Source: Tannerella forsythia (GTDB lineage Bacteria > Bacteroidota > Bacteroidia > Bacteroidales > Tannerellaceae). Taken from it: a stretch of 57,315 nt of DNA. The stretch is from contig NZ_RQYN01000015.1 in the NCBI RefSeq assembly GCF_003860135.1, forward strand, positions 1 to 57,315, given 5' to 3'. The notes below the pieces were generated by a model. That model was not told the origin of the DNA. It searched no databases and worked only from the letters and a program-made list of their open reading frames with translations. Shown here piece after piece: positions 1 through 57,315 of the stretch. Both the position numbers and the translations under genes were made by a program. How positions within the stretch are numbered: the first letter of the stretch is position 1; each line of letters starts with the position of its first letter.

Positions 1-2
1 AC

Positions 3-90
3 CCGCCGACAAGTTCCGAAATACCCGTTAAGTATTTCCGAAATACCTGCCGACAAGCTCGGAACTACTCACCGATGACCTCGGAACTAC
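3..90. repeat. 22-bp tandem repeat array at the left edge
   Basis: Four head-to-tail 22-bp units are visible at 3-24, 25-46, 47-68 and 69-90. Units 1 and 2 end in TTCCGAAATAC and units 3 and 4 in CTCGGAACTAC. The array touches the window edge, so it may extend to the left. No open frame of note runs through it. It resembles the short direct-repeat arrays known from Porphyromonas-type genomes, but I cannot assign it to a named family. Confidence 0.75.
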
Positions 91-173
91 TTTTGGAACA
101 TATTATCAATCGGTTATCAATCAGTAGTCAGTGGTCAGCCATCAGATTTAACCACAAGTTGCACTAATTTAAT

Positions 174-605
174 GGTTCGTTATGCCCTGCGGGCGTTGAG
201 TTGTTTATTTGTTGAAGTGTTGAGTTGTTGAGTTGTTTGCCGCTCGACATCCCCCCCCTTCAAAGGGGGAAGAGCGAAGCGAAGGGGGATGTCATCCCTT
301 CAAAAGGGGAATGCCCGGTACCCGCCGAACCATTGACAATTAAATTCGCGTTCATTTGCGTCATTTGCGTTCTGAACATCGTAATTCGTAATTTGTCATT
401 CGTAATTGATTTACGCGTTCGGACATTTGTCATTCAGAGCGCCAGCGATGAATTTTTCCTTTTCCGGGGTGAGATTCCTCACTATGTTCGGAATGAGATA
501 TTAATGTTAATTGTCAATTGTCATGTGTGGTACCCGCCGAACCATGTACCCGGCATAACAATTGACAACTGACAATTAACAATTGAAAAACAGCCCTGAA
601 AGGGC
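174..605 (+). repeat. dispersed mosaic repeat, copy A (partial non-autonomous element)
   Basis: This stretch holds the same modules, in inverted order, as the complete element at 7902-8411: a CCTGCGGGCGTTGAGTTG block, a poly-C/poly-G block around 246-292, a block ending in TCGTAATTTGTCATT, a GAGATTCCTCACTATGTTCGG block, and TACCCGCCGAACCATGTACC. The clear terminal inverted repeats of the complete copy are missing, so this is a truncated or rearranged copy. The small open frames here follow the repeats and look non-coding. Confidence 0.7.
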
Positions 606-688
606 GCATTAATTCAGCCCAATGCGAAGCGAAACGGAGCGTTGGGGAAAAAGGTAGCACCCATTGGGAGGGCTGAAAGCCTGATTTT
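594..688 (+). repeat. 95-bp dispersed module, paired with 49749-49842
   Basis: The block starting CAGCCCTGAAAGGGCGCATT and ending in GGGCTGAAAGCCTGA is found again, reverse-complemented, at about 49749-49842. Both lie next to partial copies of the mosaic element, so the module may be an optional part of that family. The ends contain short inverted repeats of the CAGCCC/GGGCTG type. Confidence 0.6.
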
Positions 689-709
689 AAAAAAAACCAA
701 AACAAAATT

Positions 710-745
710 AAAGTAGGGAGAGAACACATGTACTCTCCCTACTTT
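710..745. terminator. bidirectional intrinsic terminator after the first SusC/SusD operon
   Basis: A perfect 13-bp stem (710-722 with 733-745) encloses a 10-nt loop. On the minus strand the stem is followed by AATTTTG and further T-rich sequence; on the plus strand TTTTA follows. It lies 50 nt beyond the stop codon of the SusD-like gene. Confidence 0.85.
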
Positions 746-794
746 TATACTGGAAAAGTTCTTTTCAGAACATCGCCATGGTAGATTTTAATTA

Positions 795-2399
795 TTACCA
801 ATCTCTATTCTGCTGTTTAGCTAAAGTCGGATTGCGAATAATATCATTTTGGGAAATAGGCCACAAAAACCTTCTGTCCGTATAAGGTATAGCGGCTTTG
901 TAGAAAAGTCCTTCAGTCTCTTTTCCAATTTGATACACATTCAAATTTGTCAATTTCTTTGGGTCTACTTTAGCGGGGATACCTTTTGAATCAAAATCAG
1001 GATCATTTATTAAACGGTGAATATCCTCCCACCTTCTTCCTTCGCCAAAAAATTCTATGCGTCTCTCCCATAATAAAGCTTCCAACATTTCTTTATTTGT
1101 TGCAAAGTCTGTTGATTTATATGCCTCTGATTCCTTAACTGACCGATTACGTACCGCATTGAGAAGTTTCAATGCCATTTCAGGTCTCCCACTTCTCAGC
1201 TCTGCTTCTGAATAGTTTAATAATACTTCCGCATAACGAATAATAGGAGCATATTCATCTTGTTCCTGCGGTCTCTTATATTTATCGACATAATATCGAA
1301 CATCACGTTTAGCTTTATCCTCTCCACTATACAGAAGTTTTCTTCTTAAGTCACTTTCTATCCAATATTTTGAGTTGTACAAAATAGGAGATAAAGAGAT
1401 CAGTCCACGGCCTCCAGTGCGATTACTCATCATTTGTCCTAAGGAACCATTTACCGTAGCATTATCGTCACTGCTATTTTCAATTGAGAAGATTGATTCC
1501 GGATTACTTTTAAAGTTTACAAAAGGAATTTCAGGAGAATCCGCCAGCTTGTATCCGCCAATCGAACTTGAGAATGGCGCATCGCTCTGTGGAACGATCT
1601 TTTTAGCTTCATCTACCACTTTATTCCAATCCTTCTTCCATAAATACAACCTTGTTTTCAGCGCAATAGCTGCTCCCTTCGAGGCTCTCGTGATCGCGTT
1701 GGCCGGATTTTTTGCAGGCAGTAAACTCTCTGCCTTGTCCAAATCGGCAAGAATCTTTTGATATGTTTCTTCAACAGTAGAGCGCCCTATTTGCAAAGCT
1801 TCCTGCATCTTCTCCGGAGTAGTAACGGCTTTTTCGTAATAAGGTAATCCGTAATTATTATTGCCCTCAACTCCATACGGCAGACAGAAGTGAATTAGCA
1901 TATTGGAATAAGTTAATCCCCTTAAGAAATAGCACTCCCCAAGGTACTGGTTCGTTATTTCTTCCGTTATCACATTTGTTTCCTTAGCTTTCTGTATACC
2001 TTCTATCACTACATTCGCTCGATTAACCGCAGCCAAGGAGTTTTCCCACATGCTATTATTATTAGCTGTTGTCGGATTATATGTTGCTTCATAAGTATAC
2101 TGGTAAAAAGCAGCCATATTCACCAAATCGTTCCCCCTCATTTCAGATTGAATAATGGAGGCCGCTCCAAAGGGGTATCCTCTTCGTGCATTGTTTCCGA
2201 CATAATATCCGCTTTGAACAGCATCATAAACCCCCGTCACAGCCAATGCGCATCTTTCAGGAGTGTCAAATGCCGTTTCGTCCGTTATTCTATCTATTGG
2301 AGCGAGGTCTACCGTATCTTTTTCACAAGAAGTGAACATCTGTAACCCATAAATAAGACAGAAAATGCCTATTATTCTAATTATATTCTTGCGTATCAT
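795..2399 (-). CDS. SusD/RagB-like outer-membrane nutrient-binding lipoprotein
   Basis: The 534-aa protein has a lipoprotein signal ending at Cys25 (FTSC). It then shows SusD-family features: a helical N-terminal half with TPR-like segments and a C-terminal stretch ERRIEFFGEGRRWEDIHRL typical of the family. SusD proteins sit on the cell surface and bind glycan or peptide ligands for the partner transporter. The gene lies 18 nt downstream of the susC-like gene at 2418-5528 and is clearly cotranscribed with it. No glycosidase or sigma/anti-sigma pair is adjacent, so the substrate cannot be inferred. Confidence 0.93.
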   Translation of the reverse strand: MIRKNIIRIIGIFCLIYGLQMFTSCEKDTVDLAPIDRITDETAFDTPERCALAVTGVYDAVQSGYYVGNNARRGYPFGAASIIQSEMRGNDLVNMAAFYQYTYEATYNPTTANNNSMWENSLAAVNRANVVIEGIQKAKETNVITEEITNQYLGECYFLRGLTYSNMLIHFCLPYGVEGNNNYGLPYYEKAVTTPEKMQEALQIGRSTVEETYQKILADLDKAESLLPAKNPANAITRASKGAAIALKTRLYLWKKDWNKVVDEAKKIVPQSDAPFSSSIGGYKLADSPEIPFVNFKSNPESIFSIENSSDDNATVNGSLGQMMSNRTGGRGLISLSPILYNSKYWIESDLRRKLLYSGEDKAKRDVRYYVDKYKRPQEQDEYAPIIRYAEVLLNYSEAELRSGRPEMALKLLNAVRNRSVKESEAYKSTDFATNKEMLEALLWERRIEFFGEGRRWEDIHRLINDPDFDSKGIPAKVDPKKLTNLNVYQIGKETEGLFYKAAIPYTDRRFLWPISQNDIIRNPTLAKQQNRDW

Positions 2400-2417
2400 A
2401 TTCTTCGTATTATTTTT

Positions 2418-5400
2418 TTAAAAACTAATATTTACTCCAAAGGTGAATACTCTTTGTTGTGCCTTTCCTCCGGCATCCACTCCAAATGCTCCGACAAACT
2501 CAGCAGTTGTCGATAGGTCTGTGATGATTTCCGGATCAAGTCCTTTGTACTTCGTAAGTGTCAACAAGTTCTGTCCAGAAACATATATGCGTATATTAGA
2601 CATATCCAATTTCTTAGTAATATCTTTAGGCAAAGTATATCCTAAACTAAGTGTAGAGAGTTTTACATACGCTCCATCTTCTGCGAATCGAGAAGTTGCA
2701 GAACCTTGCATATTTAATGCACTATCATCTCCGGCACCGACCATTGGCGTTACGCCATCCCCCGGTTTTTCCTTACTTTGCCAACGGCCTAAAATTTCCG
2801 TTCCGTTGTTGGAAAATGCCATATTTAACAAGTCATCTTGACGGGTGCGATTGTATATCTTGTTTCCTCCGGAGAAACGAATAAACATCGTTGCATCAAA
2901 ATTTTTATATGTAAAGGTATTACTCCAACCTCCAAACCAAGTAGGAATCGTACCTCCCAATATCTTTCTATCTTCTTTCGCGCTTAAACTCCCTCTCTTG
3001 GATACATCCGCCGGATTTGACGGATCATAAACTTTCCACGTATAATCACCGAGCAAATCAAATTGAACTTGTGTCCCGTCTGCCTTCTCGTAAATCGGAT
3101 AACCGTTTTCTTTATTGACACCGCTATACTGGTATCCATAAATCGCATTCATGGATTCACCTTCGCGAATAATTGTGTAACCTCCTATAATATCGGCATT
3201 TTCAACCAACTCAACCACCTCATTCTTTAATGTTGAAAAGTTCAAATCAGACTTCCACATAAAATCTTTATTCTGAATAAGTGTGCTTCCTAACGTAAGC
3301 TCAATACCACTATTTTGTATCTTTCCTACATTATTAATATATGAGTTACCCGGTATTCCCATGGAAGGAGACGTCGGCACTTTCAAAACCAGATTCTTAC
3401 TATTCTTCTTCCAATAAGCGATTTCAAAAGTTACTTTGCTGTCAAATAGCGAACCATCGAGACCAATATCAAATGTTTCCGTTGTCTCCCATTTCAATTG
3501 GTTATTCCCCATATTCAACCATGCCGTAGCATTTTGTTCTCCATATTTTTGAGCACTGTATGTTCCCAAATAAGGATAAGGACCTCCAAGGTTCTGATTC
3601 CCTACGGTAGCATAACTTCCTCTTATTCGGAAATCGTTAAAGATCGTACTATTCCAGAAATTCTCACGTGACACACGCCATGCTCCAGAAGCCCCCCAGA
3701 AAGTACCCCAGCGAGTATCTTTAGGAAGTTTAGATAAACCGTCTCGTCTAATTGAAAATCCTAAATAATATTTGCTGTCATAATTATAGTTTGCTCGAAA
3801 CAAATATGAAGCCAGTCCGCTAAAAGTCTTACCACCAGCCACTGATTTTTCACCAAATGTGCCGGATATAATATGATCCATAAAGAAAGGGTCTGAAATC
3901 TTATTTACCGAACTTTCATCCCAATCCGTATCGGAACGAGTATACTCCTGAACAGCTGTCAAATCAATATTATGAAGGCCATTGATTGATGTATTGTAAG
4001 AGAGTATATTTTGCCAATTCCAAGTGGAATAATTCGTATAGATCTGATCGATTAGTCCTCCGTATCCAAGGCCGTCTCCCGTGAAAGGATCCCAAGTCAT
4101 ATAGTTATTCATCAATGCGATATCAACGCCCGCCAGCGTTTTAAATGTCAGACCTTTCATCAAGGAGAGTTCTGCAAACGCATTCGATATGATACGATAA
4201 TTCGTCGCTCTATTTACGTTGTGGTCGAGTACGTATACAATATTGGGAATTCCATTCGAAATAACATCTTTATTTGCACCTCTGCCTAAAGCCTTTCGGT
4301 TTTGCGCATCAATATTATATCCGGTAATGTCCTTATCATCAAAAACAGAAACATTCGGCAACATCCTAATTCCGGAAAAAGAGGCATCGCTAAGCGAATT
4401 AGCACCTTCCACGATACCATTGATTTTGGATTTGGAGGCACTCAAACTCATCCCAATATTTAACCAGCGATTAATTTTACTGGATATATCTCCTTTTACA
4501 GATAGACGTTTCAAGTCATTCGCTCGAATAATCCCTTCTTGATTCGTATATCCCAATGAAAAATAGTATTGGCTTTTCTCAGTACCGCCACTTGCACTTA
4601 ATGTATGACTGTGCTGGAATGCTCCTCGATATACATAATCATTCCAATTCGTATTAGTCCCGTCATAAACGGCAAGTCCTTCGTCACCCCAGTTTTTGTA
4701 TTTTTCATTCGCTATTTCAGTAAATTGTTCTCCATTTAACAAGTCGTGTAGCTTTGAAGCCTTAGCAACTCCCATATAACCACTATAACTGACTTTTACA
4801 GAGCCTTTCTGACCTTTCTTGGTTGTAATTAAGATAACTCCGTTGGCAGCACGTGAGCCATAGATTGCACTGGCCGCACCATCTTTTAAGATGTCAACAC
4901 TCTGAATATCGTCAGGATTTATATCTCCTAATGCATTAGCAGCCACATAGCCCTGAGATATGTCACCACTGGTCATTGGAACACCATCTACAATAACTAA
5001 GGGTTGGGTTCCTCCGGAAAGAGAGTTGATACCACGAACTCTGAATTTAGGTGGGGCACCCAATACACCTGACGGTTGAATCACCTGTACTCCGGCTGCT
5101 CGTCCAGCAAGCTGGCTATCAAAACCGGGAGTCGCCAAATTTGCAAGTGCATCCCCGCTCACCTTAGAGATAGAACTCGTTACATCCTTCTTTCGTTGCG
5201 TTCCATAACCTACAACCACGACTTCTTCCAACGCTCTCGTATCACTTTTCAAAACAACTTGAAGATTGGGTGCAATCGTGACTTCCTGCGTAACCATTCC
5301 GATATACGAGATCATCAATGTTTTGGCTGAATTCGGTGCTTCAGGCAAAGTAAATTTCCCGTCTATATCCGTTACTGTGCCGACAGTCGTACCTTTTACC

Positions 5401-5528
5401 AATACCGAAGCCCCGATAACGGGTTCGCCATTCTCATCCGTCACAGTGCCTCGCACCTGCGTCTGAGCCATTACTACGCCTATTCCAACAAAGAACAGGG
5501 CTAAAAACAGTTTTAGTTTTCTTTTCAT
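2418..5528 (-). CDS. SusC/RagA-like TonB-dependent outer-membrane transporter
   Basis: The 1036-aa protein has a signal peptide of about 21 residues, then a carboxypeptidase-regulatory-like domain (VRGTVTDENGEPVIGASV). The TonB-box and plug region starts at EEVVVVGYGTQRKKD, and a 22-strand-type barrel ends in aromatic-terminated VFTFGVNISF, a usual C-terminal insertion signal. It imports ligands captured by the SusD partner encoded just downstream. A promoter is visible about 170 nt upstream. No N-terminal secretin/STN signalling domain is present, consistent with the lack of a neighbouring ECF sigma factor. Confidence 0.95.
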   Translation of the reverse strand: MKRKLKLFLALFFVGIGVVMAQTQVRGTVTDENGEPVIGASVLVKGTTVGTVTDIDGKFTLPEAPNSAKTLMISYIGMVTQEVTIAPNLQVVLKSDTRALEEVVVVGYGTQRKKDVTSSISKVSGDALANLATPGFDSQLAGRAAGVQVIQPSGVLGAPPKFRVRGINSLSGGTQPLVIVDGVPMTSGDISQGYVAANALGDINPDDIQSVDILKDGAASAIYGSRAANGVILITTKKGQKGSVKVSYSGYMGVAKASKLHDLLNGEQFTEIANEKYKNWGDEGLAVYDGTNTNWNDYVYRGAFQHSHTLSASGGTEKSQYYFSLGYTNQEGIIRANDLKRLSVKGDISSKINRWLNIGMSLSASKSKINGIVEGANSLSDASFSGIRMLPNVSVFDDKDITGYNIDAQNRKALGRGANKDVISNGIPNIVYVLDHNVNRATNYRIISNAFAELSLMKGLTFKTLAGVDIALMNNYMTWDPFTGDGLGYGGLIDQIYTNYSTWNWQNILSYNTSINGLHNIDLTAVQEYTRSDTDWDESSVNKISDPFFMDHIISGTFGEKSVAGGKTFSGLASYLFRANYNYDSKYYLGFSIRRDGLSKLPKDTRWGTFWGASGAWRVSRENFWNSTIFNDFRIRGSYATVGNQNLGGPYPYLGTYSAQKYGEQNATAWLNMGNNQLKWETTETFDIGLDGSLFDSKVTFEIAYWKKNSKNLVLKVPTSPSMGIPGNSYINNVGKIQNSGIELTLGSTLIQNKDFMWKSDLNFSTLKNEVVELVENADIIGGYTIIREGESMNAIYGYQYSGVNKENGYPIYEKADGTQVQFDLLGDYTWKVYDPSNPADVSKRGSLSAKEDRKILGGTIPTWFGGWSNTFTYKNFDATMFIRFSGGNKIYNRTRQDDLLNMAFSNNGTEILGRWQSKEKPGDGVTPMVGAGDDSALNMQGSATSRFAEDGAYVKLSTLSLGYTLPKDITKKLDMSNIRIYVSGQNLLTLTKYKGLDPEIITDLSTTAEFVGAFGVDAGGKAQQRVFTFGVNISF

Positions 5529-5695
5529 ACTCTACTAATTTTAAAAAACAACATCGATTTACTAATCACTCCATTCATACATCCGATTTTACTGCTTCAG
5601 GATAAATTATTGTATCTATTTCTTCGATTTTTATCGACACTTTCAAATAAATTTTCATGTACCCCATATCGCTTTTCCTTTACAATCATCGCCTG

Positions 5696-5725
5696 CAAAA
5701 ATAACGAATATTTATCATTTGCAAA
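5696..5725 (-). promoter_or_regulatory. Bacteroidetes-type promoter for the first SusC/SusD operon
   Basis: On the minus strand TTTG (5722-5725) is followed after 18 bp by TATTTTTG (5696-5703), matching the TTTG/TAnnTTTG consensus with slightly short spacing. It predicts an untranslated leader of about 160 nt, long enough for post-transcriptional control. Confidence 0.6.
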
Positions 5726-5793
5726 CATTTTCTGCTAAAAAAAAACTTTTTATTCAAAACAAGACTTTCCAAACCGCCTTGATTCATAAAAAA

Positions 5794-5825
5794 TTTGTGC
5801 TACATGAGGCTTTACATTATCTTTG
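5794..5825 (+). promoter_or_regulatory. consensus Bacteroidetes promoter for ychF
   Basis: TTTG at 5794-5797 and TATCTTTG at 5818-5825 are separated by 20 bp, an exact match to the housekeeping sigma consensus of the phylum. The predicted start lies about 28 nt before the ychF ATG. It is divergent from the SusC promoter, about 70 bp away. Confidence 0.8.
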
Positions 5826-5857
5826 TACTTTCATCAAAGAAATAAACACGTATCATT

Positions 5858-6961
5858 ATGGCATTACAATGCGGCATTGTGGGACTACCGAATGTGGGGA
5901 AGTCGACCTTATTTAATTGTTTATCGAATGCGAAAGCGCAGGCGGCCAATTTTCCGTTCTGCACCATCGAACCGAATGTGGGGGTGATCACCGTCCCCGA
6001 TGAGCGACTTGGCAAACTGGCCGAGCTGGTACATCCGGCACGGATTGTCCCGACAACGGTCGAGATTGTCGACATAGCCGGTCTGGTGAAAGGAGCCAGC
6101 AAAGGCGAAGGATTGGGCAATAAGTTTCTGGCGAATATCCGCGAGACGGACGCCATCCTTCATGTACTACGCTGCTTCGACGATCCCAATGTCGTGCATG
6201 TAGACGGAAGCGTCGATCCCGTACGCGACAAGGAAATCATCGACACCGAGCTTCAGATCCGTGATTTGGAAACGGTCGACAGCCGGATATCGAAAGTACA
6301 GAAACAAGCCCAAACGGGAGGCGATAAACAGGCCAAACTCGCCTACGAGGTGCTCGTCAAATATAAGGAAGCGCTCGAGCAAGGTCGGAATGCCCGCACG
6401 GTTTCATTCGATACGAAAGATGAACAGAAGGTGGCCCGCGAGCTGTTCCTGCTCACCGACAAGCCCGTACTCTACGTCTGCAACGTCGATGAAGCAAGCG
6501 CGGTGGATGGCAATGCCTATGTAGAACAGGTACGTGAGGCTGTAAAAGACGAAGGGGCAGGCATCCTCGTCGTAGCAGCAAAAATCGAAAGTGAGATTGC
6601 GGAACTCGATACATACGAAGAGCGACAGATGTTTCTGGCCGAAGCAGGCCTTGAAGAGTCCGGCGTAAATCGTCTGATCAAAGCGGCATACAAGTTGCTC
6701 GATCTGGAAACGTTCCTGACAGCCGGTCCGGAAGAAGTACGCGCATGGACATATCGCAAAGGAAGCAAGGCACCGCAATGCGCAGGAGTAATCCATACCG
6801 ATTTTGAAAAAGGTTTTATACGCGCCGAGGTCATCAAGTACGATGATTATATCCATTATGGCTCGGAAGCGGCCGTGAAAGAAGCCGGAAAGATGCACGT
6901 GGAAGGGAAAGAATATATGGTGCAGGACGGAGATATTATGCACTACCGTTTCAACGTGTAG
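5858..6961 (+). CDS. ychF: YchF/OLA1-family ribosome-binding NTPase
   Basis: The protein is 367 aa, the usual YchF length. It carries the P-loop GLPNVGKST (residues 9-17), the switch II motif DIAGLVKGASKGEGLGN, a coiled-coil insertion and a C-terminal TGS domain (HTDFEKGF...VQDGDIMHYRFNV). YchF proteins are cytosolic, bind ribosomes, hydrolyse ATP in preference to GTP, and are linked to stress responses. The start is supported by the conserved MALQCGIVGLPN beginning. The HHH gene follows 49 nt downstream and may be cotranscribed. Confidence 0.97.
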   Translation: MALQCGIVGLPNVGKSTLFNCLSNAKAQAANFPFCTIEPNVGVITVPDERLGKLAELVHPARIVPTTVEIVDIAGLVKGASKGEGLGNKFLANIRETDAILHVLRCFDDPNVVHVDGSVDPVRDKEIIDTELQIRDLETVDSRISKVQKQAQTGGDKQAKLAYEVLVKYKEALEQGRNARTVSFDTKDEQKVARELFLLTDKPVLYVCNVDEASAVDGNAYVEQVREAVKDEGAGILVVAAKIESEIAELDTYEERQMFLAEAGLEESGVNRLIKAAYKLLDLETFLTAGPEEVRAWTYRKGSKAPQCAGVIHTDFEKGFIRAEVIKYDDYIHYGSEAAVKEAGKMHVEGKEYMVQDGDIMHYRFNV

Positions 6962-7010
6962 TCTTCCCATAAAGAGAGACATTGTGTAAAACATTGAAGG
7001 AGGAAACATA

Positions 7011-7751
7011 TTGAGCTGGCGTGATTTCTTTTATTTCTCACGAGGTGAACGCCGAGGGCTAATCGTTCTGCTCTGTTTGATTGCTCTGGCAGGCATCATC
7101 ATGTTGCTGAAAAGCCCTTCATCGGATCACGAACAGTCGGCACATGAAGATGCGACCTTCGTTCGTCAGGTGCCGGCTGCAAACACGGCGGCGGATCAGG
7201 CTGCTCATCAGACCACACGGCCGTCGAGAGAGTCGGTCAGCAGAGCGAGACCCGCCACGTCTCGAACACGTGAAACCACCGACGAACGTATCAAACGATT
7301 GACTGATACGCGTCCACGATACCCTCGAACTCAAAAACTCCCAGTGGGCTCCACCCTTGAACTGAATACGGCCGACACGACCGACCTTCAGAAAATTCCG
7401 GGTATCGGCCCCACATTCTCTAAACGCATCGTCAAATACCGTAACTTATTGGGAGGATACGCCGATGTCTCTCAACTGGCGGAAGTATACGGGATCGATG
7501 AGGAAAAGTACACGGCATTGGCACCATGGTTTACGGTCGATCCGACACGAATACGAAGGCTGAATGTAAATCGTCTGCCGGAAGACTCGCTACGTCGTCA
7601 TCCTTATATCGACTATCGTCAGGCAAAGCTGATCGTACGCTTACGCAGACAGCCTAACGGCCTTACCGGATGGCACGACCTGATGCTTGTGGAAGAATTT
7701 ACCGACGCAGACCGGCAGCGTCTCAAACCTTACCTCTCGTTCGATAAATGA
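7011..7751 (+). CDS. membrane-anchored helix-hairpin-helix protein
   Basis: The 246-aa protein has one N-terminal membrane segment (about residues 18-38), a charged and disordered linker, then ComEA-like helix-hairpin-helix repeats. The first is ELNTADTTDLQKIPGIG and a second, weaker one begins near LNVNRLPEDSLRRHPYI. HHH motifs bind DNA non-specifically, so an envelope-anchored DNA-binding role is plausible, but its job is unknown. The start is TTG: an excellent AAGGAGGA site (6997-7004) lies 6 nt upstream and no ATG fits. Strong Shine-Dalgarno sites are unusual in this window. Confidence 0.85.
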   Translation: MSWRDFFYFSRGERRGLIVLLCLIALAGIIMLLKSPSSDHEQSAHEDATFVRQVPAANTAADQAAHQTTRPSRESVSRARPATSRTRETTDERIKRLTDTRPRYPRTQKLPVGSTLELNTADTTDLQKIPGIGPTFSKRIVKYRNLLGGYADVSQLAEVYGIDEEKYTALAPWFTVDPTRIRRLNVNRLPEDSLRRHPYIDYRQAKLIVRLRRQPNGLTGWHDLMLVEEFTDADRQRLKPYLSFDK

Positions 7752-7853
7752 ATCCGGCGATCTTTATTCGGACATCGGCGCTTGACATTTGCATATATCG
7801 ATCGGAGTGGGTAAAGAACCGTCAACACATTACCGGAGGCTTTCTCTTTGATA

Positions 7854-7901
7854 CGGAATGTAAGCTCGGTCACATACGTTAGTATCCTCCCTCGCCGTCA
7901 T
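7854..7901. repeat. left half of an interrupted 134-bp duplication (continues at 8416-8500)
   Basis: These 48 bp match 9339-9386 one-to-one with a handful of mismatches. The sequence that follows 9386 in the intact copy is found here only after the 510-bp insertion, at 8416-8500. The two copies of the duplication flank the small membrane protein gene at 8591-9148. Confidence 0.8.
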
Positions 7902-8411
7902 CCCAAATTACGCAATAGACCGTTCGGCGGGTACCATTATTTAATTGTCAATTGTCAGTTGTTAATGGTTATGCCGGATACATGGTTCGGCGGGTACCAC
8001 GCATGACAATTGACAATTAATAATTAATCTGTCATTCCGAACATAGTGAGGAATCTCACGCCGAAAGAGGAAAGATTCATCGCTCACGCTCTGAATGACA
8101 AATTACGAATTACGATGTTCAGAACGCAAATAACGCAAATTTAATTGTCAATGGTTATGCGTGTACCACGGATTCCCCCTTCGCTTCGCTCTTCCCCCTT
8201 TGAAGGGGGGGGAAGGGGGGATGTTCACCGGCCAACAACTCAACAAATAAACATTTCAACAACTCAACATCCGAAGAGCATACAAGGGCTGAAAGCCCGG
8301 ATTATTTCAGCTCCATCCCGTAAGGGTGGGGGATCGACATCCGGACCTTGTTCGCAGGGCTGAAGGCCTGAATGAAATTCATGCTTATATTTTCTATTGC
8401 GGAATCTGGGT
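7902..8411 (-). mobile_element. complete 510-bp non-autonomous element (MITE-like) with terminal inverted repeats
   Basis: The left end CCCAAATTACGCAATAGA (7902-7919) and the reverse complement of the right end at 8393-8410 (CCCAGATTCCGCAATAGA) agree in 16 of 18 bases. TCAT occurs on both sides (7898-7901 and 8412-8415) and only once in the uninterrupted homologous site at 9383-9386, so it is the likely target-site duplication. The interior has no credible open frame, so any transposase must act in trans. Partial relatives lie at 174-605, 25345-25607, 43606-43954, 49637-49842, 54242-54453 and 56121-56345. Confidence 0.8.
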
Positions 8412-8456
8412 TCATCCTTAGCGCCTTGCATCTACCCCATTCTTACACACCTAAAA

Positions 8457-8491
8457 AGGGTGTGCCCAAACATTGCGTTTTGACACACCCT
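8457..8491. terminator. intrinsic terminator hairpin (first copy)
   Basis: An 8-bp stem AGGGTGTG/CACACCCT (8457-8464 with 8484-8491) has a 19-nt loop and T-rich sequence on both sides, so it can work in both directions. It ends transcripts of the minus-strand gene at 8591-9148. The same hairpin, with an identical loop, recurs at 9426-9464 because it lies inside the duplication. Confidence 0.7.
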
Positions 8492-8590
8492 CTTTCTTTA
8501 TGATTATCGAAAACGGTCAGTATGACACCTTCGATTACGATGCTATCCTTACGATTACAACATCACACGATAGGCAACGAATCACGGCAC

Positions 8591-9148
8591 TTAGGAGGTT
8601 GTGGTACGAATACTTTTAATGGTTGAGTACACTTTGGTATATTCGGGCTCATGTACTTCTCGAACTTCACTCATCCCTCTGAAATCGGAAGAAGAAAAAT
8701 ATTTCATCAGTTGCAAATAAAAGACTTTCCCTGTCGCATCTTCGTGAATATAGAGTTGCAATGGCTGATTGTTCGCTTCCGCCGCATCAGCAAGACCTTT
8801 GAAATCCCCGCCCTCGAACATTTGCAAAAGTGCTTCTTCACTCACAGCTGAAGCATCGAACTTTTTCACAGCGCTCTTAACGATTTTGCCACCACTCCGC
8901 TTATTATAGTATGCTTCGCCTCCGAAATAAGCCGCGAAACCAAAATATAGCAGCCCGATTACACCAATCACACGAACCAGAAAAGAGGAGAGCGGAAGGA
9001 TGGTAGGAAGGATGATTAGCAACAAACAGATGGCTGCCAATACATAGTAGACGATCTTTTTCGTCCCGTTTGTTCTTTTTTCAATGTCACTGCTTGCCTC
9101 ATAATACGCATAGAGGTTTACCGGATAATCTTTTTTTTCTGTTTCCAT
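8591..9148 (-). CDS. hypothetical membrane protein, two transmembrane segments
   Basis: The 185-aa protein starts with a charged cytoplasmic segment, followed by two adjacent hydrophobic helices (about residues 31-51 and 57-77). A soluble C-terminal domain of about 105 residues is rich in acidic and aromatic positions. I do not recognise the family. The gene stands alone between two copies of a 134-bp duplication and its terminators, which suggests it was acquired or rearranged together with its flanks. A possible promoter lies near 9231. Confidence 0.75.
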   Translation of the reverse strand: METEKKDYPVNLYAYYEASSDIEKRTNGTKKIVYYVLAAICLLLIILPTILPLSSFLVRVIGVIGLLYFGFAAYFGGEAYYNKRSGGKIVKSAVKKFDASAVSEEALLQMFEGGDFKGLADAAEANNQPLQLYIHEDATGKVFYLQLMKYFSSSDFRGMSEVREVHEPEYTKVYSTIKSIRTTTS

Positions 9149-9230
9149 GTTCTCTTTTTTTAGTGTTGATTTATCTATTGTTTCATTTCTGTCACACCTT
9201 TATCATGAGTTCTCTCTCAGAATTTTTCCA

Positions 9231-9238
9231 CAAATATA
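9231..9238 (-). promoter_or_regulatory. candidate -7 element for the gene at 8591-9148
   Basis: TATATTTG on the minus strand matches TAnnTTTG and lies about 80 nt before the start codon. No TTTG is found at the right distance upstream, so support is weak. Confidence 0.4.
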
Positions 9239-9338
9239 CATCTTTTATTTGAGCCGGGGATAAAAAACTCTACATACTATACCAACGCACGTATAAAAAG
9301 GACGATGTGGCATAACGGGCGAACGGTTTCGTTGCTTG

Positions 9339-9472
9339 CGGAATGTAAGTTCAGTCACATACCTTAATATACTCCCTCGCCATCATCTTTAACGCCTTGC
9401 ATCTCACCCATTCTTACACACCCAAAGAGGGTGTGCCCAAACATTGCGTTTTGACACACCCTCTTTTTTATT
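9339..9472. repeat. intact copy of the 134-bp duplication (empty site for the 510-bp element)
   Basis: This copy matches 7854-7901 joined to 8416-8500 and shows what the left copy looked like before insertion. It includes a terminator hairpin. The target TCAT is present once at 9383-9386. Confidence 0.8.
9426..9464. terminator. intrinsic terminator after the second SusC/SusD operon
   Basis: A 10-bp stem AGAGGGTGTG/CACACCCTCT (9426-9435 with 9455-9464) is followed by TTTTTTA on the plus strand and TTTGGGTG on the minus strand. It lies 27 nt past the SusD stop codon at 9492. Loop and stem repeat the hairpin at 8457-8491. Confidence 0.7.
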
Positions 9473-9491
9473 TATGATCTACGAAAGCGTT

Positions 9492-11450
9492 TTAGAACCC
9501 ATTCGGTTTACCTCCCGCTTGGAGAGGCCATCCGGGATTCTGATAAATCACCGAGTTTTCAGCTTTTCCATCGGGGCTTGTCAGCACGAAATGCTCAAAC
9601 GCAATCGGTGACAAATAATGTGCCGAAGTCCAATTGTATCCATTGTAGAATTTATTATTAGCTTCTACGATCTGATACGGACGCAGATACATGCTGTTTT
9701 CCTTGCGCGACACATTCGGTTTATCGCTTGGAAGCGTAATCAGCTTGGATTTATTATTATCCTTATCGACATATTTGTCTTGCATCGTTCCCCAGAGCTT
9801 AAAGCCTTCGATCTGATAATTCTTTACCTGATCGAGTGCTCTCCAGCGGCGCAGATCATCCAGACGCATTCCTTCGGCCATTAATTCGCATCTGCGTTCG
9901 CGGCGGATATTGTAGAGCGTTTTGTCGATGAGCTTTCCGGCCGAATATTTTCCCCAGTCTTGTTCCTGTGCTAAATCAGTAGCTGAAATGGTCACATTAT
10001 AGTCTTCGGGTAATCCGGCTCTGCGGCGAAGCTGTTTCCAATAGGTCGAAGCCGTTTGATCAAGACTTCCGTTCTTTTCATAAGCTGCTTCGATATAGTT
10101 CAGATAGGCTTCGGTAGCACGGAAAATGATACATCCGGTCGTTGTAGGGTTTTCACCTTTGAGGAATTTCGCTTCGAAACCGTATACTCCTTTTTTGACG
10201 TTATATCCGGTCACGGCTCTACGCTCCGGCAAGTCGAGGATATCCGGATAAGATGCCACCAATGTTTCACCCTTATCTTTGACGAGCGTATCTCCGGGAG
10301 CCGCGGTAAAGAGTCTCAGACGATGGTCGCGGTTCGTGAGTACATCGGCAAGGTCTTCGTCGCCTTTATACCCCGACCCGGCAGCGTAAATCGGGAGTCC
10401 GTTTTCCATCAAGAACGATTCCACAAAGTTGCGGGTATATCCCGACGCAGCTCCGCCATTGAGATAGTGCATCGTATGATGTCCGACAAATTGCGCATCG
10501 TAGTGTCGCCAAAGCAGCACCTCGCTGTATCCGGACATATCCAGATCGCCGAACATTTTAAAATACGGATTTTCAAGTGCAGCCACTCCAGTCAGTACCT
10601 TGTTGCTTTCAACTAATTTCACACGCTCGGCTACCGCTTTAGCAGCTTCCATTGCCTGCCCTAAGAAAAAAGCGATTTCGCCGTCGATATCGATCGAGAA
10701 GTTATCAACTTTCCCTGCGCCCGGCCAACCTGTACCGCCGGGTACTTGTGCCGTTCCTTTGTGATGTTTCAACCATGTTCCTTCGTAGAGTGCCACTCTC
10801 GATTTGAAAAGTTGAGCTACCTCCTTACTCAGCCTGTTTTTGTTCGCAAACGGACCGGTTTTCATCAGCATAATGGCCGAATCGAGATCGGACAAGATAA
10901 ATCGTGCCACCTCATGGCTCGGACGACGCTTAGATGCTTCAACCAGCAAGTCTTTCTGATCGGGGAAAGTGCGACGAATAATCGGGAAATCGCCAAAGGA
11001 ACGCAACTTCGAATAATATTCGTAGGCACGCAGAAAATAGACCTCACCGATATAATGTTTGATATTTTCTTCATTACCGGTAATCTTCTTCGCTTTCCAA
11101 TTCGGAAGAACGGCTTCCAGAAAATAATTAAAATGGCGGATTTCGTCAAAGTTCCATGCTCCACCGGATGCTTCTACACGCCATTCTCCGGGAAGCCACC
11201 GGTTGTTGGCATGTACGCCGGCCTGATTATCCGTATGATTGTCGTCAATAAATGTTCCTGCATTCCATCCGCTATGCGATGGGAATTTATAGCGTGTAAT
11301 GCTATATGCTTCGAGGTCTGCCTCGGACTTGAAAAAGACTTCGGGAGTAACCTGCGACAAGGGGCCTCTATCCAGATAATCGTTACAAGAGATACTGAAT
11401 GCTCCTGCTGCTATCAGGACAATATACAATAAATAAGATTTCTTTTTCAT
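9492..11450 (-). CDS. SusD/RagB-like outer-membrane nutrient-binding lipoprotein
   Basis: The 652-aa protein begins MKKKSYLLYIVL and has a lipobox ending at Cys22 (SISC) followed by NDYLDRGPL, a typical SusD beginning. The frame stays open 26 codons upstream, but that extension overlaps the susC gene and would destroy the signal peptide, so the start at 11450 is preferred. Family signatures include ERRCELMAEGMRLDDLRRW near the C-terminus. It is longer than the other SusD here (652 against 534 aa). The upstream susC-like gene ends 11 nt before this start. Confidence 0.93.
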   Translation of the reverse strand: MKKKSYLLYIVLIAAGAFSISCNDYLDRGPLSQVTPEVFFKSEADLEAYSITRYKFPSHSGWNAGTFIDDNHTDNQAGVHANNRWLPGEWRVEASGGAWNFDEIRHFNYFLEAVLPNWKAKKITGNEENIKHYIGEVYFLRAYEYYSKLRSFGDFPIIRRTFPDQKDLLVEASKRRPSHEVARFILSDLDSAIMLMKTGPFANKNRLSKEVAQLFKSRVALYEGTWLKHHKGTAQVPGGTGWPGAGKVDNFSIDIDGEIAFFLGQAMEAAKAVAERVKLVESNKVLTGVAALENPYFKMFGDLDMSGYSEVLLWRHYDAQFVGHHTMHYLNGGAASGYTRNFVESFLMENGLPIYAAGSGYKGDEDLADVLTNRDHRLRLFTAAPGDTLVKDKGETLVASYPDILDLPERRAVTGYNVKKGVYGFEAKFLKGENPTTTGCIIFRATEAYLNYIEAAYEKNGSLDQTASTYWKQLRRRAGLPEDYNVTISATDLAQEQDWGKYSAGKLIDKTLYNIRRERRCELMAEGMRLDDLRRWRALDQVKNYQIEGFKLWGTMQDKYVDKDNNKSKLITLPSDKPNVSRKENSMYLRPYQIVEANNKFYNGYNWTSAHYLSPIAFEHFVLTSPDGKAENSVIYQNPGWPLQAGGKPNGF

Positions 11451-11461
11451 TATGTTTTTTG

Positions 11462-14400
11462 TTAGAATGTTACACTTAAACCACAAGACCATACACGCGA
11501 AAGCGGATAAATCTTTCCATTGCCCCAACCACCCAAGAAGGTTTCCGGGTCGAATATTTTTGTCATCTTCGTAAACGTCAGCAGATTTTCACCCGATACA
11601 TACACACGGAAGTTGCTAACGCCTATTTTCTGCGTGTAAACCGACGGAATCGTATAACCAAGCTGTAAGTTTTTCAGACGCATATACGCTCCGTTTTGAA
11701 TCCAGCGCGTTTGTGTCTCGAAGTTCTTCCATCCTTTGTCGAAGCTGGGACGAGGGTAGTAAGCGTCTTCGTTCGGTCCGAAGAAACTTTTCGTATCGGA
11801 GGGACGATAGAAATCGAGATGCTCTTCAAAACCGGCATTCTGCCACATGTTCCCGTTACCACCGGTAAAATAAGGACCACCTACGGCAAGATCCCGTTTA
11901 CCCACGCCTTGGAAGAAAGCTCTGAAATCGAATCCTCTCCATTGCATATCGATATCGATACCGAAATTATACCGTGGCGTATTGTTACCAATAACTTTCA
12001 AATCGCCCGGATTATCGACTGTTTCTTCTCCTCTGGTGATTTCGTTATCATTATTCAAGTCTTTGTACATAATATCGCCACCTGCCCAATCGCTGCCCCA
12101 TGTGGGTTTATTCTTTTTAATATGCTCGGTCATTTCGGCATCTGTTTTGGCAATACCAACCGTCGTAAAGCCCCATATCTCTCCGATTTCTTTACCGGAA
12201 TAATAGGCGTCATGTCGGCCTCCATTTCTATCATAGTAGTATATTTTTTTATTTTCATTCGGATATTTCGTTACGGTCTGGCGGCTGTCAGCCAATGTCG
12301 CTTTCACGCCATACGAAAGTTCTCCGATGCGATCGCGCCAGCTTATTTCAAGCTCGAATCCTTTCGATTCCATGTCCGTATTGTTGATTTTAGGAACGTC
12401 TGTTCCTAAAACATTGGGCAATTGCGGAGCCGGACCGACCATATCGAACGTTCTGCGCTGGAAGTAGTCGAAGACGATATTCAGGCGGTTATTGAAAGCG
12501 TTGATATCGGCTCCGATATTCCATGAGTTGACACGCTCCCATGTGAGTAATTGGCTTACCAACCCCGGCGCCCATGCGCGATTCGTCTTTTTGCCGTTCA
12601 CAAGCCAGTTTCCATCGGCTACCCCCACCGGCATATTCAGATAGAACGGATAATAGATCGGGTTTTTATATTCATCAACAATATTTTGGTTACCTAATTC
12701 ACCGTATGAGCCACGGAGTTTCAAGGTAGACACGTATTCTCCCAGCGGTGAATCTGTCCAGAACGATTCTTTGGCCACGTTCCATCCGAGCGAGAAGGAG
12801 GGGAAGAAGTTCCAGCGCTTGTCGCGCAGGAAGCGGCTCGATCCGTCATAGCGTCCGTTCAATTCGACAAGGTATTTACCCATGTAATCGTAGTTGAGAC
12901 GTCCGAAGAAACCGGCCGTTGCCCAATGATTGAAATATCCGTTTACTCCGTCGTTATCGCCGTATGTGGCGTCGATGGCCGGTACGTCAGGCGTATAGAC
13001 TTGTTCTCTCCATGCGCCCAAACCACGTGACTGGTCCAGTTCGGACTGGAATCCTGCCATGACCTTAAAATTATGTGTATCATTAATCGACTTTATATAT
13101 TCCGTATAAATGTTGGGGTTAAAGAAATTCCATTTACGCCCATACTCGGTAATGCGCGACTGCCCGCCCGACCAAAACGAACCGAACTGCAACGCGGCAG
13201 CGTTGGCCACACCGTTCTTGTCGTACGAATAAATCGGCAATATCTCGACATGCGTAAATTTTGTTCCCGTTTTATAGTTCAATTCTACATGGGTATTCCA
13301 TCCTTTGATGGGGGTAAAGACAAGTGCCAGTTGTTGAATAAATTCGTCCGTTTGCTCTTCGTTCCGTCCGTTGTTCAGGTGTGCGATTTCGTTCCCGTAC
13401 ACATAGTTTCCGTTCGGATCTTTGAGGGGTAAGGTCGGCCAGCGGCGGGCGATGTTGTGATAGAACAGCCCGTGATCGTATGAAGAGCGTCCGTAGTCGA
13501 CGCGCGAGAACTTACCCGAATATTTCAGTTTAAGCATTTTGTGTACCTGTGCATTCACCGTAGCATCGACCGAATAGCGATCGCGTTTGTCGGGATTGAA
13601 TTTCATCAAACCATCCTGCCCGAGCCAGTTGGCCGAGAAATAGAAGTTCACGGCTTCCGTACCGCCGCTCGAACTGATGTTATGTTCCTGCGAAGGCACG
13701 TAATCGCGATAGAAGATATCATACCAATTATTGTTGGCAAATCCGTTCGTGTACCCCTTCCAATTTTTTCCGGACTCGTTCCATTCCGTTTCGTGAGGGA
13801 TTTTACCGGCTTTGTAGTCGCGGATTTTCTGCAATGTCTCGTCGCTGAAGGGCGCTGCTTGTCCTCCGTTCTTGGCTGCTTCGTTAAAGTATTCGGCAAA
13901 ACGCTCGGAGTCGAGCATCTTCGGACGCAACAACGGACTGCTCCAACGGAAGTTGTTGTTGTAGGTCACACTGATTTTACCGGATTTACCCGATTTGGTC
14001 TTGATCAGAATCACCCCGAAGGCTGCGCGCGATCCGTAGATGGAAGCCGATGCCGCGTCTTTCAGCACCGAGATGCTTTCGATATCCTGCGGATTGAGCG
14101 CGTTGATATTCCCTTCCAACCCGTCGATCAGAATCAACGGAGACGAACTGGTGTTACCGATCGTTCCGGCGCCACGAATCGTGATACCTAACGAGTTCCC
14201 CAATTCACCACCGCCGTTGCCTACCGAGATATCCATACCGGCCACGGCGCCTTGAAGCGCCTGCGTAACAGTCGTCACCGGACGGCCCTTCAGTACCTTT
14301 TCATTGACCGTGGCTACGGCTCCGGTCAGGTTTTCTTTTTTCTGGGTACCGAAACCTACCACCACGACTTCGTCCAACATCTCGGAGTCGTCTTTCATAG

Positions 14401-14698
14401 AGACATCGATCACCGTGCGGCCGTCAATCTCCACATCATGCGACTTCATTCCCACGAACGAGAACGTAAGCGTTCCTTTCGACGGAACATTAGCCAGCGT
14501 GTACTTCCCGTCCACATCGGTTATTGCTCCTTTCGACGGATCTCCTTTTACTACGACGGTCGCTCCAGTCAGCGGCTCATCGTTTGCATCCGTCACGGTA
14601 CCTCGTACCGTGATGGTCTGTGCCGAAAGCGAAAGCGCCGAGATACACAGCAACAGTGTAAGCAAGCCTCTCGCTCCAAAAAGTTTTTTTCTTCTCAT
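11462..14698 (-). CDS. SusC/RagA-like TonB-dependent outer-membrane transporter
   Basis: The 1078-aa protein begins MRRKKLFGARG, with a clear signal peptide ending in LSLSAQ. It continues with a carboxypeptidase-like domain (VRGTVTDANDEPLTGAT), a plug starting LDEVVVVGFGTQKKEN, and a barrel ending VWSCGLSVTF. An upstream in-frame ATG at 14722 would add eight residues before the signal peptide and is less likely. It forms a transporter with the SusD-like lipoprotein downstream. Only 76 nt separate it from the DUF6261-like gene upstream, and I see no good promoter in that gap, so readthrough from upstream is possible. Confidence 0.94.
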   Translation of the reverse strand: MRRKKLFGARGLLTLLLCISALSLSAQTITVRGTVTDANDEPLTGATVVVKGDPSKGAITDVDGKYTLANVPSKGTLTFSFVGMKSHDVEIDGRTVIDVSMKDDSEMLDEVVVVGFGTQKKENLTGAVATVNEKVLKGRPVTTVTQALQGAVAGMDISVGNGGGELGNSLGITIRGAGTIGNTSSSPLILIDGLEGNINALNPQDIESISVLKDAASASIYGSRAAFGVILIKTKSGKSGKISVTYNNNFRWSSPLLRPKMLDSERFAEYFNEAAKNGGQAAPFSDETLQKIRDYKAGKIPHETEWNESGKNWKGYTNGFANNNWYDIFYRDYVPSQEHNISSSGGTEAVNFYFSANWLGQDGLMKFNPDKRDRYSVDATVNAQVHKMLKLKYSGKFSRVDYGRSSYDHGLFYHNIARRWPTLPLKDPNGNYVYGNEIAHLNNGRNEEQTDEFIQQLALVFTPIKGWNTHVELNYKTGTKFTHVEILPIYSYDKNGVANAAALQFGSFWSGGQSRITEYGRKWNFFNPNIYTEYIKSINDTHNFKVMAGFQSELDQSRGLGAWREQVYTPDVPAIDATYGDNDGVNGYFNHWATAGFFGRLNYDYMGKYLVELNGRYDGSSRFLRDKRWNFFPSFSLGWNVAKESFWTDSPLGEYVSTLKLRGSYGELGNQNIVDEYKNPIYYPFYLNMPVGVADGNWLVNGKKTNRAWAPGLVSQLLTWERVNSWNIGADINAFNNRLNIVFDYFQRRTFDMVGPAPQLPNVLGTDVPKINNTDMESKGFELEISWRDRIGELSYGVKATLADSRQTVTKYPNENKKIYYYDRNGGRHDAYYSGKEIGEIWGFTTVGIAKTDAEMTEHIKKNKPTWGSDWAGGDIMYKDLNNDNEITRGEETVDNPGDLKVIGNNTPRYNFGIDIDMQWRGFDFRAFFQGVGKRDLAVGGPYFTGGNGNMWQNAGFEEHLDFYRPSDTKSFFGPNEDAYYPRPSFDKGWKNFETQTRWIQNGAYMRLKNLQLGYTIPSVYTQKIGVSNFRVYVSGENLLTFTKMTKIFDPETFLGGWGNGKIYPLSRVWSCGLSVTF

Positions 14699-14774
14699 GT
14701 TTTTTAATGATTCGTTATACAATTGTTTCTATTTAGTCGATTTTCAATCTCAGGGTTGAAAATGTACAAAATAT

Positions 14775-15515
14775 TCATTCGTTTTCCGGATGCCCGTCTC
14801 CGGATGCAGCCGGAGGTTCGGATTCTCCTTTCGAGGGTTTCCGGTTGCTTTGGCGCGCTTCTTTGATCAGTTCGTTCAGATCGTGATACAAGTCTTCCCA
14901 GCCTGCCACGTTCTTCATGGCCGAGACGAGTGAGAATATGTCGCGCAAAGCCTGATGCAGCGCGCGGCGCGCACCGGAGGCGGACTGTTTCTGCCGCAAC
15001 GCCGAGTTGGCGTCCGTCTGTTCGGCACTGATGGCCTCGAACGCCGCTTGTGCCTGCTTCAAGGCATCGTATTCGTCTTTGGCCATCACGGTAGAGAGAT
15101 GTCCCAGATTAACCGGCTCGTCGAGGTGTTTAATCAACGTTTGCATCACCACATTCTCATCGGCATACGAAAGGCCGTAGATGTCGCCCGCTTCCTCGAA
15201 GACCGTCAGCAGCGCTTCCGCCGCTTTTCCTTTGGGCGTATCGTTGAATCCGGCCATGCCTTGCAGCATCCGCCGGAGATTCCGGTACACCTTGTCGCGC
15301 ACCAAATCGGCTTGTGCTACCGGGTTACCCAGGCCGCTGTACGTATTTTTAATGACGATGGCCTGATACGATTTATTCGTGGCAATCAATACTTCTACCA
15401 GCGGATTATGTTGCAGCACTCCGCTCTGATACACCGGCGAGATCACTTCGATCGTACGGTTCGACAAGTTTCCTAATACTTTAGTCGATAATTCATTGTA
15501 ATTAACACGTAACAT
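14775..15515 (-). CDS. conserved hypothetical protein, DUF6261-like
   Basis: The 246-aa protein is soluble and mostly helical. It begins MLRVNYNELSTKVLGNLSNR and ends in a charged, proline-rich, disordered tail. Its size and layout recall the Bacteroidales hypothetical family DUF6261; this is from memory and not checked. No catalytic motif is visible. Its 5' side is unusual: a 41-bp tandem array lies between it and the nearest promoter-like element, so its leader would be about 650 nt. Confidence 0.75.
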   Translation of the reverse strand: MLRVNYNELSTKVLGNLSNRTIEVISPVYQSGVLQHNPLVEVLIATNKSYQAIVIKNTYSGLGNPVAQADLVRDKVYRNLRRMLQGMAGFNDTPKGKAAEALLTVFEEAGDIYGLSYADENVVMQTLIKHLDEPVNLGHLSTVMAKDEYDALKQAQAAFEAISAEQTDANSALRQKQSASGARRALHQALRDIFSLVSAMKNVAGWEDLYHDLNELIKEARQSNRKPSKGESEPPAASGDGHPENE

Positions 15516-15567
15516 AAGATTGGTATTTTATAGGTTGAAAAATGAAATGGTCGTAGCAGCGTGACAG

Positions 15568-15917
15568 AGGCTTTCTCCCGTACGACAGGAAAGGAGCATA
15601 AGCCCTACGCGAATCGTTCGTTGCAACGGAAGAGGATAATATACCGTACGGGAATCGCCCGCTGCGACGGGAAGTTATCATAGACCTTACGAAGATGTTC
15701 TGCCGCGATGGGAAAAGATCATAGGTTTTACGGGAAGCACCCGCCATGCCGGGAAAAGATAATAGATGGTACGGGAATCGCCCGTTACGGCGGGAAGTCA
15801 TCGTAGATTCTACGGACATCTCCCGGCGAATCGGAACGTCTTCGCGCATGGTATGATCATGCCCGGCTGATAGGAAAGTATTCCTCATCCGTCCGCGAAA
15901 AGATAGGGTAATGGTAT
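15568..15917 (-). repeat. 41-bp tandem array, about 8.5 units, each with a CCCG/CGGG inverted repeat
   Basis: Seven 41-bp units follow each other exactly (15568, 15609, 15650, 15691, 15732, 15773, 15814), with an eighth degenerate unit at 15855 and a partial ninth. A typical unit reads GGGAATCGCCCG, then CGGGAAGTCATC, then TAGATTCTAC. In most units CCCG and CGGG are set about 6 nt apart and could pair. The array ends about 50 nt before the start codon of the DUF6261-like gene. A minus-strand frame (16185-15502) runs open through it, with a 41-residue periodicity equal to three units. Confidence 0.85.
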
Positions 15918-16171
15918 GAAAAGGCCAAGCGAGCATACCGGCCATGCGCCGGATGCTGCGAAAAACTATGAAAATGTCGTCAAGAAAAAGAGAATAGCAA
16001 AGGGGTGAATCTACATTCGTCTGATTATGTGATAAATACCCCCCCCCGTTAGTTTTTATTAACAGACAAGCGAAAGGGTATTTCCGTACATGGAAAACAG
16101 ATTTCCACGCTGCCGGCCAGCACAAATTGAACGTATTAAAATTCATTTCCCTTTTTAGTGTGTTGAGGCGG

Positions 16172-16179
16172 CAAAGATA
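16172..16179 (-). promoter_or_regulatory. candidate -7 element upstream of the 41-bp array
   Basis: TATCTTTG on the minus strand is a perfect -7 match, with a TTTA near the expected upstream position. If used, the transcript would carry the entire 41-bp array as a leader of about 650 nt before the gene at 14775-15515. Confidence 0.5.
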
Positions 16180-16299
16180 ATGCAATCCTTTCGATAAAGG
16201 ATAAGATTATTCTATGTTATATAACACTTTTTAGAGAGAAAACGAGAAAAGTTGTAAAAAAACATGACGTGTATCATCGGTGGCAGGGGAGGGAGCGAA

Positions 16300-16479
16300 C
16301 TATGGCTCTTTCTTGCGGTTTTTATAAAGAGGGACAAAGACGATAATACCCGAAGCGATAATGGCAAAAATCGTCATAAAATCGATTGCCTTAGCCGATG
16401 TCAGCAGGATGTATACCAAAAAGCCCCAGAGAAGGATGATGCAGACGGCTTGCGTGTTCGTGATTTTGCGACGTGCCAT
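16300..16479 (-). CDS. 59-aa membrane microprotein, last gene of the cytochrome operon
   Basis: The frame starts ATG at 16479 (MARRKITNTQ) and stops TAG at 16300. It has two hydrophobic helices (about residues 12-27 and 34-51) separated by a short polar stretch, and a basic tail YKNRKKEP. It begins 16 nt after the stop of the LuxR-type gene, so it is very likely cotranscribed. The hydrophobic pattern and operon position argue for a real small inner-membrane protein. I do not recognise the family. Confidence 0.65.
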   Translation of the reverse strand: MARRKITNTQAVCIILLWGFLVYILLTSAKAIDFMTIFAIIASGIIVFVPLYKNRKKEP

Positions 16480-16495
16480 GTGAGAATACGATGAA

Positions 16496-17374
16496 TTATT
16501 TAATTTCGGTTATGATTTTATGGGTGATGGCATAGAACGTAAGCCCCGGAATCGTTTTGATGCCGAGTTTGGCCGTGATGTTCTTGCGGTGTGTCAGGAT
16601 GGTATTGAGGCTGACGAAGAGCCGCGCGGCAATCTCTTTGTTCGTGTACCCGCTGACAATGAGCTTGAGTACTTCTTTTTCGCGGTTCGAGAGTTCGCTG
16701 TTATCGTCGACCATCGGGAGGAGGATCCGGCTCCGGATGCGGTTGTGCTGCCGGATGTCACGTCCCAGCGCATCGATGGTGAACAGAACGGCGTAACCAA
16801 GGTTTTGGTCGTACGCTCCCGTCAGATGCTTAATCATGATGTTCCGCATATCGTCCATCATGGCTTCGATGGCTTCGTCCGTTTCGCGCGATGTCCGGGC
16901 ACGCATGCTTCTCCTGTTTTGCTCTTTTTCGCTGAGCGCAAGGAGTTGGGGAAACCATTCCTTCTCGTCCGTCTGAATGCGTCCGCACAATTTTTCTTTG
17001 AACGAGGCGAAGATATTGCCCAGCAGTTGCAACGAAGTATTGCTTGCGCCCGACGTATGAATAAAAATCTGCAGGTGTCGGTCGATGTTGGGCAGCTGAT
17101 ATTGCAGGTAATACCGGTTCGTTTGCTTCAGATAATCGATGATCTGGCTGAGGTGAAAGCTTTGCAGCTTTTTCTCCGGAAAATAATCTTCGTTGATAAA
17201 CGTGTTGACGATGGTGAGGAAAAAGTCCGTATGGATATCGTTTGCTTCACAAAGCGCCATGACCGTTTCATCGCCTACCCCAAGCCGTATGCCGAAGCGG
17301 TTGATAACCGGAATGAGCGAGAGGTGCTCGCTCACCACCTCGCTCATTCTCATATTTGCATAAACCAACGGCAT
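16496..17374 (-). CDS. LuxR-type transcriptional regulator with ScdA/RIC-like N-terminal region
   Basis: The 292-aa protein ends in a LuxR/GerE helix-turn-helix (about residues 229-285: SNREKEVLKLIVSGYTNKEI, then VSLNTILTHRKNI). The N-terminus (MSEVVSEHLSLIPVINRFGI, about residues 10-60) resembles the ScdA_N domain of iron-centre repair proteins. The helical middle resembles their hemerythrin part but lacks its usual His pair (TNR where THH is common). It may sense redox, iron or nitrosative state indirectly. It sits in the operon between the TIM-barrel gene (29 nt) and a microprotein gene (16 nt). An ATG at 17353 or 17347 could also be the start. Confidence 0.8.
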   Translation of the reverse strand: MPLVYANMRMSEVVSEHLSLIPVINRFGIRLGVGDETVMALCEANDIHTDFFLTIVNTFINEDYFPEKKLQSFHLSQIIDYLKQTNRYYLQYQLPNIDRHLQIFIHTSGASNTSLQLLGNIFASFKEKLCGRIQTDEKEWFPQLLALSEKEQNRRSMRARTSRETDEAIEAMMDDMRNIMIKHLTGAYDQNLGYAVLFTIDALGRDIRQHNRIRSRILLPMVDDNSELSNREKEVLKLIVSGYTNKEIAARLFVSLNTILTHRKNITAKLGIKTIPGLTFYAITHKIITEIK

Positions 17375-17403
17375 CCGTCTTCGCTATACATTATTTATAA
17401 TGA

Positions 17404-18342
17404 TTACGCTTCGTCCCATTGCTTGCGAAGCAATTCGACGGCTGCCGTAGCCGTAGCTACGCGGTCGTCGTTCTGACAGCCGCATTCAAAGCTCACGTAT
17501 TGATCGTAGCCGAGCATCTTGAGGGCGCGGAAACCGTCGACGTAGCGGTCTGCCTCTCCGTCTTCGCCCGGCATCAGGCGACGCTTGCGACTGGCGATAT
17601 GTACGTGCTGAAGCAACGACCCGGCCGAAAGGAAAGCGCCCATATCGGAGGTCTCCTCCCACGTCATGTGCCAGAAGTCGCCCATGCAACGCACGCCCGG
17701 GTTGTCGATGTCGCGACAGATCGATGCCGCGTCGGCTACCTGACGGAGGTAGAACGCTTCCTTCCGATTGAGCGGCTCGAAGATCACCGTCGTCCGGTGT
17801 TCGGCGGCAAACGTGCCGAGCTCGTCGAACCACCGGCAAAGAAAATCGCGCGTCTCCTGCGTATGCGGCATGGCCGGCTGTTGCGCGTTGAATGCCGGCA
17901 CGATGATGACTCCGGTCGAGCCCAGTTCGCCCGCCGCGGCGATAATCTCGCGCATCGTGTCACGGCACAGGTTACGCACGGCTTCTTCTTCCGAAAGCAT
18001 AAACCCTTCGAATCCCGCGCATATCGCGCTGATTTTGATATTCCGTCCTTCGAGCGCTTTCTTCAACTCGTCCTTCCGCGCGGCCAACCCTTTGCCGCTC
18101 ACTTCGAGACCGGTCACACCGAGCTTTTCCATTACGTCGAGCTTGGCCGTCAGCTCAAGATCGCCCAGCGTCCACTCCTGAAACGAGAGGTTCAGCTTCA
18201 CGTCTTTCTTCGTATCGCCTTCGTCCTTGCAGCATGATTTCGTCTCCGCGCCTGTCGTCGCGCCTCCGGAGCAGGCGGCCATCGTTGCCAACGCCGCACT
18301 GCCCAAAGAGGCTTTCAGAAAATTTCGTCTGTCGATGCGCAT
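17404..18342 (-). CDS. Tat-exported TIM-barrel sugar isomerase/epimerase-like protein
   Basis: The 312-aa protein begins with a Tat-type signal, MRIDRRNFLKASLGSAA, followed by a possible lipobox (AAC). The rest is a xylose-isomerase-like TIM barrel: VTGLEVSGKGLAARKDELKK, a metal-ligand region FEPLNRKEAFYLRQVADA, and MGDFWHMTWEE. Such proteins act on sugars or keto-sugars with a divalent metal, here probably in the periplasm. The ATG at 18342 overlaps the preceding stop by one base (TGATG), so translation is coupled to the Gfo/Idh/MocA gene. A GTG one codon upstream is possible but weaker. Confidence 0.88.
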   Translation of the reverse strand: MRIDRRNFLKASLGSAALATMAACSGGATTGAETKSCCKDEGDTKKDVKLNLSFQEWTLGDLELTAKLDVMEKLGVTGLEVSGKGLAARKDELKKALEGRNIKISAICAGFEGFMLSEEEAVRNLCRDTMREIIAAAGELGSTGVIIVPAFNAQQPAMPHTQETRDFLCRWFDELGTFAAEHRTTVIFEPLNRKEAFYLRQVADAASICRDIDNPGVRCMGDFWHMTWEETSDMGAFLSAGSLLQHVHIASRKRRLMPGEDGEADRYVDGFRALKMLGYDQYVSFECGCQNDDRVATATAAVELLRKQWDEA

Positions 18343-19739
18343 CACTTTTTCTCTAACGGTTTACCGGGTACGGGAACCACGAACGGTTTCATATCCATTT
18401 TACCCAGATTCAGGTCAGCCGGCATATAGTCGAGCGCGGAAGCCGTCATGGTTTCCCATGTCGTTTCTTCGCCCGTATAAGCCGATTCGCGTCCCATGAT
18501 GGCGGCCATGTTCGATACGGCTGTCTCCGAAGCCTGATCGATCGATTTGCCGGCGCGGATCGTATTGATCCAGTTCACATGCTCGAGCGTATAGGGGTCA
18601 TTCTGTTTGAACGATGCCTTCTCGGCGTCAAAGTCATATTTCCAGATCACATTTCCGGCGAGGTCTTTGATCTCCATGTTCGCACTGTTCCACGAACCTT
18701 TTGTTCCCTGAATAAATTCGCTGACGTTGTTGGCGCAGCCGTCTATCTGGCGACACATACTGTGCAGATGGATACCGTTCTCCATCGTGAAGTCGATGCT
18801 GAAATTATCGTACTGGTCGCCCGTGATCCGGCGCTGACGCGAGCCGAAGCCTACGGCTTTCACCGGTTTCAGCCCCGAAAACCATGTAAACACGTCGATG
18901 TTATGTACGTGCTGCTCGACGATATGATCGCCGGAGAGCCATTTCCAGTTCACCCAGTCGCGGATCATCCATTCGCAGTCGCTCCATCCGGCCTGACGTT
19001 CGCGGTACCACAACATATTTTGATTCCAATAAACCGTTCCGCCCGTGATTTCGCCGATCGCACCGTTCATGATCTGCTGGTACGATGCGATATAACTCCG
19101 CTGATGGTGGCGTTGCGTACCGGTGATTACGCACAGGTTCTTGGCCTGTGCCTGCTTGGCCGTGGCCATGATGGTGCGGTAGCCTACCGCGTCGACACAG
19201 ATCGGTTTTTCGAGGAAGCAATGTTTGTTCTTCTCTACCGCATACTGGAATTGGGCCGGACGGAAATTCGGCGGCGTAGTAATGATCACCACGTCGACGT
19301 CGCTGTCGATAACCTGCTTGTACGCATCCAATCCGACAAAGCGCTTATCGGCAGGGATGTCGATATTCTTCTCGTCTTTCAGTTTCTGGGCCAGACTGTC
19401 CACCCGGTCCTGAAACGTGTCGGCCAACGCCACAATCGTGACACCGTTCGCTGCCGCGAGGAAATTCATCGCTGCGCCGCTTCCGCGTCCTCCGCAACCG
19501 ATGATACCGGCCTTCAATTCTTTACCGTCGGCCGCCATATCGGGCAACTCGGGTACATAATACGTTCCCGGTTCTTTCAGCGGCTTGTTGGCTGCATTTG
19601 CGTTCTCGTTACTGCTTGCGCCTCCTCCACACGAGGAAAGCAGGGTGGCAGTTCCCCCCGTACCGACCATTCCGGCAGCCCCGGCAAGGGCCGAACTTTT
19701 GAGGAATGATCTTCTACTGATACTGCTTTTTTTTGTCAT
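18342..19739 (-). CDS. Tat-exported Gfo/Idh/MocA-family oxidoreductase
   Basis: The 465-aa protein has a twin-arginine signal (SRRSFLKSSALAGAAG) and then a possible lipobox (LSSC). A Rossmann fold follows with AGIIGCGGRGSGAAMNFL, the EKP motif CFLEKPICVDAVGYR and the C-terminal substrate domain (GDHIVEQHVHNIDVFTWF). Family members oxidise or reduce sugar hydroxyls with a tightly bound NAD(P), and Tat-exported versions with retained cofactor occur in Bacteroidetes sugar 3-oxidation clusters. It is coupled to the TIM-barrel gene and follows the cytochrome gene by 39 nt. The substrate is unknown. Confidence 0.92.
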   Translation of the reverse strand: MTKKSSISRRSFLKSSALAGAAGMVGTGGTATLLSSCGGGASSNENANAANKPLKEPGTYYVPELPDMAADGKELKAGIIGCGGRGSGAAMNFLAAANGVTIVALADTFQDRVDSLAQKLKDEKNIDIPADKRFVGLDAYKQVIDSDVDVVIITTPPNFRPAQFQYAVEKNKHCFLEKPICVDAVGYRTIMATAKQAQAKNLCVITGTQRHHQRSYIASYQQIMNGAIGEITGGTVYWNQNMLWYRERQAGWSDCEWMIRDWVNWKWLSGDHIVEQHVHNIDVFTWFSGLKPVKAVGFGSRQRRITGDQYDNFSIDFTMENGIHLHSMCRQIDGCANNVSEFIQGTKGSWNSANMEIKDLAGNVIWKYDFDAEKASFKQNDPYTLEHVNWINTIRAGKSIDQASETAVSNMAAIMGRESAYTGEETTWETMTASALDYMPADLNLGKMDMKPFVVPVPGKPLEKK

Positions 19740-19778
19740 GACAAATTTGAGTTAAATGTACTGTTTCTTAGTTTCTGA

Positions 19779-21338
19779 TTATTTCGCTTTCAGCGACGAG
19801 TCCGGCTCGCAAACCACACGGAAGCCGATGCCCCGGATGTCGGAATACCACCAGATGCTCTTGGGCTGTTGCGGATCCGTTTTCAGCCAATCGTCGTGAT
19901 GCGTATGGCTGCGGGCGGCACACCGCACATCAGCGGCATCGCTCGTATAGTTGCCGCCGCGTACCACCCATTCTTCACCTTCGGTCACCAACGGATCGGT
20001 AACGGTCGAGCCTCCTTTGGCATACGCCTGCGGATCGTATTTGTCGGCGCAATATTCCATCACGTTGCCGAGCATATTTTTCAGCCCGAACGGGTTCGCC
20101 TTGACTTTATCGGGTTCTTGTGTCTTGTTCTTCGCGTTTTTGCCGTAGACGATAAATTCGCCGATCGGCTCGGTCTTCGCGCTAATAAACTTGCGGATGA
20201 AACCTTCGTCGGAATAATCTTTCGGTCGTCCCGTGAAGAAGTAAGGAGTTACCGTCCCTCCGCGAGCCGCGTATTCCCATTCGGCCTCGGTCGGCAGACG
20301 ATATTTCTTGCCGGTCTTGAGAGAGAGCCACTGGCAGAACGTCTCGGCAGCGTAGTGCGTCATGGTAATGGCCGGACGCGTACCTCCTCCCCATCCCTGA
20401 TCGGGAAATCCGAACGGCGGCGTAGGACCCGACACGCCGTCCACGTCGATGTCCGCGCGGGTATTGTTGGCATAAATCGTTTCGGGCGGGGTACGTCCTT
20501 CGCTGAGCGTCGCCGCGTAGAATGCCCAATATTGATCCCAGGTCACTTCCACCTCGGCCATAAAGAACGGACTGACTGTCACGCTTCGCACCGGCGACTC
20601 ATCCTCCCGGCGGAAATCTTCTTTATCGGGACTGCCCATCTTAAAGGTGCCGCCGGGTATCGCAATCATCTTGAAGGATACCGGAGTACCGGGAATCTGT
20701 TCCGTGAAATCGGTGAAAGACGTCACGACCGTTGCCGAGTCGAACGGCGGGCCCGAAGCCGTGGCGGAGGCTCCCGGAATACCGGTCATCTGTCCGTGCT
20801 TGTAATTCGGATTGTAATGTCCGGCATCGAGGTGACAACTGATGCATTGCAAATTCAGTTTTTTCTCATTTTCTTCGTAGTAAAGGTGCGCGGTGATGCC
20901 CGCATCCGTAATACCTGCGGGAAACAGATTCTTATGACATTCTTTGCACGACTCGTTCGGGATATATTTTACGGCATGTTCGAGTTGCGACTTCATTTCC
21001 CAATCGAACGAGTCTTTTGTCAAATAACCCCACAAATCGCGTACGCCAAGCTGTATCTTGGCCGAATAATGGTTCCATGTCTGATTCTTCGGAGGCAGAT
21101 GGCAGTCGACACAATGCACGGTGACACCGCTCCCGTTATTTACGTGCGACGATAACTTCCATGTCTCTTCCGCATGCGGATGGACGTGGCAGCTCATGCA
21201 GGCCTCGTCCGTCGAATAGTAGACGGATACTTCATAGAGCGACATAAAAAAGGCCATGCCGACGATAAAGCCGAACAGAAACAGGGGCCATTTCTTTTTC
21301 TTTTTTTCGTCTCTTCTCGATCGGTAGCTCGTTGTCAT
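19779..21338 (-). CDS. NapC/NirT-like tetraheme cytochrome c fused to a SUMF1 domain
   Basis: The 519-aa protein has a basic N-terminus and one membrane anchor (about residues 17-39), then four heme sites: CMSCH (47-51), CVDCH (76-80), CKECH (131-135) and CISCH (165-169). These match NapC/NirT/NrfH quinol dehydrogenases. From about residue 221 it becomes a SUMF1/FGE-sulfatase fold (AIPGGTFKMGSPDKE, RLPTEAEWEYAARGG, WVVRGGNYTSDAADVRCAAR). The paired active-site cysteines of true formylglycine-generating enzyme are absent from the RGGNYTSD segment, so the domain is probably structural or binds something else. The gene starts 2 nt after a 49-aa membrane protein. Confidence 0.92.
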   Translation of the reverse strand: MTTSYRSRRDEKKKKKWPLFLFGFIVGMAFFMSLYEVSVYYSTDEACMSCHVHPHAEETWKLSSHVNNGSGVTVHCVDCHLPPKNQTWNHYSAKIQLGVRDLWGYLTKDSFDWEMKSQLEHAVKYIPNESCKECHKNLFPAGITDAGITAHLYYEENEKKLNLQCISCHLDAGHYNPNYKHGQMTGIPGASATASGPPFDSATVVTSFTDFTEQIPGTPVSFKMIAIPGGTFKMGSPDKEDFRREDESPVRSVTVSPFFMAEVEVTWDQYWAFYAATLSEGRTPPETIYANNTRADIDVDGVSGPTPPFGFPDQGWGGGTRPAITMTHYAAETFCQWLSLKTGKKYRLPTEAEWEYAARGGTVTPYFFTGRPKDYSDEGFIRKFISAKTEPIGEFIVYGKNAKNKTQEPDKVKANPFGLKNMLGNVMEYCADKYDPQAYAKGGSTVTDPLVTEGEEWVVRGGNYTSDAADVRCAARSHTHHDDWLKTDPQQPKSIWWYSDIRGIGFRVVCEPDSSLKAK

Positions 21339-21340
21339 AA

Positions 21341-21490
21341 TTAGTCTATTCGTTGTTTTTTGATTTCGTTATAGTCGATCCATACCTGCTGCTTGTCGTT
21401 CTTCGTTATGGCTATACTTCCCACGAATAAGATCCATCTCGCCATCCACCATAAGAACGGCAGAACGATGAGCGACTCCAATACATTCAT
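21341..21490 (-). CDS. 49-aa single-pass membrane microprotein, first gene of the cytochrome operon
   Basis: The frame begins ATG at 21490 (MNVLESLIVLPFLWWMARWI), has one hydrophobic helix over about residues 5-27, and ends KKQRID TAA. A GGAAGGTGG site lies just upstream of the ATG, and the stop is 2 nt before the cytochrome-SUMF1 start. Such tight spacing to a NapC-type gene suggests a small subunit or assembly helper for the cytochrome. The function is not known. Confidence 0.7.
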   Translation of the reverse strand: MNVLESLIVLPFLWWMARWILFVGSIAITKNDKQQVWIDYNEIKKQRID

Positions 21491-21696
21491 TAGTGCCACC
21501 TTCCATCATTCCCACACGTAGCGTTCTGTTTCTCATGAAAGAATATGTCTTTCGTTAGAAAAAATACTGATTCGGCCGATAAAAGTAGTACTTTTTCAAC
21601 AAATCGCCAAATTCAAACCGGTTCGTTTCATTCATCATTCGTCCGGAAGATCATTTACGGAGTTTCGTATAGGATCCGTATTCCGAAAAGAAGCAT

Positions 21697-21704
21697 TACT
21701 TTTG
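21697..21704 (+). promoter_or_regulatory. candidate -7 element for the CAP lipoprotein gene
   Basis: TACTTTTG matches TAnnTTTG and lies 26 nt before the start codon at 21731. There is no TTTG at the expected upstream distance. The 240-bp gap 21491-21730 is divergent between two operons; I found no promoter match for the minus-strand operon. Confidence 0.5.
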
Positions 21705-21730
21705 CAATTCACTTCTGATGGAAAATAAAG

Positions 21731-22201
21731 ATGAAAAAAATAATCATACTCCTTTGCGGATGGATTATGCTGCTCTCGGGGTGTGCGAAAGAAAACCTTG
21801 TAGATGATGGTGGAGACCTTCCATCTGTTTCACTTACGGAATACGAGAAAGAAGTCGTAGCACTTGTCAATAAAGAGCGTTTAGCCGCCGGACTGAATGC
21901 CTTGCAAATCGATCCGTCGTTGATGGCTTCGTGCGATGTGCGCGCCAAAGAAATCGTGTTCAAATTTTCTCATACCCGTCCCGACGGCAGCTCGTGTTTT
22001 ACCGTTATCACGACGAAATTCGCATCTGCGGGTGAGAACATAGCCAAAGGATATGCGTCGCCTAAAAATGTGATGAAGGGCTGGATGAATTCACAGGGAC
22101 ACAAAGAAAACATCATGAACGGAGAATTCACGCATATCGGAGTCGGTTGCCATCGCGACAACGGAACCTTCTATTGGGCGCAATTGTTTATCGAGAAGTA
22201 A
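21731..22201 (+). CDS. CAP/SCP-domain lipoprotein
   Basis: The 156-aa protein has a lipoprotein signal ending LLSGC (Cys18), and then a compact bacterial CAP domain: VALVNKERLAAGLNALQ, KEIVFKFSHTRPDG, SAGENIAKGYASPKNVM, GWMNSQGHKENIMNGEFTHI and a final YWAQLF. The conserved His and Glu residues of the CAP cavity are present. Members are exported; their roles are mostly unclear. The next gene starts 36 nt downstream and has a nearly identical signal peptide. Confidence 0.92.
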   Translation: MKKIIILLCGWIMLLSGCAKENLVDDGGDLPSVSLTEYEKEVVALVNKERLAAGLNALQIDPSLMASCDVRAKEIVFKFSHTRPDGSSCFTVITTKFASAGENIAKGYASPKNVMKGWMNSQGHKENIMNGEFTHIGVGCHRDNGTFYWAQLFIEK

Positions 22202-22237
22202 AAAGAGAAAGAAATAGAAATGATATTATAAAACCTG

Positions 22238-23086
22238 ATGATGAAAAAGTATATAGTTTTCCTTTGCGGATGGATGCTTTTGCTCTCCGCGTGCGGAAAT
22301 GAAAAAGAGGCAAGGGCTGATCTGGAGCGTGCCCGGGTGCTGTATGAAGACCGGCAATTCGCTGCGGCCAAAAATGCGATCGATACGCTCCGGATGCGTT
22401 ATCCGGAGGAAGTGGCCGTGCTGAAAGAGTCGCTGACGCTGATGCGTCTTGTAGAGCGGGGCGAGAGTGAGCGTAACATCGCTTTTTGCGACAGCATGAT
22501 GCCGATTCGTGCGGAAGAAGCCGAAGCGATGAAGAAAAACTTTGTGCTCGAAAAAGATACGGCGTACGAGGACGTGGGGCATTATATATGGAAGCAAAAG
22601 ACCGTCGAACGCAATGTGGAGCGCAGCTACATCCGCTGTGGGGTCGATGAGAAAGGCGAAATCTATCTGGCGAGCGTTTACTTCGGACGAGCACCGCTCA
22701 ACCACACGGGGCTGAAGTTCTGCCTTGCTGACGGAACATACGCCGAGACCGCTTCCGTCCCTTACGATGGTGGTGTGAATTATCGCTTCAAAGATTTGGG
22801 CAATACGACCGAGATCGTTACGTACAAAGCTGAAAACGGTATCGATGCGGTCAAGTTTGTTTGCGGGCTTGATGACAAGGCGCGTGTGAAGGCCGAATAT
22901 ACCGGAGGCAAACCTTTCTCACTCACACTGAGTAACGATGACAAGAAAGCCATCCGTGCCACGTTCGAGCTGGCCATTATTCTGAGCGACCTCGAAAATA
23001 TGCGTCGGGAGAAAGAAAAATCGATGAAGAAAATTACGTACATCGATCAGAAGCTCGGCAACGGCGAAATGCTGAAAAAGGATTAA
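22238..23086 (+). CDS. hypothetical lipoprotein with a TPR-like N-terminus
   Basis: The 282-aa protein has a signal ending LLSAC. A helical segment (DLERARVLYEDRQFAAAKNAIDTL) resembles one or two TPR units, and a beta-rich C-terminal region ends in a charged coiled coil (ENMRREKEKSMKKITYIDQK). I do not recognise the family; similar proteins of unknown role occur in Bacteroidales. The signal peptide (FLCGWMLLLSAC) is nearly the same as in the CAP lipoprotein before it (LLCGWIMLLSGC), suggesting a local duplication of the 5' end. A second ATG directly follows the first. Confidence 0.8.
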   Translation: MMKKYIVFLCGWMLLLSACGNEKEARADLERARVLYEDRQFAAAKNAIDTLRMRYPEEVAVLKESLTLMRLVERGESERNIAFCDSMMPIRAEEAEAMKKNFVLEKDTAYEDVGHYIWKQKTVERNVERSYIRCGVDEKGEIYLASVYFGRAPLNHTGLKFCLADGTYAETASVPYDGGVNYRFKDLGNTTEIVTYKAENGIDAVKFVCGLDDKARVKAEYTGGKPFSLTLSNDDKKAIRATFELAIILSDLENMRREKEKSMKKITYIDQKLGNGEMLKKD

Positions 23087-23124
23087 AAAAACCACTCGCC
23101 GGTTGCCAATTCTCAATAAATCTT

Positions 23125-23132
23125 TACCTTTG
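23125..23132 (+). promoter_or_regulatory. candidate promoter for the glyS operon
   Basis: TACCTTTG matches the -7 consensus, with GTTG about 18 bp upstream (23102-23105) as a weak -33 element. The predicted start lies about 30 nt before the glyS ATG. Confidence 0.6.
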
Positions 23133-23167
23133 TCTCCCTTTAGAAAAAATGGTATAAAACAGGTGTT

Positions 23168-24712
23168 ATGGCACAACAGGAAGATGTATTTAAGAAACTG
23201 ATTTCGCATTGCAAAGAGTATGGGTTCGTATTTCCTTCGTCCGATATCTACGACGGATTAGGCGCTGTATATGATTACGGTCAATACGGCGTAGAACTGA
23301 AAAACAACCTCAAAAAATACTGGTGGGACAGCATGGTGTTACTCCATGAGAATATCGTCGGGATCGACTCCGCCATTTTTATGCATCCGACCATCTGGAA
23401 AGCTTCCGGGCATGTCGACGCATTTAATGATCCGCTGATCGACAATAAGGACAGCAAAAAGCGTTATCGCGCCGATGTGCTGATTGAAGATTACCTCGCG
23501 AAGCTCGATGAAAAGATCAACAAGGAAGTTGAAAAGGCGGCCAAGCGATTCGGCGAAGCTTTCGACGAGCAACAGTTCCGTTCTACGAACCCGCGTGTGC
23601 TCGAAAATCAAGCCAAGCGCGATGCCGTACACACCCGTTTCGCTGAGGCGATGAACGCCAACGACCTCACAGAGCTGCGACAGATTATCCTCGACTGCGA
23701 GATCGTATGTCCCGTGTCGGGTACCCGCAACTGGACGGAAGTTCGGCAGTTCAACCTGATGTTTGCCACCGAGATGGGTTCGACCGCCGACGGCGCCATG
23801 AAAGTTTACCTCCGCCCCGAAACAGCACAGGGTATCTTTGTCAACTACCTCAACGTTCAAAAGACGGGACGCATGAAAATACCGTTCGGCATTGCACAGA
23901 TCGGGAAAGCGTTCCGCAACGAGATTGTGGCGCGACAGTTCATCTTCCGCATGCGCGAATTCGAACAGATGGAGATGCAGTTCTTCGTTCGTCCGGGCGA
24001 AGAGTTGAAATGGTTCGAACAGTGGAAAGAGATGCGTATGAAATGGCATCGTAACCTCGGTATGGGCGATCACAAATACCGCTTCCACGACCACGATAAA
24101 CTGGCGCATTATGCCAATGCCGCTACCGACGTCGAATTTGAAATGCCGTTCGGATTTAAGGAAGTGGAAGGGATTCACAGTCGCACCGATTTTGACTTGT
24201 CTCAGCACGAGAAATTCTCCGGTAAGAAGATCCAATATTTCGATGCCGAACTGAACCAGAGTTATACGCCGTACGTGATCGAAACGTCGATCGGAGTCGA
24301 TCGGTTATTCCTGAGCATTATGGCAGGAGCCTATCAGGAAGAGACGCTCGAAGGCGGAGAGTCGCGTGTCGTGCTGAAATTGCCGCCCGCGCTCGCTCCG
24401 GTCAAGTTGGCAGTACTTCCGCTGGTGCGTAAGGACGGACTGTCGGAAAAAGCCGAGGAAATTCTGCACATGTTGCGCTTCGATTTCCGTTGCCAGTACG
24501 ACGAAAAAGATTCCATCGGCAAGCGTTACCGTCGTCAGGACGCGATCGGTACGCCGTACTGTATCACGATCGACTATGATACGATGAAAGACGATACGGT
24601 CACGATCCGTTTCCGCGACACGATGCAGCAGGAACGCGTACCGATCGCGAAACTACACGAAATCATCTCGGACAAGGTGAGCATGCGCAGTCTGCTCGAA
24701 GGTTTGAAGTAA
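23168..24712 (+). CDS. glyS: glycyl-tRNA synthetase, homodimeric class II
   Basis: The 514-aa protein matches the eukaryote-like, homodimeric GlyRS type. It begins FKKLISHCKEYGFVFPSSDIYDGLGAVYDYG; motif 2 lies around GKAFRNEIVARQFIFRMREFEQMEMQFF and motif 3 at TSIGVDRLFLSIM. A C-terminal anticodon-binding domain follows (VKLAVLPLVRKDGLSEKAEE). It charges tRNA-Gly in the cytosol. The FKBP-like lipoprotein gene follows 31 nt later and may share the transcript. Confidence 0.97.
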   Translation: MAQQEDVFKKLISHCKEYGFVFPSSDIYDGLGAVYDYGQYGVELKNNLKKYWWDSMVLLHENIVGIDSAIFMHPTIWKASGHVDAFNDPLIDNKDSKKRYRADVLIEDYLAKLDEKINKEVEKAAKRFGEAFDEQQFRSTNPRVLENQAKRDAVHTRFAEAMNANDLTELRQIILDCEIVCPVSGTRNWTEVRQFNLMFATEMGSTADGAMKVYLRPETAQGIFVNYLNVQKTGRMKIPFGIAQIGKAFRNEIVARQFIFRMREFEQMEMQFFVRPGEELKWFEQWKEMRMKWHRNLGMGDHKYRFHDHDKLAHYANAATDVEFEMPFGFKEVEGIHSRTDFDLSQHEKFSGKKIQYFDAELNQSYTPYVIETSIGVDRLFLSIMAGAYQEETLEGGESRVVLKLPPALAPVKLAVLPLVRKDGLSEKAEEILHMLRFDFRCQYDEKDSIGKRYRRQDAIGTPYCITIDYDTMKDDTVTIRFRDTMQQERVPIAKLHEIISDKVSMRSLLEGLK

Positions 24713-24743
24713 GCATAGAAACTAACGGATACACACACGAAAA

Positions 24744-25331
24744 ATGAAGAAAAACATTTTCTGTCTGATCACGATATTTGCGGTGCTGTTCGCCGCGGTA
24801 AGCTGTGACAAAAAGGACGATGATAAGACCGATCAGGTATGGAAGCTCGCCAATGAGCAAGCGTTCAATGCGGTTAAAAATAATCCGGCGTATACCGAGT
24901 TCAAGTCGCCCGGCAACGAAGGGAGTATATATTACAGAGTTCTTAAAAAAGGAACCGGCACAAAGCAAATTTTTTACACCAGCACTGCGACGGTGTATTC
25001 GAAAGGGTGGTTTGCGGCCGACTCGAAGGAGTATGGTATCACAAAAGGCATGGTATTTCAGAAATGGCTCGCGGAAGATGGTATACCGGCAGAGCTAAAG
25101 GTGTCCGAGCTCGTTTCGAAAAAAAATGGCCTCACCGTTTCGCTTAAAGGGATACAGGCTGCTTTGCAGAAGATGACGCAAGGCGATAAATGGGAGATCT
25201 GGATCCCCTATCAGTTAGGCGGAGGAAAGAGTAAAGCGTCGGCCTTGACAATCGGTTCCGCTCCGCTCCATCTTATTCCGGCTTATTCGACACTCGTCTT
25301 CGAAATCGAAGTCGTGGAAGTCATCCAGTAG
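24744..25331 (+). CDS. FKBP-type peptidyl-prolyl isomerase-like lipoprotein
   Basis: The 195-aa protein has a lipobox ending at Cys21 (AVSC) and an acidic-lysine linker. An FKBP fold follows with its core strands (YYRVLKKGTGTK, then ALQKMTQGDKWEIWIPYQLG), and a C-terminal LIPAYSTLVFEIEVVEV typical of FKBPs. The central segment (SKGWFAADSKEYGITKGMVF) departs from the usual catalytic loop, so it may be a chaperone with little isomerase activity. It probably acts in the periplasm. This gene is last before a convergent repeat region. Confidence 0.88.
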   Translation: MKKNIFCLITIFAVLFAAVSCDKKDDDKTDQVWKLANEQAFNAVKNNPAYTEFKSPGNEGSIYYRVLKKGTGTKQIFYTSTATVYSKGWFAADSKEYGITKGMVFQKWLAEDGIPAELKVSELVSKKNGLTVSLKGIQAALQKMTQGDKWEIWIPYQLGGGKSKASALTIGSAPLHLIPAYSTLVFEIEVVEVIQ

Positions 25332-25344
25332 GAATTTCGCTTCA

Positions 25345-25607
25345 CCCCACATTGAATTCGGGCTTTCAGCCCTTGTATGCCCTGCGGGCGTTGAGTTGTT
25401 GAAATGTTTATTTGTTGAGTTGTTGGCCGGTGAACATCCCCCTACCCCCCTTCAAAGGGGGAAGAGTGGAGCAAAGGGGGATGTCATCCCTTCAAAGGGG
25501 AAAGCGTGATACCCGCCGAATCATATACCCGGAAAATAACCATTGACAACTGACAATTGACAATTAAATAATGGCAAACGCCGAACAGTGTATCGTGTAA
25601 TTGGTGG
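25345..25607 (+). repeat. dispersed mosaic element, copy C
   Basis: Modules in order: TTCAGCCCTTGTATGCC, the GTTGAGTTG block, a poly-C/poly-G block (25437-25480), TACCCGCCGAA and GACAATTAAATAATGG. The right end (25589-25607) is close to the reverse complement of the copy E left end at 49637. It abuts the TAG stop codon of the CBM9-like gene exactly. It fills the space between two convergent genes. Confidence 0.7.
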
Positions 25608-26252
25608 CTAAAAGCGCAACTCCCCGAAGTGTTCGGGACAATGATAGTCCGGCGACGGTAGATCTATCGGGCTCCATGTCACGAAATGCGGGTTTTCCGT
25701 ACTGTCGGCGCATTTGTAGAAGTTTGCCCGCATATTTTGCGGCAAATATAAAGCGTCAAGGCCCATCAAATCAAAGGGAATAGCGACCGTCACCTCCCAC
25801 GCATAGATTCCTTTCTTTTCTTCAAAGGTCTGCCTTTCTACGGTCGTATAACGGCGTATCTTGCGGTATTCGTTATCGGTGAACGGGGTGCGACCATGGC
25901 GTCCTGCTCCCCGTGCTGCCAGACACGTGCCGATACAGTTAAATTCGAAATTCGTATAGAGTGAGTCGTCATTACGACGCACAAAAAACTCGACGCAGCT
26001 GTCGGGATGTACGTGTTGGCCGTCCTGACCGGCTACAGCCCGGAGCGATAAACCACGCACGAAGTAATGGAGATACAATTCTTTGTCGCCACGTGCGATA
26101 TCGAACGCCACGATCGGTTTGTACGGAAATTCGGGCCAATTGATCGTGTCGATGCTTTGGCGTAAGGCGATTGTTTCCATCGCAGCCGTTGCGCTCTTCA
26201 AATCCATGCCGTCCAATTCGGGGCAATACGGCACTTTCAATGTTTTCATCAT
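25608..26252 (-). CDS. CBM9-like carbohydrate-binding protein
   Basis: The 214-aa protein lacks a signal peptide. It shows a family-9-like carbohydrate-binding beta-sandwich: FPYKPIVAFDIARGDKELYLHYFV, HVHPDSCVEFFVRRNDD, FNCIGTCLAARG, GIYAWEVTVAIPFDLMGL and NPHFVTWSPIDLPSPDYH. Such stand-alone proteins are common in Bacteroidetes and their role is not clear. A second ATG lies one codon in (26249). The gene follows a hairpin and is codirectional with the fumarase gene. Confidence 0.88.
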   Translation of the reverse strand: MMKTLKVPYCPELDGMDLKSATAAMETIALRQSIDTINWPEFPYKPIVAFDIARGDKELYLHYFVRGLSLRAVAGQDGQHVHPDSCVEFFVRRNDDSLYTNFEFNCIGTCLAARGAGRHGRTPFTDNEYRKIRRYTTVERQTFEEKKGIYAWEVTVAIPFDLMGLDALYLPQNMRANFYKCADSTENPHFVTWSPIDLPSPDYHCPEHFGELRF

Positions 26253-26283
26253 GATGTAGTTTCGTGAGATGTGTGTTATGATA

Positions 26284-26328
26284 TGAAAAAAGAGGGAATG
26301 ACGCGCGAACGCAGACCCACTCCCTCTC
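26284..26328 (-). terminator. intrinsic terminator after the fumarase gene
   Basis: A stem pairs 26291-26300 with 26319-26328 (AGAGGGAATG with an imperfect ACTCCCTCT partner). On the minus strand TTTTTT follows. It lies 15 nt past the fumarase stop. Confidence 0.7.
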
Positions 26329-26342
26329 TTGTTAAATGTTTG

Positions 26343-27983
26343 TTATTTGCAGGCGCAAGAAGGTTTCAATTGCTTGAAGAAATCATTGCCTTTATTATCG
26401 ACGAGAATAAACGCCGGGAAATCTTCGACTTCGATTCTCCAGATCGCTTCCATGCCGAGTTCGGGATATTCGAGACATTCGACCTTCTTGATGCTTTCGA
26501 GCGCGAGCACGGCAGCCGGTCCGCCGATACTGCCAAGGTAGAAGCCCCCGTATTTCTTGCAGGCGTCGGTCACCTGCTGACTGCGGTTTCCTTTGGCGAT
26601 CATCACCATGCTTCCGCCGTGAGACTGGAAAAGATCGACGTACGAGTCCATACGTCCGGCCGTCGTCGGGCCGAACGAACCGGACGACATGCCCTTGGGC
26701 GTCTTCGCCGGTCCGGCGTAGTAGATCGGATGATCTTTGATATACTGCGGCAGCCCTTCTCCCTTGTCGATACGTTCTTTGAGCTTGGCGTGCGCGATAT
26801 CTCGCCCGACAATGATGGTGCCGGAAAGCGACAGGCGTGTCGAAACGGGGTACTTATCGAGCTGCTCGAGGATTTCAGCCATCGGACGGTTCAGGTCGAT
26901 TTTCACCGCGTTGCCTTCGCCGGCCTGACGCAGCGATTCGGGGATGAGGCGTCCGGGATTATCGTCGAGTTTCTCGATCCAGATACCGTCTTTATTGATC
27001 TTGGCCTTGATGTTGCGGTCGGCCGAGCACGAAACGCCCATTCCCACAGGGCACGACGCGCCGTGACGCGGCAAACGGATGATGCGAATATCGTGAGCGA
27101 AATATTTACCGCCGAACTGCGCGCCGAGACCGAATTTGTACGCTTCTTCGAGGACTTTCTTCTCCAGCTCGATATCGCGGAAGGCGCGGCCGCCTTCGTT
27201 GCCCGTTGTCGGGAGATTGTCGTAGTAATGCGTCGAAGCGAGTTTGACGGTCAGAAGGTTCTTCTCGGCCGATGTTCCGCCGATGACGAACGCGATATGG
27301 TAAGGCGGACAGGCAGCCGTACCGAGCGTCTTCATCTTTTCGACGAGGAAAGGTACGAGCGTGTCCGGATTCAGCAAGGCTTTCGTTTCCTGATACAGGT
27401 AGGTCTTATTCGCCGAGCCTCCTCCTTTGGTGACGCAGAGGAAATGATATTCCATCCCTTCGGTCGCTTCGATATCGATTTGCGCGGGCAGGTTGCATTT
27501 CGTATTCACCTCGTCGTACATGGTCAGGGGAGCATTCTGCGAATAGCGGAGGTTTTCTTCCGTATACGTTTTGAAGACGCCTTTCGAGAGCGCTTCTTCG
27601 TCGCAAAAGCCCGTCCATACCTGTTGCCCTTTTTCGCCGTGGATGATGGCTGTTCCCGTATCCTGACAAAGCGGGAGTTGTCCTTTACACGACACTTCGG
27701 CGTTGCGCAGGAAGGTCAGGGCAACGAACTTGTCGTTATCGCTCGCTTCGGGATCGGTTAAGATTTTCGCGACCTGCTCGTTGTGTTCGCGCCGTAACAG
27801 AAACGATACGTCACGAAAAGCCTGATTGGCCAAAAGGGTCAATGCTTCGGGCTCGATCTTGAGGATCGGATGTCCTTCAAACTCGCTGACCGAAACATGG
27901 TCTTTCGTCAGCAGATAATACTCCGTCGTGTCTTCTCCCAGCGGGAACGGCGGCTGATACTTGAATTCAGGTGTTGTTGCCAT
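26343..27983 (-). CDS. fumB: class I fumarate hydratase, [4Fe-4S] type
   Basis: The 546-aa protein is a full-length single-chain class I fumarase. Iron-sulfur and active-site segments are visible: [50 protein letters not shown]. The C-terminal domain holds [19 protein letters not shown] and [20 protein letters not shown]. It interconverts fumarate and malate in the cytosol; in anaerobic Bacteroidales it runs in the reductive direction toward fumarate for respiration. fumA and fumB cannot be told apart from sequence, so the symbol is nominal. A 42-bp palindromic array lies upstream of its promoter. Confidence 0.95.
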
Positions 27984-28036
27984 AATTTTATGCTCTGATT
28001 TTTACGTTAAATCGACATCAATAAATTTCCTGCCCA

Positions 28037-28044
28037 CAAAGATA
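28037..28044 (-). promoter_or_regulatory. candidate -7 element for the fumarase gene
   Basis: TATCTTTG on the minus strand lies 53 nt before the start codon. No clear TTTG is found 19-21 bp further upstream. The palindromic array starts about 80 bp upstream of this element, so proteins bound there could influence this promoter. Confidence 0.6.
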
Positions 28045-28120
28045 CATATAAGATTGAGAATGGAGAACGGTTAGCCGCGATATTTTCGGCCGTTGGCTTC
28101 TGGCCGTCGTTACCCGGTGA

Positions 28121-28335
28121 TTTAGGGGCGAAAAACCTCGTTGTTGTACAACAACAGGGTCAAACACGCTGTTTAACTGCCATTGTTGCACAACAACGGG
28201 TCAAAAACTGCTGTTTAGGGGTCATTGTTGTACAACAACGAGGGTAAAACAGCTGTTTAGGGGTCATTGTTGTGCAACAACGGGGCAAAAACAGCTGTTT
28301 GAATAGCATTGTTGTACAACAACGGGGTAGAATCG
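28121..28335. repeat. 42-bp tandem array with two palindromes per unit
   Basis: Four complete 42-bp units (28139, 28181, 28223, 28265) are flanked by partial units. Each has TTGTTGTACAACAA, a perfect 14-bp palindrome (central variants TTGTTGCACAACAA and TTGTTGTGCAACAA). In most units AAACAGCTGTTT, a 12-bp palindrome, follows about 10 bp later. The unit ends in TTTAGGGGTC. The array lies between the response-regulator stop and the fumarase promoter. The minus strand reads as 14-residue repeats (CCTTMTPKQLFYPR) because 42 is divisible by three. Confidence 0.9.
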
Positions 28336-28362
28336 GACATTTTGTCATGTTTTCGCTTGCCG

Positions 28363-29052
28363 TCAGTACGTCAATTTGAGTCCGACGCCTCGCACGGTTA
28401 CGATGGAAACGCGTTCGTCTCCGACGAAATAGTTGCGCAATCGTGTAACGAATACGTCCAGACTGCGCGAAGTGAAATAATCGGCTTCGGGCCAGAATCG
28501 TTCGAGAATGGCTTCGCGTCTGACGGTTTCGTTCCGGTGCTCGCATAAGAGTTGCAGGATCTGTGTTTCGCGCGGGCTGAGCGAAATCGTTTTTCCGTCC
28601 TTGTCATGCAGTTCCGATTTCGACGCGTCGAACCGGAAGCTGCCCAGCGTAAACTGTGATGTGGTATCTTTGGTCCGTTCGCTGTTCCGTGTCCTGAGCA
28701 TCGCCCGGATGTGCGCGTCAAGTTCTTCCGGGATGTACGGTTTCTTGATGTAATTATTGGCGCCGACCTGATAGCCGTATGTCAAATCTTTGGGCGAAAG
28801 GAGTCCCGAAGCGAAAATAATCGGTGTCCGGCCGTCTGTCTGGCGAATTTTCGAGACCATTTCGAAGCCGTTCATCACGGGCATTTCGATATCGGAGACG
28901 ATGATATCCGGCGTCTGTTCTTTCCATTGCCGCAAGCCCTCTTGACCGTTCACGGCCGTGAGGACTTCGTAGCCGCCAATCATATCTTCCAATCCGCTGC
29001 GCACCATGTAGAGCAGTTGGGCATCGTCTTCGATCAGTAGGAGTTTAATCAT
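28363..29052 (-). CDS. OmpR-type response regulator
   Basis: The 229-aa protein has an N-terminal receiver domain with the acidic pair IEDD (residues 7-10), phospho-acceptor Asp54 (IVSDIEMP) and conserved Lys (YIKKPYIPEEL). A C-terminal winged-helix DNA-binding domain follows (LSPRETQILQLLCEHRNETV, SRSLDVFVTRLRNYF). It overlaps the upstream histidine kinase gene by 4 nt (ATGA), so the two form a coupled two-component system. The layout resembles Bacteroides RprY/RprX, but orthology is not established. Targets are unknown. Confidence 0.94.
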   Translation of the reverse strand: MIKLLLIEDDAQLLYMVRSGLEDMIGGYEVLTAVNGQEGLRQWKEQTPDIIVSDIEMPVMNGFEMVSKIRQTDGRTPIIFASGLLSPKDLTYGYQVGANNYIKKPYIPEELDAHIRAMLRTRNSERTKDTTSQFTLGSFRFDASKSELHDKDGKTISLSPRETQILQLLCEHRNETVRREAILERFWPEADYFTSRSLDVFVTRLRNYFVGDERVSIVTVRGVGLKLTY

Positions 29053-30392
29053 GCTGTTTCGGGGGTTAATTGAAAGGATATTTCTTGCATCAGGTGGGGG
29101 AAGATCAGCGTAAATTCACTGCCTTGTCCTTCGATGCTCTCTACTTCTACGCTTCCGCCGTGCGCCTGCATGACTTGCTGCACGTAGGTCAGTCCCAGTC
29201 CGAAGCCGGTCGCTCCTCCGCGCAGCGAGCGTTTGTTGGCGGCCGAGGCGCGTTCGAATTTTTCGAAAATCAGCGCCTGATCTTTTAGCGGGATGCCGAA
29301 TCCGTTGTCCGAAACGCTGATTCTGGTCTCGTTCGGAGTGGTCCGGCACGATAGATCGATATGTACGGAGTCGCCGGAATATTTGACGGCGTTGTCGATC
29401 AGATTGCTGATGATTTCACGCAAATGTACCGGATCGGCATAGACTTGCTCCGTTTCCGGACAATGTACTTCGAACGTAATCTTTTTGTCCGTACGGATCG
29501 AGAGGTTGCGTGCCAGCTCTTCGATCATCGGCTTCAAGGGTACCTCGGTACGGTCGAGGATCAGTTTGTCTTCTTCTATTTTCGCAAGCGTCAAAACTTT
29601 ATCACTCAACGAAAGCAAATGATGACATTTATCTTCTATGATGTCGAAATGTTTCTTTTTCTTCTCCGTATCGTGATCGATCTTACCGCTGCTCAGAATT
29701 CTCGTTCCCATCAGGATGGTATTCAGCGGCGTTTTCATGTCATGCACCATCGCGTTCGAGAAAGTTCTGCGTAATTGGGCGATCCGGTTTTGGGTGATGA
29801 TGATTTTAATCTGATAGGCAATCCCCCATACGATAAAAATCATGGAGATCAAGGAACCGAACAGAAGCAACCCCAGCCGATTGAGGACGTTCCTGTGAGG
29901 TGAAACGATAACGGCGCGAAGTGCTTCGGTACTGTCTCGGCGGAGGAGCGCAGGCTCCGTCTCGACCGTGCCCCACCATGCGCGAAACGTGGGGTCGGTG
30001 CTCTCCAATACTTCGCCCGTACGCAGATTGATTTTGTCGATAATCGTTTTTGTATGGATATTCTCGGCAATCAGAAAAGTTTGGTAAATCGAATCGAACT
30101 GTGTCAGTGAAACGGGAATATTATACTTGATAAGAGCTTCCTGAACTGGGATGAAATCTTCTCTTCCATTTTCTTTTAATCCTCCACCAACAATCCTCGC
30201 CCCTTCCGGAAGTCTTCCACTTTCCAACCGAGTGATTACATCCCTATGTACGGCTGTTTCTATTGTTTCATTATACGTTTTTTCTAGATGAGTGTACAAT
30301 GTCCGATACGTATAAACCGACCACACCGTTTGCAGGCTAAGCAGTACAAGTAACGATGCCGCTGTTACAATCTTAGGGTTTCTTGTATTCAT
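29049..30392 (-). CDS. membrane sensor histidine kinase
   Basis: The 447-aa protein has two membrane segments (about residues 8-28 and 174-198) enclosing a periplasmic sensor region of about 145 residues. Then come a dimerisation/phospho-acceptor domain with His227 (VHDMKTPLNTI) and a HATPase domain with N box (IISNLIDNAVKYSG), G1 box (SDNGFGIP), F box and G2 box (GATGFGLGLTYVQ). It phosphorylates the response regulator encoded just downstream. The periplasmic signal is unknown. A consensus promoter lies about 28 nt upstream. Confidence 0.95.
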   Translation of the reverse strand: MNTRNPKIVTAASLLVLLSLQTVWSVYTYRTLYTHLEKTYNETIETAVHRDVITRLESGRLPEGARIVGGGLKENGREDFIPVQEALIKYNIPVSLTQFDSIYQTFLIAENIHTKTIIDKINLRTGEVLESTDPTFRAWWGTVETEPALLRRDSTEALRAVIVSPHRNVLNRLGLLLFGSLISMIFIVWGIAYQIKIIITQNRIAQLRRTFSNAMVHDMKTPLNTILMGTRILSSGKIDHDTEKKKKHFDIIEDKCHHLLSLSDKVLTLAKIEEDKLILDRTEVPLKPMIEELARNLSIRTDKKITFEVHCPETEQVYADPVHLREIISNLIDNAVKYSGDSVHIDLSCRTTPNETRISVSDNGFGIPLKDQALIFEKFERASAANKRSLRGGATGFGLGLTYVQQVMQAHGGSVEVESIEGQGSEFTLIFPHLMQEISFQLTPETA

Positions 30393-30419
30393 GATATCAT
30401 GGCATAAATAAAGATGTTA

Positions 30420-30452
30420 CAAAGATATAAAACATCTTTTCAATCGAACAAA
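30420..30452 (-). promoter_or_regulatory. consensus promoter for the two-component operon
   Basis: On the minus strand TTTG (30449-30452) and TATCTTTG (30420-30427) are separated by 21 bp, a full match to the Bacteroidetes consensus. The leader would be about 25 nt. Confidence 0.75.
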
Positions 30453-30608
30453 TTTTTCAGGCGGAAAAAAAACAACCGGCCCCTAATGATGAGAAACCTT
30501 ATGTCGCCATGAGACAAATAAGGAAGTCGACTGAAACGTTTTCGTTCCACCCTGAAACATTAACGTAAAAATAACGTAGCGTTAACATAGCGACGTAAAA
30601 AACCGTTT

Positions 30609-30616
30609 TATTTTTG
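30609..30616 (+). promoter_or_regulatory. candidate -7 element for the tandem microprotein genes
   Basis: TATTTTTG followed by C lies about 54 nt before the first of three 43-codon frames. The -33 position holds no TTTG. Divergent from the two-component operon, about 160 bp away. Confidence 0.5.
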
Positions 30617-30669
30617 CGATATGAATCGGAAATGATTCGATTGTGAGCGTAGAAAACGAAATACATATA

Positions 30670-30801
30670 ATGATGATACTTATAGTGATTGGTGCATGTC
30701 TTCTTACATTAGCTATACCATGCAAGAATAAAAAGATGAAATATCCATTATTGGCATGTTCGCTGGTCCTATTGATTTTAAGCATGTTCGTGGATATATA
30801 A
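30670..30801 (+). CDS. 43-aa membrane microprotein (first of three)
   Basis: The frame begins ATGATG (MMILIVIGACLLTLAIPCKN) and ends FVDI TAA. It has two hydrophobic stretches (residues 2-17 and 26-42) separated by a lysine-rich turn KNKKMK, so it looks like a two-pass hairpin membrane protein. A -7 element precedes it by 54 nt. The support is its membrane pattern and position in a row with two further frames of exactly the same length. Confidence 0.5.
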   Translation: MMILIVIGACLLTLAIPCKNKKMKYPLLACSLVLLILSMFVDI

Positions 30802-30934
30802 ACAGATGGTTGATGTGTGTTATGATGACGTAATAAATACCATATCAAAAAAAACGTATTGCAGAGCGAGATCGTTGAAATCTTTTTTTTAATTTTGTGT
30901 CAATAATAAATGTCTAACAATAAAAAAGGAACGG

Positions 30935-31066
30935 ATGAAACAGTGTATTTTTAGAAAAGAGACGAATGCGGATAAGGCACTCGTGATTTTGTTCTGCCTG
31001 TCCATTATCATTTATGTGACCGGCGAAATAGCATACCAATTCGGACAAGCTTTAGCTGCGGGGTAA
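30935..31066 (+). CDS. 43-aa membrane microprotein (second of three)
   Basis: The frame begins MKQCIFRKETNADKALVILF and ends AYQFGQALAAG TAA. It has a polar N-terminus and one hydrophobic helix (about residues 14-29). The C-terminal pattern Y-x-x-x-F-x-x-G-x-A resembles the third frame (VEAFKAGMDF). An AAAAAAGGAACGG stretch just before the ATG could serve as a ribosome site. The family is not recognised. Confidence 0.55.
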   Translation: MKQCIFRKETNADKALVILFCLSIIIYVTGEIAYQFGQALAAG

Positions 31067-31128
31067 AAGCTTCGCGTAGTCCCTCTGAATGATTTTTTAA
31101 GTAGAACTATAAAGCTTTAATTTAGAAC

Positions 31129-31260
31129 ATGAAAAAAACAACTTGGAAAACGGTCTTGATTATCCTTGGGGTATGGGTGTTGTACGATATCATCAGCAAC
31201 TTACCTGAGAGTGTCGAAGCTTTTAAAGCCGGCATGGATTTCTGCATGAATATGTTATAA
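31129..31260 (+). CDS. 43-aa membrane microprotein (third of three)
   Basis: The frame begins MKKTTWKTVLIILGVWVLYD and ends DFCMNML TAA. It has a basic start, one membrane helix (about residues 7-22), then an amphipathic tail with an AFKAGMDF motif similar to FGQALAAG in the previous frame. A hairpin terminator follows at 31299, which supports a short transcript ending here. Confidence 0.55.
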   Translation: MKKTTWKTVLIILGVWVLYDIISNLPESVEAFKAGMDFCMNML

Positions 31261-31298
31261 TCGGTATATTATAACCGATAAAGATTTATGAATGCTTA

Positions 31299-31337
31299 AA
31301 AGAAGCAAGACGCGACGTGTTTTGCTTCTTGTTTTAT
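31299..31337 (+). terminator. intrinsic terminator after the microprotein genes
   Basis: A stem AAGAAGCAA (31300-31308) pairs with TTGCTTCTT (31322-31330) around a 13-nt loop and is followed by GTTTTATT. The start codon of the DUF5686 gene lies only 12 nt after the T-run, so that gene may depend on readthrough or on a promoter not seen here. Confidence 0.75.
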
Positions 31338-31348
31338 TGTCCTGATGT

Positions 31349-33697
31349 ATGGCTTCACGTGTATTTACCACCATCTTTTCCAGAAGATTACAGACTGTTC
31401 TTTGGGTGCTTTTCGTCGTGCCGACGTTGCTGTACGGTCAAGCTCGTTCGGCCATTACGGGAAGCGTCGTAGATGAGCATAACCGGCCGCTTCCGAATGT
31501 GAACCTTTTCTTCAAACAGGCAAAAAGAGGAACCGTCACGAACTCCGACGGGCAATTCCGACTTCGGCTGCCCGAAACACGCGATACGCTGACCGCATCG
31601 TGTATCGGGTACGAAACGCAGGCCATACCCATAGCGCAGAACAGGTTTACTTTGTCCATTCGATTAGTTCCCGCCGATGTACCACTGAACGAAGTCATCG
31701 TTACGAATCTTTCGGCTCGCGAGCTGTTACAAAAAGCGATCGAGAAAATCCCGCAAAACTATCCGCAAACCGAATTTCTGACAAACATATTTTATCGTGC
31801 CAAGATAAATGACCCGGCAACCGACTCGCTGTTGTATGCCGAAGAAGCAGCCATAGAGCAGATCAAATCGTACCGGCGAAAGGCGAAGGATCGGACGTTC
31901 TTAGTTCGAAATCGCAATTTCAATTTCGACAAAGGACGCCGACGTATCAGCGGTATGGGACTTTTCGACTATGTGAAAGTATTGAACGATCAGCGGGAAG
32001 TTAGTCGTAAAAATCAGTTGACTTACGGACCTTTCAGCAGTTATGACAACCGAAGCGTGTATGTAGTAGAACTGAATAAAGATGCGAAAAATAGAAGGAG
32101 CACTGTCGGGCGGTTTTATATCGATACGGACGACTTGGCCTTTGTGCGTGTGGAGTTAAGCGATGGCCAAAAGCGACATATTACGCAATATAAGAAGATG
32201 GACAGCCTTTATTTTCTAACATCCAGTTATATGTATAATATGGATCGGGGAGCGGAAAGCGATATGAAAGTCTCGGCCGAATGGGTGCTGACAGAAATGA
32301 ATCGGACATTCCGTCCTGAAGATATTCAAGGAGTTTTTATTCGTGATGAAGAGAATGAGATTCTTCATTCGACTCCTCTCGCCGAAGAGGATACGGCTTT
32401 CTGGAAGGCTCATAACCAAACCTTGCCCGATCGATCTATGCAGCATAAGATGGCCGGATATGCTTCCCGACAACTCGTATCCGGTGACGCTTCCACATCG
32501 AAGGCCGGAGAAACGGTATATAAAAGGCTCTATAGCCCAAATCTGACGCTGTCCGTATCGACTCAGTTTCCCAACGATATGCATCTATTGGCACGGAATG
32601 CTACATCGATTAATCAACTTGCCAATTATACATTCCAACATAGAACAGGCAATCTGTATGTGGGGCTAGCCCTCTCTGCCGCACTTCATTATTCCATCAT
32701 CGCCCCATGGGAAGAGATTGCTGTCGAGCAGCAGCTTCTCTCAGGCAAAGGTCTAAAGATGCGCTACCATCCTTTTGCATTTAATTCGTTCGGCCGTTCA
32801 TACCATTACGGTGTTCCTGTTTCTCAGATGGATCGTTTGAAGACAGAGGATTATACAGATTTTATGCGTTTGCATACTGTGCGTAGCGAATACCGGTATG
32901 TTAAAGCGCGAATGCAGGAGGAGGAAATCGTACGTGTCGATACGCGAGATCGGAACAATCTCCTCGATTACCTCCGATACTATTCTCTCGATCTGCTTTA
33001 TAATCGGATGTATTCCGTTTCGTGGACACCGCTCAAAGATATCGTAGTCGAAAAGCACAATGAATCCGAAACTCCTTTGATTGTCGATGTAAATAAAAGT
33101 TGGGTGAAGTACCTGTTTGAACCGGAGACTCCATTCTCCGCACACATTACCCGCTCGTCACTGTCAGATGAAGCACAGCGTTATTTGCGGCGATCGTCCT
33201 ATCTTTCATGGCTTAACTTGTGCTCGTTACCACTCTTCGGAGTCAGTAGAATACCCCTCGGCAGACATTGGCAAGGCTCGTTCAGTTTGGGCTATCTCCG
33301 CACTCCTTTCGGCGAACAGATGGAGCAGAATATATGGTTATCATACAAGCGCCAATTGCACGGCGTATTCGTACGAAAATATGTGAATCATGAGAAAACG
33401 GGTTGGGGGCTGGGCTATAAACTATACGACGTCTCATTGAACCGACACCTGCATCTCACATCCAACATCGATTACTGGTTGCAACCTGCTAACCTGAGAT
33501 TTTACGACCGGACGTTCAGAAGCGGTTTTCGTATAGGGCAGGAACTTGAATATCGGCTGTTGTATAATCGCTATACAAAGCAGAATCGTCTGTCGATCTT
33601 TTTGGGCTATGATTATAAAACAAAAGGTTACGTCCCCGACAATCTGCGCACCGAGGCTTCTTTCAGACTTAATGCCGGTTGTAAGATCAACTTCTGA
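31349..33697 (+). CDS. DUF5686-type outer-membrane protein with carboxypeptidase-like domain
   Basis: The 782-aa protein has a signal peptide of about 32 residues (VLWVLFVVPTLLYGQA). A carboxypeptidase-regulatory-like domain follows (ITGSVVDEHNRPLPNVNLFF ... TLTASCIGYETQAI, about residues 36-110), as is common before Bacteroidetes outer-membrane barrels. The rest matches the DUF5686 layout: a helical linker starting LSARELLQKAIEKIPQNYP and a beta-rich barrel ending FRLNAGCKINF. It lacks a TonB plug. The role is unknown; surface assembly or transport is possible. Confidence 0.85.
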   Translation: MASRVFTTIFSRRLQTVLWVLFVVPTLLYGQARSAITGSVVDEHNRPLPNVNLFFKQAKRGTVTNSDGQFRLRLPETRDTLTASCIGYETQAIPIAQNRFTLSIRLVPADVPLNEVIVTNLSARELLQKAIEKIPQNYPQTEFLTNIFYRAKINDPATDSLLYAEEAAIEQIKSYRRKAKDRTFLVRNRNFNFDKGRRRISGMGLFDYVKVLNDQREVSRKNQLTYGPFSSYDNRSVYVVELNKDAKNRRSTVGRFYIDTDDLAFVRVELSDGQKRHITQYKKMDSLYFLTSSYMYNMDRGAESDMKVSAEWVLTEMNRTFRPEDIQGVFIRDEENEILHSTPLAEEDTAFWKAHNQTLPDRSMQHKMAGYASRQLVSGDASTSKAGETVYKRLYSPNLTLSVSTQFPNDMHLLARNATSINQLANYTFQHRTGNLYVGLALSAALHYSIIAPWEEIAVEQQLLSGKGLKMRYHPFAFNSFGRSYHYGVPVSQMDRLKTEDYTDFMRLHTVRSEYRYVKARMQEEEIVRVDTRDRNNLLDYLRYYSLDLLYNRMYSVSWTPLKDIVVEKHNESETPLIVDVNKSWVKYLFEPETPFSAHITRSSLSDEAQRYLRRSSYLSWLNLCSLPLFGVSRIPLGRHWQGSFSLGYLRTPFGEQMEQNIWLSYKRQLHGVFVRKYVNHEKTGWGLGYKLYDVSLNRHLHLTSNIDYWLQPANLRFYDRTFRSGFRIGQELEYRLLYNRYTKQNRLSIFLGYDYKTKGYVPDNLRTEASFRLNAGCKINF

Positions 33698-33821
33698 AAA
33701 AAATAAGAGACCGATCAATAGATCTATTCATGATCCGTGCGCGGGGAGATGACGATATCTCACCGGACAATCAGATGAAAGTACCTGACGATTTCATCCC
33801 ATTCATTACCCTTATTTCTGC

Positions 33822-34481
33822 TCAAAGATGAGAAGGAAAGCCCCCTTCCTTTAAGATATCGATCAGAATCGGTTGGGCCCCGCTGACGAAGCATTCGACG
33901 GCAATCACCATCAGAATCAAGCCCATCAGACGCATCATGACGTTATTCCCTGTTTCTCCGAGCACTTTAACAAGACGAGTTGAGGCGCTGAGCATGAAAA
34001 AAGCGAAGAGATAGATGAGGGCTACGATTCCGATTAACACGCCTTTCATCTCGATGGTATGCGCGTCCTGCATCAGAACGATGGCATTGGCAATCGCTCC
34101 CGGCCCGCAGAGCATCGGGATGCCGAGCGGCGTAATGGAGATGTCGTTGGCGTATGTTTTGATTTCCTCATCTTTCAGGCGGAGCGAAGTATAACGCGCC
34201 TGCAACATATCGAATCCGATTTTGAAGATAATCACTCCTCCGGCGATGCGAAAGCCATTCGTCGAAATTCCGAAGAATTTGAATAAAAACTGACCGGAAA
34301 AAATGAAGACCATCAGGGTGAGAAAGGCGACGATGGTGGCGCGGCGCACAATGGCGCGGCGTTCCTTCTCGGTCATACCGTTTGTCATGGTCAGGAAGAC
34401 GGGCATCGTTCCTAACGGGTTCGTCAGTGTAAAGAAAGAGGTGAAACAGAGTAAAGCAAAAGGCAAAAGTCCTGAGTCCAT
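33822..34481 (-). CDS. MarC-family inner-membrane protein
   Basis: The 219-aa protein has six predicted membrane helices and the MarC signature elements: FFTLTNPLGTMPVFLTMT near the start, FKFFGISTNGFRIAGGVIIF, and ISITPLGIPMLCGPGAIAN in the middle. Named after E. coli MarC; the transported substrate of the family is not settled. It lies 52 nt past the fucosidase stop on the same strand and may share its transcript. Confidence 0.94.
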   Translation of the reverse strand: MDSGLLPFALLCFTSFFTLTNPLGTMPVFLTMTNGMTEKERRAIVRRATIVAFLTLMVFIFSGQFLFKFFGISTNGFRIAGGVIIFKIGFDMLQARYTSLRLKDEEIKTYANDISITPLGIPMLCGPGAIANAIVLMQDAHTIEMKGVLIGIVALIYLFAFFMLSASTRLVKVLGETGNNVMMRLMGLILMVIAVECFVSGAQPILIDILKEGGFPSHL

Positions 34482-34533
34482 TCTTATGAATTATTTATAT
34501 GGCTGGAAAAAACGTTTTTCTATTCTCATGTTG

Positions 34534-36588
34534 TTATTCTGTAATCAGGGAGAAGTCGCCGATTCTTACGGGCGGATTCAGAACGATACTCTTTGCCTCA
34601 AGGCGAAGCGTTCTCCCTTCGACCGGCTGGGTAAACCGTACTTCCTGCATGACCGGATTGTTGCGGATATTGGAGAACTCCCCTTGGGCGACAGCTTTCC
34701 CATCGACAAAGACCTGATAAGACGAAATATGTCCATCGGCATTGCGTCGCTGATTCGGTAAATAGCGGAACCCGGCTATTCTCTTCTTTTCTTTCAGCGC
34801 GATGGTTAGCGAGGTCTCACCTTTCGGCAAAGTATAAAGCGTCGTTCCGTCTCCATCATAAAGCGAAACGATTTGATCATCCGCTATTTCATAAGACGAC
34901 GCGGGGAGATCGAGTTCTGCCGTAGTAACCGGGCTCCATTTCCGGAAGGTTTCATCATAGCAGGCCGCTTTGATTCGTCCTTTTTGTGCGAATGAGAATG
35001 GTTGATCGTAACGCGTCGACTCGAGGGTAGGCTGTGAGTCGTCCGTTGTGTAATAAACTACCGAGTTTTTATCGCCCGGCAGAATCTTTACCTCATCTTT
35101 CTCGTTGCGAACGATACGCGGCTCAACCATCAGGGCCGGCGCCAAAAAGGCTTCCACGTTATTAATACAGAGCGGGCCACGAGCATCCAGAAAACGTATT
35201 CGGAACTGTTTTGAGGTCACGGTCTGGAAACGGACGATACGCTTATAACCGACCGTTGTCGTAGAATCATACGCCTCGACAGGCGCCCACTGACCTTCGT
35301 GCTCGGCTTCGATAACGAACGAGCGAACCCGCTGCCCCAACGGAATATATTCCTGAATCAGGAAGCGATTCAGAGCCGTCGGTTCCGAGAAAGAGAAGGT
35401 CAGATCGCCACTTACTTCGCCGTCTGCCGTAGCCCAGTAAGTATCCCAGTCTCCGTCAAGCACCTTTTTGGCGGCGTACTTGCTTCCCCGCTCGGCCGAG
35501 GCTTTCACCGTAGCTTGAGCAAGCAGATTTTCTTTCAAATCGTTGCGAATCGTTTCGGCCCATTCCATCACCCGTGCCGAGTCGAAAGGATGAATCGTCC
35601 CGCGCAGAGAGATAGGGAAGTTCAGAATCAGATTCGCGTTATGTCCCACGCTGCGATAATAGTAATCGACCATCTGCGAGAGCGTACGCACCTGATGATC
35701 TTCGCTGGCATGATAGAACCATCCCGGGCGTATCGACACATCTACTTCGCCACCGAGCCACTTCGATCCGTGCTCATCACCCCATTGGCTCTGTTTGTAA
35801 TGATAATTGTGCTCCGGCTCTGTTCCGAAGATGCTCCATTGCGTATCTCCGGCCCATCCGCTTTCATTGCCGATCCACCGAATATCGGGCACTGTCCCGC
35901 CGAAGATCATCGCATCGGGATGTTTCTCTTTGATGATTTCACGCGCCTTCTCGTAGTTGTAATACGTCACCGCATCGATCGAACGTTTCTCATTGGCTCC
36001 GCCATACCAGCCATCGCCGCCATTCGCCCCGTCGAACCAGAATTCAAAGAGTGGGCCATAGTTCGATGATAATTCACGTATCTGGTCGTGATAGGTTTCA
36101 ACGTATCCCGGACGACCGTATTCGGCATGATTCCGATCCCATGGCGAGAGATAAACGCCAAACTTCAGGTCGTATTTCTTACATGCTTCGGAAAGATCAC
36201 GTACCACATCGCCCTTGCCGTCTTTCCATGGCGAATTTTTCACGCTGTATTCCGTGGTTTCCGTCGGCCAGAGGCAAAAACCGTCATGATGCTTCGTCGT
36301 AATGACAATTCCTTTGAATCCGGCGGCCTTGATGATGCGCGCCCATTGGTCGCAATCCAAATTTTCAGGGTTGAATGTCGACGCGGGCGTGTCGCCATAG
36401 CCCCATTCCAGATCGTTGAACGTGTTGAGCCCGAAATGAACGAAAGCGTACATTTCCGTTTTATGCCAGGCCACCTGTTCGGGCGTCGGAGTCGGTAAAA
36501 TGGGTGCCGGAGCTTCCGTAACGCCGTGATCACATGCACACCATGTCGCTGTCATGTAACCGAGGACAAGAAGTTTTTTTATATTCAT
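34534..36588 (-). CDS. GH29 alpha-L-fucosidase, lipoprotein
   Basis: The 684-aa protein has a lipoprotein signal (TWCAC, Cys17 or Cys19). The GH29 catalytic barrel spans about residues 40-345: [38 protein letters not shown], and the probable nucleophile Asp186 in [12 protein letters not shown] galactose-binding-like (F5/8 type) domain follows (about 350-480), then a chitobiase-type Fn3-like region and a second discoidin-like domain. It removes terminal fucose from host or plant glycans at the cell surface or in the periplasm. Confidence 0.94.
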
Positions 36589-36621
36589 CGCTAAATTTGT
36601 TGATCATGACTAATTCTTCCA

Positions 36622-36629
36622 CAAAGGTA
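36622..36629 (-). promoter_or_regulatory. candidate -7 element for the fucosidase operon
   Basis: TACCTTTG on the minus strand lies 33 nt before the fucosidase ATG. No -33 match is visible. The rest of the 312-bp divergent gap (36589-36900) holds no other feature I can support; a 60-codon plus-strand frame at 36639 lacks coding signs. Confidence 0.5.
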
Positions 36630-36854
36630 TGACTTTTTTTGAAAAGGATGCTTCTTTTAACGCTTCTACGTGCTTTTTCGGAAGAATCAAAGGGCGACGA
36701 AGAAAAGAGATTCTTCCGAAACCCTCTTTCAACAAATGATATTACGGATGTCCCTTGTTGCACGAGCGTCATCAATAGCGCAAAGGGCGACCTCTACCGT
36801 ACGATAATTACAATAAAATAACAGAAATTAGTCCGGTTTTCGGGAAAGGATGGC

Positions 36855-36862
36855 TATCTTTG
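36855..36862 (+). promoter_or_regulatory. candidate -7 element for the TPR/barrel operon
   Basis: TATCTTTG followed by C, 38 nt before the ATG at 36901. The -33 region is T-rich but lacks a well-spaced TTTG. Confidence 0.6.
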
Positions 36863-36900
36863 CGCAAATAATAATGTAAGCCATTAGCCATTAGAAACGT

Positions 36901-39900
36901 ATGAAGAAAATTGTTATCTTACTGTATTTGATGACAGGATGCTGCCTGATGTATGGTCAGCGTACACATCAATTCGAGTCGTCCGAGCGGTTATTTCACG
37001 AGGGAAAAGAACTGTTTCGTTTGCAGAATTATCCCGGCTGTTTCGATAAATTGACTGCCTATAAAGCAAAATCGACGGATCATGATCGAATTCAGGAAGC
37101 AGACTTTATGTTGACTTGTGTTGCTTTTGAGCAAGGTCATCCGAAGGTCGTGGAAATGCTCGAAAATTATCTGACCACTTATTCGGATACGCGTCATAAA
37201 GACGAAGTATGTTTTATGCTTGGCTCGGCTTACTTCGCACAGGAAAAATATCAGGAGGCCATCAAATGGTTCAGTCAATCGGAAATCGATTATCTGAGCG
37301 AAGAGCAGCAAGAGGCTTACGCGTTCCGTATGGCTTACGCGTTATTGCAGACGAACGACCTGCGCACGGCACGGAACTACTTCGCCCGCATCCAGCAGGT
37401 CGGAAAGACATACAAAGAAGCGGCTTCTTATTATCTGGCTTATATCGATTATGCCACAGGCAACTATGAAAAAGCCTTGACCGGATTTAACCGACTGAAA
37501 AATAATCTGACTTATCGCGAACAGGCTCTTTATTACATTACACAGATTCATTACATCGAGAATCGTTATGACCGGGTCATCGCAGATGGTGAAGAGCTCT
37601 TGCGGGCTTACCCGAATAGCGCGAATAATTCGGAGATATACCGGTTATTGGGAAATGCATACTATCAGAACGGCGAACCATCGAAAGCGATTGACCGGCT
37701 GGAGAAATATGTGGCTCATACGGATTCCGTACTTCGTGGCGACATGTATATTTTAGGAGTCTGCCACTATAATCAAGGCAATTATGATCAGGCTATCGAA
37801 GCATTGACCGAAGCCATCGATGAAGAAGATGCTCTGACACAAAATGCCTACCTCTATTTGGGACAATCTTACCTCAAGACGAATGATAAAAATAACGCGC
37901 GCATGGCTTTTGAGATGGCCACGACATCCGAATTCGACAAACAGGTGCAGGAAACAGCCATGTATAACTATGCGTTGCTGATTCATGAGACGTCATTTTC
38001 GGGGTTTGGAGAGTCGGTAACTATTTTCGAAGACTTTTTAAATCGCTTTCCGGATTCGAAATACACGGATAAAGTCAATGACTATTTGAGCGAAGTCTAT
38101 CTTACCACAAAGAATTATGAGGCGGCTTTGGCATCGATCGATAAAATCCGGCAACCGGGTGCTAAGATTCAAGCCGCGCGTCAAAACGTATTATTCCGAC
38201 TGGGTACGCAAGCATTTACGAATCAACAGCCCGAAAAGGCAATCGACTATTTGAACCGTGCCGTTGCCTTAGGCAATTACGATAAGGAAGCCTACAGCGA
38301 CGCCTACTTTTGGCGCGGAGAGGCTTATTACCGTCAGCATAATTTCAGCGAGGCCGCTTCCGATTTCCATGCCTTCGCAGCCAATACGACTGACCGTGCC
38401 TCCGATGCTTATGCGCTTGCACATTATAATTTGGGATATTGCTATTTCAAGCAGAAGAACTATGAGTCGGCCTTGTCGGCTTTCCGGCAGTATGTCGGTC
38501 TCGAAAAAAACACGTCGGCGGTATCGCTGGCCGACGCGTACAACCGTATCGGTGACTGCTTGTTTCACAGCCGTCAATTCACTTCGGCCGAAGAACAATA
38601 CACACGCGCCGCATCGCTTCAACCTTCGAGTGGAGATTATGCGCTTTATCAGAAAGGATTCCTTCTGGGATTGCAGAAAGACTACAAAGGAAAGATCAAC
38701 CTGATGGACCGTGTGATTCGTGAGTATCCCGAATCGGACTATGTAGACGATGCCTTATATGAAAAAGGGCGATCGTATGTACTGACAGAAAATTACGACT
38801 TGGCGGCCAACGCCTTCAACGAACTGCAGCAACGCTTCCCGCAAAGCAGTCTGGCACGCAAGGCCGGCTTGCAACTCGGCCTTTTGTATTTCAACGACAA
38901 CCAACCCCAGAAAGCGATCGAAGCTTATAAGAAAGTGATCGGCGATTATCCCGGTAGCGAAGAAGCCAAGACCGCCCTACAGGATTTGAAGTCTGTGTAT
39001 GTGGATATGAACGATGTGGCATCGTATGCGAGTTATGTCAACTCGCTTGGCAATACATCGACCCGTTTCGATACGAGCGAGCAGGATTCTTTAACGTATT
39101 TTGCTGCCGAAAAACTCTTTATGCGTGGCGATAATGAGGGAGCCCGCCGGAGTTTGAACAATTATTTGCAACAATTCCCGCGTGGAGCCTTCAGCCCCAA
39201 TGCGAATTATTATCTGGCTCAAATTGCTTTCAGCCAGAAAAATTACGACGAAGCGAGAACAAGATATACGGCTGTTGCCGAGAGTGGAAATACGAAGTTT
39301 CTTGAAGAGTCGGTGGCGCGTAAGGCCGAAACGGAATACCTGCAAAAAGATTGCACTGAGGCGATCAAGAGCTTCAAATGGCTGGCCGCCATCGCAGAAA
39401 CGACTCATAACCGTGAGGCGGCCAGACTGGGCATCATGCGCTGTGCGCGGCAGACAGGACAACAGGCCGAAGCTTTGCTGGCAGCCGAAGAACTGCTGAA
39501 AAGCACGAAGCTCAAACCCGAAGTAGAGGCCGAAGCGCGTTACTTGCGTGCTCAATCGTATCTCAGCTTGGGCGAAGAGAATAAAGCCCGGATCGATCTG
39601 CAAGCATTGAGTAAAGATACGCGTACGGTCTACGGAGCCGAGGCTAAATATTTATTGGCTCAGTCTTATTACGACGGAAACGAGATGGACAAAGCCGAAA
39701 AGGAATTGCTGAACTTCATCGAGAAAGGTACGACACACCGTTATTGGCTTGCACGCGGATTCGTGTTGCTCTCTGACGTATATGTTCGGAAAGGAGATAA
39801 ATTTCAGGCACGTCAATACCTCACCAGTCTGCAAAAGAATTACAAAGGAAATGACGACATCGCCGGAATGATTACCGAGCGGCTTGCCAAACTGAAATAA
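36901..39900 (+). CDS. large exported TPR protein
   Basis: The 999-aa protein has a signal peptide (MKKIVILLYLMTGCCLMYGQ). It is then almost entirely tetratricopeptide repeats of about 34 residues from residue 25 to the C-terminus; clear units include EAYFLRGEAYYRQHNFSEAA-type stretches such as AHYNLGYCYFKQKNYESALS. It is probably a periplasmic or outer-membrane-associated scaffold. The beta-barrel gene 32 nt downstream is a likely partner. This TPR-barrel pairing is seen in other Bacteroidales, though I cannot name its function. Confidence 0.9.
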   Translation: MKKIVILLYLMTGCCLMYGQRTHQFESSERLFHEGKELFRLQNYPGCFDKLTAYKAKSTDHDRIQEADFMLTCVAFEQGHPKVVEMLENYLTTYSDTRHKDEVCFMLGSAYFAQEKYQEAIKWFSQSEIDYLSEEQQEAYAFRMAYALLQTNDLRTARNYFARIQQVGKTYKEAASYYLAYIDYATGNYEKALTGFNRLKNNLTYREQALYYITQIHYIENRYDRVIADGEELLRAYPNSANNSEIYRLLGNAYYQNGEPSKAIDRLEKYVAHTDSVLRGDMYILGVCHYNQGNYDQAIEALTEAIDEEDALTQNAYLYLGQSYLKTNDKNNARMAFEMATTSEFDKQVQETAMYNYALLIHETSFSGFGESVTIFEDFLNRFPDSKYTDKVNDYLSEVYLTTKNYEAALASIDKIRQPGAKIQAARQNVLFRLGTQAFTNQQPEKAIDYLNRAVALGNYDKEAYSDAYFWRGEAYYRQHNFSEAASDFHAFAANTTDRASDAYALAHYNLGYCYFKQKNYESALSAFRQYVGLEKNTSAVSLADAYNRIGDCLFHSRQFTSAEEQYTRAASLQPSSGDYALYQKGFLLGLQKDYKGKINLMDRVIREYPESDYVDDALYEKGRSYVLTENYDLAANAFNELQQRFPQSSLARKAGLQLGLLYFNDNQPQKAIEAYKKVIGDYPGSEEAKTALQDLKSVYVDMNDVASYASYVNSLGNTSTRFDTSEQDSLTYFAAEKLFMRGDNEGARRSLNNYLQQFPRGAFSPNANYYLAQIAFSQKNYDEARTRYTAVAESGNTKFLEESVARKAETEYLQKDCTEAIKSFKWLAAIAETTHNREAARLGIMRCARQTGQQAEALLAAEELLKSTKLKPEVEAEARYLRAQSYLSLGEENKARIDLQALSKDTRTVYGAEAKYLLAQSYYDGNEMDKAEKELLNFIEKGTTHRYWLARGFVLLSDVYVRKGDKFQARQYLTSLQKNYKGNDDIAGMITERLAKLK

Positions 39901-39932
39901 AGGAAAGAGATAGTCGAAATGTCAATAAAAGA

Positions 39933-41738
39933 ATGAAAAAGATGAGAACGAAAAACCGGATACAGATATATATCACCCTTGTTTTATTGGGCAGCGGCCT
40001 TATGCTTCAGGCTCAGGAAAAGGAAACGAAGTTGAACCGTGAAATGACGCTCGAACGCGAATACGACCCGACTGTACAGGATGCCAATAAGGTCAACCGC
40101 CTCCCCGACGTGAAAGATCCGAAAATAACGAAGCATTCCATCGAATACTCACCGTTCACCCTCCCTGTCGATCCGGAAAAAGAGATCGTCGTACTTCCGT
40201 CGGGTAAGATCATGACGGCCATCCCTTACAATAAACGTCGCGGATATCTTCGTCTGGGCACAGGGATGAATATGAATGTGGAAGGAGATTTAGGCTATCA
40301 TATCTTACATAACGAGACGGATTTGTTGAATATCTTCTTCTCTCACCGTTCGACGAATAGCAAGCTCAAGGACTATGACGGAAGCGGCATCAAACAACAA
40401 GCCAAACTCAATGATAACCTCGGCGGCGTACATTTCCATCATCATTTCAACTTCGGGACGTTGCGCCTTGGCGGAAAATACGGTTATACGGCCTTTAATT
40501 ACTACGGCTTCCCGTTAGATTCGCTCTATCGACTCCAACAGACGAACCACATCCTGCTACCGCAAAGTCATTCTGTCGATCGGAACAAGAATCAGGCGAA
40601 TCAAACCATGAACGCGTATGCCGGCATCCGATCGAGGGAAGACGCTTTGCTGGGTTATCTGCTCAACATAGAATATCAACGCTTCGGACAAAAATACGGA
40701 CGTACCGTCGACGTGGATGGCATACGTGAAAATCGATTCACCCTGCAACTGGGCTTTAGCTCACGTTTCAGCCATAGCAACCAGCGGGTAGGTCTTGCCG
40801 GCAAAATGGACTACTTCAAGTATGCGTATCCCTCAAGCAAGACAGGCGGTGATTCGCTCGGTTATCAGAACCATGCTCAAATCACGGTGACGCCTTATTA
40901 CCGTTACGAAGACGCTAACTGGAAATTACAATTAGGAGCTAACGTGATGCTTATCACCGGCGACTCGTCCAAACTTTTCTTATCGCCCAACATCTCGGCC
41001 GAAGGAAAGATTGCGGACAAGACGGTGTGTTATGTACGTGCCGGAGGCGAAATCGGGGTGAATGACGCGCTCTCGATCTCGCGCCTGAACCGTTATACCG
41101 ACCACGCGCTGATGGTGAAACCGTCGCGTACGTGGCTCGATCTGGAGGCGGGAATCCGGACAGGAGTCGTTCCGAATGTATGGATGGAGTTTTTCGGAGG
41201 TTTCAAGATCACGGAGAACGAGGTGTTCTTCGTGCCGGCCAATTATATCGGTGCCAAGCACGATTTTGGGAACTACAGCCTCGCCTATCAGCCGGATGCA
41301 TCGCTGTTCCGCGTCGGTGCGTCGTTTAAATACGCTTATCAGAAATGGTTTGATGCCTCGATCAAAGGCGTATATCATAACTGGTCGTTGCGCGACGGAG
41401 ACGGAAACACATGGCTTTCGGGCAAGGAGAATGGCTACAAAAAGGCTTACGGACGCCCGGAGTTGGAAGTCCATGCCGACCTTGCCATCCGCCCCATCCG
41501 TCCGCTAACGCTGGCTCTCGGATATTATTTAGGAGCCAATCGGTATACGCTGTTCCATGCCCGGGAAATCAAGCTGACGAATATTAACGATCTCAATTTT
41601 ACGGCGACGTACAACCTCAACGATACGTTCGGGGCGTATGTGAAAGTGAACAATATGCTGAACCGGCAACAGGAGTTGTGGTACGGCTACCCGACGCAGC
41701 AGCTTCATGCGCTGGCAGGTGTCAACATCAATTTCTGA
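39933..41738 (+). CDS. outer-membrane beta-barrel protein (TonB-receptor-like, no plug)
   Basis: The 601-aa protein has a signal peptide (ITLVLLGSGLMLQAQ), a conserved charged N-terminal segment (NREMTLEREYDPTVQDANKVN), then alternating barrel strands to the C-terminal ALAGVNINF. It lacks the TonB plug domain, so it is not a complete TonB-dependent receptor. It is cotranscribed with the large TPR protein and probably functions with it in the outer membrane. It ends 1 nt before the convergent TPR gene. Confidence 0.85.
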   Translation: MKKMRTKNRIQIYITLVLLGSGLMLQAQEKETKLNREMTLEREYDPTVQDANKVNRLPDVKDPKITKHSIEYSPFTLPVDPEKEIVVLPSGKIMTAIPYNKRRGYLRLGTGMNMNVEGDLGYHILHNETDLLNIFFSHRSTNSKLKDYDGSGIKQQAKLNDNLGGVHFHHHFNFGTLRLGGKYGYTAFNYYGFPLDSLYRLQQTNHILLPQSHSVDRNKNQANQTMNAYAGIRSREDALLGYLLNIEYQRFGQKYGRTVDVDGIRENRFTLQLGFSSRFSHSNQRVGLAGKMDYFKYAYPSSKTGGDSLGYQNHAQITVTPYYRYEDANWKLQLGANVMLITGDSSKLFLSPNISAEGKIADKTVCYVRAGGEIGVNDALSISRLNRYTDHALMVKPSRTWLDLEAGIRTGVVPNVWMEFFGGFKITENEVFFVPANYIGAKHDFGNYSLAYQPDASLFRVGASFKYAYQKWFDASIKGVYHNWSLRDGDGNTWLSGKENGYKKAYGRPELEVHADLAIRPIRPLTLALGYYLGANRYTLFHAREIKLTNINDLNFTATYNLNDTFGAYVKVNNMLNRQQELWYGYPTQQLHALAGVNINF

Positions 41739-41739
41739 T

Positions 41740-42003
41740 TCACTGATTATACAGATTCTTATCGAAGAAGTCGAGGATTTCGATCTCGCTCTGATAGGCG
41801 CGATGGGCAGGACTGTCAGGGTTCAGCTCCATTGCCGCCAAATAGTTATTTAACGCTTCGCGGCTGTTGCCCTGCTTACGATACGCATTGCCACGCAAAA
41901 AGAAAGCCTCGTCCGACTCGGGATGGTCGGTCAGATAGGCATCGAGCCGGCGGATAGCTTCGGTTGTTTGCCCTTCGTGAATCAGTTGTTTTATCTCGTT
42001 CAT
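41740..42003 (-). CDS. small cytosolic TPR protein, possibly leaderless
   Basis: The 87-aa protein begins MNEIKQLIHEGQTTEAIRRL and holds two TPR units (DEAFFLRGNAYRKQGNSREAL) and a short C-terminal helix. The open frame extends further upstream to 42270, but a perfect -7 element at 42008-42015 lies just before this ATG, so the longer form would begin upstream of the promoter. The promoter-to-ATG distance is only 4 nt, which suggests a leaderless mRNA. The binding partner is unknown. Confidence 0.8.
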   Translation of the reverse strand: MNEIKQLIHEGQTTEAIRRLDAYLTDHPESDEAFFLRGNAYRKQGNSREALNNYLAAMELNPDSPAHRAYQSEIEILDFFDKNLYNQ

Positions 42004-42007
42004 ACGG

Positions 42008-42015
42008 CAAAGATA
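42008..42015 (-). promoter_or_regulatory. -7 element directly abutting the small TPR gene
   Basis: TATCTTTG then CCGT then ATG on the minus strand. With the usual 4-6 nt between the element and +1, transcription would start at or within one or two bases of the ATG. Confidence 0.6.
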
Positions 42016-42080
42016 GGGACTTGTTTGCGAACAACGAGGCTCCCCTGCCGCAAAAATCGTCCGAATCGCAGGTATACAAG

Positions 42081-42114
42081 AACGGCGCTGCCTTTTTAGA
42101 GGAACAGCGCCGTT
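42081..42114 (-). terminator. intrinsic terminator after the SAH hydrolase gene
   Basis: A perfect 10-bp stem AACGGCGCTG/CAGCGCCGTT (42081-42090 with 42105-42114) has a 14-nt loop, 9 nt past the stop codon at 42123. The T-run is short (TTCTTGTAT), so efficiency is uncertain. Confidence 0.7.
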
Positions 42115-42122
42115 CGCGTGTA

Positions 42123-43541
42123 TCAATACCGGTAGATGTCCGACTTGAACGGCCCGTTTACCGGAACGCCGATATAGTCGGCTTGTTTTTGGGTAAGTTT
42201 CGTGAGTTTGACACCGACCCGCTCGAGGTGCAGCCGAGCCACTTCTTCGTCGAGATGCTTCGGCAGACAATAAACGCCTACTTCGTACTTCTTCTGCCAG
42301 AGATCGATCTGCGCCAACGTCTGGTTCGTAAACGAATTGCTCATCACGAACGAGGGATGTCCCGTCGCACAGCCGAGGTTGACGAGGCGACCTTCGGCCA
42401 GCAGGAAGATCGAATGTCCGTCGGGAAACGTATACTTATCGACTTGCGGTTTGATGTTCTGATGCTTGATATTCGGGAACGTCACCAGTTTCTCGACTTG
42501 AATCTCATTGTCGAAGTGTCCGATGTTGCAGACGATTGCCTGATCTTTCATCGCCTTCATGTGATCGATGGTGATGACATCGCAGTTGCCGGTCGTCGTC
42601 ACGAAGATATCGCCTTCTTTTACGCCTTCTTCCATCGTCGTCACTTCAAAACCTTCCATCGAAGCCTGAAGCGCACAGATAGGGTCGATTTCCGTCACGA
42701 TCACGCGGGCGCCGTACGAACGCATCGAATGGGCACAGCCTTTACCCACATCGCCGTAGCCGGCTACGACCACGACCTTACCGGCAATCATCACATCGGT
42801 AGCGCGCTTAATCCCGTCGGCCAACGATTCGCGGCAGCCGTACAGATTGTCGAACTTCGATTTCGTTACCGAATCGTTTACGTTGATGGCAGGCACGAGC
42901 AGTTCGCCGCGCTCCATCATCTGATAAAGACGATGTACACCCGTCGTCGTTTCTTCCGATACGCCTTTCATCTCTTTGAGCATGTTATGCCAGCGTTGCG
43001 GGTCTTCCTTATGGATGCTTTCGAGGAGATTGAGAATCACCTGTTCCTCGTGATTGGCGGCTTTGCGTTTAAGAATCCGGGGATCGTTTTCGGCCGCATA
43101 TCCCTGATGGAAGAGCAGTGAAGCGTCTCCTCCGTCGTCGACGATAAGGTTCGGCCCTTTGCCGTCGGGGAAACGCAGCGCCTGATCGGTACACCACCAG
43201 TATTCTTCAAGCGTTTCGCCTTTCCACGCGAATACAGGCACACCGGCCTTGGCGATAGCTGCCGCCGCATGGTCTTGCGTAGAAAAAATGTTGCAACTTG
43301 CCCAGCGCACGTCGGCGCCCAGGTCTACGAGTGTCTCGATCAGAACGGCTGTCTGAATGGTCATGTGCAGCGATCCGGTGATGCGTGCTCCTTGAAGCGG
43401 TTTCTTATCCGCATACTTTTTGCGCAGCGCCATCAGCCCCGGCATTTCGTGTTCGGCGATTTCGATTTCCTTACGTCCGAAATCTGCCAGTGTAATGTCT
43501 GCCACTTTATAGGGCAGCGTGTTCGTTGTTTCCTTTGCCAT
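42123..43541 (-). CDS. ahcY: adenosylhomocysteinase (S-adenosylhomocysteine hydrolase)
   Basis: The 472-aa protein matches full-length SahH. It shows [20 protein letters not shown], the [21 protein letters not shown] loop, the Rossmann motif [29 protein letters not shown], and the C-terminal [21 protein letters not shown] with DIYRY end. It splits S-adenosylhomocysteine into adenosine and homocysteine in the cytosol, relieving methyltransferase inhibition. The frame is open 49 codons further upstream, but [16 protein letters not shown] (start 43541) is the conserved beginning and lies 26 nt from a -7 element. Confidence 0.97.
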
Positions 43542-43566
43542 AACTTTCTTGTATGATTTTATGGCG

Positions 43567-43574
43567 CAAAGGTA
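43567..43574 (-). promoter_or_regulatory. candidate -7 element for the SAH hydrolase gene
   Basis: TACCTTTG on the minus strand, 25 nt before the ATG. No -33 match. The next 35 bp upstream lead directly into a mosaic element copy. Confidence 0.6.
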
Positions 43575-43605
43575 TGAAAATTTCGGATATAACTTTTCAC
43601 CTCTT

Positions 43606-43954
43606 TTGTCATTCAGAGCGCGAGCGATGAATCTCGCTCTTCTCTTTCCTTTTCCGGGTGAGATTCCTCCCTGCGTTCGGAATGACAAATGAATTGTCGA
43701 TGGTTAATTGTCAGTTGTCAATTGTTATGCCGGGTACATGGTTCGGTGTGTACCGGGCATTCCTTCTTCGCTTCGCTTTTCCCCCCTTCGAAGGGGGGAC
43801 AGGGGGGATGTCCATATCCACGCCATCGCGGGCAAACACTACACAGCAAACAACTCAACAAATAAACATTTCAACACCTCAACGCCGGCAGGGCATACAA
43901 GGGCTGAAAGCCTGAATTAAATTCATTCTTCTTTGTTCTATTGCGGAATTCGGG
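43606..43954 (-). repeat. dispersed mosaic element, copy D, with one intact terminal repeat
   Basis: Its right end (43937-43954) matches the right terminal repeat of the complete element at 8393-8410 in nearly every base. Inside are the shared GAGATTCCTC, GACAAATG, GTACATGGTTCGGTG and CAACAAATAAACATTTCAAC modules. The left end is not well defined. A palindromic 42-bp array begins 13 bp beyond its right end. Confidence 0.75.
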
Positions 43955-43967
43955 CTAAACATGAGTT

Positions 43968-44308
43968 CGGCACTTTGACTATAGTCAATGGTCACTTTTT
44001 TTCTGTTTTCGGCACTTTGACTATTAGTCAATGACCCACTTTTTTTGTTTTCGACACTTTGACCTATAGTCAATGTGTACTTTTTTTTGTTTTCGGCACT
44101 TTGACCATTAGTCAATGACCCACTTTTTTTGTTTTCGACACTTTGACTAATAGTCAATGGACACTTTTTTTTCATTTTCGACACTTTGACCATTAGTCAA
44201 TGGTCACTTTTTTTTGTTTTCGACACTTTGACTTATAGTCAATGGTCACTTTTTTTCTGTTTTCGGCACTTTGACTATTAGTCAATGCCTCGTTCGTTTT
44301 TGTTTTTC
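43968..44308. repeat. 42/43-bp tandem array with a TTGAC/GTCAA dyad in each unit
   Basis: Seven full units start at 43968, 44010, 44052, 44094, 44136, 44179 and 44221, with a partial eighth at 44264. Units are 42 bp, except those at 44136 and 44221, which are 43 bp. Each has CGGCACTTTGACTATAGTCAATG or a variant followed by a T-rich spacer. The dyad is either TTGACTATAGTCAA (perfect 14-bp palindrome) or the 15-bp form TTGAC-N5-GTCAA. The 43-bp units break any 14-residue frame, which argues against coding. It lies between the ispG terminator and an element copy upstream of the SAH hydrolase gene. Confidence 0.9.
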
Positions 44309-44376
44309 ATACATTGTCTTACGGAGCATACACCGAAAAAGTACAAAGAGAGGGAGCACCGTATTGTAAGCTGTCG

Positions 44377-44410
44377 AAAAAAAAAAGCATCTCTTCCGGT
44401 GAGAGATGCT
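44377..44410 (-). terminator. strong intrinsic terminator after ispG
   Basis: A 9-bp stem AGCATCTCT/AGAGATGCT (44386-44394 with 44402-44410) has a 7-nt loop. On the minus strand it is followed by ten T residues. It begins 1 nt past the ispG stop codon region. Confidence 0.9.
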
Positions 44411-44411
44411 A

Positions 44412-46160
44412 TCAATCAATACGCTGTTCGTTTTCGGCAATCAACTTGAGTAATTGCTCTACGGCTTCTTCTTCGGGAATATTCTTCCGCACACACGTTT
44501 TCCCTTTATACAGACTGATCCGGCCACGTCCCGCGCCGACATAGCCGTAATCCGCATCGGCCATTTCGCCGGGGCCATTGACGATGCAGCCCATGATCCC
44601 GATCTTCAGCCCCGTTAAGTGCGAAGTCGCCGCCTTGATACGGGCGATGGTTGTTTGCAGGTTGTAGAGTGTCCGTCCACACCCGGGACATGAAATGTAT
44701 TCCGTTCGGCTGATTCGGGCACGCGCGGCTTGCAAGATACCGAAAGCAAGGCGATCGGTCACCGAAGCATCGAATCCATCGCTTGTAATCATAATGCCGT
44801 TGCCAATTCCATCGAGAAGCAGTACACCGAGATCGGCCGCCGCTTTGATCTGAAGACTTTCGAGATCGGTCTCATTGTAATGACGATGCAGGATCAGCGG
44901 TGTTTGACATTGCGCTTCTTTAAGACGCAGAACGGCTGCACGCGTCTCGTTGACCCCGTCGGCCGACAGATTCTTTAAAACTAAGACAGCCGTATCTCTT
45001 CCCTTTCCCTTGATTTCTTCCACAAACGCAGGAGTCAGATCGGCGATGGTCACCTCTATGAAACGGGCATGACTCGGCGTCGAAGTCTCGCCTGTACGGT
45101 AGAGTTGTGTTTCGTTCACTTCGGAAGATATCCGAAGATAATCCGGCCGATCGGTCGATGAAATCGCGACATCATCCGGTTTCCGGCATGAAATAACGAC
45201 AGGAAGATGTTCTCCCCCGATGATTTCGACGGCGTCCGTCACCCGCGTATAATCCGTGGCCGTGCCTTGATAGGTCGAAGGCATACCGGTGAATTCGGTC
45301 TCCCTGCAAGCCTCGATATGACGCACCAGCTTACGCGCGACGGGTATTTCGGCTTCGGGAGGCTCGCTAAGCGATACGCGGATGGTATCGCCAATGCCGT
45401 CGGTCAGCAGCGCTCCGATGCCTGTGGCGCTTTTGATGCGTCCGTCTTCATCATTACCGGCCTCGGTCACCCCCAAATGCAACGGATAATGCATGTCTTC
45501 TTCTTCCATCGTGCGCACGAGCAGTCGTACGGTACGCACCATAACGACCGTATTCGAAGCCTTGACGGAAAGTACGACATCCTGAAAATCCTCTTCTTTA
45601 CAAAGACGTAGAAACTCCATACACGAAGCCACCATGCCTTCGGGCGTATCGCCGTAACGATTCATGATACGGTCGGAAAGAGAGCCGTGATTCACCCCGA
45701 TGCGGATCGCCGTGCCATGCTCGCGACAGAGATGGAGAAACGGAACGAAACGGTCGCGTATCTTTTGAAGCTCGGCTGCGTATTCTTCGTCCGTATAGTC
45801 TACGCTTCGAAATTTACGCACTCCGTCTACATAGTTACCGGGATTAATTCGAACTTTCTCGACATGAACGGCAGCCACCTCGGCCGCTTTGGGATTAAAA
45901 TGAATATCGGCCACGAGCGGAGTCTCGCAACCCTTTTCGCGCAATTTGCCGCGGATGAGACCGAGGTTATGCGCCTCCCGCTCGCCTTGCGCGGTGAAGC
46001 GGATGTATTCGGCACCCGCTTCGGCCATACTGAGCGCCTGAGCTACGGCCGCATCCGTATCCATAGTCGAAACGTCGGCCATGGACTGGATGCGAATCGG
46101 GTTGGTTCCTCCGAGGGGAGTATTCCCGATCGTTACAACCGATGTATGACGGCGTTTCAA
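44412..46160 (-). CDS. ispG: (E)-4-hydroxy-3-methylbut-2-enyl-diphosphate synthase
   Basis: The 582-aa protein is the long form of IspG/GcpE found in Bacteroidetes, with a central insertion between the TIM-barrel and the [4Fe-4S] domain. The barrel begins MKRRHTSVVTIGNTPLGGTNPIRIQSM and includes ADIHFNPKAAEVAAVHVEKVRINPGNY. The iron-sulfur domain carries CPGCGRTLYNLQ and GCIVNGPGEMADADYGYVG. It makes HMBDP in the methylerythritol phosphate pathway to isoprenoids. Its start overlaps the purE stop by 4 nt, so it is the last gene of a gcvH-purE-ispG operon. Confidence 0.97.
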   Translation of the reverse strand: MKRRHTSVVTIGNTPLGGTNPIRIQSMADVSTMDTDAAVAQALSMAEAGAEYIRFTAQGEREAHNLGLIRGKLREKGCETPLVADIHFNPKAAEVAAVHVEKVRINPGNYVDGVRKFRSVDYTDEEYAAELQKIRDRFVPFLHLCREHGTAIRIGVNHGSLSDRIMNRYGDTPEGMVASCMEFLRLCKEEDFQDVVLSVKASNTVVMVRTVRLLVRTMEEEDMHYPLHLGVTEAGNDEDGRIKSATGIGALLTDGIGDTIRVSLSEPPEAEIPVARKLVRHIEACRETEFTGMPSTYQGTATDYTRVTDAVEIIGGEHLPVVISCRKPDDVAISSTDRPDYLRISSEVNETQLYRTGETSTPSHARFIEVTIADLTPAFVEEIKGKGRDTAVLVLKNLSADGVNETRAAVLRLKEAQCQTPLILHRHYNETDLESLQIKAAADLGVLLLDGIGNGIMITSDGFDASVTDRLAFGILQAARARISRTEYISCPGCGRTLYNLQTTIARIKAATSHLTGLKIGIMGCIVNGPGEMADADYGYVGAGRGRISLYKGKTCVRKNIPEEEAVEQLLKLIAENEQRID

Positions 46161-46663
46161 TTCGTTTTATATTTGAACTTCACAGCGGCCAATTCTTCAT
46201 TGGCCTTGACGATCTTCTTCTTCAAGTCTTCCTTATAAGCCGCCAGACGAGAACTCAACTCCTCATCGCCAAGCGCAAGCATCTGTACGGCGAGAATAGC
46301 GGCGTTCTGTGCTCCGTTGATGCCTACTGTCGCGACAGGAATACCGGGCGGCATTTGTACGATGGCCAATAACGCGTCCATACCGTCGAGCGAAGCATTG
46401 ATGGGTACACCGATAACGGGTAACGTTGTCATCGAAGCGATCACGCCGCAGAGGTGTGCCGCCATACCGGCAGCCGCGATAATAACTTTGATTCCGCGTC
46501 CGGCGGCGTTTTTGGCAAACCGTTCCACCTCTTCGGGAGTACGGTGTGCCGAGAGAGCGTTCATCTCGAACGGGATCTCTATCTCGTCGAGGAATTGTGC
46601 CGCTTTATTCATCACGGGCAAGTCTGACGTACTGCCCATGATGATACTTACAACCGGTTTCAT
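46157..46663 (-). CDS. purE: N5-carboxyaminoimidazole ribonucleotide mutase
   Basis: The 168-aa protein is a standard class I PurE. It shows VSIIMGSTSDLPVM (phosphate and substrate loop), NALSAHRTPEEVERF, AAGMAAHLCGVIASMTTLPVIGVP and a final helical region. It performs a step of de novo purine synthesis in the cytosol. The frame extends upstream to 46714, but MKPVVSIIMG is the conserved start. It begins 4 nt after the gcvH stop and overlaps ispG by 4 nt. Confidence 0.96.
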   Translation of the reverse strand: MKPVVSIIMGSTSDLPVMNKAAQFLDEIEIPFEMNALSAHRTPEEVERFAKNAAGRGIKVIIAAAGMAAHLCGVIASMTTLPVIGVPINASLDGMDALLAIVQMPPGIPVATVGINGAQNAAILAVQMLALGDEELSSRLAAYKEDLKKKIVKANEELAAVKFKYKTN

Positions 46664-46667
46664 TCGC

Positions 46668-47048
46668 TTATTGCCCGATAAGGTTCTGGTAATCGGCGGC
46701 AGAAAGCAGGGCATCGGCCTTGCTCACGTCGTCCGGTTTGATTTTTACGATCCACCCTTTGCCGTACGGATCTTCATTGATCAATTCCGGTTTGTCTTCG
46801 AGCTCGGAATTGACTTCGAGAATCTCGCCACATACAGGCATCAACAGGTCCGAAACGGTTTTTACGGCTTCGATAGAGCCGAAAGCCTCTTCCTGAGCCA
46901 CATGCTCGCCTTCGGTGGGAATGTCAACATAAACGATTTCGCCCAGCTCTTTCTGTGCATAATCGGTAATACCTACATAGGCGCAGTCGCCCTCGACACG
47001 GATCCATTCATGATCCTTGGTGTACTTCAATTCTGTCGGGAAATTCAT
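46668..47048 (-). CDS. gcvH: glycine cleavage system H protein
   Basis: The 126-aa protein is a full-length lipoyl carrier: [36 protein letters not shown], and the lipoylated lysine within [12 protein letters not shown], followed by [16 protein letters not shown]. It shuttles the aminomethyl group between GcvP, GcvT and the lipoamide dehydrogenase, none of which are in this window. It is the first gene of the gcvH-purE-ispG operon, with a -7 element 37 nt upstream. Confidence 0.97.
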
Positions 47049-47084
47049 GATTCTAATTTTTTATGGGTTAATGTTATTCCGCGA

Positions 47085-47092
47085 CAAAGATA
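47085..47092 (-). promoter_or_regulatory. candidate -7 element for gcvH-purE-ispG
   Basis: TATCTTTG on the minus strand, 36 nt before the gcvH ATG. No -33 match. It lies between gcvH and the stop of rpoN at 47129, so there is a promoter despite the short gap. Confidence 0.65.
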
Positions 47093-47128
47093 AAAAACTT
47101 TCCGATAACCGTAATGGAGCAATCTGTT

Positions 47129-48586
47129 TTAAATTTCTTTTCGCAGACGGGCTACGGGGATTCCCATTTGTTCTCGATATTTGGCCACGGTACGGCGTGC
47201 CAATCGATAGCCTTTCTCTTTCAGCAGGACTGAAAGCGCATCGTCGGTGACAGGATTCTGTTTGTCTTCCGCATCGATGGTTTCGCGCATAATTTGTTTG
47301 ATTTCGCGTGTGGATATTTCTTCGCCGCTCTCGTTACGAGCCGATTCGGAAAAGAAGTACTTGAGCGGGAAAATCCCGAAGTTCGTTTGCACGTATTTGC
47401 TGTTGCTAACGCGCGAGATCGTCGAAATATCGTATCCAGCACGCTCGGCTACGTCTTTCAGAATCATGGGGCGGAGCTTCGTCTCGTCACCGGTGAGGAA
47501 AAACTCGGTTTGCAAGACGACGATCGCTTCCATGGTGCGCTGTAAAGTCTCTTGACGTTGCCGGACAGCATTGATAAACCACTGTGCAGCATCAAGCTTC
47601 TGTTTCACAAACTGAACGGCATTGCGCATCTCCGGGCTTCGATTCGTCTTATTGCCGGCATAGTCCCGAAACATATCGCTGTATTCACGGCTGATGCGCA
47701 AGTCGGGCACGTCCCGCTGATTCATGCTCAGCGTGAGTTCACCGTTGTGATTTTCGACGATGAAATCGGGTGTGATTTCGTTCATCGCACTCTCGGAAGA
47801 TTCGTTCCAACCGTTCCCGGGCTTGGGATTGAGCGCCGTTATTTCATGCAAAACAGCTCGCAAGGTTTCGTCATCTATATTCAGCGCCCGCTGAATCTTG
47901 TCGTAATGCTTCCGAATAAAAGCCTCAAAATGATAGTCAATGATTTCTGCGGCCTGACGGGTGTAAGGCGTCTGTTCTTTTTTCTCGAGTTGGATATGCA
48001 AACACTCCTGCAAGTTGCGTGCTCCGATCCCGATGGGTTCGAAATCCTGAATAACTTTCAAGGTCGGTTCGATATCGGACTCGCTGACGTCTACCCCGGC
48101 CTTAAACATCAGGTCGTCCGCAATGGCAGACAGTTCGCGACGCAAATAACCGTCGTCATCAATATTCCCGATGATGTATTCGCCTATTTTCTTTTCTTCC
48201 TCGGTCAAATCGCGAAGACTGAGTTGTTCGACAAGAAAGTCGTGGAGCGAAGGGCCGGCAGAAAAGGGAATATCTTCGCGTCGTTCGTTTGTGCCGTTCA
48301 TCACACGAAGCTGGTAATCCGGAATGTCATCTTCGGTAAGATAGTCGCCAAGGGTTAAATCGGTCTCGTTTTCCGAACTTTCATACATCGTTTCATCCGC
48401 CTCGGTACCATCGGTTTCACCATCCGACAAAGGGTCGCGTCCTTCTTCAAGCGCCGGATTTTCTTCGAGCTCCTGCCGGATGCGTTCTTCCATTTCGATG
48501 GCCGGCAATTCGAGCATGCGGATAATCTGAATCTGCTGGGGTGAAAGACGTTGTTGTAAACTTTGTTGTAACTGCTGTTTCTGCAT
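47129..48586 (-). CDS. rpoN: RNA polymerase sigma-54 factor
   Basis: The 485-aa protein starts with the glutamine-rich activator-interacting region MQKQQLQQSLQQRLSPQQIQ and an acidic region II. It then has the core-binding domain (EQLSLRDLTEEEKKIGEYII), the helix-turn-helix (VAERAGYDISTISRVSNSKY) and ends with the RpoN box ARRTVAKYREQMGIPVARLR. Sigma-54 needs an AAA+ activator to open promoters; none is encoded here. The frame is open 34 codons further upstream, but the -7 element at 48612-48619 rules out that extension. Confidence 0.96.
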   Translation of the reverse strand: MQKQQLQQSLQQRLSPQQIQIIRMLELPAIEMEERIRQELEENPALEEGRDPLSDGETDGTEADETMYESSENETDLTLGDYLTEDDIPDYQLRVMNGTNERREDIPFSAGPSLHDFLVEQLSLRDLTEEEKKIGEYIIGNIDDDGYLRRELSAIADDLMFKAGVDVSESDIEPTLKVIQDFEPIGIGARNLQECLHIQLEKKEQTPYTRQAAEIIDYHFEAFIRKHYDKIQRALNIDDETLRAVLHEITALNPKPGNGWNESSESAMNEITPDFIVENHNGELTLSMNQRDVPDLRISREYSDMFRDYAGNKTNRSPEMRNAVQFVKQKLDAAQWFINAVRQRQETLQRTMEAIVVLQTEFFLTGDETKLRPMILKDVAERAGYDISTISRVSNSKYVQTNFGIFPLKYFFSESARNESGEEISTREIKQIMRETIDAEDKQNPVTDDALSVLLKEKGYRLARRTVAKYREQMGIPVARLRKEI

Positions 48587-48611
48587 AAAAAAGCATCTGA
48601 AAACGTATGTG

Positions 48612-48680
48612 CAAAGGTAGTGCAAAAAAAGAAACAGGGAAAGAACAGCGAGAAGAAAGCAGAAAATATGCGTACCTTTG
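48612..48680. promoter_or_regulatory. divergent promoters for rpoN (minus) and rnz (plus)
   Basis: TACCTTTG occurs on the minus strand at 48612-48619 (25 nt before the rpoN ATG) and on the plus strand at 48673-48680 (24 nt before the rnz ATG). The elements face away from each other with 53 bp between, so both -33 regions share the same DNA and the two genes could compete or be co-regulated. Confidence 0.65.
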
Positions 48681-48704
48681 CGGCTCATGAACAGAGAGAA
48701 AAAT

Positions 48705-49619
48705 ATGATACGTTTCGATGTGACCTTGCTGGGATGCGGTTCGGCGACACCGACCCTGCGTCACGAGGCAACCGCTCAAGTCGTAAATCTGCACGATAAA
48801 CTGTATATGATCGATTGTGGCGAAGGAGCGCAGCTACAAATGAGGAGGATGCGTATCCGATTCAATCGTCTGACCCATATTTTTATTTCCCATCTGCACG
48901 GCGATCATTGTTTCGGACTGCCCGGATTACTTTCAACGCTCGGTATGTTGGGACGCAAAGGCGAATTGGTGATTCACGGGCCTCATGCTCTCGGAGATTT
49001 TATCCGTCCTGTTCTTGCCTTATTCTGCAAAGAAATGGGATACACCGTACGACTGAACCTGATCGATCCGCAGAAGCATGCGTTGGTGATGGAAGATCGT
49101 TCGCTCAGTGTCTGGTCTATTCCGCTAAGGCATCGCATACCTACGTGCGGTTACCTTTTTGCCGAAAAACCTCGCGAAGCTCATCTGATACGTGAGATGA
49201 TCGATTTTTACCAAGTGCCTGTCAAAGCGTTGAGAGGCATCAAGCAAGGAGAAGATTTCATCACGCCCGAAGGAGTAACCGTTCCTCATACGCGGCTGAC
49301 GCGACCGGCACAACCGCCGAGACGTTACGCGTTCTGTTCGGACACCGCTTTTGAACCGTCTATTGTTCCTTATATTGAAGGGGTTGACTGCTTATATCAT
49401 GAAGCTACGTTTATGGAGAGTGAGTTGGCACGGGCCAAAGAAACGTTTCATTCTACGGCTCGTCAAGCCGCCGAAATTGCCCGTATGGCAGGTGCAAAAA
49501 AACTTGTAATAGGACATTATTCGGCTCGTTACGAAGATATTAATCCGTTACTTGGAGAAGCCCAAGCCGTTTTTTCGAATACCATTGCAGGCCAAGAAGG
49601 TATGATTGTACAAATATGA
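48705..49619 (+). CDS. rnz: ribonuclease Z
   Basis: The 304-aa protein has the beta-lactamase-fold RNase Z layout: FDVTLLGCGSATPTLRHEAT, the metal motif SHLHGDHCFGLPGLL, LRHRIPTCGYLF, FCSDTAF and a final HYSARY. It processes tRNA 3' ends in the cytosol. ATG codons at 48687 and 48705 are both in frame; 48705 gives the family-typical MIRFDVTLLG start and leaves room for a 5' leader after the -7 element, so it is preferred. Confidence 0.94.
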   Translation: MIRFDVTLLGCGSATPTLRHEATAQVVNLHDKLYMIDCGEGAQLQMRRMRIRFNRLTHIFISHLHGDHCFGLPGLLSTLGMLGRKGELVIHGPHALGDFIRPVLALFCKEMGYTVRLNLIDPQKHALVMEDRSLSVWSIPLRHRIPTCGYLFAEKPREAHLIREMIDFYQVPVKALRGIKQGEDFITPEGVTVPHTRLTRPAQPPRRYAFCSDTAFEPSIVPYIEGVDCLYHEATFMESELARAKETFHSTARQAAEIARMAGAKKLVIGHYSARYEDINPLLGEAQAVFSNTIAGQEGMIVQI

Positions 49620-49636
49620 CACAACGACCTATTCAA

Positions 49637-49842
49637 ACCAAATTACGCGATACACTGTTCGGCGTTTACCATTATTATTTAATTGTCAAGTGTCAGTGCA
49701 TAACCATTAACAATTAACCATTGACAATTAACCATTAACAATTATAATTCAGGCTTACAGCCCTCCTCCGAGATGCGATGCCTTTTTCCCCAACGCTTCG
49801 CTCCACATTGGGCTAAATTAATGCGCCCTTTCAGGGCTCTTA
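49637..49842 (+). repeat. dispersed mosaic element, copy E
   Basis: The left end ACCAAATTACGCGATACA (49637-49654) is a variant of the terminal repeat of the complete element, followed by TGTTCGGCGTTTACC and repeated TTGACAATTAACCATT blocks. From 49749 it carries the 95-bp module also found inverted at 594-688. It ends next to the stop codon of the AlkD-like gene at 49849. Confidence 0.7.
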
Positions 49843-49848
49843 CAGCAA

Positions 49849-50613
49849 TCAGCTTTCAGCGGTCAGTCCTTCGGGTGTTGTGTCCTGTCCTGAAAAAAGT
49901 TGCCAATCGTATTTCTTGCCTCGAAGGAAATATTGCCGTTGCGGTTCGGGGTAATGTTCTATGGCATATCGCAATGCGGTACGCGGCATCCGGAGTGCGT
50001 GTTGCTCGAGGAAACCCGTCAACGCCTCCCGGTCACGTTTGCCGACTTCGCGCAGCATCCATCCGACGGCTTTGTGGATCAAATCGTGCGGATGAGAAAG
50101 AAGTTTTTCGGCCAGCGCGAACGTATCGGCAAATTCACCGTTTCGGATAAACGAGATCGTCGAAACGATCGCGATGCGTTGCTCCCACAGACACGCGCTT
50201 TCCGCCATCCGATACAGGATGTCCCGCTCTTTATCGAGCAGATACAGTCCGACGATCGTGGGACAGGTCAGGTCTACCAGATCCCAGTTGTTCGCCCGAT
50301 CGGCATGCTTGAGGTAGAACGCGTAGATTTCCGATCGTTCCTTTTCGGAAGCTTTCTTGAATCGCTCCGTCAGGATCAGCAGGGCGCAAAGACGCGCTTC
50401 GTGATAATCGCTTCGCAGCAGCTTGCGCAGCTCCGGTAGGGGCATCTTGAGATTCGCTTTGGCAATGCTGCGGGTATGCGGCACAACGACCCCCATAAAT
50501 ACGTCGCCTTCGCCGTACTGACCGGGGCCTGTCTTAAAGAAGCGTTGCAGATGCGCCGCCTTGTCCGGCGTACCGACAGACTGTAATTCCGCGATGATGA
50601 AAACGGCTGTCAT
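49849..50613 (-). CDS. AlkD-like DNA alkylation repair protein
   Basis: The 254-aa protein consists of HEAT-like helical repeats: GVVVPHTRSIAKANLKM, DYHEARLCALLILTERFKKA, NNWDLVDLTCPTIVGLYL, LIHKAVGWMLREVGKRDREAL and RTALRYAIEHYP. This order is characteristic of AlkC/AlkD-type DNA glycosylases, which remove alkylated bases without base flipping. Catalytic Trp and Asp positions (NNWDLVD) appear kept. It starts 4 nt inside the dehydrogenase stop and is cotranscribed with it. The C-terminus runs into repeat DNA. Confidence 0.92.
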   Translation of the reverse strand: MTAVFIIAELQSVGTPDKAAHLQRFFKTGPGQYGEGDVFMGVVVPHTRSIAKANLKMPLPELRKLLRSDYHEARLCALLILTERFKKASEKERSEIYAFYLKHADRANNWDLVDLTCPTIVGLYLLDKERDILYRMAESACLWEQRIAIVSTISFIRNGEFADTFALAEKLLSHPHDLIHKAVGWMLREVGKRDREALTGFLEQHALRMPRTALRYAIEHYPEPQRQYFLRGKKYDWQLFSGQDTTPEGLTAES

Positions 50614-51575
50614 GGACGCAATACCCGGCTGACGGGGCGGTCGTCCTCAAAGAATCCGATGACGTTATCGCTGACGGCGCGCGCCATCTTGATGCGCGAA
50701 TACGTCGTCTGCGTACCGATATGCGGCGTGAGCACCACATTATCCATCGTCAGCAGTTCGGGAGACGGACGGTCGTTGAACTCGAAGACATCCAACCCCG
50801 CTCCGTAGATTTCTTTATTCCGCAACGCTTTGATCAGCGCCTTCTCGTCTACCATGGCCCCGCGTGCCGTATTGATCAGAATGGCCGTGGGCTTCATCTT
50901 CTTCAATTCCGCTTCGCCGATGATATGGTGCGTTTCGGGAGTGTACGGGGCATTCAGGGAGACAAAGTCCGACTGCGTAAGTAGTTCGTCCATCGTAACG
51001 TATGTTGCCTCGGCTGTTGTTTCTTCATGAAGATCGAGCCGGCGACGGTTATGGTAGATCACTTCCATGCCGCAGGCTCTGGCGCGTTTGCACAAGGCTT
51101 TCCCGATACGTCCCATCCCGATGATGCCGAGTGTCATATCCGTCACCGGCATCCCTAAGTTTTCGAGCGTGCCTCGTTTCATTTGGTCGCCGAATTGGCG
51201 CACTTTGCGGTCGCATTCGGAAATGCGGCGAGCCGTATCGAGCAGGAGTACGAGCGCGAGGTTGGCCGTCGGCTCGGTTGTCGGTGCCGGCGTATTGGTT
51301 ACCGTGATCCCTTTCTCCAACGCATAGGCCACGTCGATATTATTGTATCCCACGGCATAATTAGCCACCAACTTCAGCTTCGTCGCCCGATCGATCAACT
51401 CTTTATTGACCGGAAAATCCAACATGGAGCAGAGCACGTCGTACTCCGGAATCATCTCCATCACCTCATCGTACGTAAAATCTTTGCCTTTCGGCGGGAA
51501 GGTCACGTCATACCTGCTTTCCAGCTCCGCAAACCCCTCGCGGAACATGTCGTACGTAATCAATATCTTCTTCAT
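50610..51575 (-). CDS. D-isomer-specific 2-hydroxyacid dehydrogenase
   Basis: The 321-aa protein (from MKKILITYDMF) has the NAD-binding motif LGIIGMGRIGKALCKRARACGM. Catalytic residues are in NTARGAMVDEKALI (Arg), the GLDVFEF segment (Glu) and TPHIGTQT (His). It reduces a 2-keto acid such as glyoxylate, hydroxypyruvate or pyruvate; the substrate cannot be told. An upstream ATG two codons earlier is possible. It overlaps the AlkD-like gene by 4 nt and is divergent from the SpmAB-like gene. Confidence 0.93.
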   Translation of the reverse strand: MKKILITYDMFREGFAELESRYDVTFPPKGKDFTYDEVMEMIPEYDVLCSMLDFPVNKELIDRATKLKLVANYAVGYNNIDVAYALEKGITVTNTPAPTTEPTANLALVLLLDTARRISECDRKVRQFGDQMKRGTLENLGMPVTDMTLGIIGMGRIGKALCKRARACGMEVIYHNRRRLDLHEETTAEATYVTMDELLTQSDFVSLNAPYTPETHHIIGEAELKKMKPTAILINTARGAMVDEKALIKALRNKEIYGAGLDVFEFNDRPSPELLTMDNVVLTPHIGTQTTYSRIKMARAVSDNVIGFFEDDRPVSRVLRP

Positions 51576-51644
51576 GATCATTTAAAAAACGGTTTACTGT
51601 CGGACAAAAATACACAACATCCGTTGAATGCCATGAAGTTTTAC

Positions 51645-51652
51645 TAATTTTG
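51645..51652 (+). promoter_or_regulatory. promoter for the SpmAB-ybeY operon
   Basis: TAATTTTG matches TAnnTTTG, with GTTG about 18 bp upstream as a partial -33 element. The predicted start lies about 15 nt before the ATG at 51673. Confidence 0.65.
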
Positions 51653-51672
51653 TTGCCCTAAAGAAAGAAAAA

Positions 51673-52908
51673 ATGGCATTGAACTACATTTGGATCGGCT
51701 TTATCTTAGTAGCTTTCGCGGTCGCTTTGTGTAAACTGATTTTTCTTCAGGACACCGATGTTTTCACACAGATCATCTCTTCGACTTTCGATTCGGCGCG
51801 GATGGGCTTCGATGTGTCCATCGGGTTGACGGGCATTCTCTCTCTCTGGCTCGGCTTGATGAAGATCGGCGAGAAAGCGGGTCTGATACACGCTTTTGCC
51901 CGATTCGCGTCTCCCGTTTTCGGGAAACTGTTTCCGGAGCTACCGAAAGATCATCCGGCCGCGGGTTCTATCTTTATGAATATCTCGGCCAATATGCTGG
52001 GACTCGACAACGCGGCCACGCCCATCGGGCTGCGCGCCATGCAGCAATTGCAGGAGCTGAACCCGAAGAAGGACACGGCCAGCAATGCGATGATCATGTT
52101 TCTGAACATCAACGCGTCCGGCCTGACGATCATCCCGATTACCATCATGATGTATCGCGCCCAGTACGGTGCGGCCAATCCCTCGGATATCTTTCTGCCT
52201 ATTCTGCTTACCACCTTCGTTTCTACGCTTGTAGCCATTATAGCCGTCGGCATCGTTCAAAAGATCAACCTCTTCCAACGCAACTTATTGCTTTTCTTTC
52301 TGGGCGCGTTCGCCTTTATCGGCAGTCTGGTATGGTTCTTCCGCTCGCTTCCGCAAGAGAAAGTATCGCTATACTCGACGCTGTTCGCCAACGCCCTGCT
52401 TTTTTCCATCATTTGCGGATTCATCGTTTGCGGAGTACGGAAAAGGCTGAATGTCTACGACGCTTTCATCGAAGGCGCGAAGGAGGGCTTCCTCACCGCC
52501 GTAAAAATCATTCCTTATTTAGTGGCCATTTTGGTGGCCATCGGGGTGTTCCGGGCGTCGGGAGCGATGGATTATCTCGTCGAAGGGCTGCGCTGGTGCG
52601 TAACGTCCGTCGGTTTGGACGCCACGTTTGTGGGAGGTGTGCCGACCATGCTGATGAAGCCGTTGAGCGGCAGCGGAGCGCGAGGCATGATGTTGGATGC
52701 GATGGGGACGTACGGAGCCGATTCGTTCGTGGGGCGGCTGGCCTGCGTGGCGCAAGGCTCGACGGATACGGTCTTCTACGTCGCGGCCGTCTACTACGGC
52801 AGCATAGCCATCCGTAACACGCGGCATACGATTTCGTGCGCGCTGTTGGCCGATCTGGCCGGGGCGCTCACCGCGATAGCCATGACATATTTATTCTTTT
52901 CAGCATGA
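51673..52908 (+). CDS. SpmA-SpmB-type fusion membrane protein (nucleoside-recognition/Gate domains)
   Basis: The 411-aa protein has about ten membrane helices and two Gate (nucleoside-recognition) domains. The SpmA-like half carries LGLMKIGEKAGLIHAFARFASPV and NMLGLDNAATPIGLRAM. The SpmB-like half carries EGAKEGFLTAVKIIPYLVAI and MLMKPLSGSGARGMML. In Firmicutes these are separate spore-maturation proteins; in non-sporing Bacteroidetes the fusion is common and of unknown function, possibly transport. The stop overlaps the ybeY start (ATGA). Confidence 0.92.
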   Translation: MALNYIWIGFILVAFAVALCKLIFLQDTDVFTQIISSTFDSARMGFDVSIGLTGILSLWLGLMKIGEKAGLIHAFARFASPVFGKLFPELPKDHPAAGSIFMNISANMLGLDNAATPIGLRAMQQLQELNPKKDTASNAMIMFLNINASGLTIIPITIMMYRAQYGAANPSDIFLPILLTTFVSTLVAIIAVGIVQKINLFQRNLLLFFLGAFAFIGSLVWFFRSLPQEKVSLYSTLFANALLFSIICGFIVCGVRKRLNVYDAFIEGAKEGFLTAVKIIPYLVAILVAIGVFRASGAMDYLVEGLRWCVTSVGLDATFVGGVPTMLMKPLSGSGARGMMLDAMGTYGADSFVGRLACVAQGSTDTVFYVAAVYYGSIAIRNTRHTISCALLADLAGALTAIAMTYLFFSA

Positions 52909-53333
52909 TCACTTATCATACAGACGATGTAAAAATGCCCGTATTTCCCAAGCGGAAGACAAGTGTCTGGATTAAACGCGTAGCAGCCCTGCACGGCAGA
53001 ACGGTTGGAGATATCGCGTATATTTTCTGTTCGGACGAGAAGATTCTCGACGTAAATCGCACGTATTTACAGCACGATTATTATACGGACATCATTACGT
53101 TCGATTATTCCGAAGGCGACGCGATATCGGGCGATCTTTTTATCAGCCTCGACACGGTGCGTACCAATGCCGAAAAGTTCGCCGTGGCGTACGACAGCGA
53201 ATTGTACCGGGTGATCATCCACGGCGTCCTGCATCTGTGCGGGATCGACGACAAAGCGCCGGGCGCCCGCGCCGTGATGGAGCGCTACGAGGACGAGGCG
53301 TTGCGACTGCTCGAAGCGCCTCCGGCTACTTGA
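52905..53333 (+). CDS. ybeY: YbeY endoribonuclease/rRNA maturation factor
   Basis: The 142-aa protein shows the UPF0054 pattern: DIAYIFCSDEKILDVNRTYLQHDYYTDIITFDY and the metal site HGVLHLCGIDDK. The canonical site is HGxLHLxGYDH; here the third ligand position is Asp-Lys, as I recall for other Bacteroidetes, so metal coordination may differ. It acts in 16S rRNA 3' maturation and ribosome quality control in the cytosol. It is translationally coupled to the SpmAB-like gene and its end overlaps the convergent gene by 8 nt. Confidence 0.95.
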   Translation: MITYHTDDVKMPVFPKRKTSVWIKRVAALHGRTVGDIAYIFCSDEKILDVNRTYLQHDYYTDIITFDYSEGDAISGDLFISLDTVRTNAEKFAVAYDSELYRVIIHGVLHLCGIDDKAPGARAVMERYEDEALRLLEAPPAT

Positions 53334-54120
53334 ACAGCTTATAGAGGTTGATCACCGGAGATACGTCGTAAACAGTTTTCCATTTGCCCTCGAACGGATC
53401 AAACTCCCGCCCGACGGTGCCATAAAGCCCAAAGATCTCGTTGAACATCGTCGTGGCAGAGATTCCGTAACCGGTATTAGGCACGAAAGGCGAAGGCAAC
53501 ATGGAGCCGTGCCGCGCATTATAGTCCGCTCCCATCGAGTATCGGCCGTAAGCTCCGACGGTAAGCCATGTGTTTACCTGATACGACGCCATAAGGTAAC
53601 CCACGCCGTCATAATACGGGCGATGACCGAAATTATGGGTATATCGCATCGCGTAAAAGCCGCTCTGAACGAGAAACGACTCGTTGATGCGGGCTTGAAC
53701 GCCGCCACCGGCCTTATACACGTCACTCACCCCCGGCGCCACTTCCCTGTCGTTATACAGAAGGAGCCGGAGTTTCTGGTCTGCCGTATACGAAGCCACA
53801 TTTAAATAGTCCGATAGATTCATCGTGCTGAGCAGAGGATAACGGGAAGACTCCCACCGAGTATCGGGCAGATCGAGCGTCATCTTTATCTCTCTTTTTT
53901 TTCCCATCGCCGGCAGGGCGGGTGTTCTCAGATTCAGCTTGCTTTCATGCTCTTGCGCCTCCGCGGAAACAAGCGGGAGACAACACAGACACCCTACGCC
54001 CAAGAGTTTCGTTATTATCCGGACGAACGGCGGCTTCAAACGCTCTTGCCTCTGTGCGCGAGTGGTCCGGTAAGGAACGATCGGAAGAAGCCGACTCACG
54101 CATGTCATTCGTACATTCAT
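53326..54120 (-). CDS. hypothetical exported outer-membrane protein
   Basis: The protein is about 264 aa from the ATG at 54120 (MNVRMTCVSRLLPIV). It has a long basic N-terminus and a signal-like hydrophobic segment ending LPLVSAEAQ. Beta-strands with aromatic residues follow (FYAMRYTHNFGHRPYYDGVGYLMASY) and the protein ends INLYKLFK. It looks like a small beta-barrel or barrel-associated protein. I do not recognise the family. The start is uncertain: 54108 is an alternative, and the upstream TTG at 54135 is less likely. It overlaps ybeY tail-to-tail by 8 nt. Confidence 0.7.
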   Translation of the reverse strand: MNVRMTCVSRLLPIVPYRTTRAQRQERLKPPFVRIITKLLGVGCLCCLPLVSAEAQEHESKLNLRTPALPAMGKKREIKMTLDLPDTRWESSRYPLLSTMNLSDYLNVASYTADQKLRLLLYNDREVAPGVSDVYKAGGGVQARINESFLVQSGFYAMRYTHNFGHRPYYDGVGYLMASYQVNTWLTVGAYGRYSMGADYNARHGSMLPSPFVPNTGYGISATTMFNEIFGLYGTVGREFDPFEGKWKTVYDVSPVINLYKLFK

Positions 54121-54148
54121 CGTTCTACATATCAAAAGTATTCGAACG

Positions 54149-54156
54149 CAAAGATA
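54149..54156 (-). promoter_or_regulatory. candidate -7 element for the gene at 53326-54120
   Basis: TATCTTTG followed by CG on the minus strand, 28 nt before the ATG at 54120. No -33 match in range. Confidence 0.55.
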
Positions 54157-54241
54157 AGGAAACTTCGAGAACGGTCTACTCTTTTCGGTAGAATTATTTG
54201 CGTGCCGAATGACAGACGAACGAGGATGGTACGGTTTTCAA

Positions 54242-54453
54242 CCCGGATTCCGCAATAGAACAAATAAGCATGAATTTCATTCAGGCCTTCAGCCCTTGTA
54301 TTGGGTGTTGAGGTGTTGAGTTGTTGAAGTGTTGAGTTGTTTGCCGTGTAGGGGCGAACCTGTGTGTTCGCCCTTCGATGGCGTGGATATGAACAAGCGA
54401 AGGGGGAATCGGTGATACACGCATAACCATTGACAACTGACAATTAAATAATA
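54242..54453 (-). repeat. dispersed mosaic element, copy F, with one terminal repeat
   Basis: The left end CCCGGATTCCGCAATAGA (54242-54259) and the next 30 bp match the right end of the complete element in reverse. The GTTGAGTTG block and the GACAACTGACAATTAAAT block follow, but the other terminal repeat is missing, so this copy is truncated at about 54453. Confidence 0.75.
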
Positions 54454-54531
54454 AGGCTCTCTTTCATCTTTCGATATGCGCGGAGGAATGTTAAAAACGG
54501 CACCTGTCTTCTTCGGCCGGTGTTTTCTCTT

Positions 54532-54539
54532 TATCTTTG
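54532..54539 (+). promoter_or_regulatory. -7 element for the DUF2027/Smr-CYTH operon
   Basis: TATCTTTG, followed by an ATG at 54558 (18 nt). The open frame reaches back to 54537 with a TTG, inside this element, so the annotated start should be downstream. No well-placed -33. Confidence 0.65.
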
Positions 54540-54557
54540 ACAACTCGAACAGATACA

Positions 54558-55628
54558 ATGACAATGATAAAAAAAGGAGATAAGGTACGTTTTTTGAATA
54601 GCGTGGGCGGAGGAATCGTCAGAGGGTTCCGCGATAAGCACACGGCATGGGTGGAAGATGAGAGCGGGTTCGAGTTTCCCGTTTCGGTGAGCGAATGTGT
54701 GGTCGTGGACGAAGGCGGAGGGACGGCCCGTAACAGCCTTGCCGCGCGCGAAGAACGCTCGCCGGCGGTAGAGCCGGCAGAACCGCCCGTGCGTAAGGAG
54801 CCGGAAGAGTATCGGGTCGAGGAGACGCCCGAAGGCGAACGCCTCAACCTCTCGATCGCCTACCTGCCGGTCGATCCGAAGAACCTCACGTCGAGCGGAT
54901 ACGAGGCGTATTTGGTGAACGACAGCAACTATTATCTGTACTATAACTACATGAGTGCCTCGAACCGGAGTTGGACCAGTCGTTCGTCGGGGCTCATCGA
55001 GCCTAACACACGCATTTTTATGGAGGAGTTCGGGAAGGAGGACTTGAACGACCTCGAACGGATCTGCGTGCAACTGATCGCTTTCAAGAAAAAGAAGCCG
55101 TACGCGTTGAAGAATGCCCTCTCGGTAGAGCTGCGGCTCGATACGGTCAAGTTCTACAAAATACATTGCTTCACCGCGAACGATTTCTTCGACGATGACG
55201 CCCTCATTCTTCCCCTCGTCCGGAACGATGTGCCGGAGCGTCCGCTGCTCGTTTCCGCCACCGACCTGCAAGAGGCGATGATGGAGAAGAAACGCGACGA
55301 CCGCCGCAAGCCTCAACCCGTTTCGAAGCCGAAAGCGCCCGAAGCTCCGATACTCGAAATCGACCTGCATATCTCGCAGCTCCTCGACGACACGACGGGC
55401 ATGAGCGCTTCGGATATGCTCCACTATCAGCTCGATAAGTTTCATGCCGTCATGCAGGAGCATGCCGGGCAGAAGGGCCGGAAGATCGTGTTTATACACG
55501 GCAAGGGCGAAGGCGTGTTGCGTGCCGCCATCGAGAAGGAGCTGAAAACGCGTTACAAATCGTGCGACTATCAGGACGCGTCGTTTCGTGAGTACGGATT
55601 CGGGGCTACGATGGTCAAAATACGTTGA
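54558..55628 (+). CDS. DUF2027 protein with C-terminal Smr domain
   Basis: The protein is about 356 aa. It begins with an SH3-like segment (GDKVRFLNSVGGGIVRGFRD), then the DUF2027 middle region (NLSIAYLPVDPKNLTSSGYEAYLVNDSNYYLYY). It ends with an Smr domain: EIDLHISQLLDDT, HYQLDKFHAVMQEH, GRKIVFIHGKGEGVLRAAIEKEL. Smr domains have nuclease or nucleic-acid-binding activity in MutS2-related proteins. The role of the Bacteroidetes fusion is not known. ATG codons at 54558 and 54564 are both possible. The CYTH gene starts 4 nt downstream. Confidence 0.92.
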   Translation: MTMIKKGDKVRFLNSVGGGIVRGFRDKHTAWVEDESGFEFPVSVSECVVVDEGGGTARNSLAAREERSPAVEPAEPPVRKEPEEYRVEETPEGERLNLSIAYLPVDPKNLTSSGYEAYLVNDSNYYLYYNYMSASNRSWTSRSSGLIEPNTRIFMEEFGKEDLNDLERICVQLIAFKKKKPYALKNALSVELRLDTVKFYKIHCFTANDFFDDDALILPLVRNDVPERPLLVSATDLQEAMMEKKRDDRRKPQPVSKPKAPEAPILEIDLHISQLLDDTTGMSASDMLHYQLDKFHAVMQEHAGQKGRKIVFIHGKGEGVLRAAIEKELKTRYKSCDYQDASFREYGFGATMVKIR

Positions 55629-55632
55629 GGCG

Positions 55633-56106
55633 ATGGGATTGGAAATTGAACGCAAGTTTTTGGTACGGGGCGACTTCGAGCCGATGGTGGCTCGCCGCAG
55701 CCGGATCGTGCAGGGGTATCTGTGCTCGGACGAGGTGCGCACGGTGCGGGTACGCCTCTGCGGCGACGAGGCTTTCCTGACCATCAAAAGCGCGACGAAC
55801 GAACGCGGATGGAGCCGTTACGAATTTGAACAGCCGATACCGCCCGCTGACGCCGAAGAACTGCTCACGCTTTGCTGTTCGGGCGTGATCGAGAAGGTAC
55901 GGCACTGGATTCCCTTTGCCGGTCATACGTGGGAGGTCGATGTCTTCTACGGCGACAATGCCGGCCTCGTCATGGCCGAGATCGAGCTGCCTTCGGAAGA
56001 CGAACCCTTCGAGAAACCCGCGTGGGTAGGCGAAGAAGTCAGCGGCGACCCGCGTTACTATAACGCCATGCTCTCCCGCCACCCTTTCTCCCGCTGGCAG
56101 GAGTAG
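55633..56106 (+). CDS. CYTH-domain (triphosphate tunnel) protein
   Basis: The 157-aa protein begins MGLEIERKFLVRGDFEPM, the defining ExExK-type motif of CYTH enzymes. It continues with further basic and acidic tunnel residues (VRVRLCGDEAFLTIK, SRYEFEQPI, VDVFYGDNAGLVMAEIELPSEDE). Members hydrolyse triphosphates such as tripolyphosphate or act as class IV cyclases; simple bacterial ones are mostly phosphatases. It is in an operon with the DUF2027/Smr gene. The frame is open further upstream, but the conserved start is at 55633. Confidence 0.94.
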   Translation: MGLEIERKFLVRGDFEPMVARRSRIVQGYLCSDEVRTVRVRLCGDEAFLTIKSATNERGWSRYEFEQPIPPADAEELLTLCCSGVIEKVRHWIPFAGHTWEVDVFYGDNAGLVMAEIELPSEDEPFEKPAWVGEEVSGDPRYYNAMLSRHPFSRWQE

Positions 56107-56120
56107 CTTTTTTTGTTGAA

Positions 56121-56345
56121 GGGTTGGCTACAACAATTACGAATGACAAATTACGAATGACGAATGACGATGTTCAGAACGCGAATTACGCGAATGGCGC
56201 GAATCAACGCAAATGAACGAATAGTGAAAAGTGAATAGTGAAAAGTAAAGCAAAGTAGTCAAAGGTAGTCAGAGTAGTAAAGAATAACCATTGACAATTC
56301 GGAACATCGTAATTCGTAATTCGTAATTCGTAATTCGTAATTGTT
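56121..56345 (+). repeat. dispersed mosaic fragment, copy G, with heptamer repeats
   Basis: The stretch holds repeated ATTACGAATGAC blocks and the ATGTTCAGAACGCGAAT module shared with the other copies. It ends with five perfect CGTAATT heptamers in tandem (56308-56342). No terminal repeat is visible, so this is a fragment. Confidence 0.65.
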
Positions 56346-56396
56346 CCCCTCACCCCCTCAACGCCCGCAGGGCTCCACTTTTTTCCCCCTTCCTTT

Positions 56397-56427
56397 TTCG
56401 TTTTTCACTTTTTACTCGTATCTTTGT
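56397..56427 (+). promoter_or_regulatory. promoter for the DNA-binding protein gene at the right edge
   Basis: TTCG (56397-56400) and TATCTTTG (56420-56427) are 19 bp apart, one mismatch from the full consensus. The transcript would have a leader of about 320 nt before the ATG at 56753. It contains GC-rich palindrome-like stretches and a short reading frame at 56658. Confidence 0.6.
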
Positions 56428-56657
56428 GCCGGTAAGAACGATAAACACGGACGAACGGGCATGAAACGCATACCGAAACAAACGCTATGGACGACGACGA
56501 CGCGCACGACACGCCGCCGCCCGAACCCGCAAACGTCCCTTTACCCCCCCTCCCGTTAACATTTATTAATACAAACATCATACCCCTTTACGTCTCCGTA
56601 TGTCGCATGCGGAGCCAAGGGCGTTACGTATGGTTTCATCATAAAAACACAAAGCTT

Positions 56658-56756
56658 ATGAAAAGAACAGTTTCTTTCGCGGCCGACGGGTTCCGGCCGC
56701 ACGACACGAAGCGGACCCGCGGTAACCAACCTTTTAGCAGGAGGACACAACGATGA
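56658..56756 (+). CDS. possible 32-codon leader peptide
   Basis: A short frame starts ATG at 56658 (MKRTVSFAADGFRPH) and stops TGA at 56754-56756, overlapping the next ATG (ATGA), which would couple translation. The peptide is very basic, with no membrane or known motif. It may be a chance frame; the strong AGGAGG site inside it (56738-56745) serves the following gene. Confidence 0.25.
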   Translation: MKRTVSFAADGFRPHDTKRTRGNQPFSRRTQR

Positions 56757-57315
56757 GTAAAACAAGGCACACCATCAAAGCGTATCTCTACGACAAAGTC
56801 TTTCCGTGGACGACATCTGTCACTCGGCCGCCACGCGCGGCGGAGCCGACGTCTCCGACGCCGCCATGAGTCACGCCGTAGAACTCTTCCTCAAGGAGAT
56901 GGCCTACCGATTGTGCGACGGCTTCGCCGTCAACACCGGATACTTTACGGCCATGCCCGTGATCCGCGGCGTATTCCTCAATCCGAACGAAACGTTCGAT
57001 CCGCAGCGTCACACGCTCCAGTTCCATTTCGCGCAGGGCGAGTTGATGCGTCGCGAGATCGAGAGCGTCGAGGTCGAGATCATGGGTGTCGCCGAGACGG
57101 GACTCACCATCGGACAGGTGGAGGACATGAAGAGTCGTACGGTGAACGACCGGCTCACGCCCGGGTTCAACCTGCGCGTGACGGGGACGAAGCTCCGCGT
57201 GGTAGGCGACAAGCCCGGCGTCGGCATCTTCTTCCGCGAAACGGCGACGAACACCGCCACGAAGGTGGACGAAGGCGACATCGTGATCAACAACCCCTCG
57301 GAGCTGATGATCATC
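56753..57315 (+). pseudogene. DNA-binding-domain (Bvu_2165-like, DUF4469-type) gene with a frameshift, incomplete at the window end
   Basis: An excellent AGGAGG site precedes ATG at 56753 (MSKTRHTIKAYLYDK). After about 15 codons the frame changes: the conserved continuation is read from 56806 in the -1 frame (VDDICHSAATRGGADVSDAA, then MSHAVELFLKEMAYRLCDGF) and stays open to the window end. Family members have an IHF/HU-like N-terminal domain, then an immunoglobulin-like C-terminal domain. The expected segment between AYLYD and VDDICHSAA (about 15-20 residues) is missing, so there is a deletion of a length not divisible by three, or an assembly error. Confidence 0.75.

Follow-up and report, generated by a model that had tools for sequence, protein, structure and literature searches.

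Tandem repeats of constant size and variable sequence have been described in Bacillus by Subirana and Messeguer, with repeat sizes of 20-21 and 52 nt (PMC8161180); these authors also consider a protein that would polymerise along DNA, and note that 20-21 nt equals two helical turns. Satellite-rich prokaryotes have been tabulated in PMC6749651, where the highest density in Table 1 is 89 per Mb and where the non-coding satellites of Leptospira interrogans have family sizes of 46, 37 and 69 nt. According to PMC8625621, the satellites of B. coagulans are transcribed. The papers cited so far offer no settled reason for the persistence, in some bacteria, of repeats that are constant in length and free in sequence. 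A 2020 satellite paper in J. Bacteriol. reportedly names 22/44 and 52 nt in its abstract, of which 44 is not far from the 41-42 bp found here.

The window analysed here, a stretch of 57,315 nucleotides from Tannerella forsythia (contig C47 of a genome of 3.3 Mb in 226 contigs), contains three tandem arrays that form part of a large intergenic satellite set, in which units keep to a constant length of about 21 bp or a multiple of it, in most cases 41-42 bp, and the sequence is free. Like the Bacillus satellites, these arrays combine one size with many unrelated, species-specific sequences and several families per genome, are non-coding, and show partial conservation and changes of copy number between relatives. 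Unlike them, they have a main size of 41-42 bp (plus 21 and 63), occur in a genus of Bacteroidales, and show an enrichment of dyads and a conservation of dyad arms that we measured for the present arrays and set as a further difference (PMC8161180). With the satellites of L. interrogans (PMC6749651) they share the presence of non-coding families at several loci, although the family sizes differ. The main size and the dyad conservation appear new relative to PMC8161180, PMC6749651 and PMC8625621. In the samples studied, as distinct from whole genomes, we found few repeat sizes, unrelated families of the same size, non-coding location, species-specific sequences and copy-number variation, and we assign the three arrays to the constant-size, variable-sequence kind with a probability of roughly 0.85.

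Three tandem arrays and their surroundings

The gene calls in the window agree with the earlier note, made from the sequence, in placing all three arrays between codirectional minus-strand genes. The features are as follows.

14775..15515, minus strand: DUF6261 protein gene, adjoining array 1
15568..15813, no strand: array 1, six decayed 41-bp units; periodic part 246 bp
26343..27983, minus strand: class I fumarate hydratase gene, 158 bp from array 2
28141..28329, no strand: array 2, TRF 42 bp, 4.5 copies; layout (A-B)4-A
28363..29052, minus strand: OmpR-type response regulator gene, stop 34 bp from array 2
42123..43688, minus strand: adenosylhomocysteinase gene (ahcY), 278 bp from array 3
43966..44308, no strand: array 3, eight copies of TTGAC(4-5)GTCAA with a variable centre, 42-43 bp apart
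44386..44410, minus strand: intrinsic-terminator-like hairpin with T run, directly after ispG, between ispG and array 3
44412..46160, minus strand: ispG gene, stop 125 bp from array 3

The existence of the arrays is well supported, since the self-match at lags of 41, 42 and 42 bp over the spans originally claimed was 0.57, 0.72 and 0.66 for arrays 1, 2 and 3, well over the respective shuffle maxima of 0.35, 0.41 and 0.41 (300 shuffles, any lag from 15 to 100). Array 1 had been given a span of 15568-15917, of which the part up to 15813 is periodic and the remainder is not: the six units match a consensus built from those same six at 66-85%, while the next three 41-bp frames, up to 15917, match at 32-41% and lack periodicity. 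TRF reported from this array only 15710-15796 (41 bp, 2.1 copies). In array 2, five 14-bp palindromes TTGTTG..CAACAA follow each other at 42-bp spacing. Every B segment contains in addition a dyad around AAACAGCTGTTT that is looser than A, and in the consensus the centres of the two dyads are 21 bp apart (counted by eye). Array 3 was delimited by TRF at 43966-44287 (42 bp, 7.6 copies). The palindromes of arrays 2 and 3 keep their arms and vary at the centre. A residual 21-bp period within the units of the three arrays was considered and rejected, the self-match at 20-22 being equal to background, and Rfam gave no match above the gathering score in the window.

Short tracts of 7- and 8-bp repeats are also scattered in the window (379-407, 558-586, 43692-43725, 49701-49744, 54304-54341 and 56135-56342), of the types TCGTAAT, AATTGTC, TAACAAT, AATGACG and GTTGAGTT. 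A few longer arrays outside the window are multiples of 7, for example L041:3351-3587.

Repeat length in the genome, the genus and beyond

The rest of the genome was sampled in 40 stretches (476 kb) picked by contig number without regard to arrays, counting arrays with a TRF score of at least 100 and a period of at least 15. Even without the window, 21 of 24 arrays had a basic period of 21, 41/42, 63 or 125 bp; with the window included (533 kb), 24 of 27 belonged to the 21-bp series. The basic lags of these 27 arrays were 21 (7 arrays), 41 (7), 42 (7), 63 (2), 125 (1) and 16, 23 and 51 bp (1 each). Two of them, L041:3351 and L053:17749 (the latter with TRF periods 28 and 35), are built from 7-bp microsatellites, and leaving both out the series count is 19 of 22. 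The 21-bp class comprises by basic lag 7 of the 27 arrays, one of them a 7-bp microsatellite, and the main class is 41-42 bp. At about 50 arrays per Mb, extrapolation to 3.3 Mb suggests that the genome probably holds well over a hundred.

Within the genus, 400 kb of the complete genome G030 were sampled as well (L168-L187). This sample contained 61 arrays, 36 of them with a basic lag of 41 or 42, that together make up 4.1% of the sequence, and repeats were present in 19 of the 20 samples. Of the arrays that reach 3.5 copies, 39 of 48 had units of 40-43 bp. The density of these 48 arrays in 400 kb exceeds the 89 per Mb that is the maximum in Table 1 of PMC6749651, with the reservation that the detection programs differ. 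The earlier note had proposed one shared period and named a genome-wide peak as its test; in both genome samples (21/24 and 39/48) such a peak is present. The mean period was 41.6 bp in our genome (SD 0.5, 16 arrays) and 41.75 bp in G030 (SD 0.87, 51 arrays), values compatible with four helical turns, which would give about 10.4 bp per turn.

At the same threshold, 10 arrays were found in 458 kb from other members of the genus, a single one (22 bp) in 397 kb from other genera of the family, and two, neither of 41-42 bp, in 251 kb from other families of the order. Lowering the score to 50 gave 15 repeats in the family sample and nine in the order sample, none of the latter at 40-43 bp; since 8 of the 15 in the family sample were of 20-22 bp, a weak 22-bp class is not restricted to the genus. 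A few weak arrays of 22-23 bp were seen in other genera of the family (L258, L260, L261, L262, L266, L269). Array load is also strongly unequal between relatives. G026 showed no array at a score of 80 in six stretches totalling 82 kb (L188, L271-L275), and the arrays therefore seem dispensable in this near relative, at least in the sampled sequence. In draft assemblies arrays are lost where contigs end: of four matches to array 3 in G025, three lie at the start of a contig. The low counts obtained from such genomes may thus have a technical component.

Length is related to copy number. In our genome 24 of 27 arrays with at least 3.5 copies fell in the classes 20-22, 40-43 or 62-64 bp, compared with 7 of 19 with fewer copies (P 3e-4), and in G030 the figures were 45 of 48 and 23 of 40 (P 7e-5). 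Preferred lengths are thus commoner among the longer arrays, and length would therefore matter for amplification or retention.

Several species of the genus have arrays of 23 bp (L153, L155, L157, L158, L284; also L039:5833-5937), which are a second length class and do not correspond to a whole number of helical turns. Two of these arrays, those in L284, carry a significant dyad. Such arrays speak against the proposal that an equal period places the dyads strictly on one face of the helix.

Unit families and changes between relatives

At 70% identity, the 16 units of our genome fall into 16 families and the 51 of G030 into 42, and the mutual dissimilarity that had been claimed for the units of the window arrays extends to the sampled 41-42 bp units of the genome. 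As for a short sequence common to the repeats of a genome, a trait considered for the constant-size kind, the top 6-mer in our genome occurred in 5 of 16 and did not exceed the null (95%, 5), and in G030 CCAAAA occurred in 9 of 42 (null 95%, 6), a weak signal. The unit of array 1 had no other match in the genome at E<=0.001, that of array 2 was found on seven other contigs (C172, C183, C150, C149, C69, C158 and C182) and that of array 3 elsewhere on C36 and C58. Among 41 genomes of the genus, at E<=1e-8, the array-2 unit was present in three (our genome, G025 and, weakly, G026) and the array-3 unit in two (our genome and G025). For these two families the sequence is species-specific, confined to the nearest relatives.

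The same picture came from 30 fumarase loci of the genus, where TRF found the array-2 unit only in our genome and G025, and G026 had a degenerate remnant. With collinear flanks, the number of A elements in array 2 is five in our genome, three in G025 and about two, degenerate, in G026; the first two differ in length by exactly 84 bp, that is, two units. Array 1 is the same array in G025, with no unit gained or lost, and at the locus of array 3 the contig of G025 ends and the context in G026 differs. Variation of copy number between strains, suggested at the outset as a check, is accordingly seen in array 2 and not in array 1. Other members of the genus have arrays near ahcY with different units and on either side of the gene. 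Upstream control of a specific gene, as the placement described in the earlier note might suggest, fits poorly with these data, since array-2 and array-3 units are limited to the nearest relatives and recur at several other loci, and the arrays beside ahcY elsewhere differ in unit.

Most of the printed arrays of families 2 and 3 have the form (A-B)n-A, with the palindrome A at both ends. Five arrays depart from this form: L012 is truncated where its contig ends, L011 and L015 have part of a unit ahead of the first A, L004 carries variant units on its outside, and in L016 one of the spacings is irregular. Regular palindromic elements in n+1 copies, with n segments of equal length between them, recall CRISPR arrays; unlike in CRISPR, the B segments of these two families are copies of each other and there are no unique spacers.

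Dyads and conservation of their arms

A dyad in each unit had been claimed for all three window arrays. Against shuffled units, it is there in array 2 (7-bp stem, P 0.017) and in array 3 (7-bp stem, P 0.013), but not in array 1, where none was significant (P 0.55) and where the six-unit consensus (P 0.71) and that of G025 (P 0.63) gave the same result. Among consensus units, a dyad with P<=0.05 against single-base shuffles was found in 5 of 24 in our genome, 27 of 55 in G030 and 4 of 9 in other members of the genus. Stems of at least 7 bp were present in 25% of 16 units of our genome versus 6% of sampled intergenic 42-mers (Mann-Whitney P 0.012), and in 51% of 51 units of G030 versus 7% (P 1e-10). 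Dyads are therefore enriched in the units of both genomes over shuffles and intergenic background alike, as the earlier note had anticipated.

The arms are also better conserved than the remainder of the unit. Over 39 arrays, chosen for having a stem and hence by complementarity and not by conservation, the mismatch to the consensus was 0.070 in the arms and 0.118 in the remainder, being lower in the arms in 28 arrays and higher in 11 (P 0.006). Bending by A-tracts was considered as a common feature and is not general: A4/T4 tracts occur in 63% of G030 units versus 35% of a GC-matched intergenic background, and in our genome in 62% versus 56%. Matches to the HU family numbered 11 in our genome (G000), 5 in the array-rich G030, 5 in the array-poor G026 and 19 in G027, and no correlation of their number with array load was seen among the first three.

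Genomic placement

Placement was scored with a rough custom gene caller. Eighteen arrays of our genome had two flanking genes, 15 of them codirectional, three convergent and none divergent, against 27 divergent among the 104 gaps of at least 200 bp; the others overlapped a called gene (7) or lay at an edge (2). One of those counted as overlapping, L018:17800, lies between divergent genes and would itself be divergent if the gene call is wrong. In G030 the 46 arrays with two flanking genes were 36 codirectional, three convergent and seven divergent, and the remaining ones overlapped a gene (10) or lay at an edge (5). All arrays other than these 7 of 27 and 10 of 61 were clear of called genes. 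Repeats within coding sequence can be ruled out for most arrays, given the 41-bp units and the few gene overlaps; with at least 3.5 copies, the unit is not a multiple of three in 11 of 27 arrays of our genome and in 26 of 48 of G030.

Codirectional arrays tended to be closer to the stop codon of the upstream gene (36 of 53, P 0.013; 13 of 16 in our genome and 23 of 37 in G030), which may reflect a function on the 3' side or merely an avoidance of promoters. A role as terminators is ruled out by the lack of intrinsic terminators (hairpin plus T run) in the gene sense in all 53 codirectional arrays; five had one in antisense.

What sets the common period

As the cause of the common period we favour the binding of a dimeric protein to double-stranded DNA, with a length-bound process of generation as a close rival. 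According to the latter, replication, recombination or hairpin-assisted slippage with an inherent step near 21/42 bp would set the length, and the arrays would be neutral or selfish. The occurrence of one length in unrelated sequences, the restriction of families to the nearest relatives, the recurrence of the same unit at different loci and the finding of repeats in 19 of 20 G030 samples would all be expected from such a process, which we regard as a real possibility. Repeats with fewer than 3.5 copies, however, span broader lengths than the long arrays, so that the first duplication appears less bound to length, and the better conservation of the dyad arms also speaks against it. The reading of each array as a row of operators controlling the downstream gene, in line with the position upstream of a promoter or leader given in the earlier note, draws on the codirectional genes around all three window arrays and on palindromes that keep their arms in arrays 2 and 3. 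It is nevertheless very improbable given that the array-2 unit is found by TRF at only two of 30 fumarase loci of the genus (with a remnant at a third) and lies on seven other contigs of our genome, that the array-3 unit is limited to two of 41 genomes, and that codirectional arrays lean towards the stop of the upstream gene.

That stop-proximal position, together with the absence of divergent gaps among the 18 arrays of our genome, would fit arrays acting as RNA, where transcripts (3' UTR or small RNA) would carry hairpins in series, and the transcription of B. coagulans satellites reported in PMC8625621 points the same way. Stem mismatches read on the gene strand were more often G-T than A-C (41 vs 15 cells, P 0.0007 by cells, although cells within an array are non-independent), an excess that by hand tally per array is 10 to 4 with 3 ties, not significant, and that could be caused by strand-biased mutation. 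Yet the sense strand was no more stable than the antisense (23 of 51 arrays, Wilcoxon P 0.98; control gaps 55 of 120), which gives no support to the regular RNA hairpins offered in the earlier note as a second option. Compensatory changes were few (8 of 282 changed cells), seven G030 arrays and perhaps L018:17800 are in divergent gaps, no array corresponds to a sense terminator, and a terminator-like hairpin after ispG precedes array 3. Taken together, we consider a role as RNA unlikely.

For the binding of a dimeric protein, to which we would tentatively give a little under even odds, the constraint would act on DNA in its double-stranded form. One or more dimeric DNA-binding proteins would occupy a single dyad in every two or four turns of the helix; arrays with such spacing would be kept and extended and other tandem duplications lost; and the role would be genome-wide, in nucleoid structure or as a binding sink, rather than in the control of neighbouring genes. 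The classes of period, the dependence of copy number on length, the enrichment of dyads and the conservation of their arms, the lack of a strand difference and the two-unit step in array 2 are consistent with this. On the other side, most units of our genome (19 of 24) lack a significant dyad, arrays of 23 bp in the genus and of 22 bp in other genera do not make whole helical turns, a single protein is not expected to bind dozens of unrelated sequences, among which shared 6-mers are weak, HU-family counts do not track array load, and the 82 kb sampled from G026 are free of arrays. The original interpretation is supported in the common period with unrelated sequences (in our sample and in G030) and in the enriched dyads, whose arms are also better conserved; a dyad in each of the three arrays is not supported, and the evidence speaks against gene-specific control, regular RNA hairpins and strict phasing.

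A further and rather speculative extension, which we hold to be unlikely, is that a candidate DNA-binding system maintains hundreds of intergenic arrays in the genus, with nothing in common but dyads and a unit length of two, four or six turns. If the classes of 20-21 and 52 nt known from the literature are added, this would amount to a chromatin-like, sequence-lax code of whole turns (2, 4, 5, 6), of which G030 would be the extreme. TRF counts of about 50 arrays per Mb in our genome and 150 in G030, the scarcity of arrays in a near relative and a measurable conservation of the dyads make the genus a system in which protein-binding, RNA and mutational explanations can be separated.

Arrays of 42 and 48 bp were also seen at L097:3805-4919, on a contig filed as a Chitinispirillales MAG, where they may reflect either shared biology or a misbinned contig.
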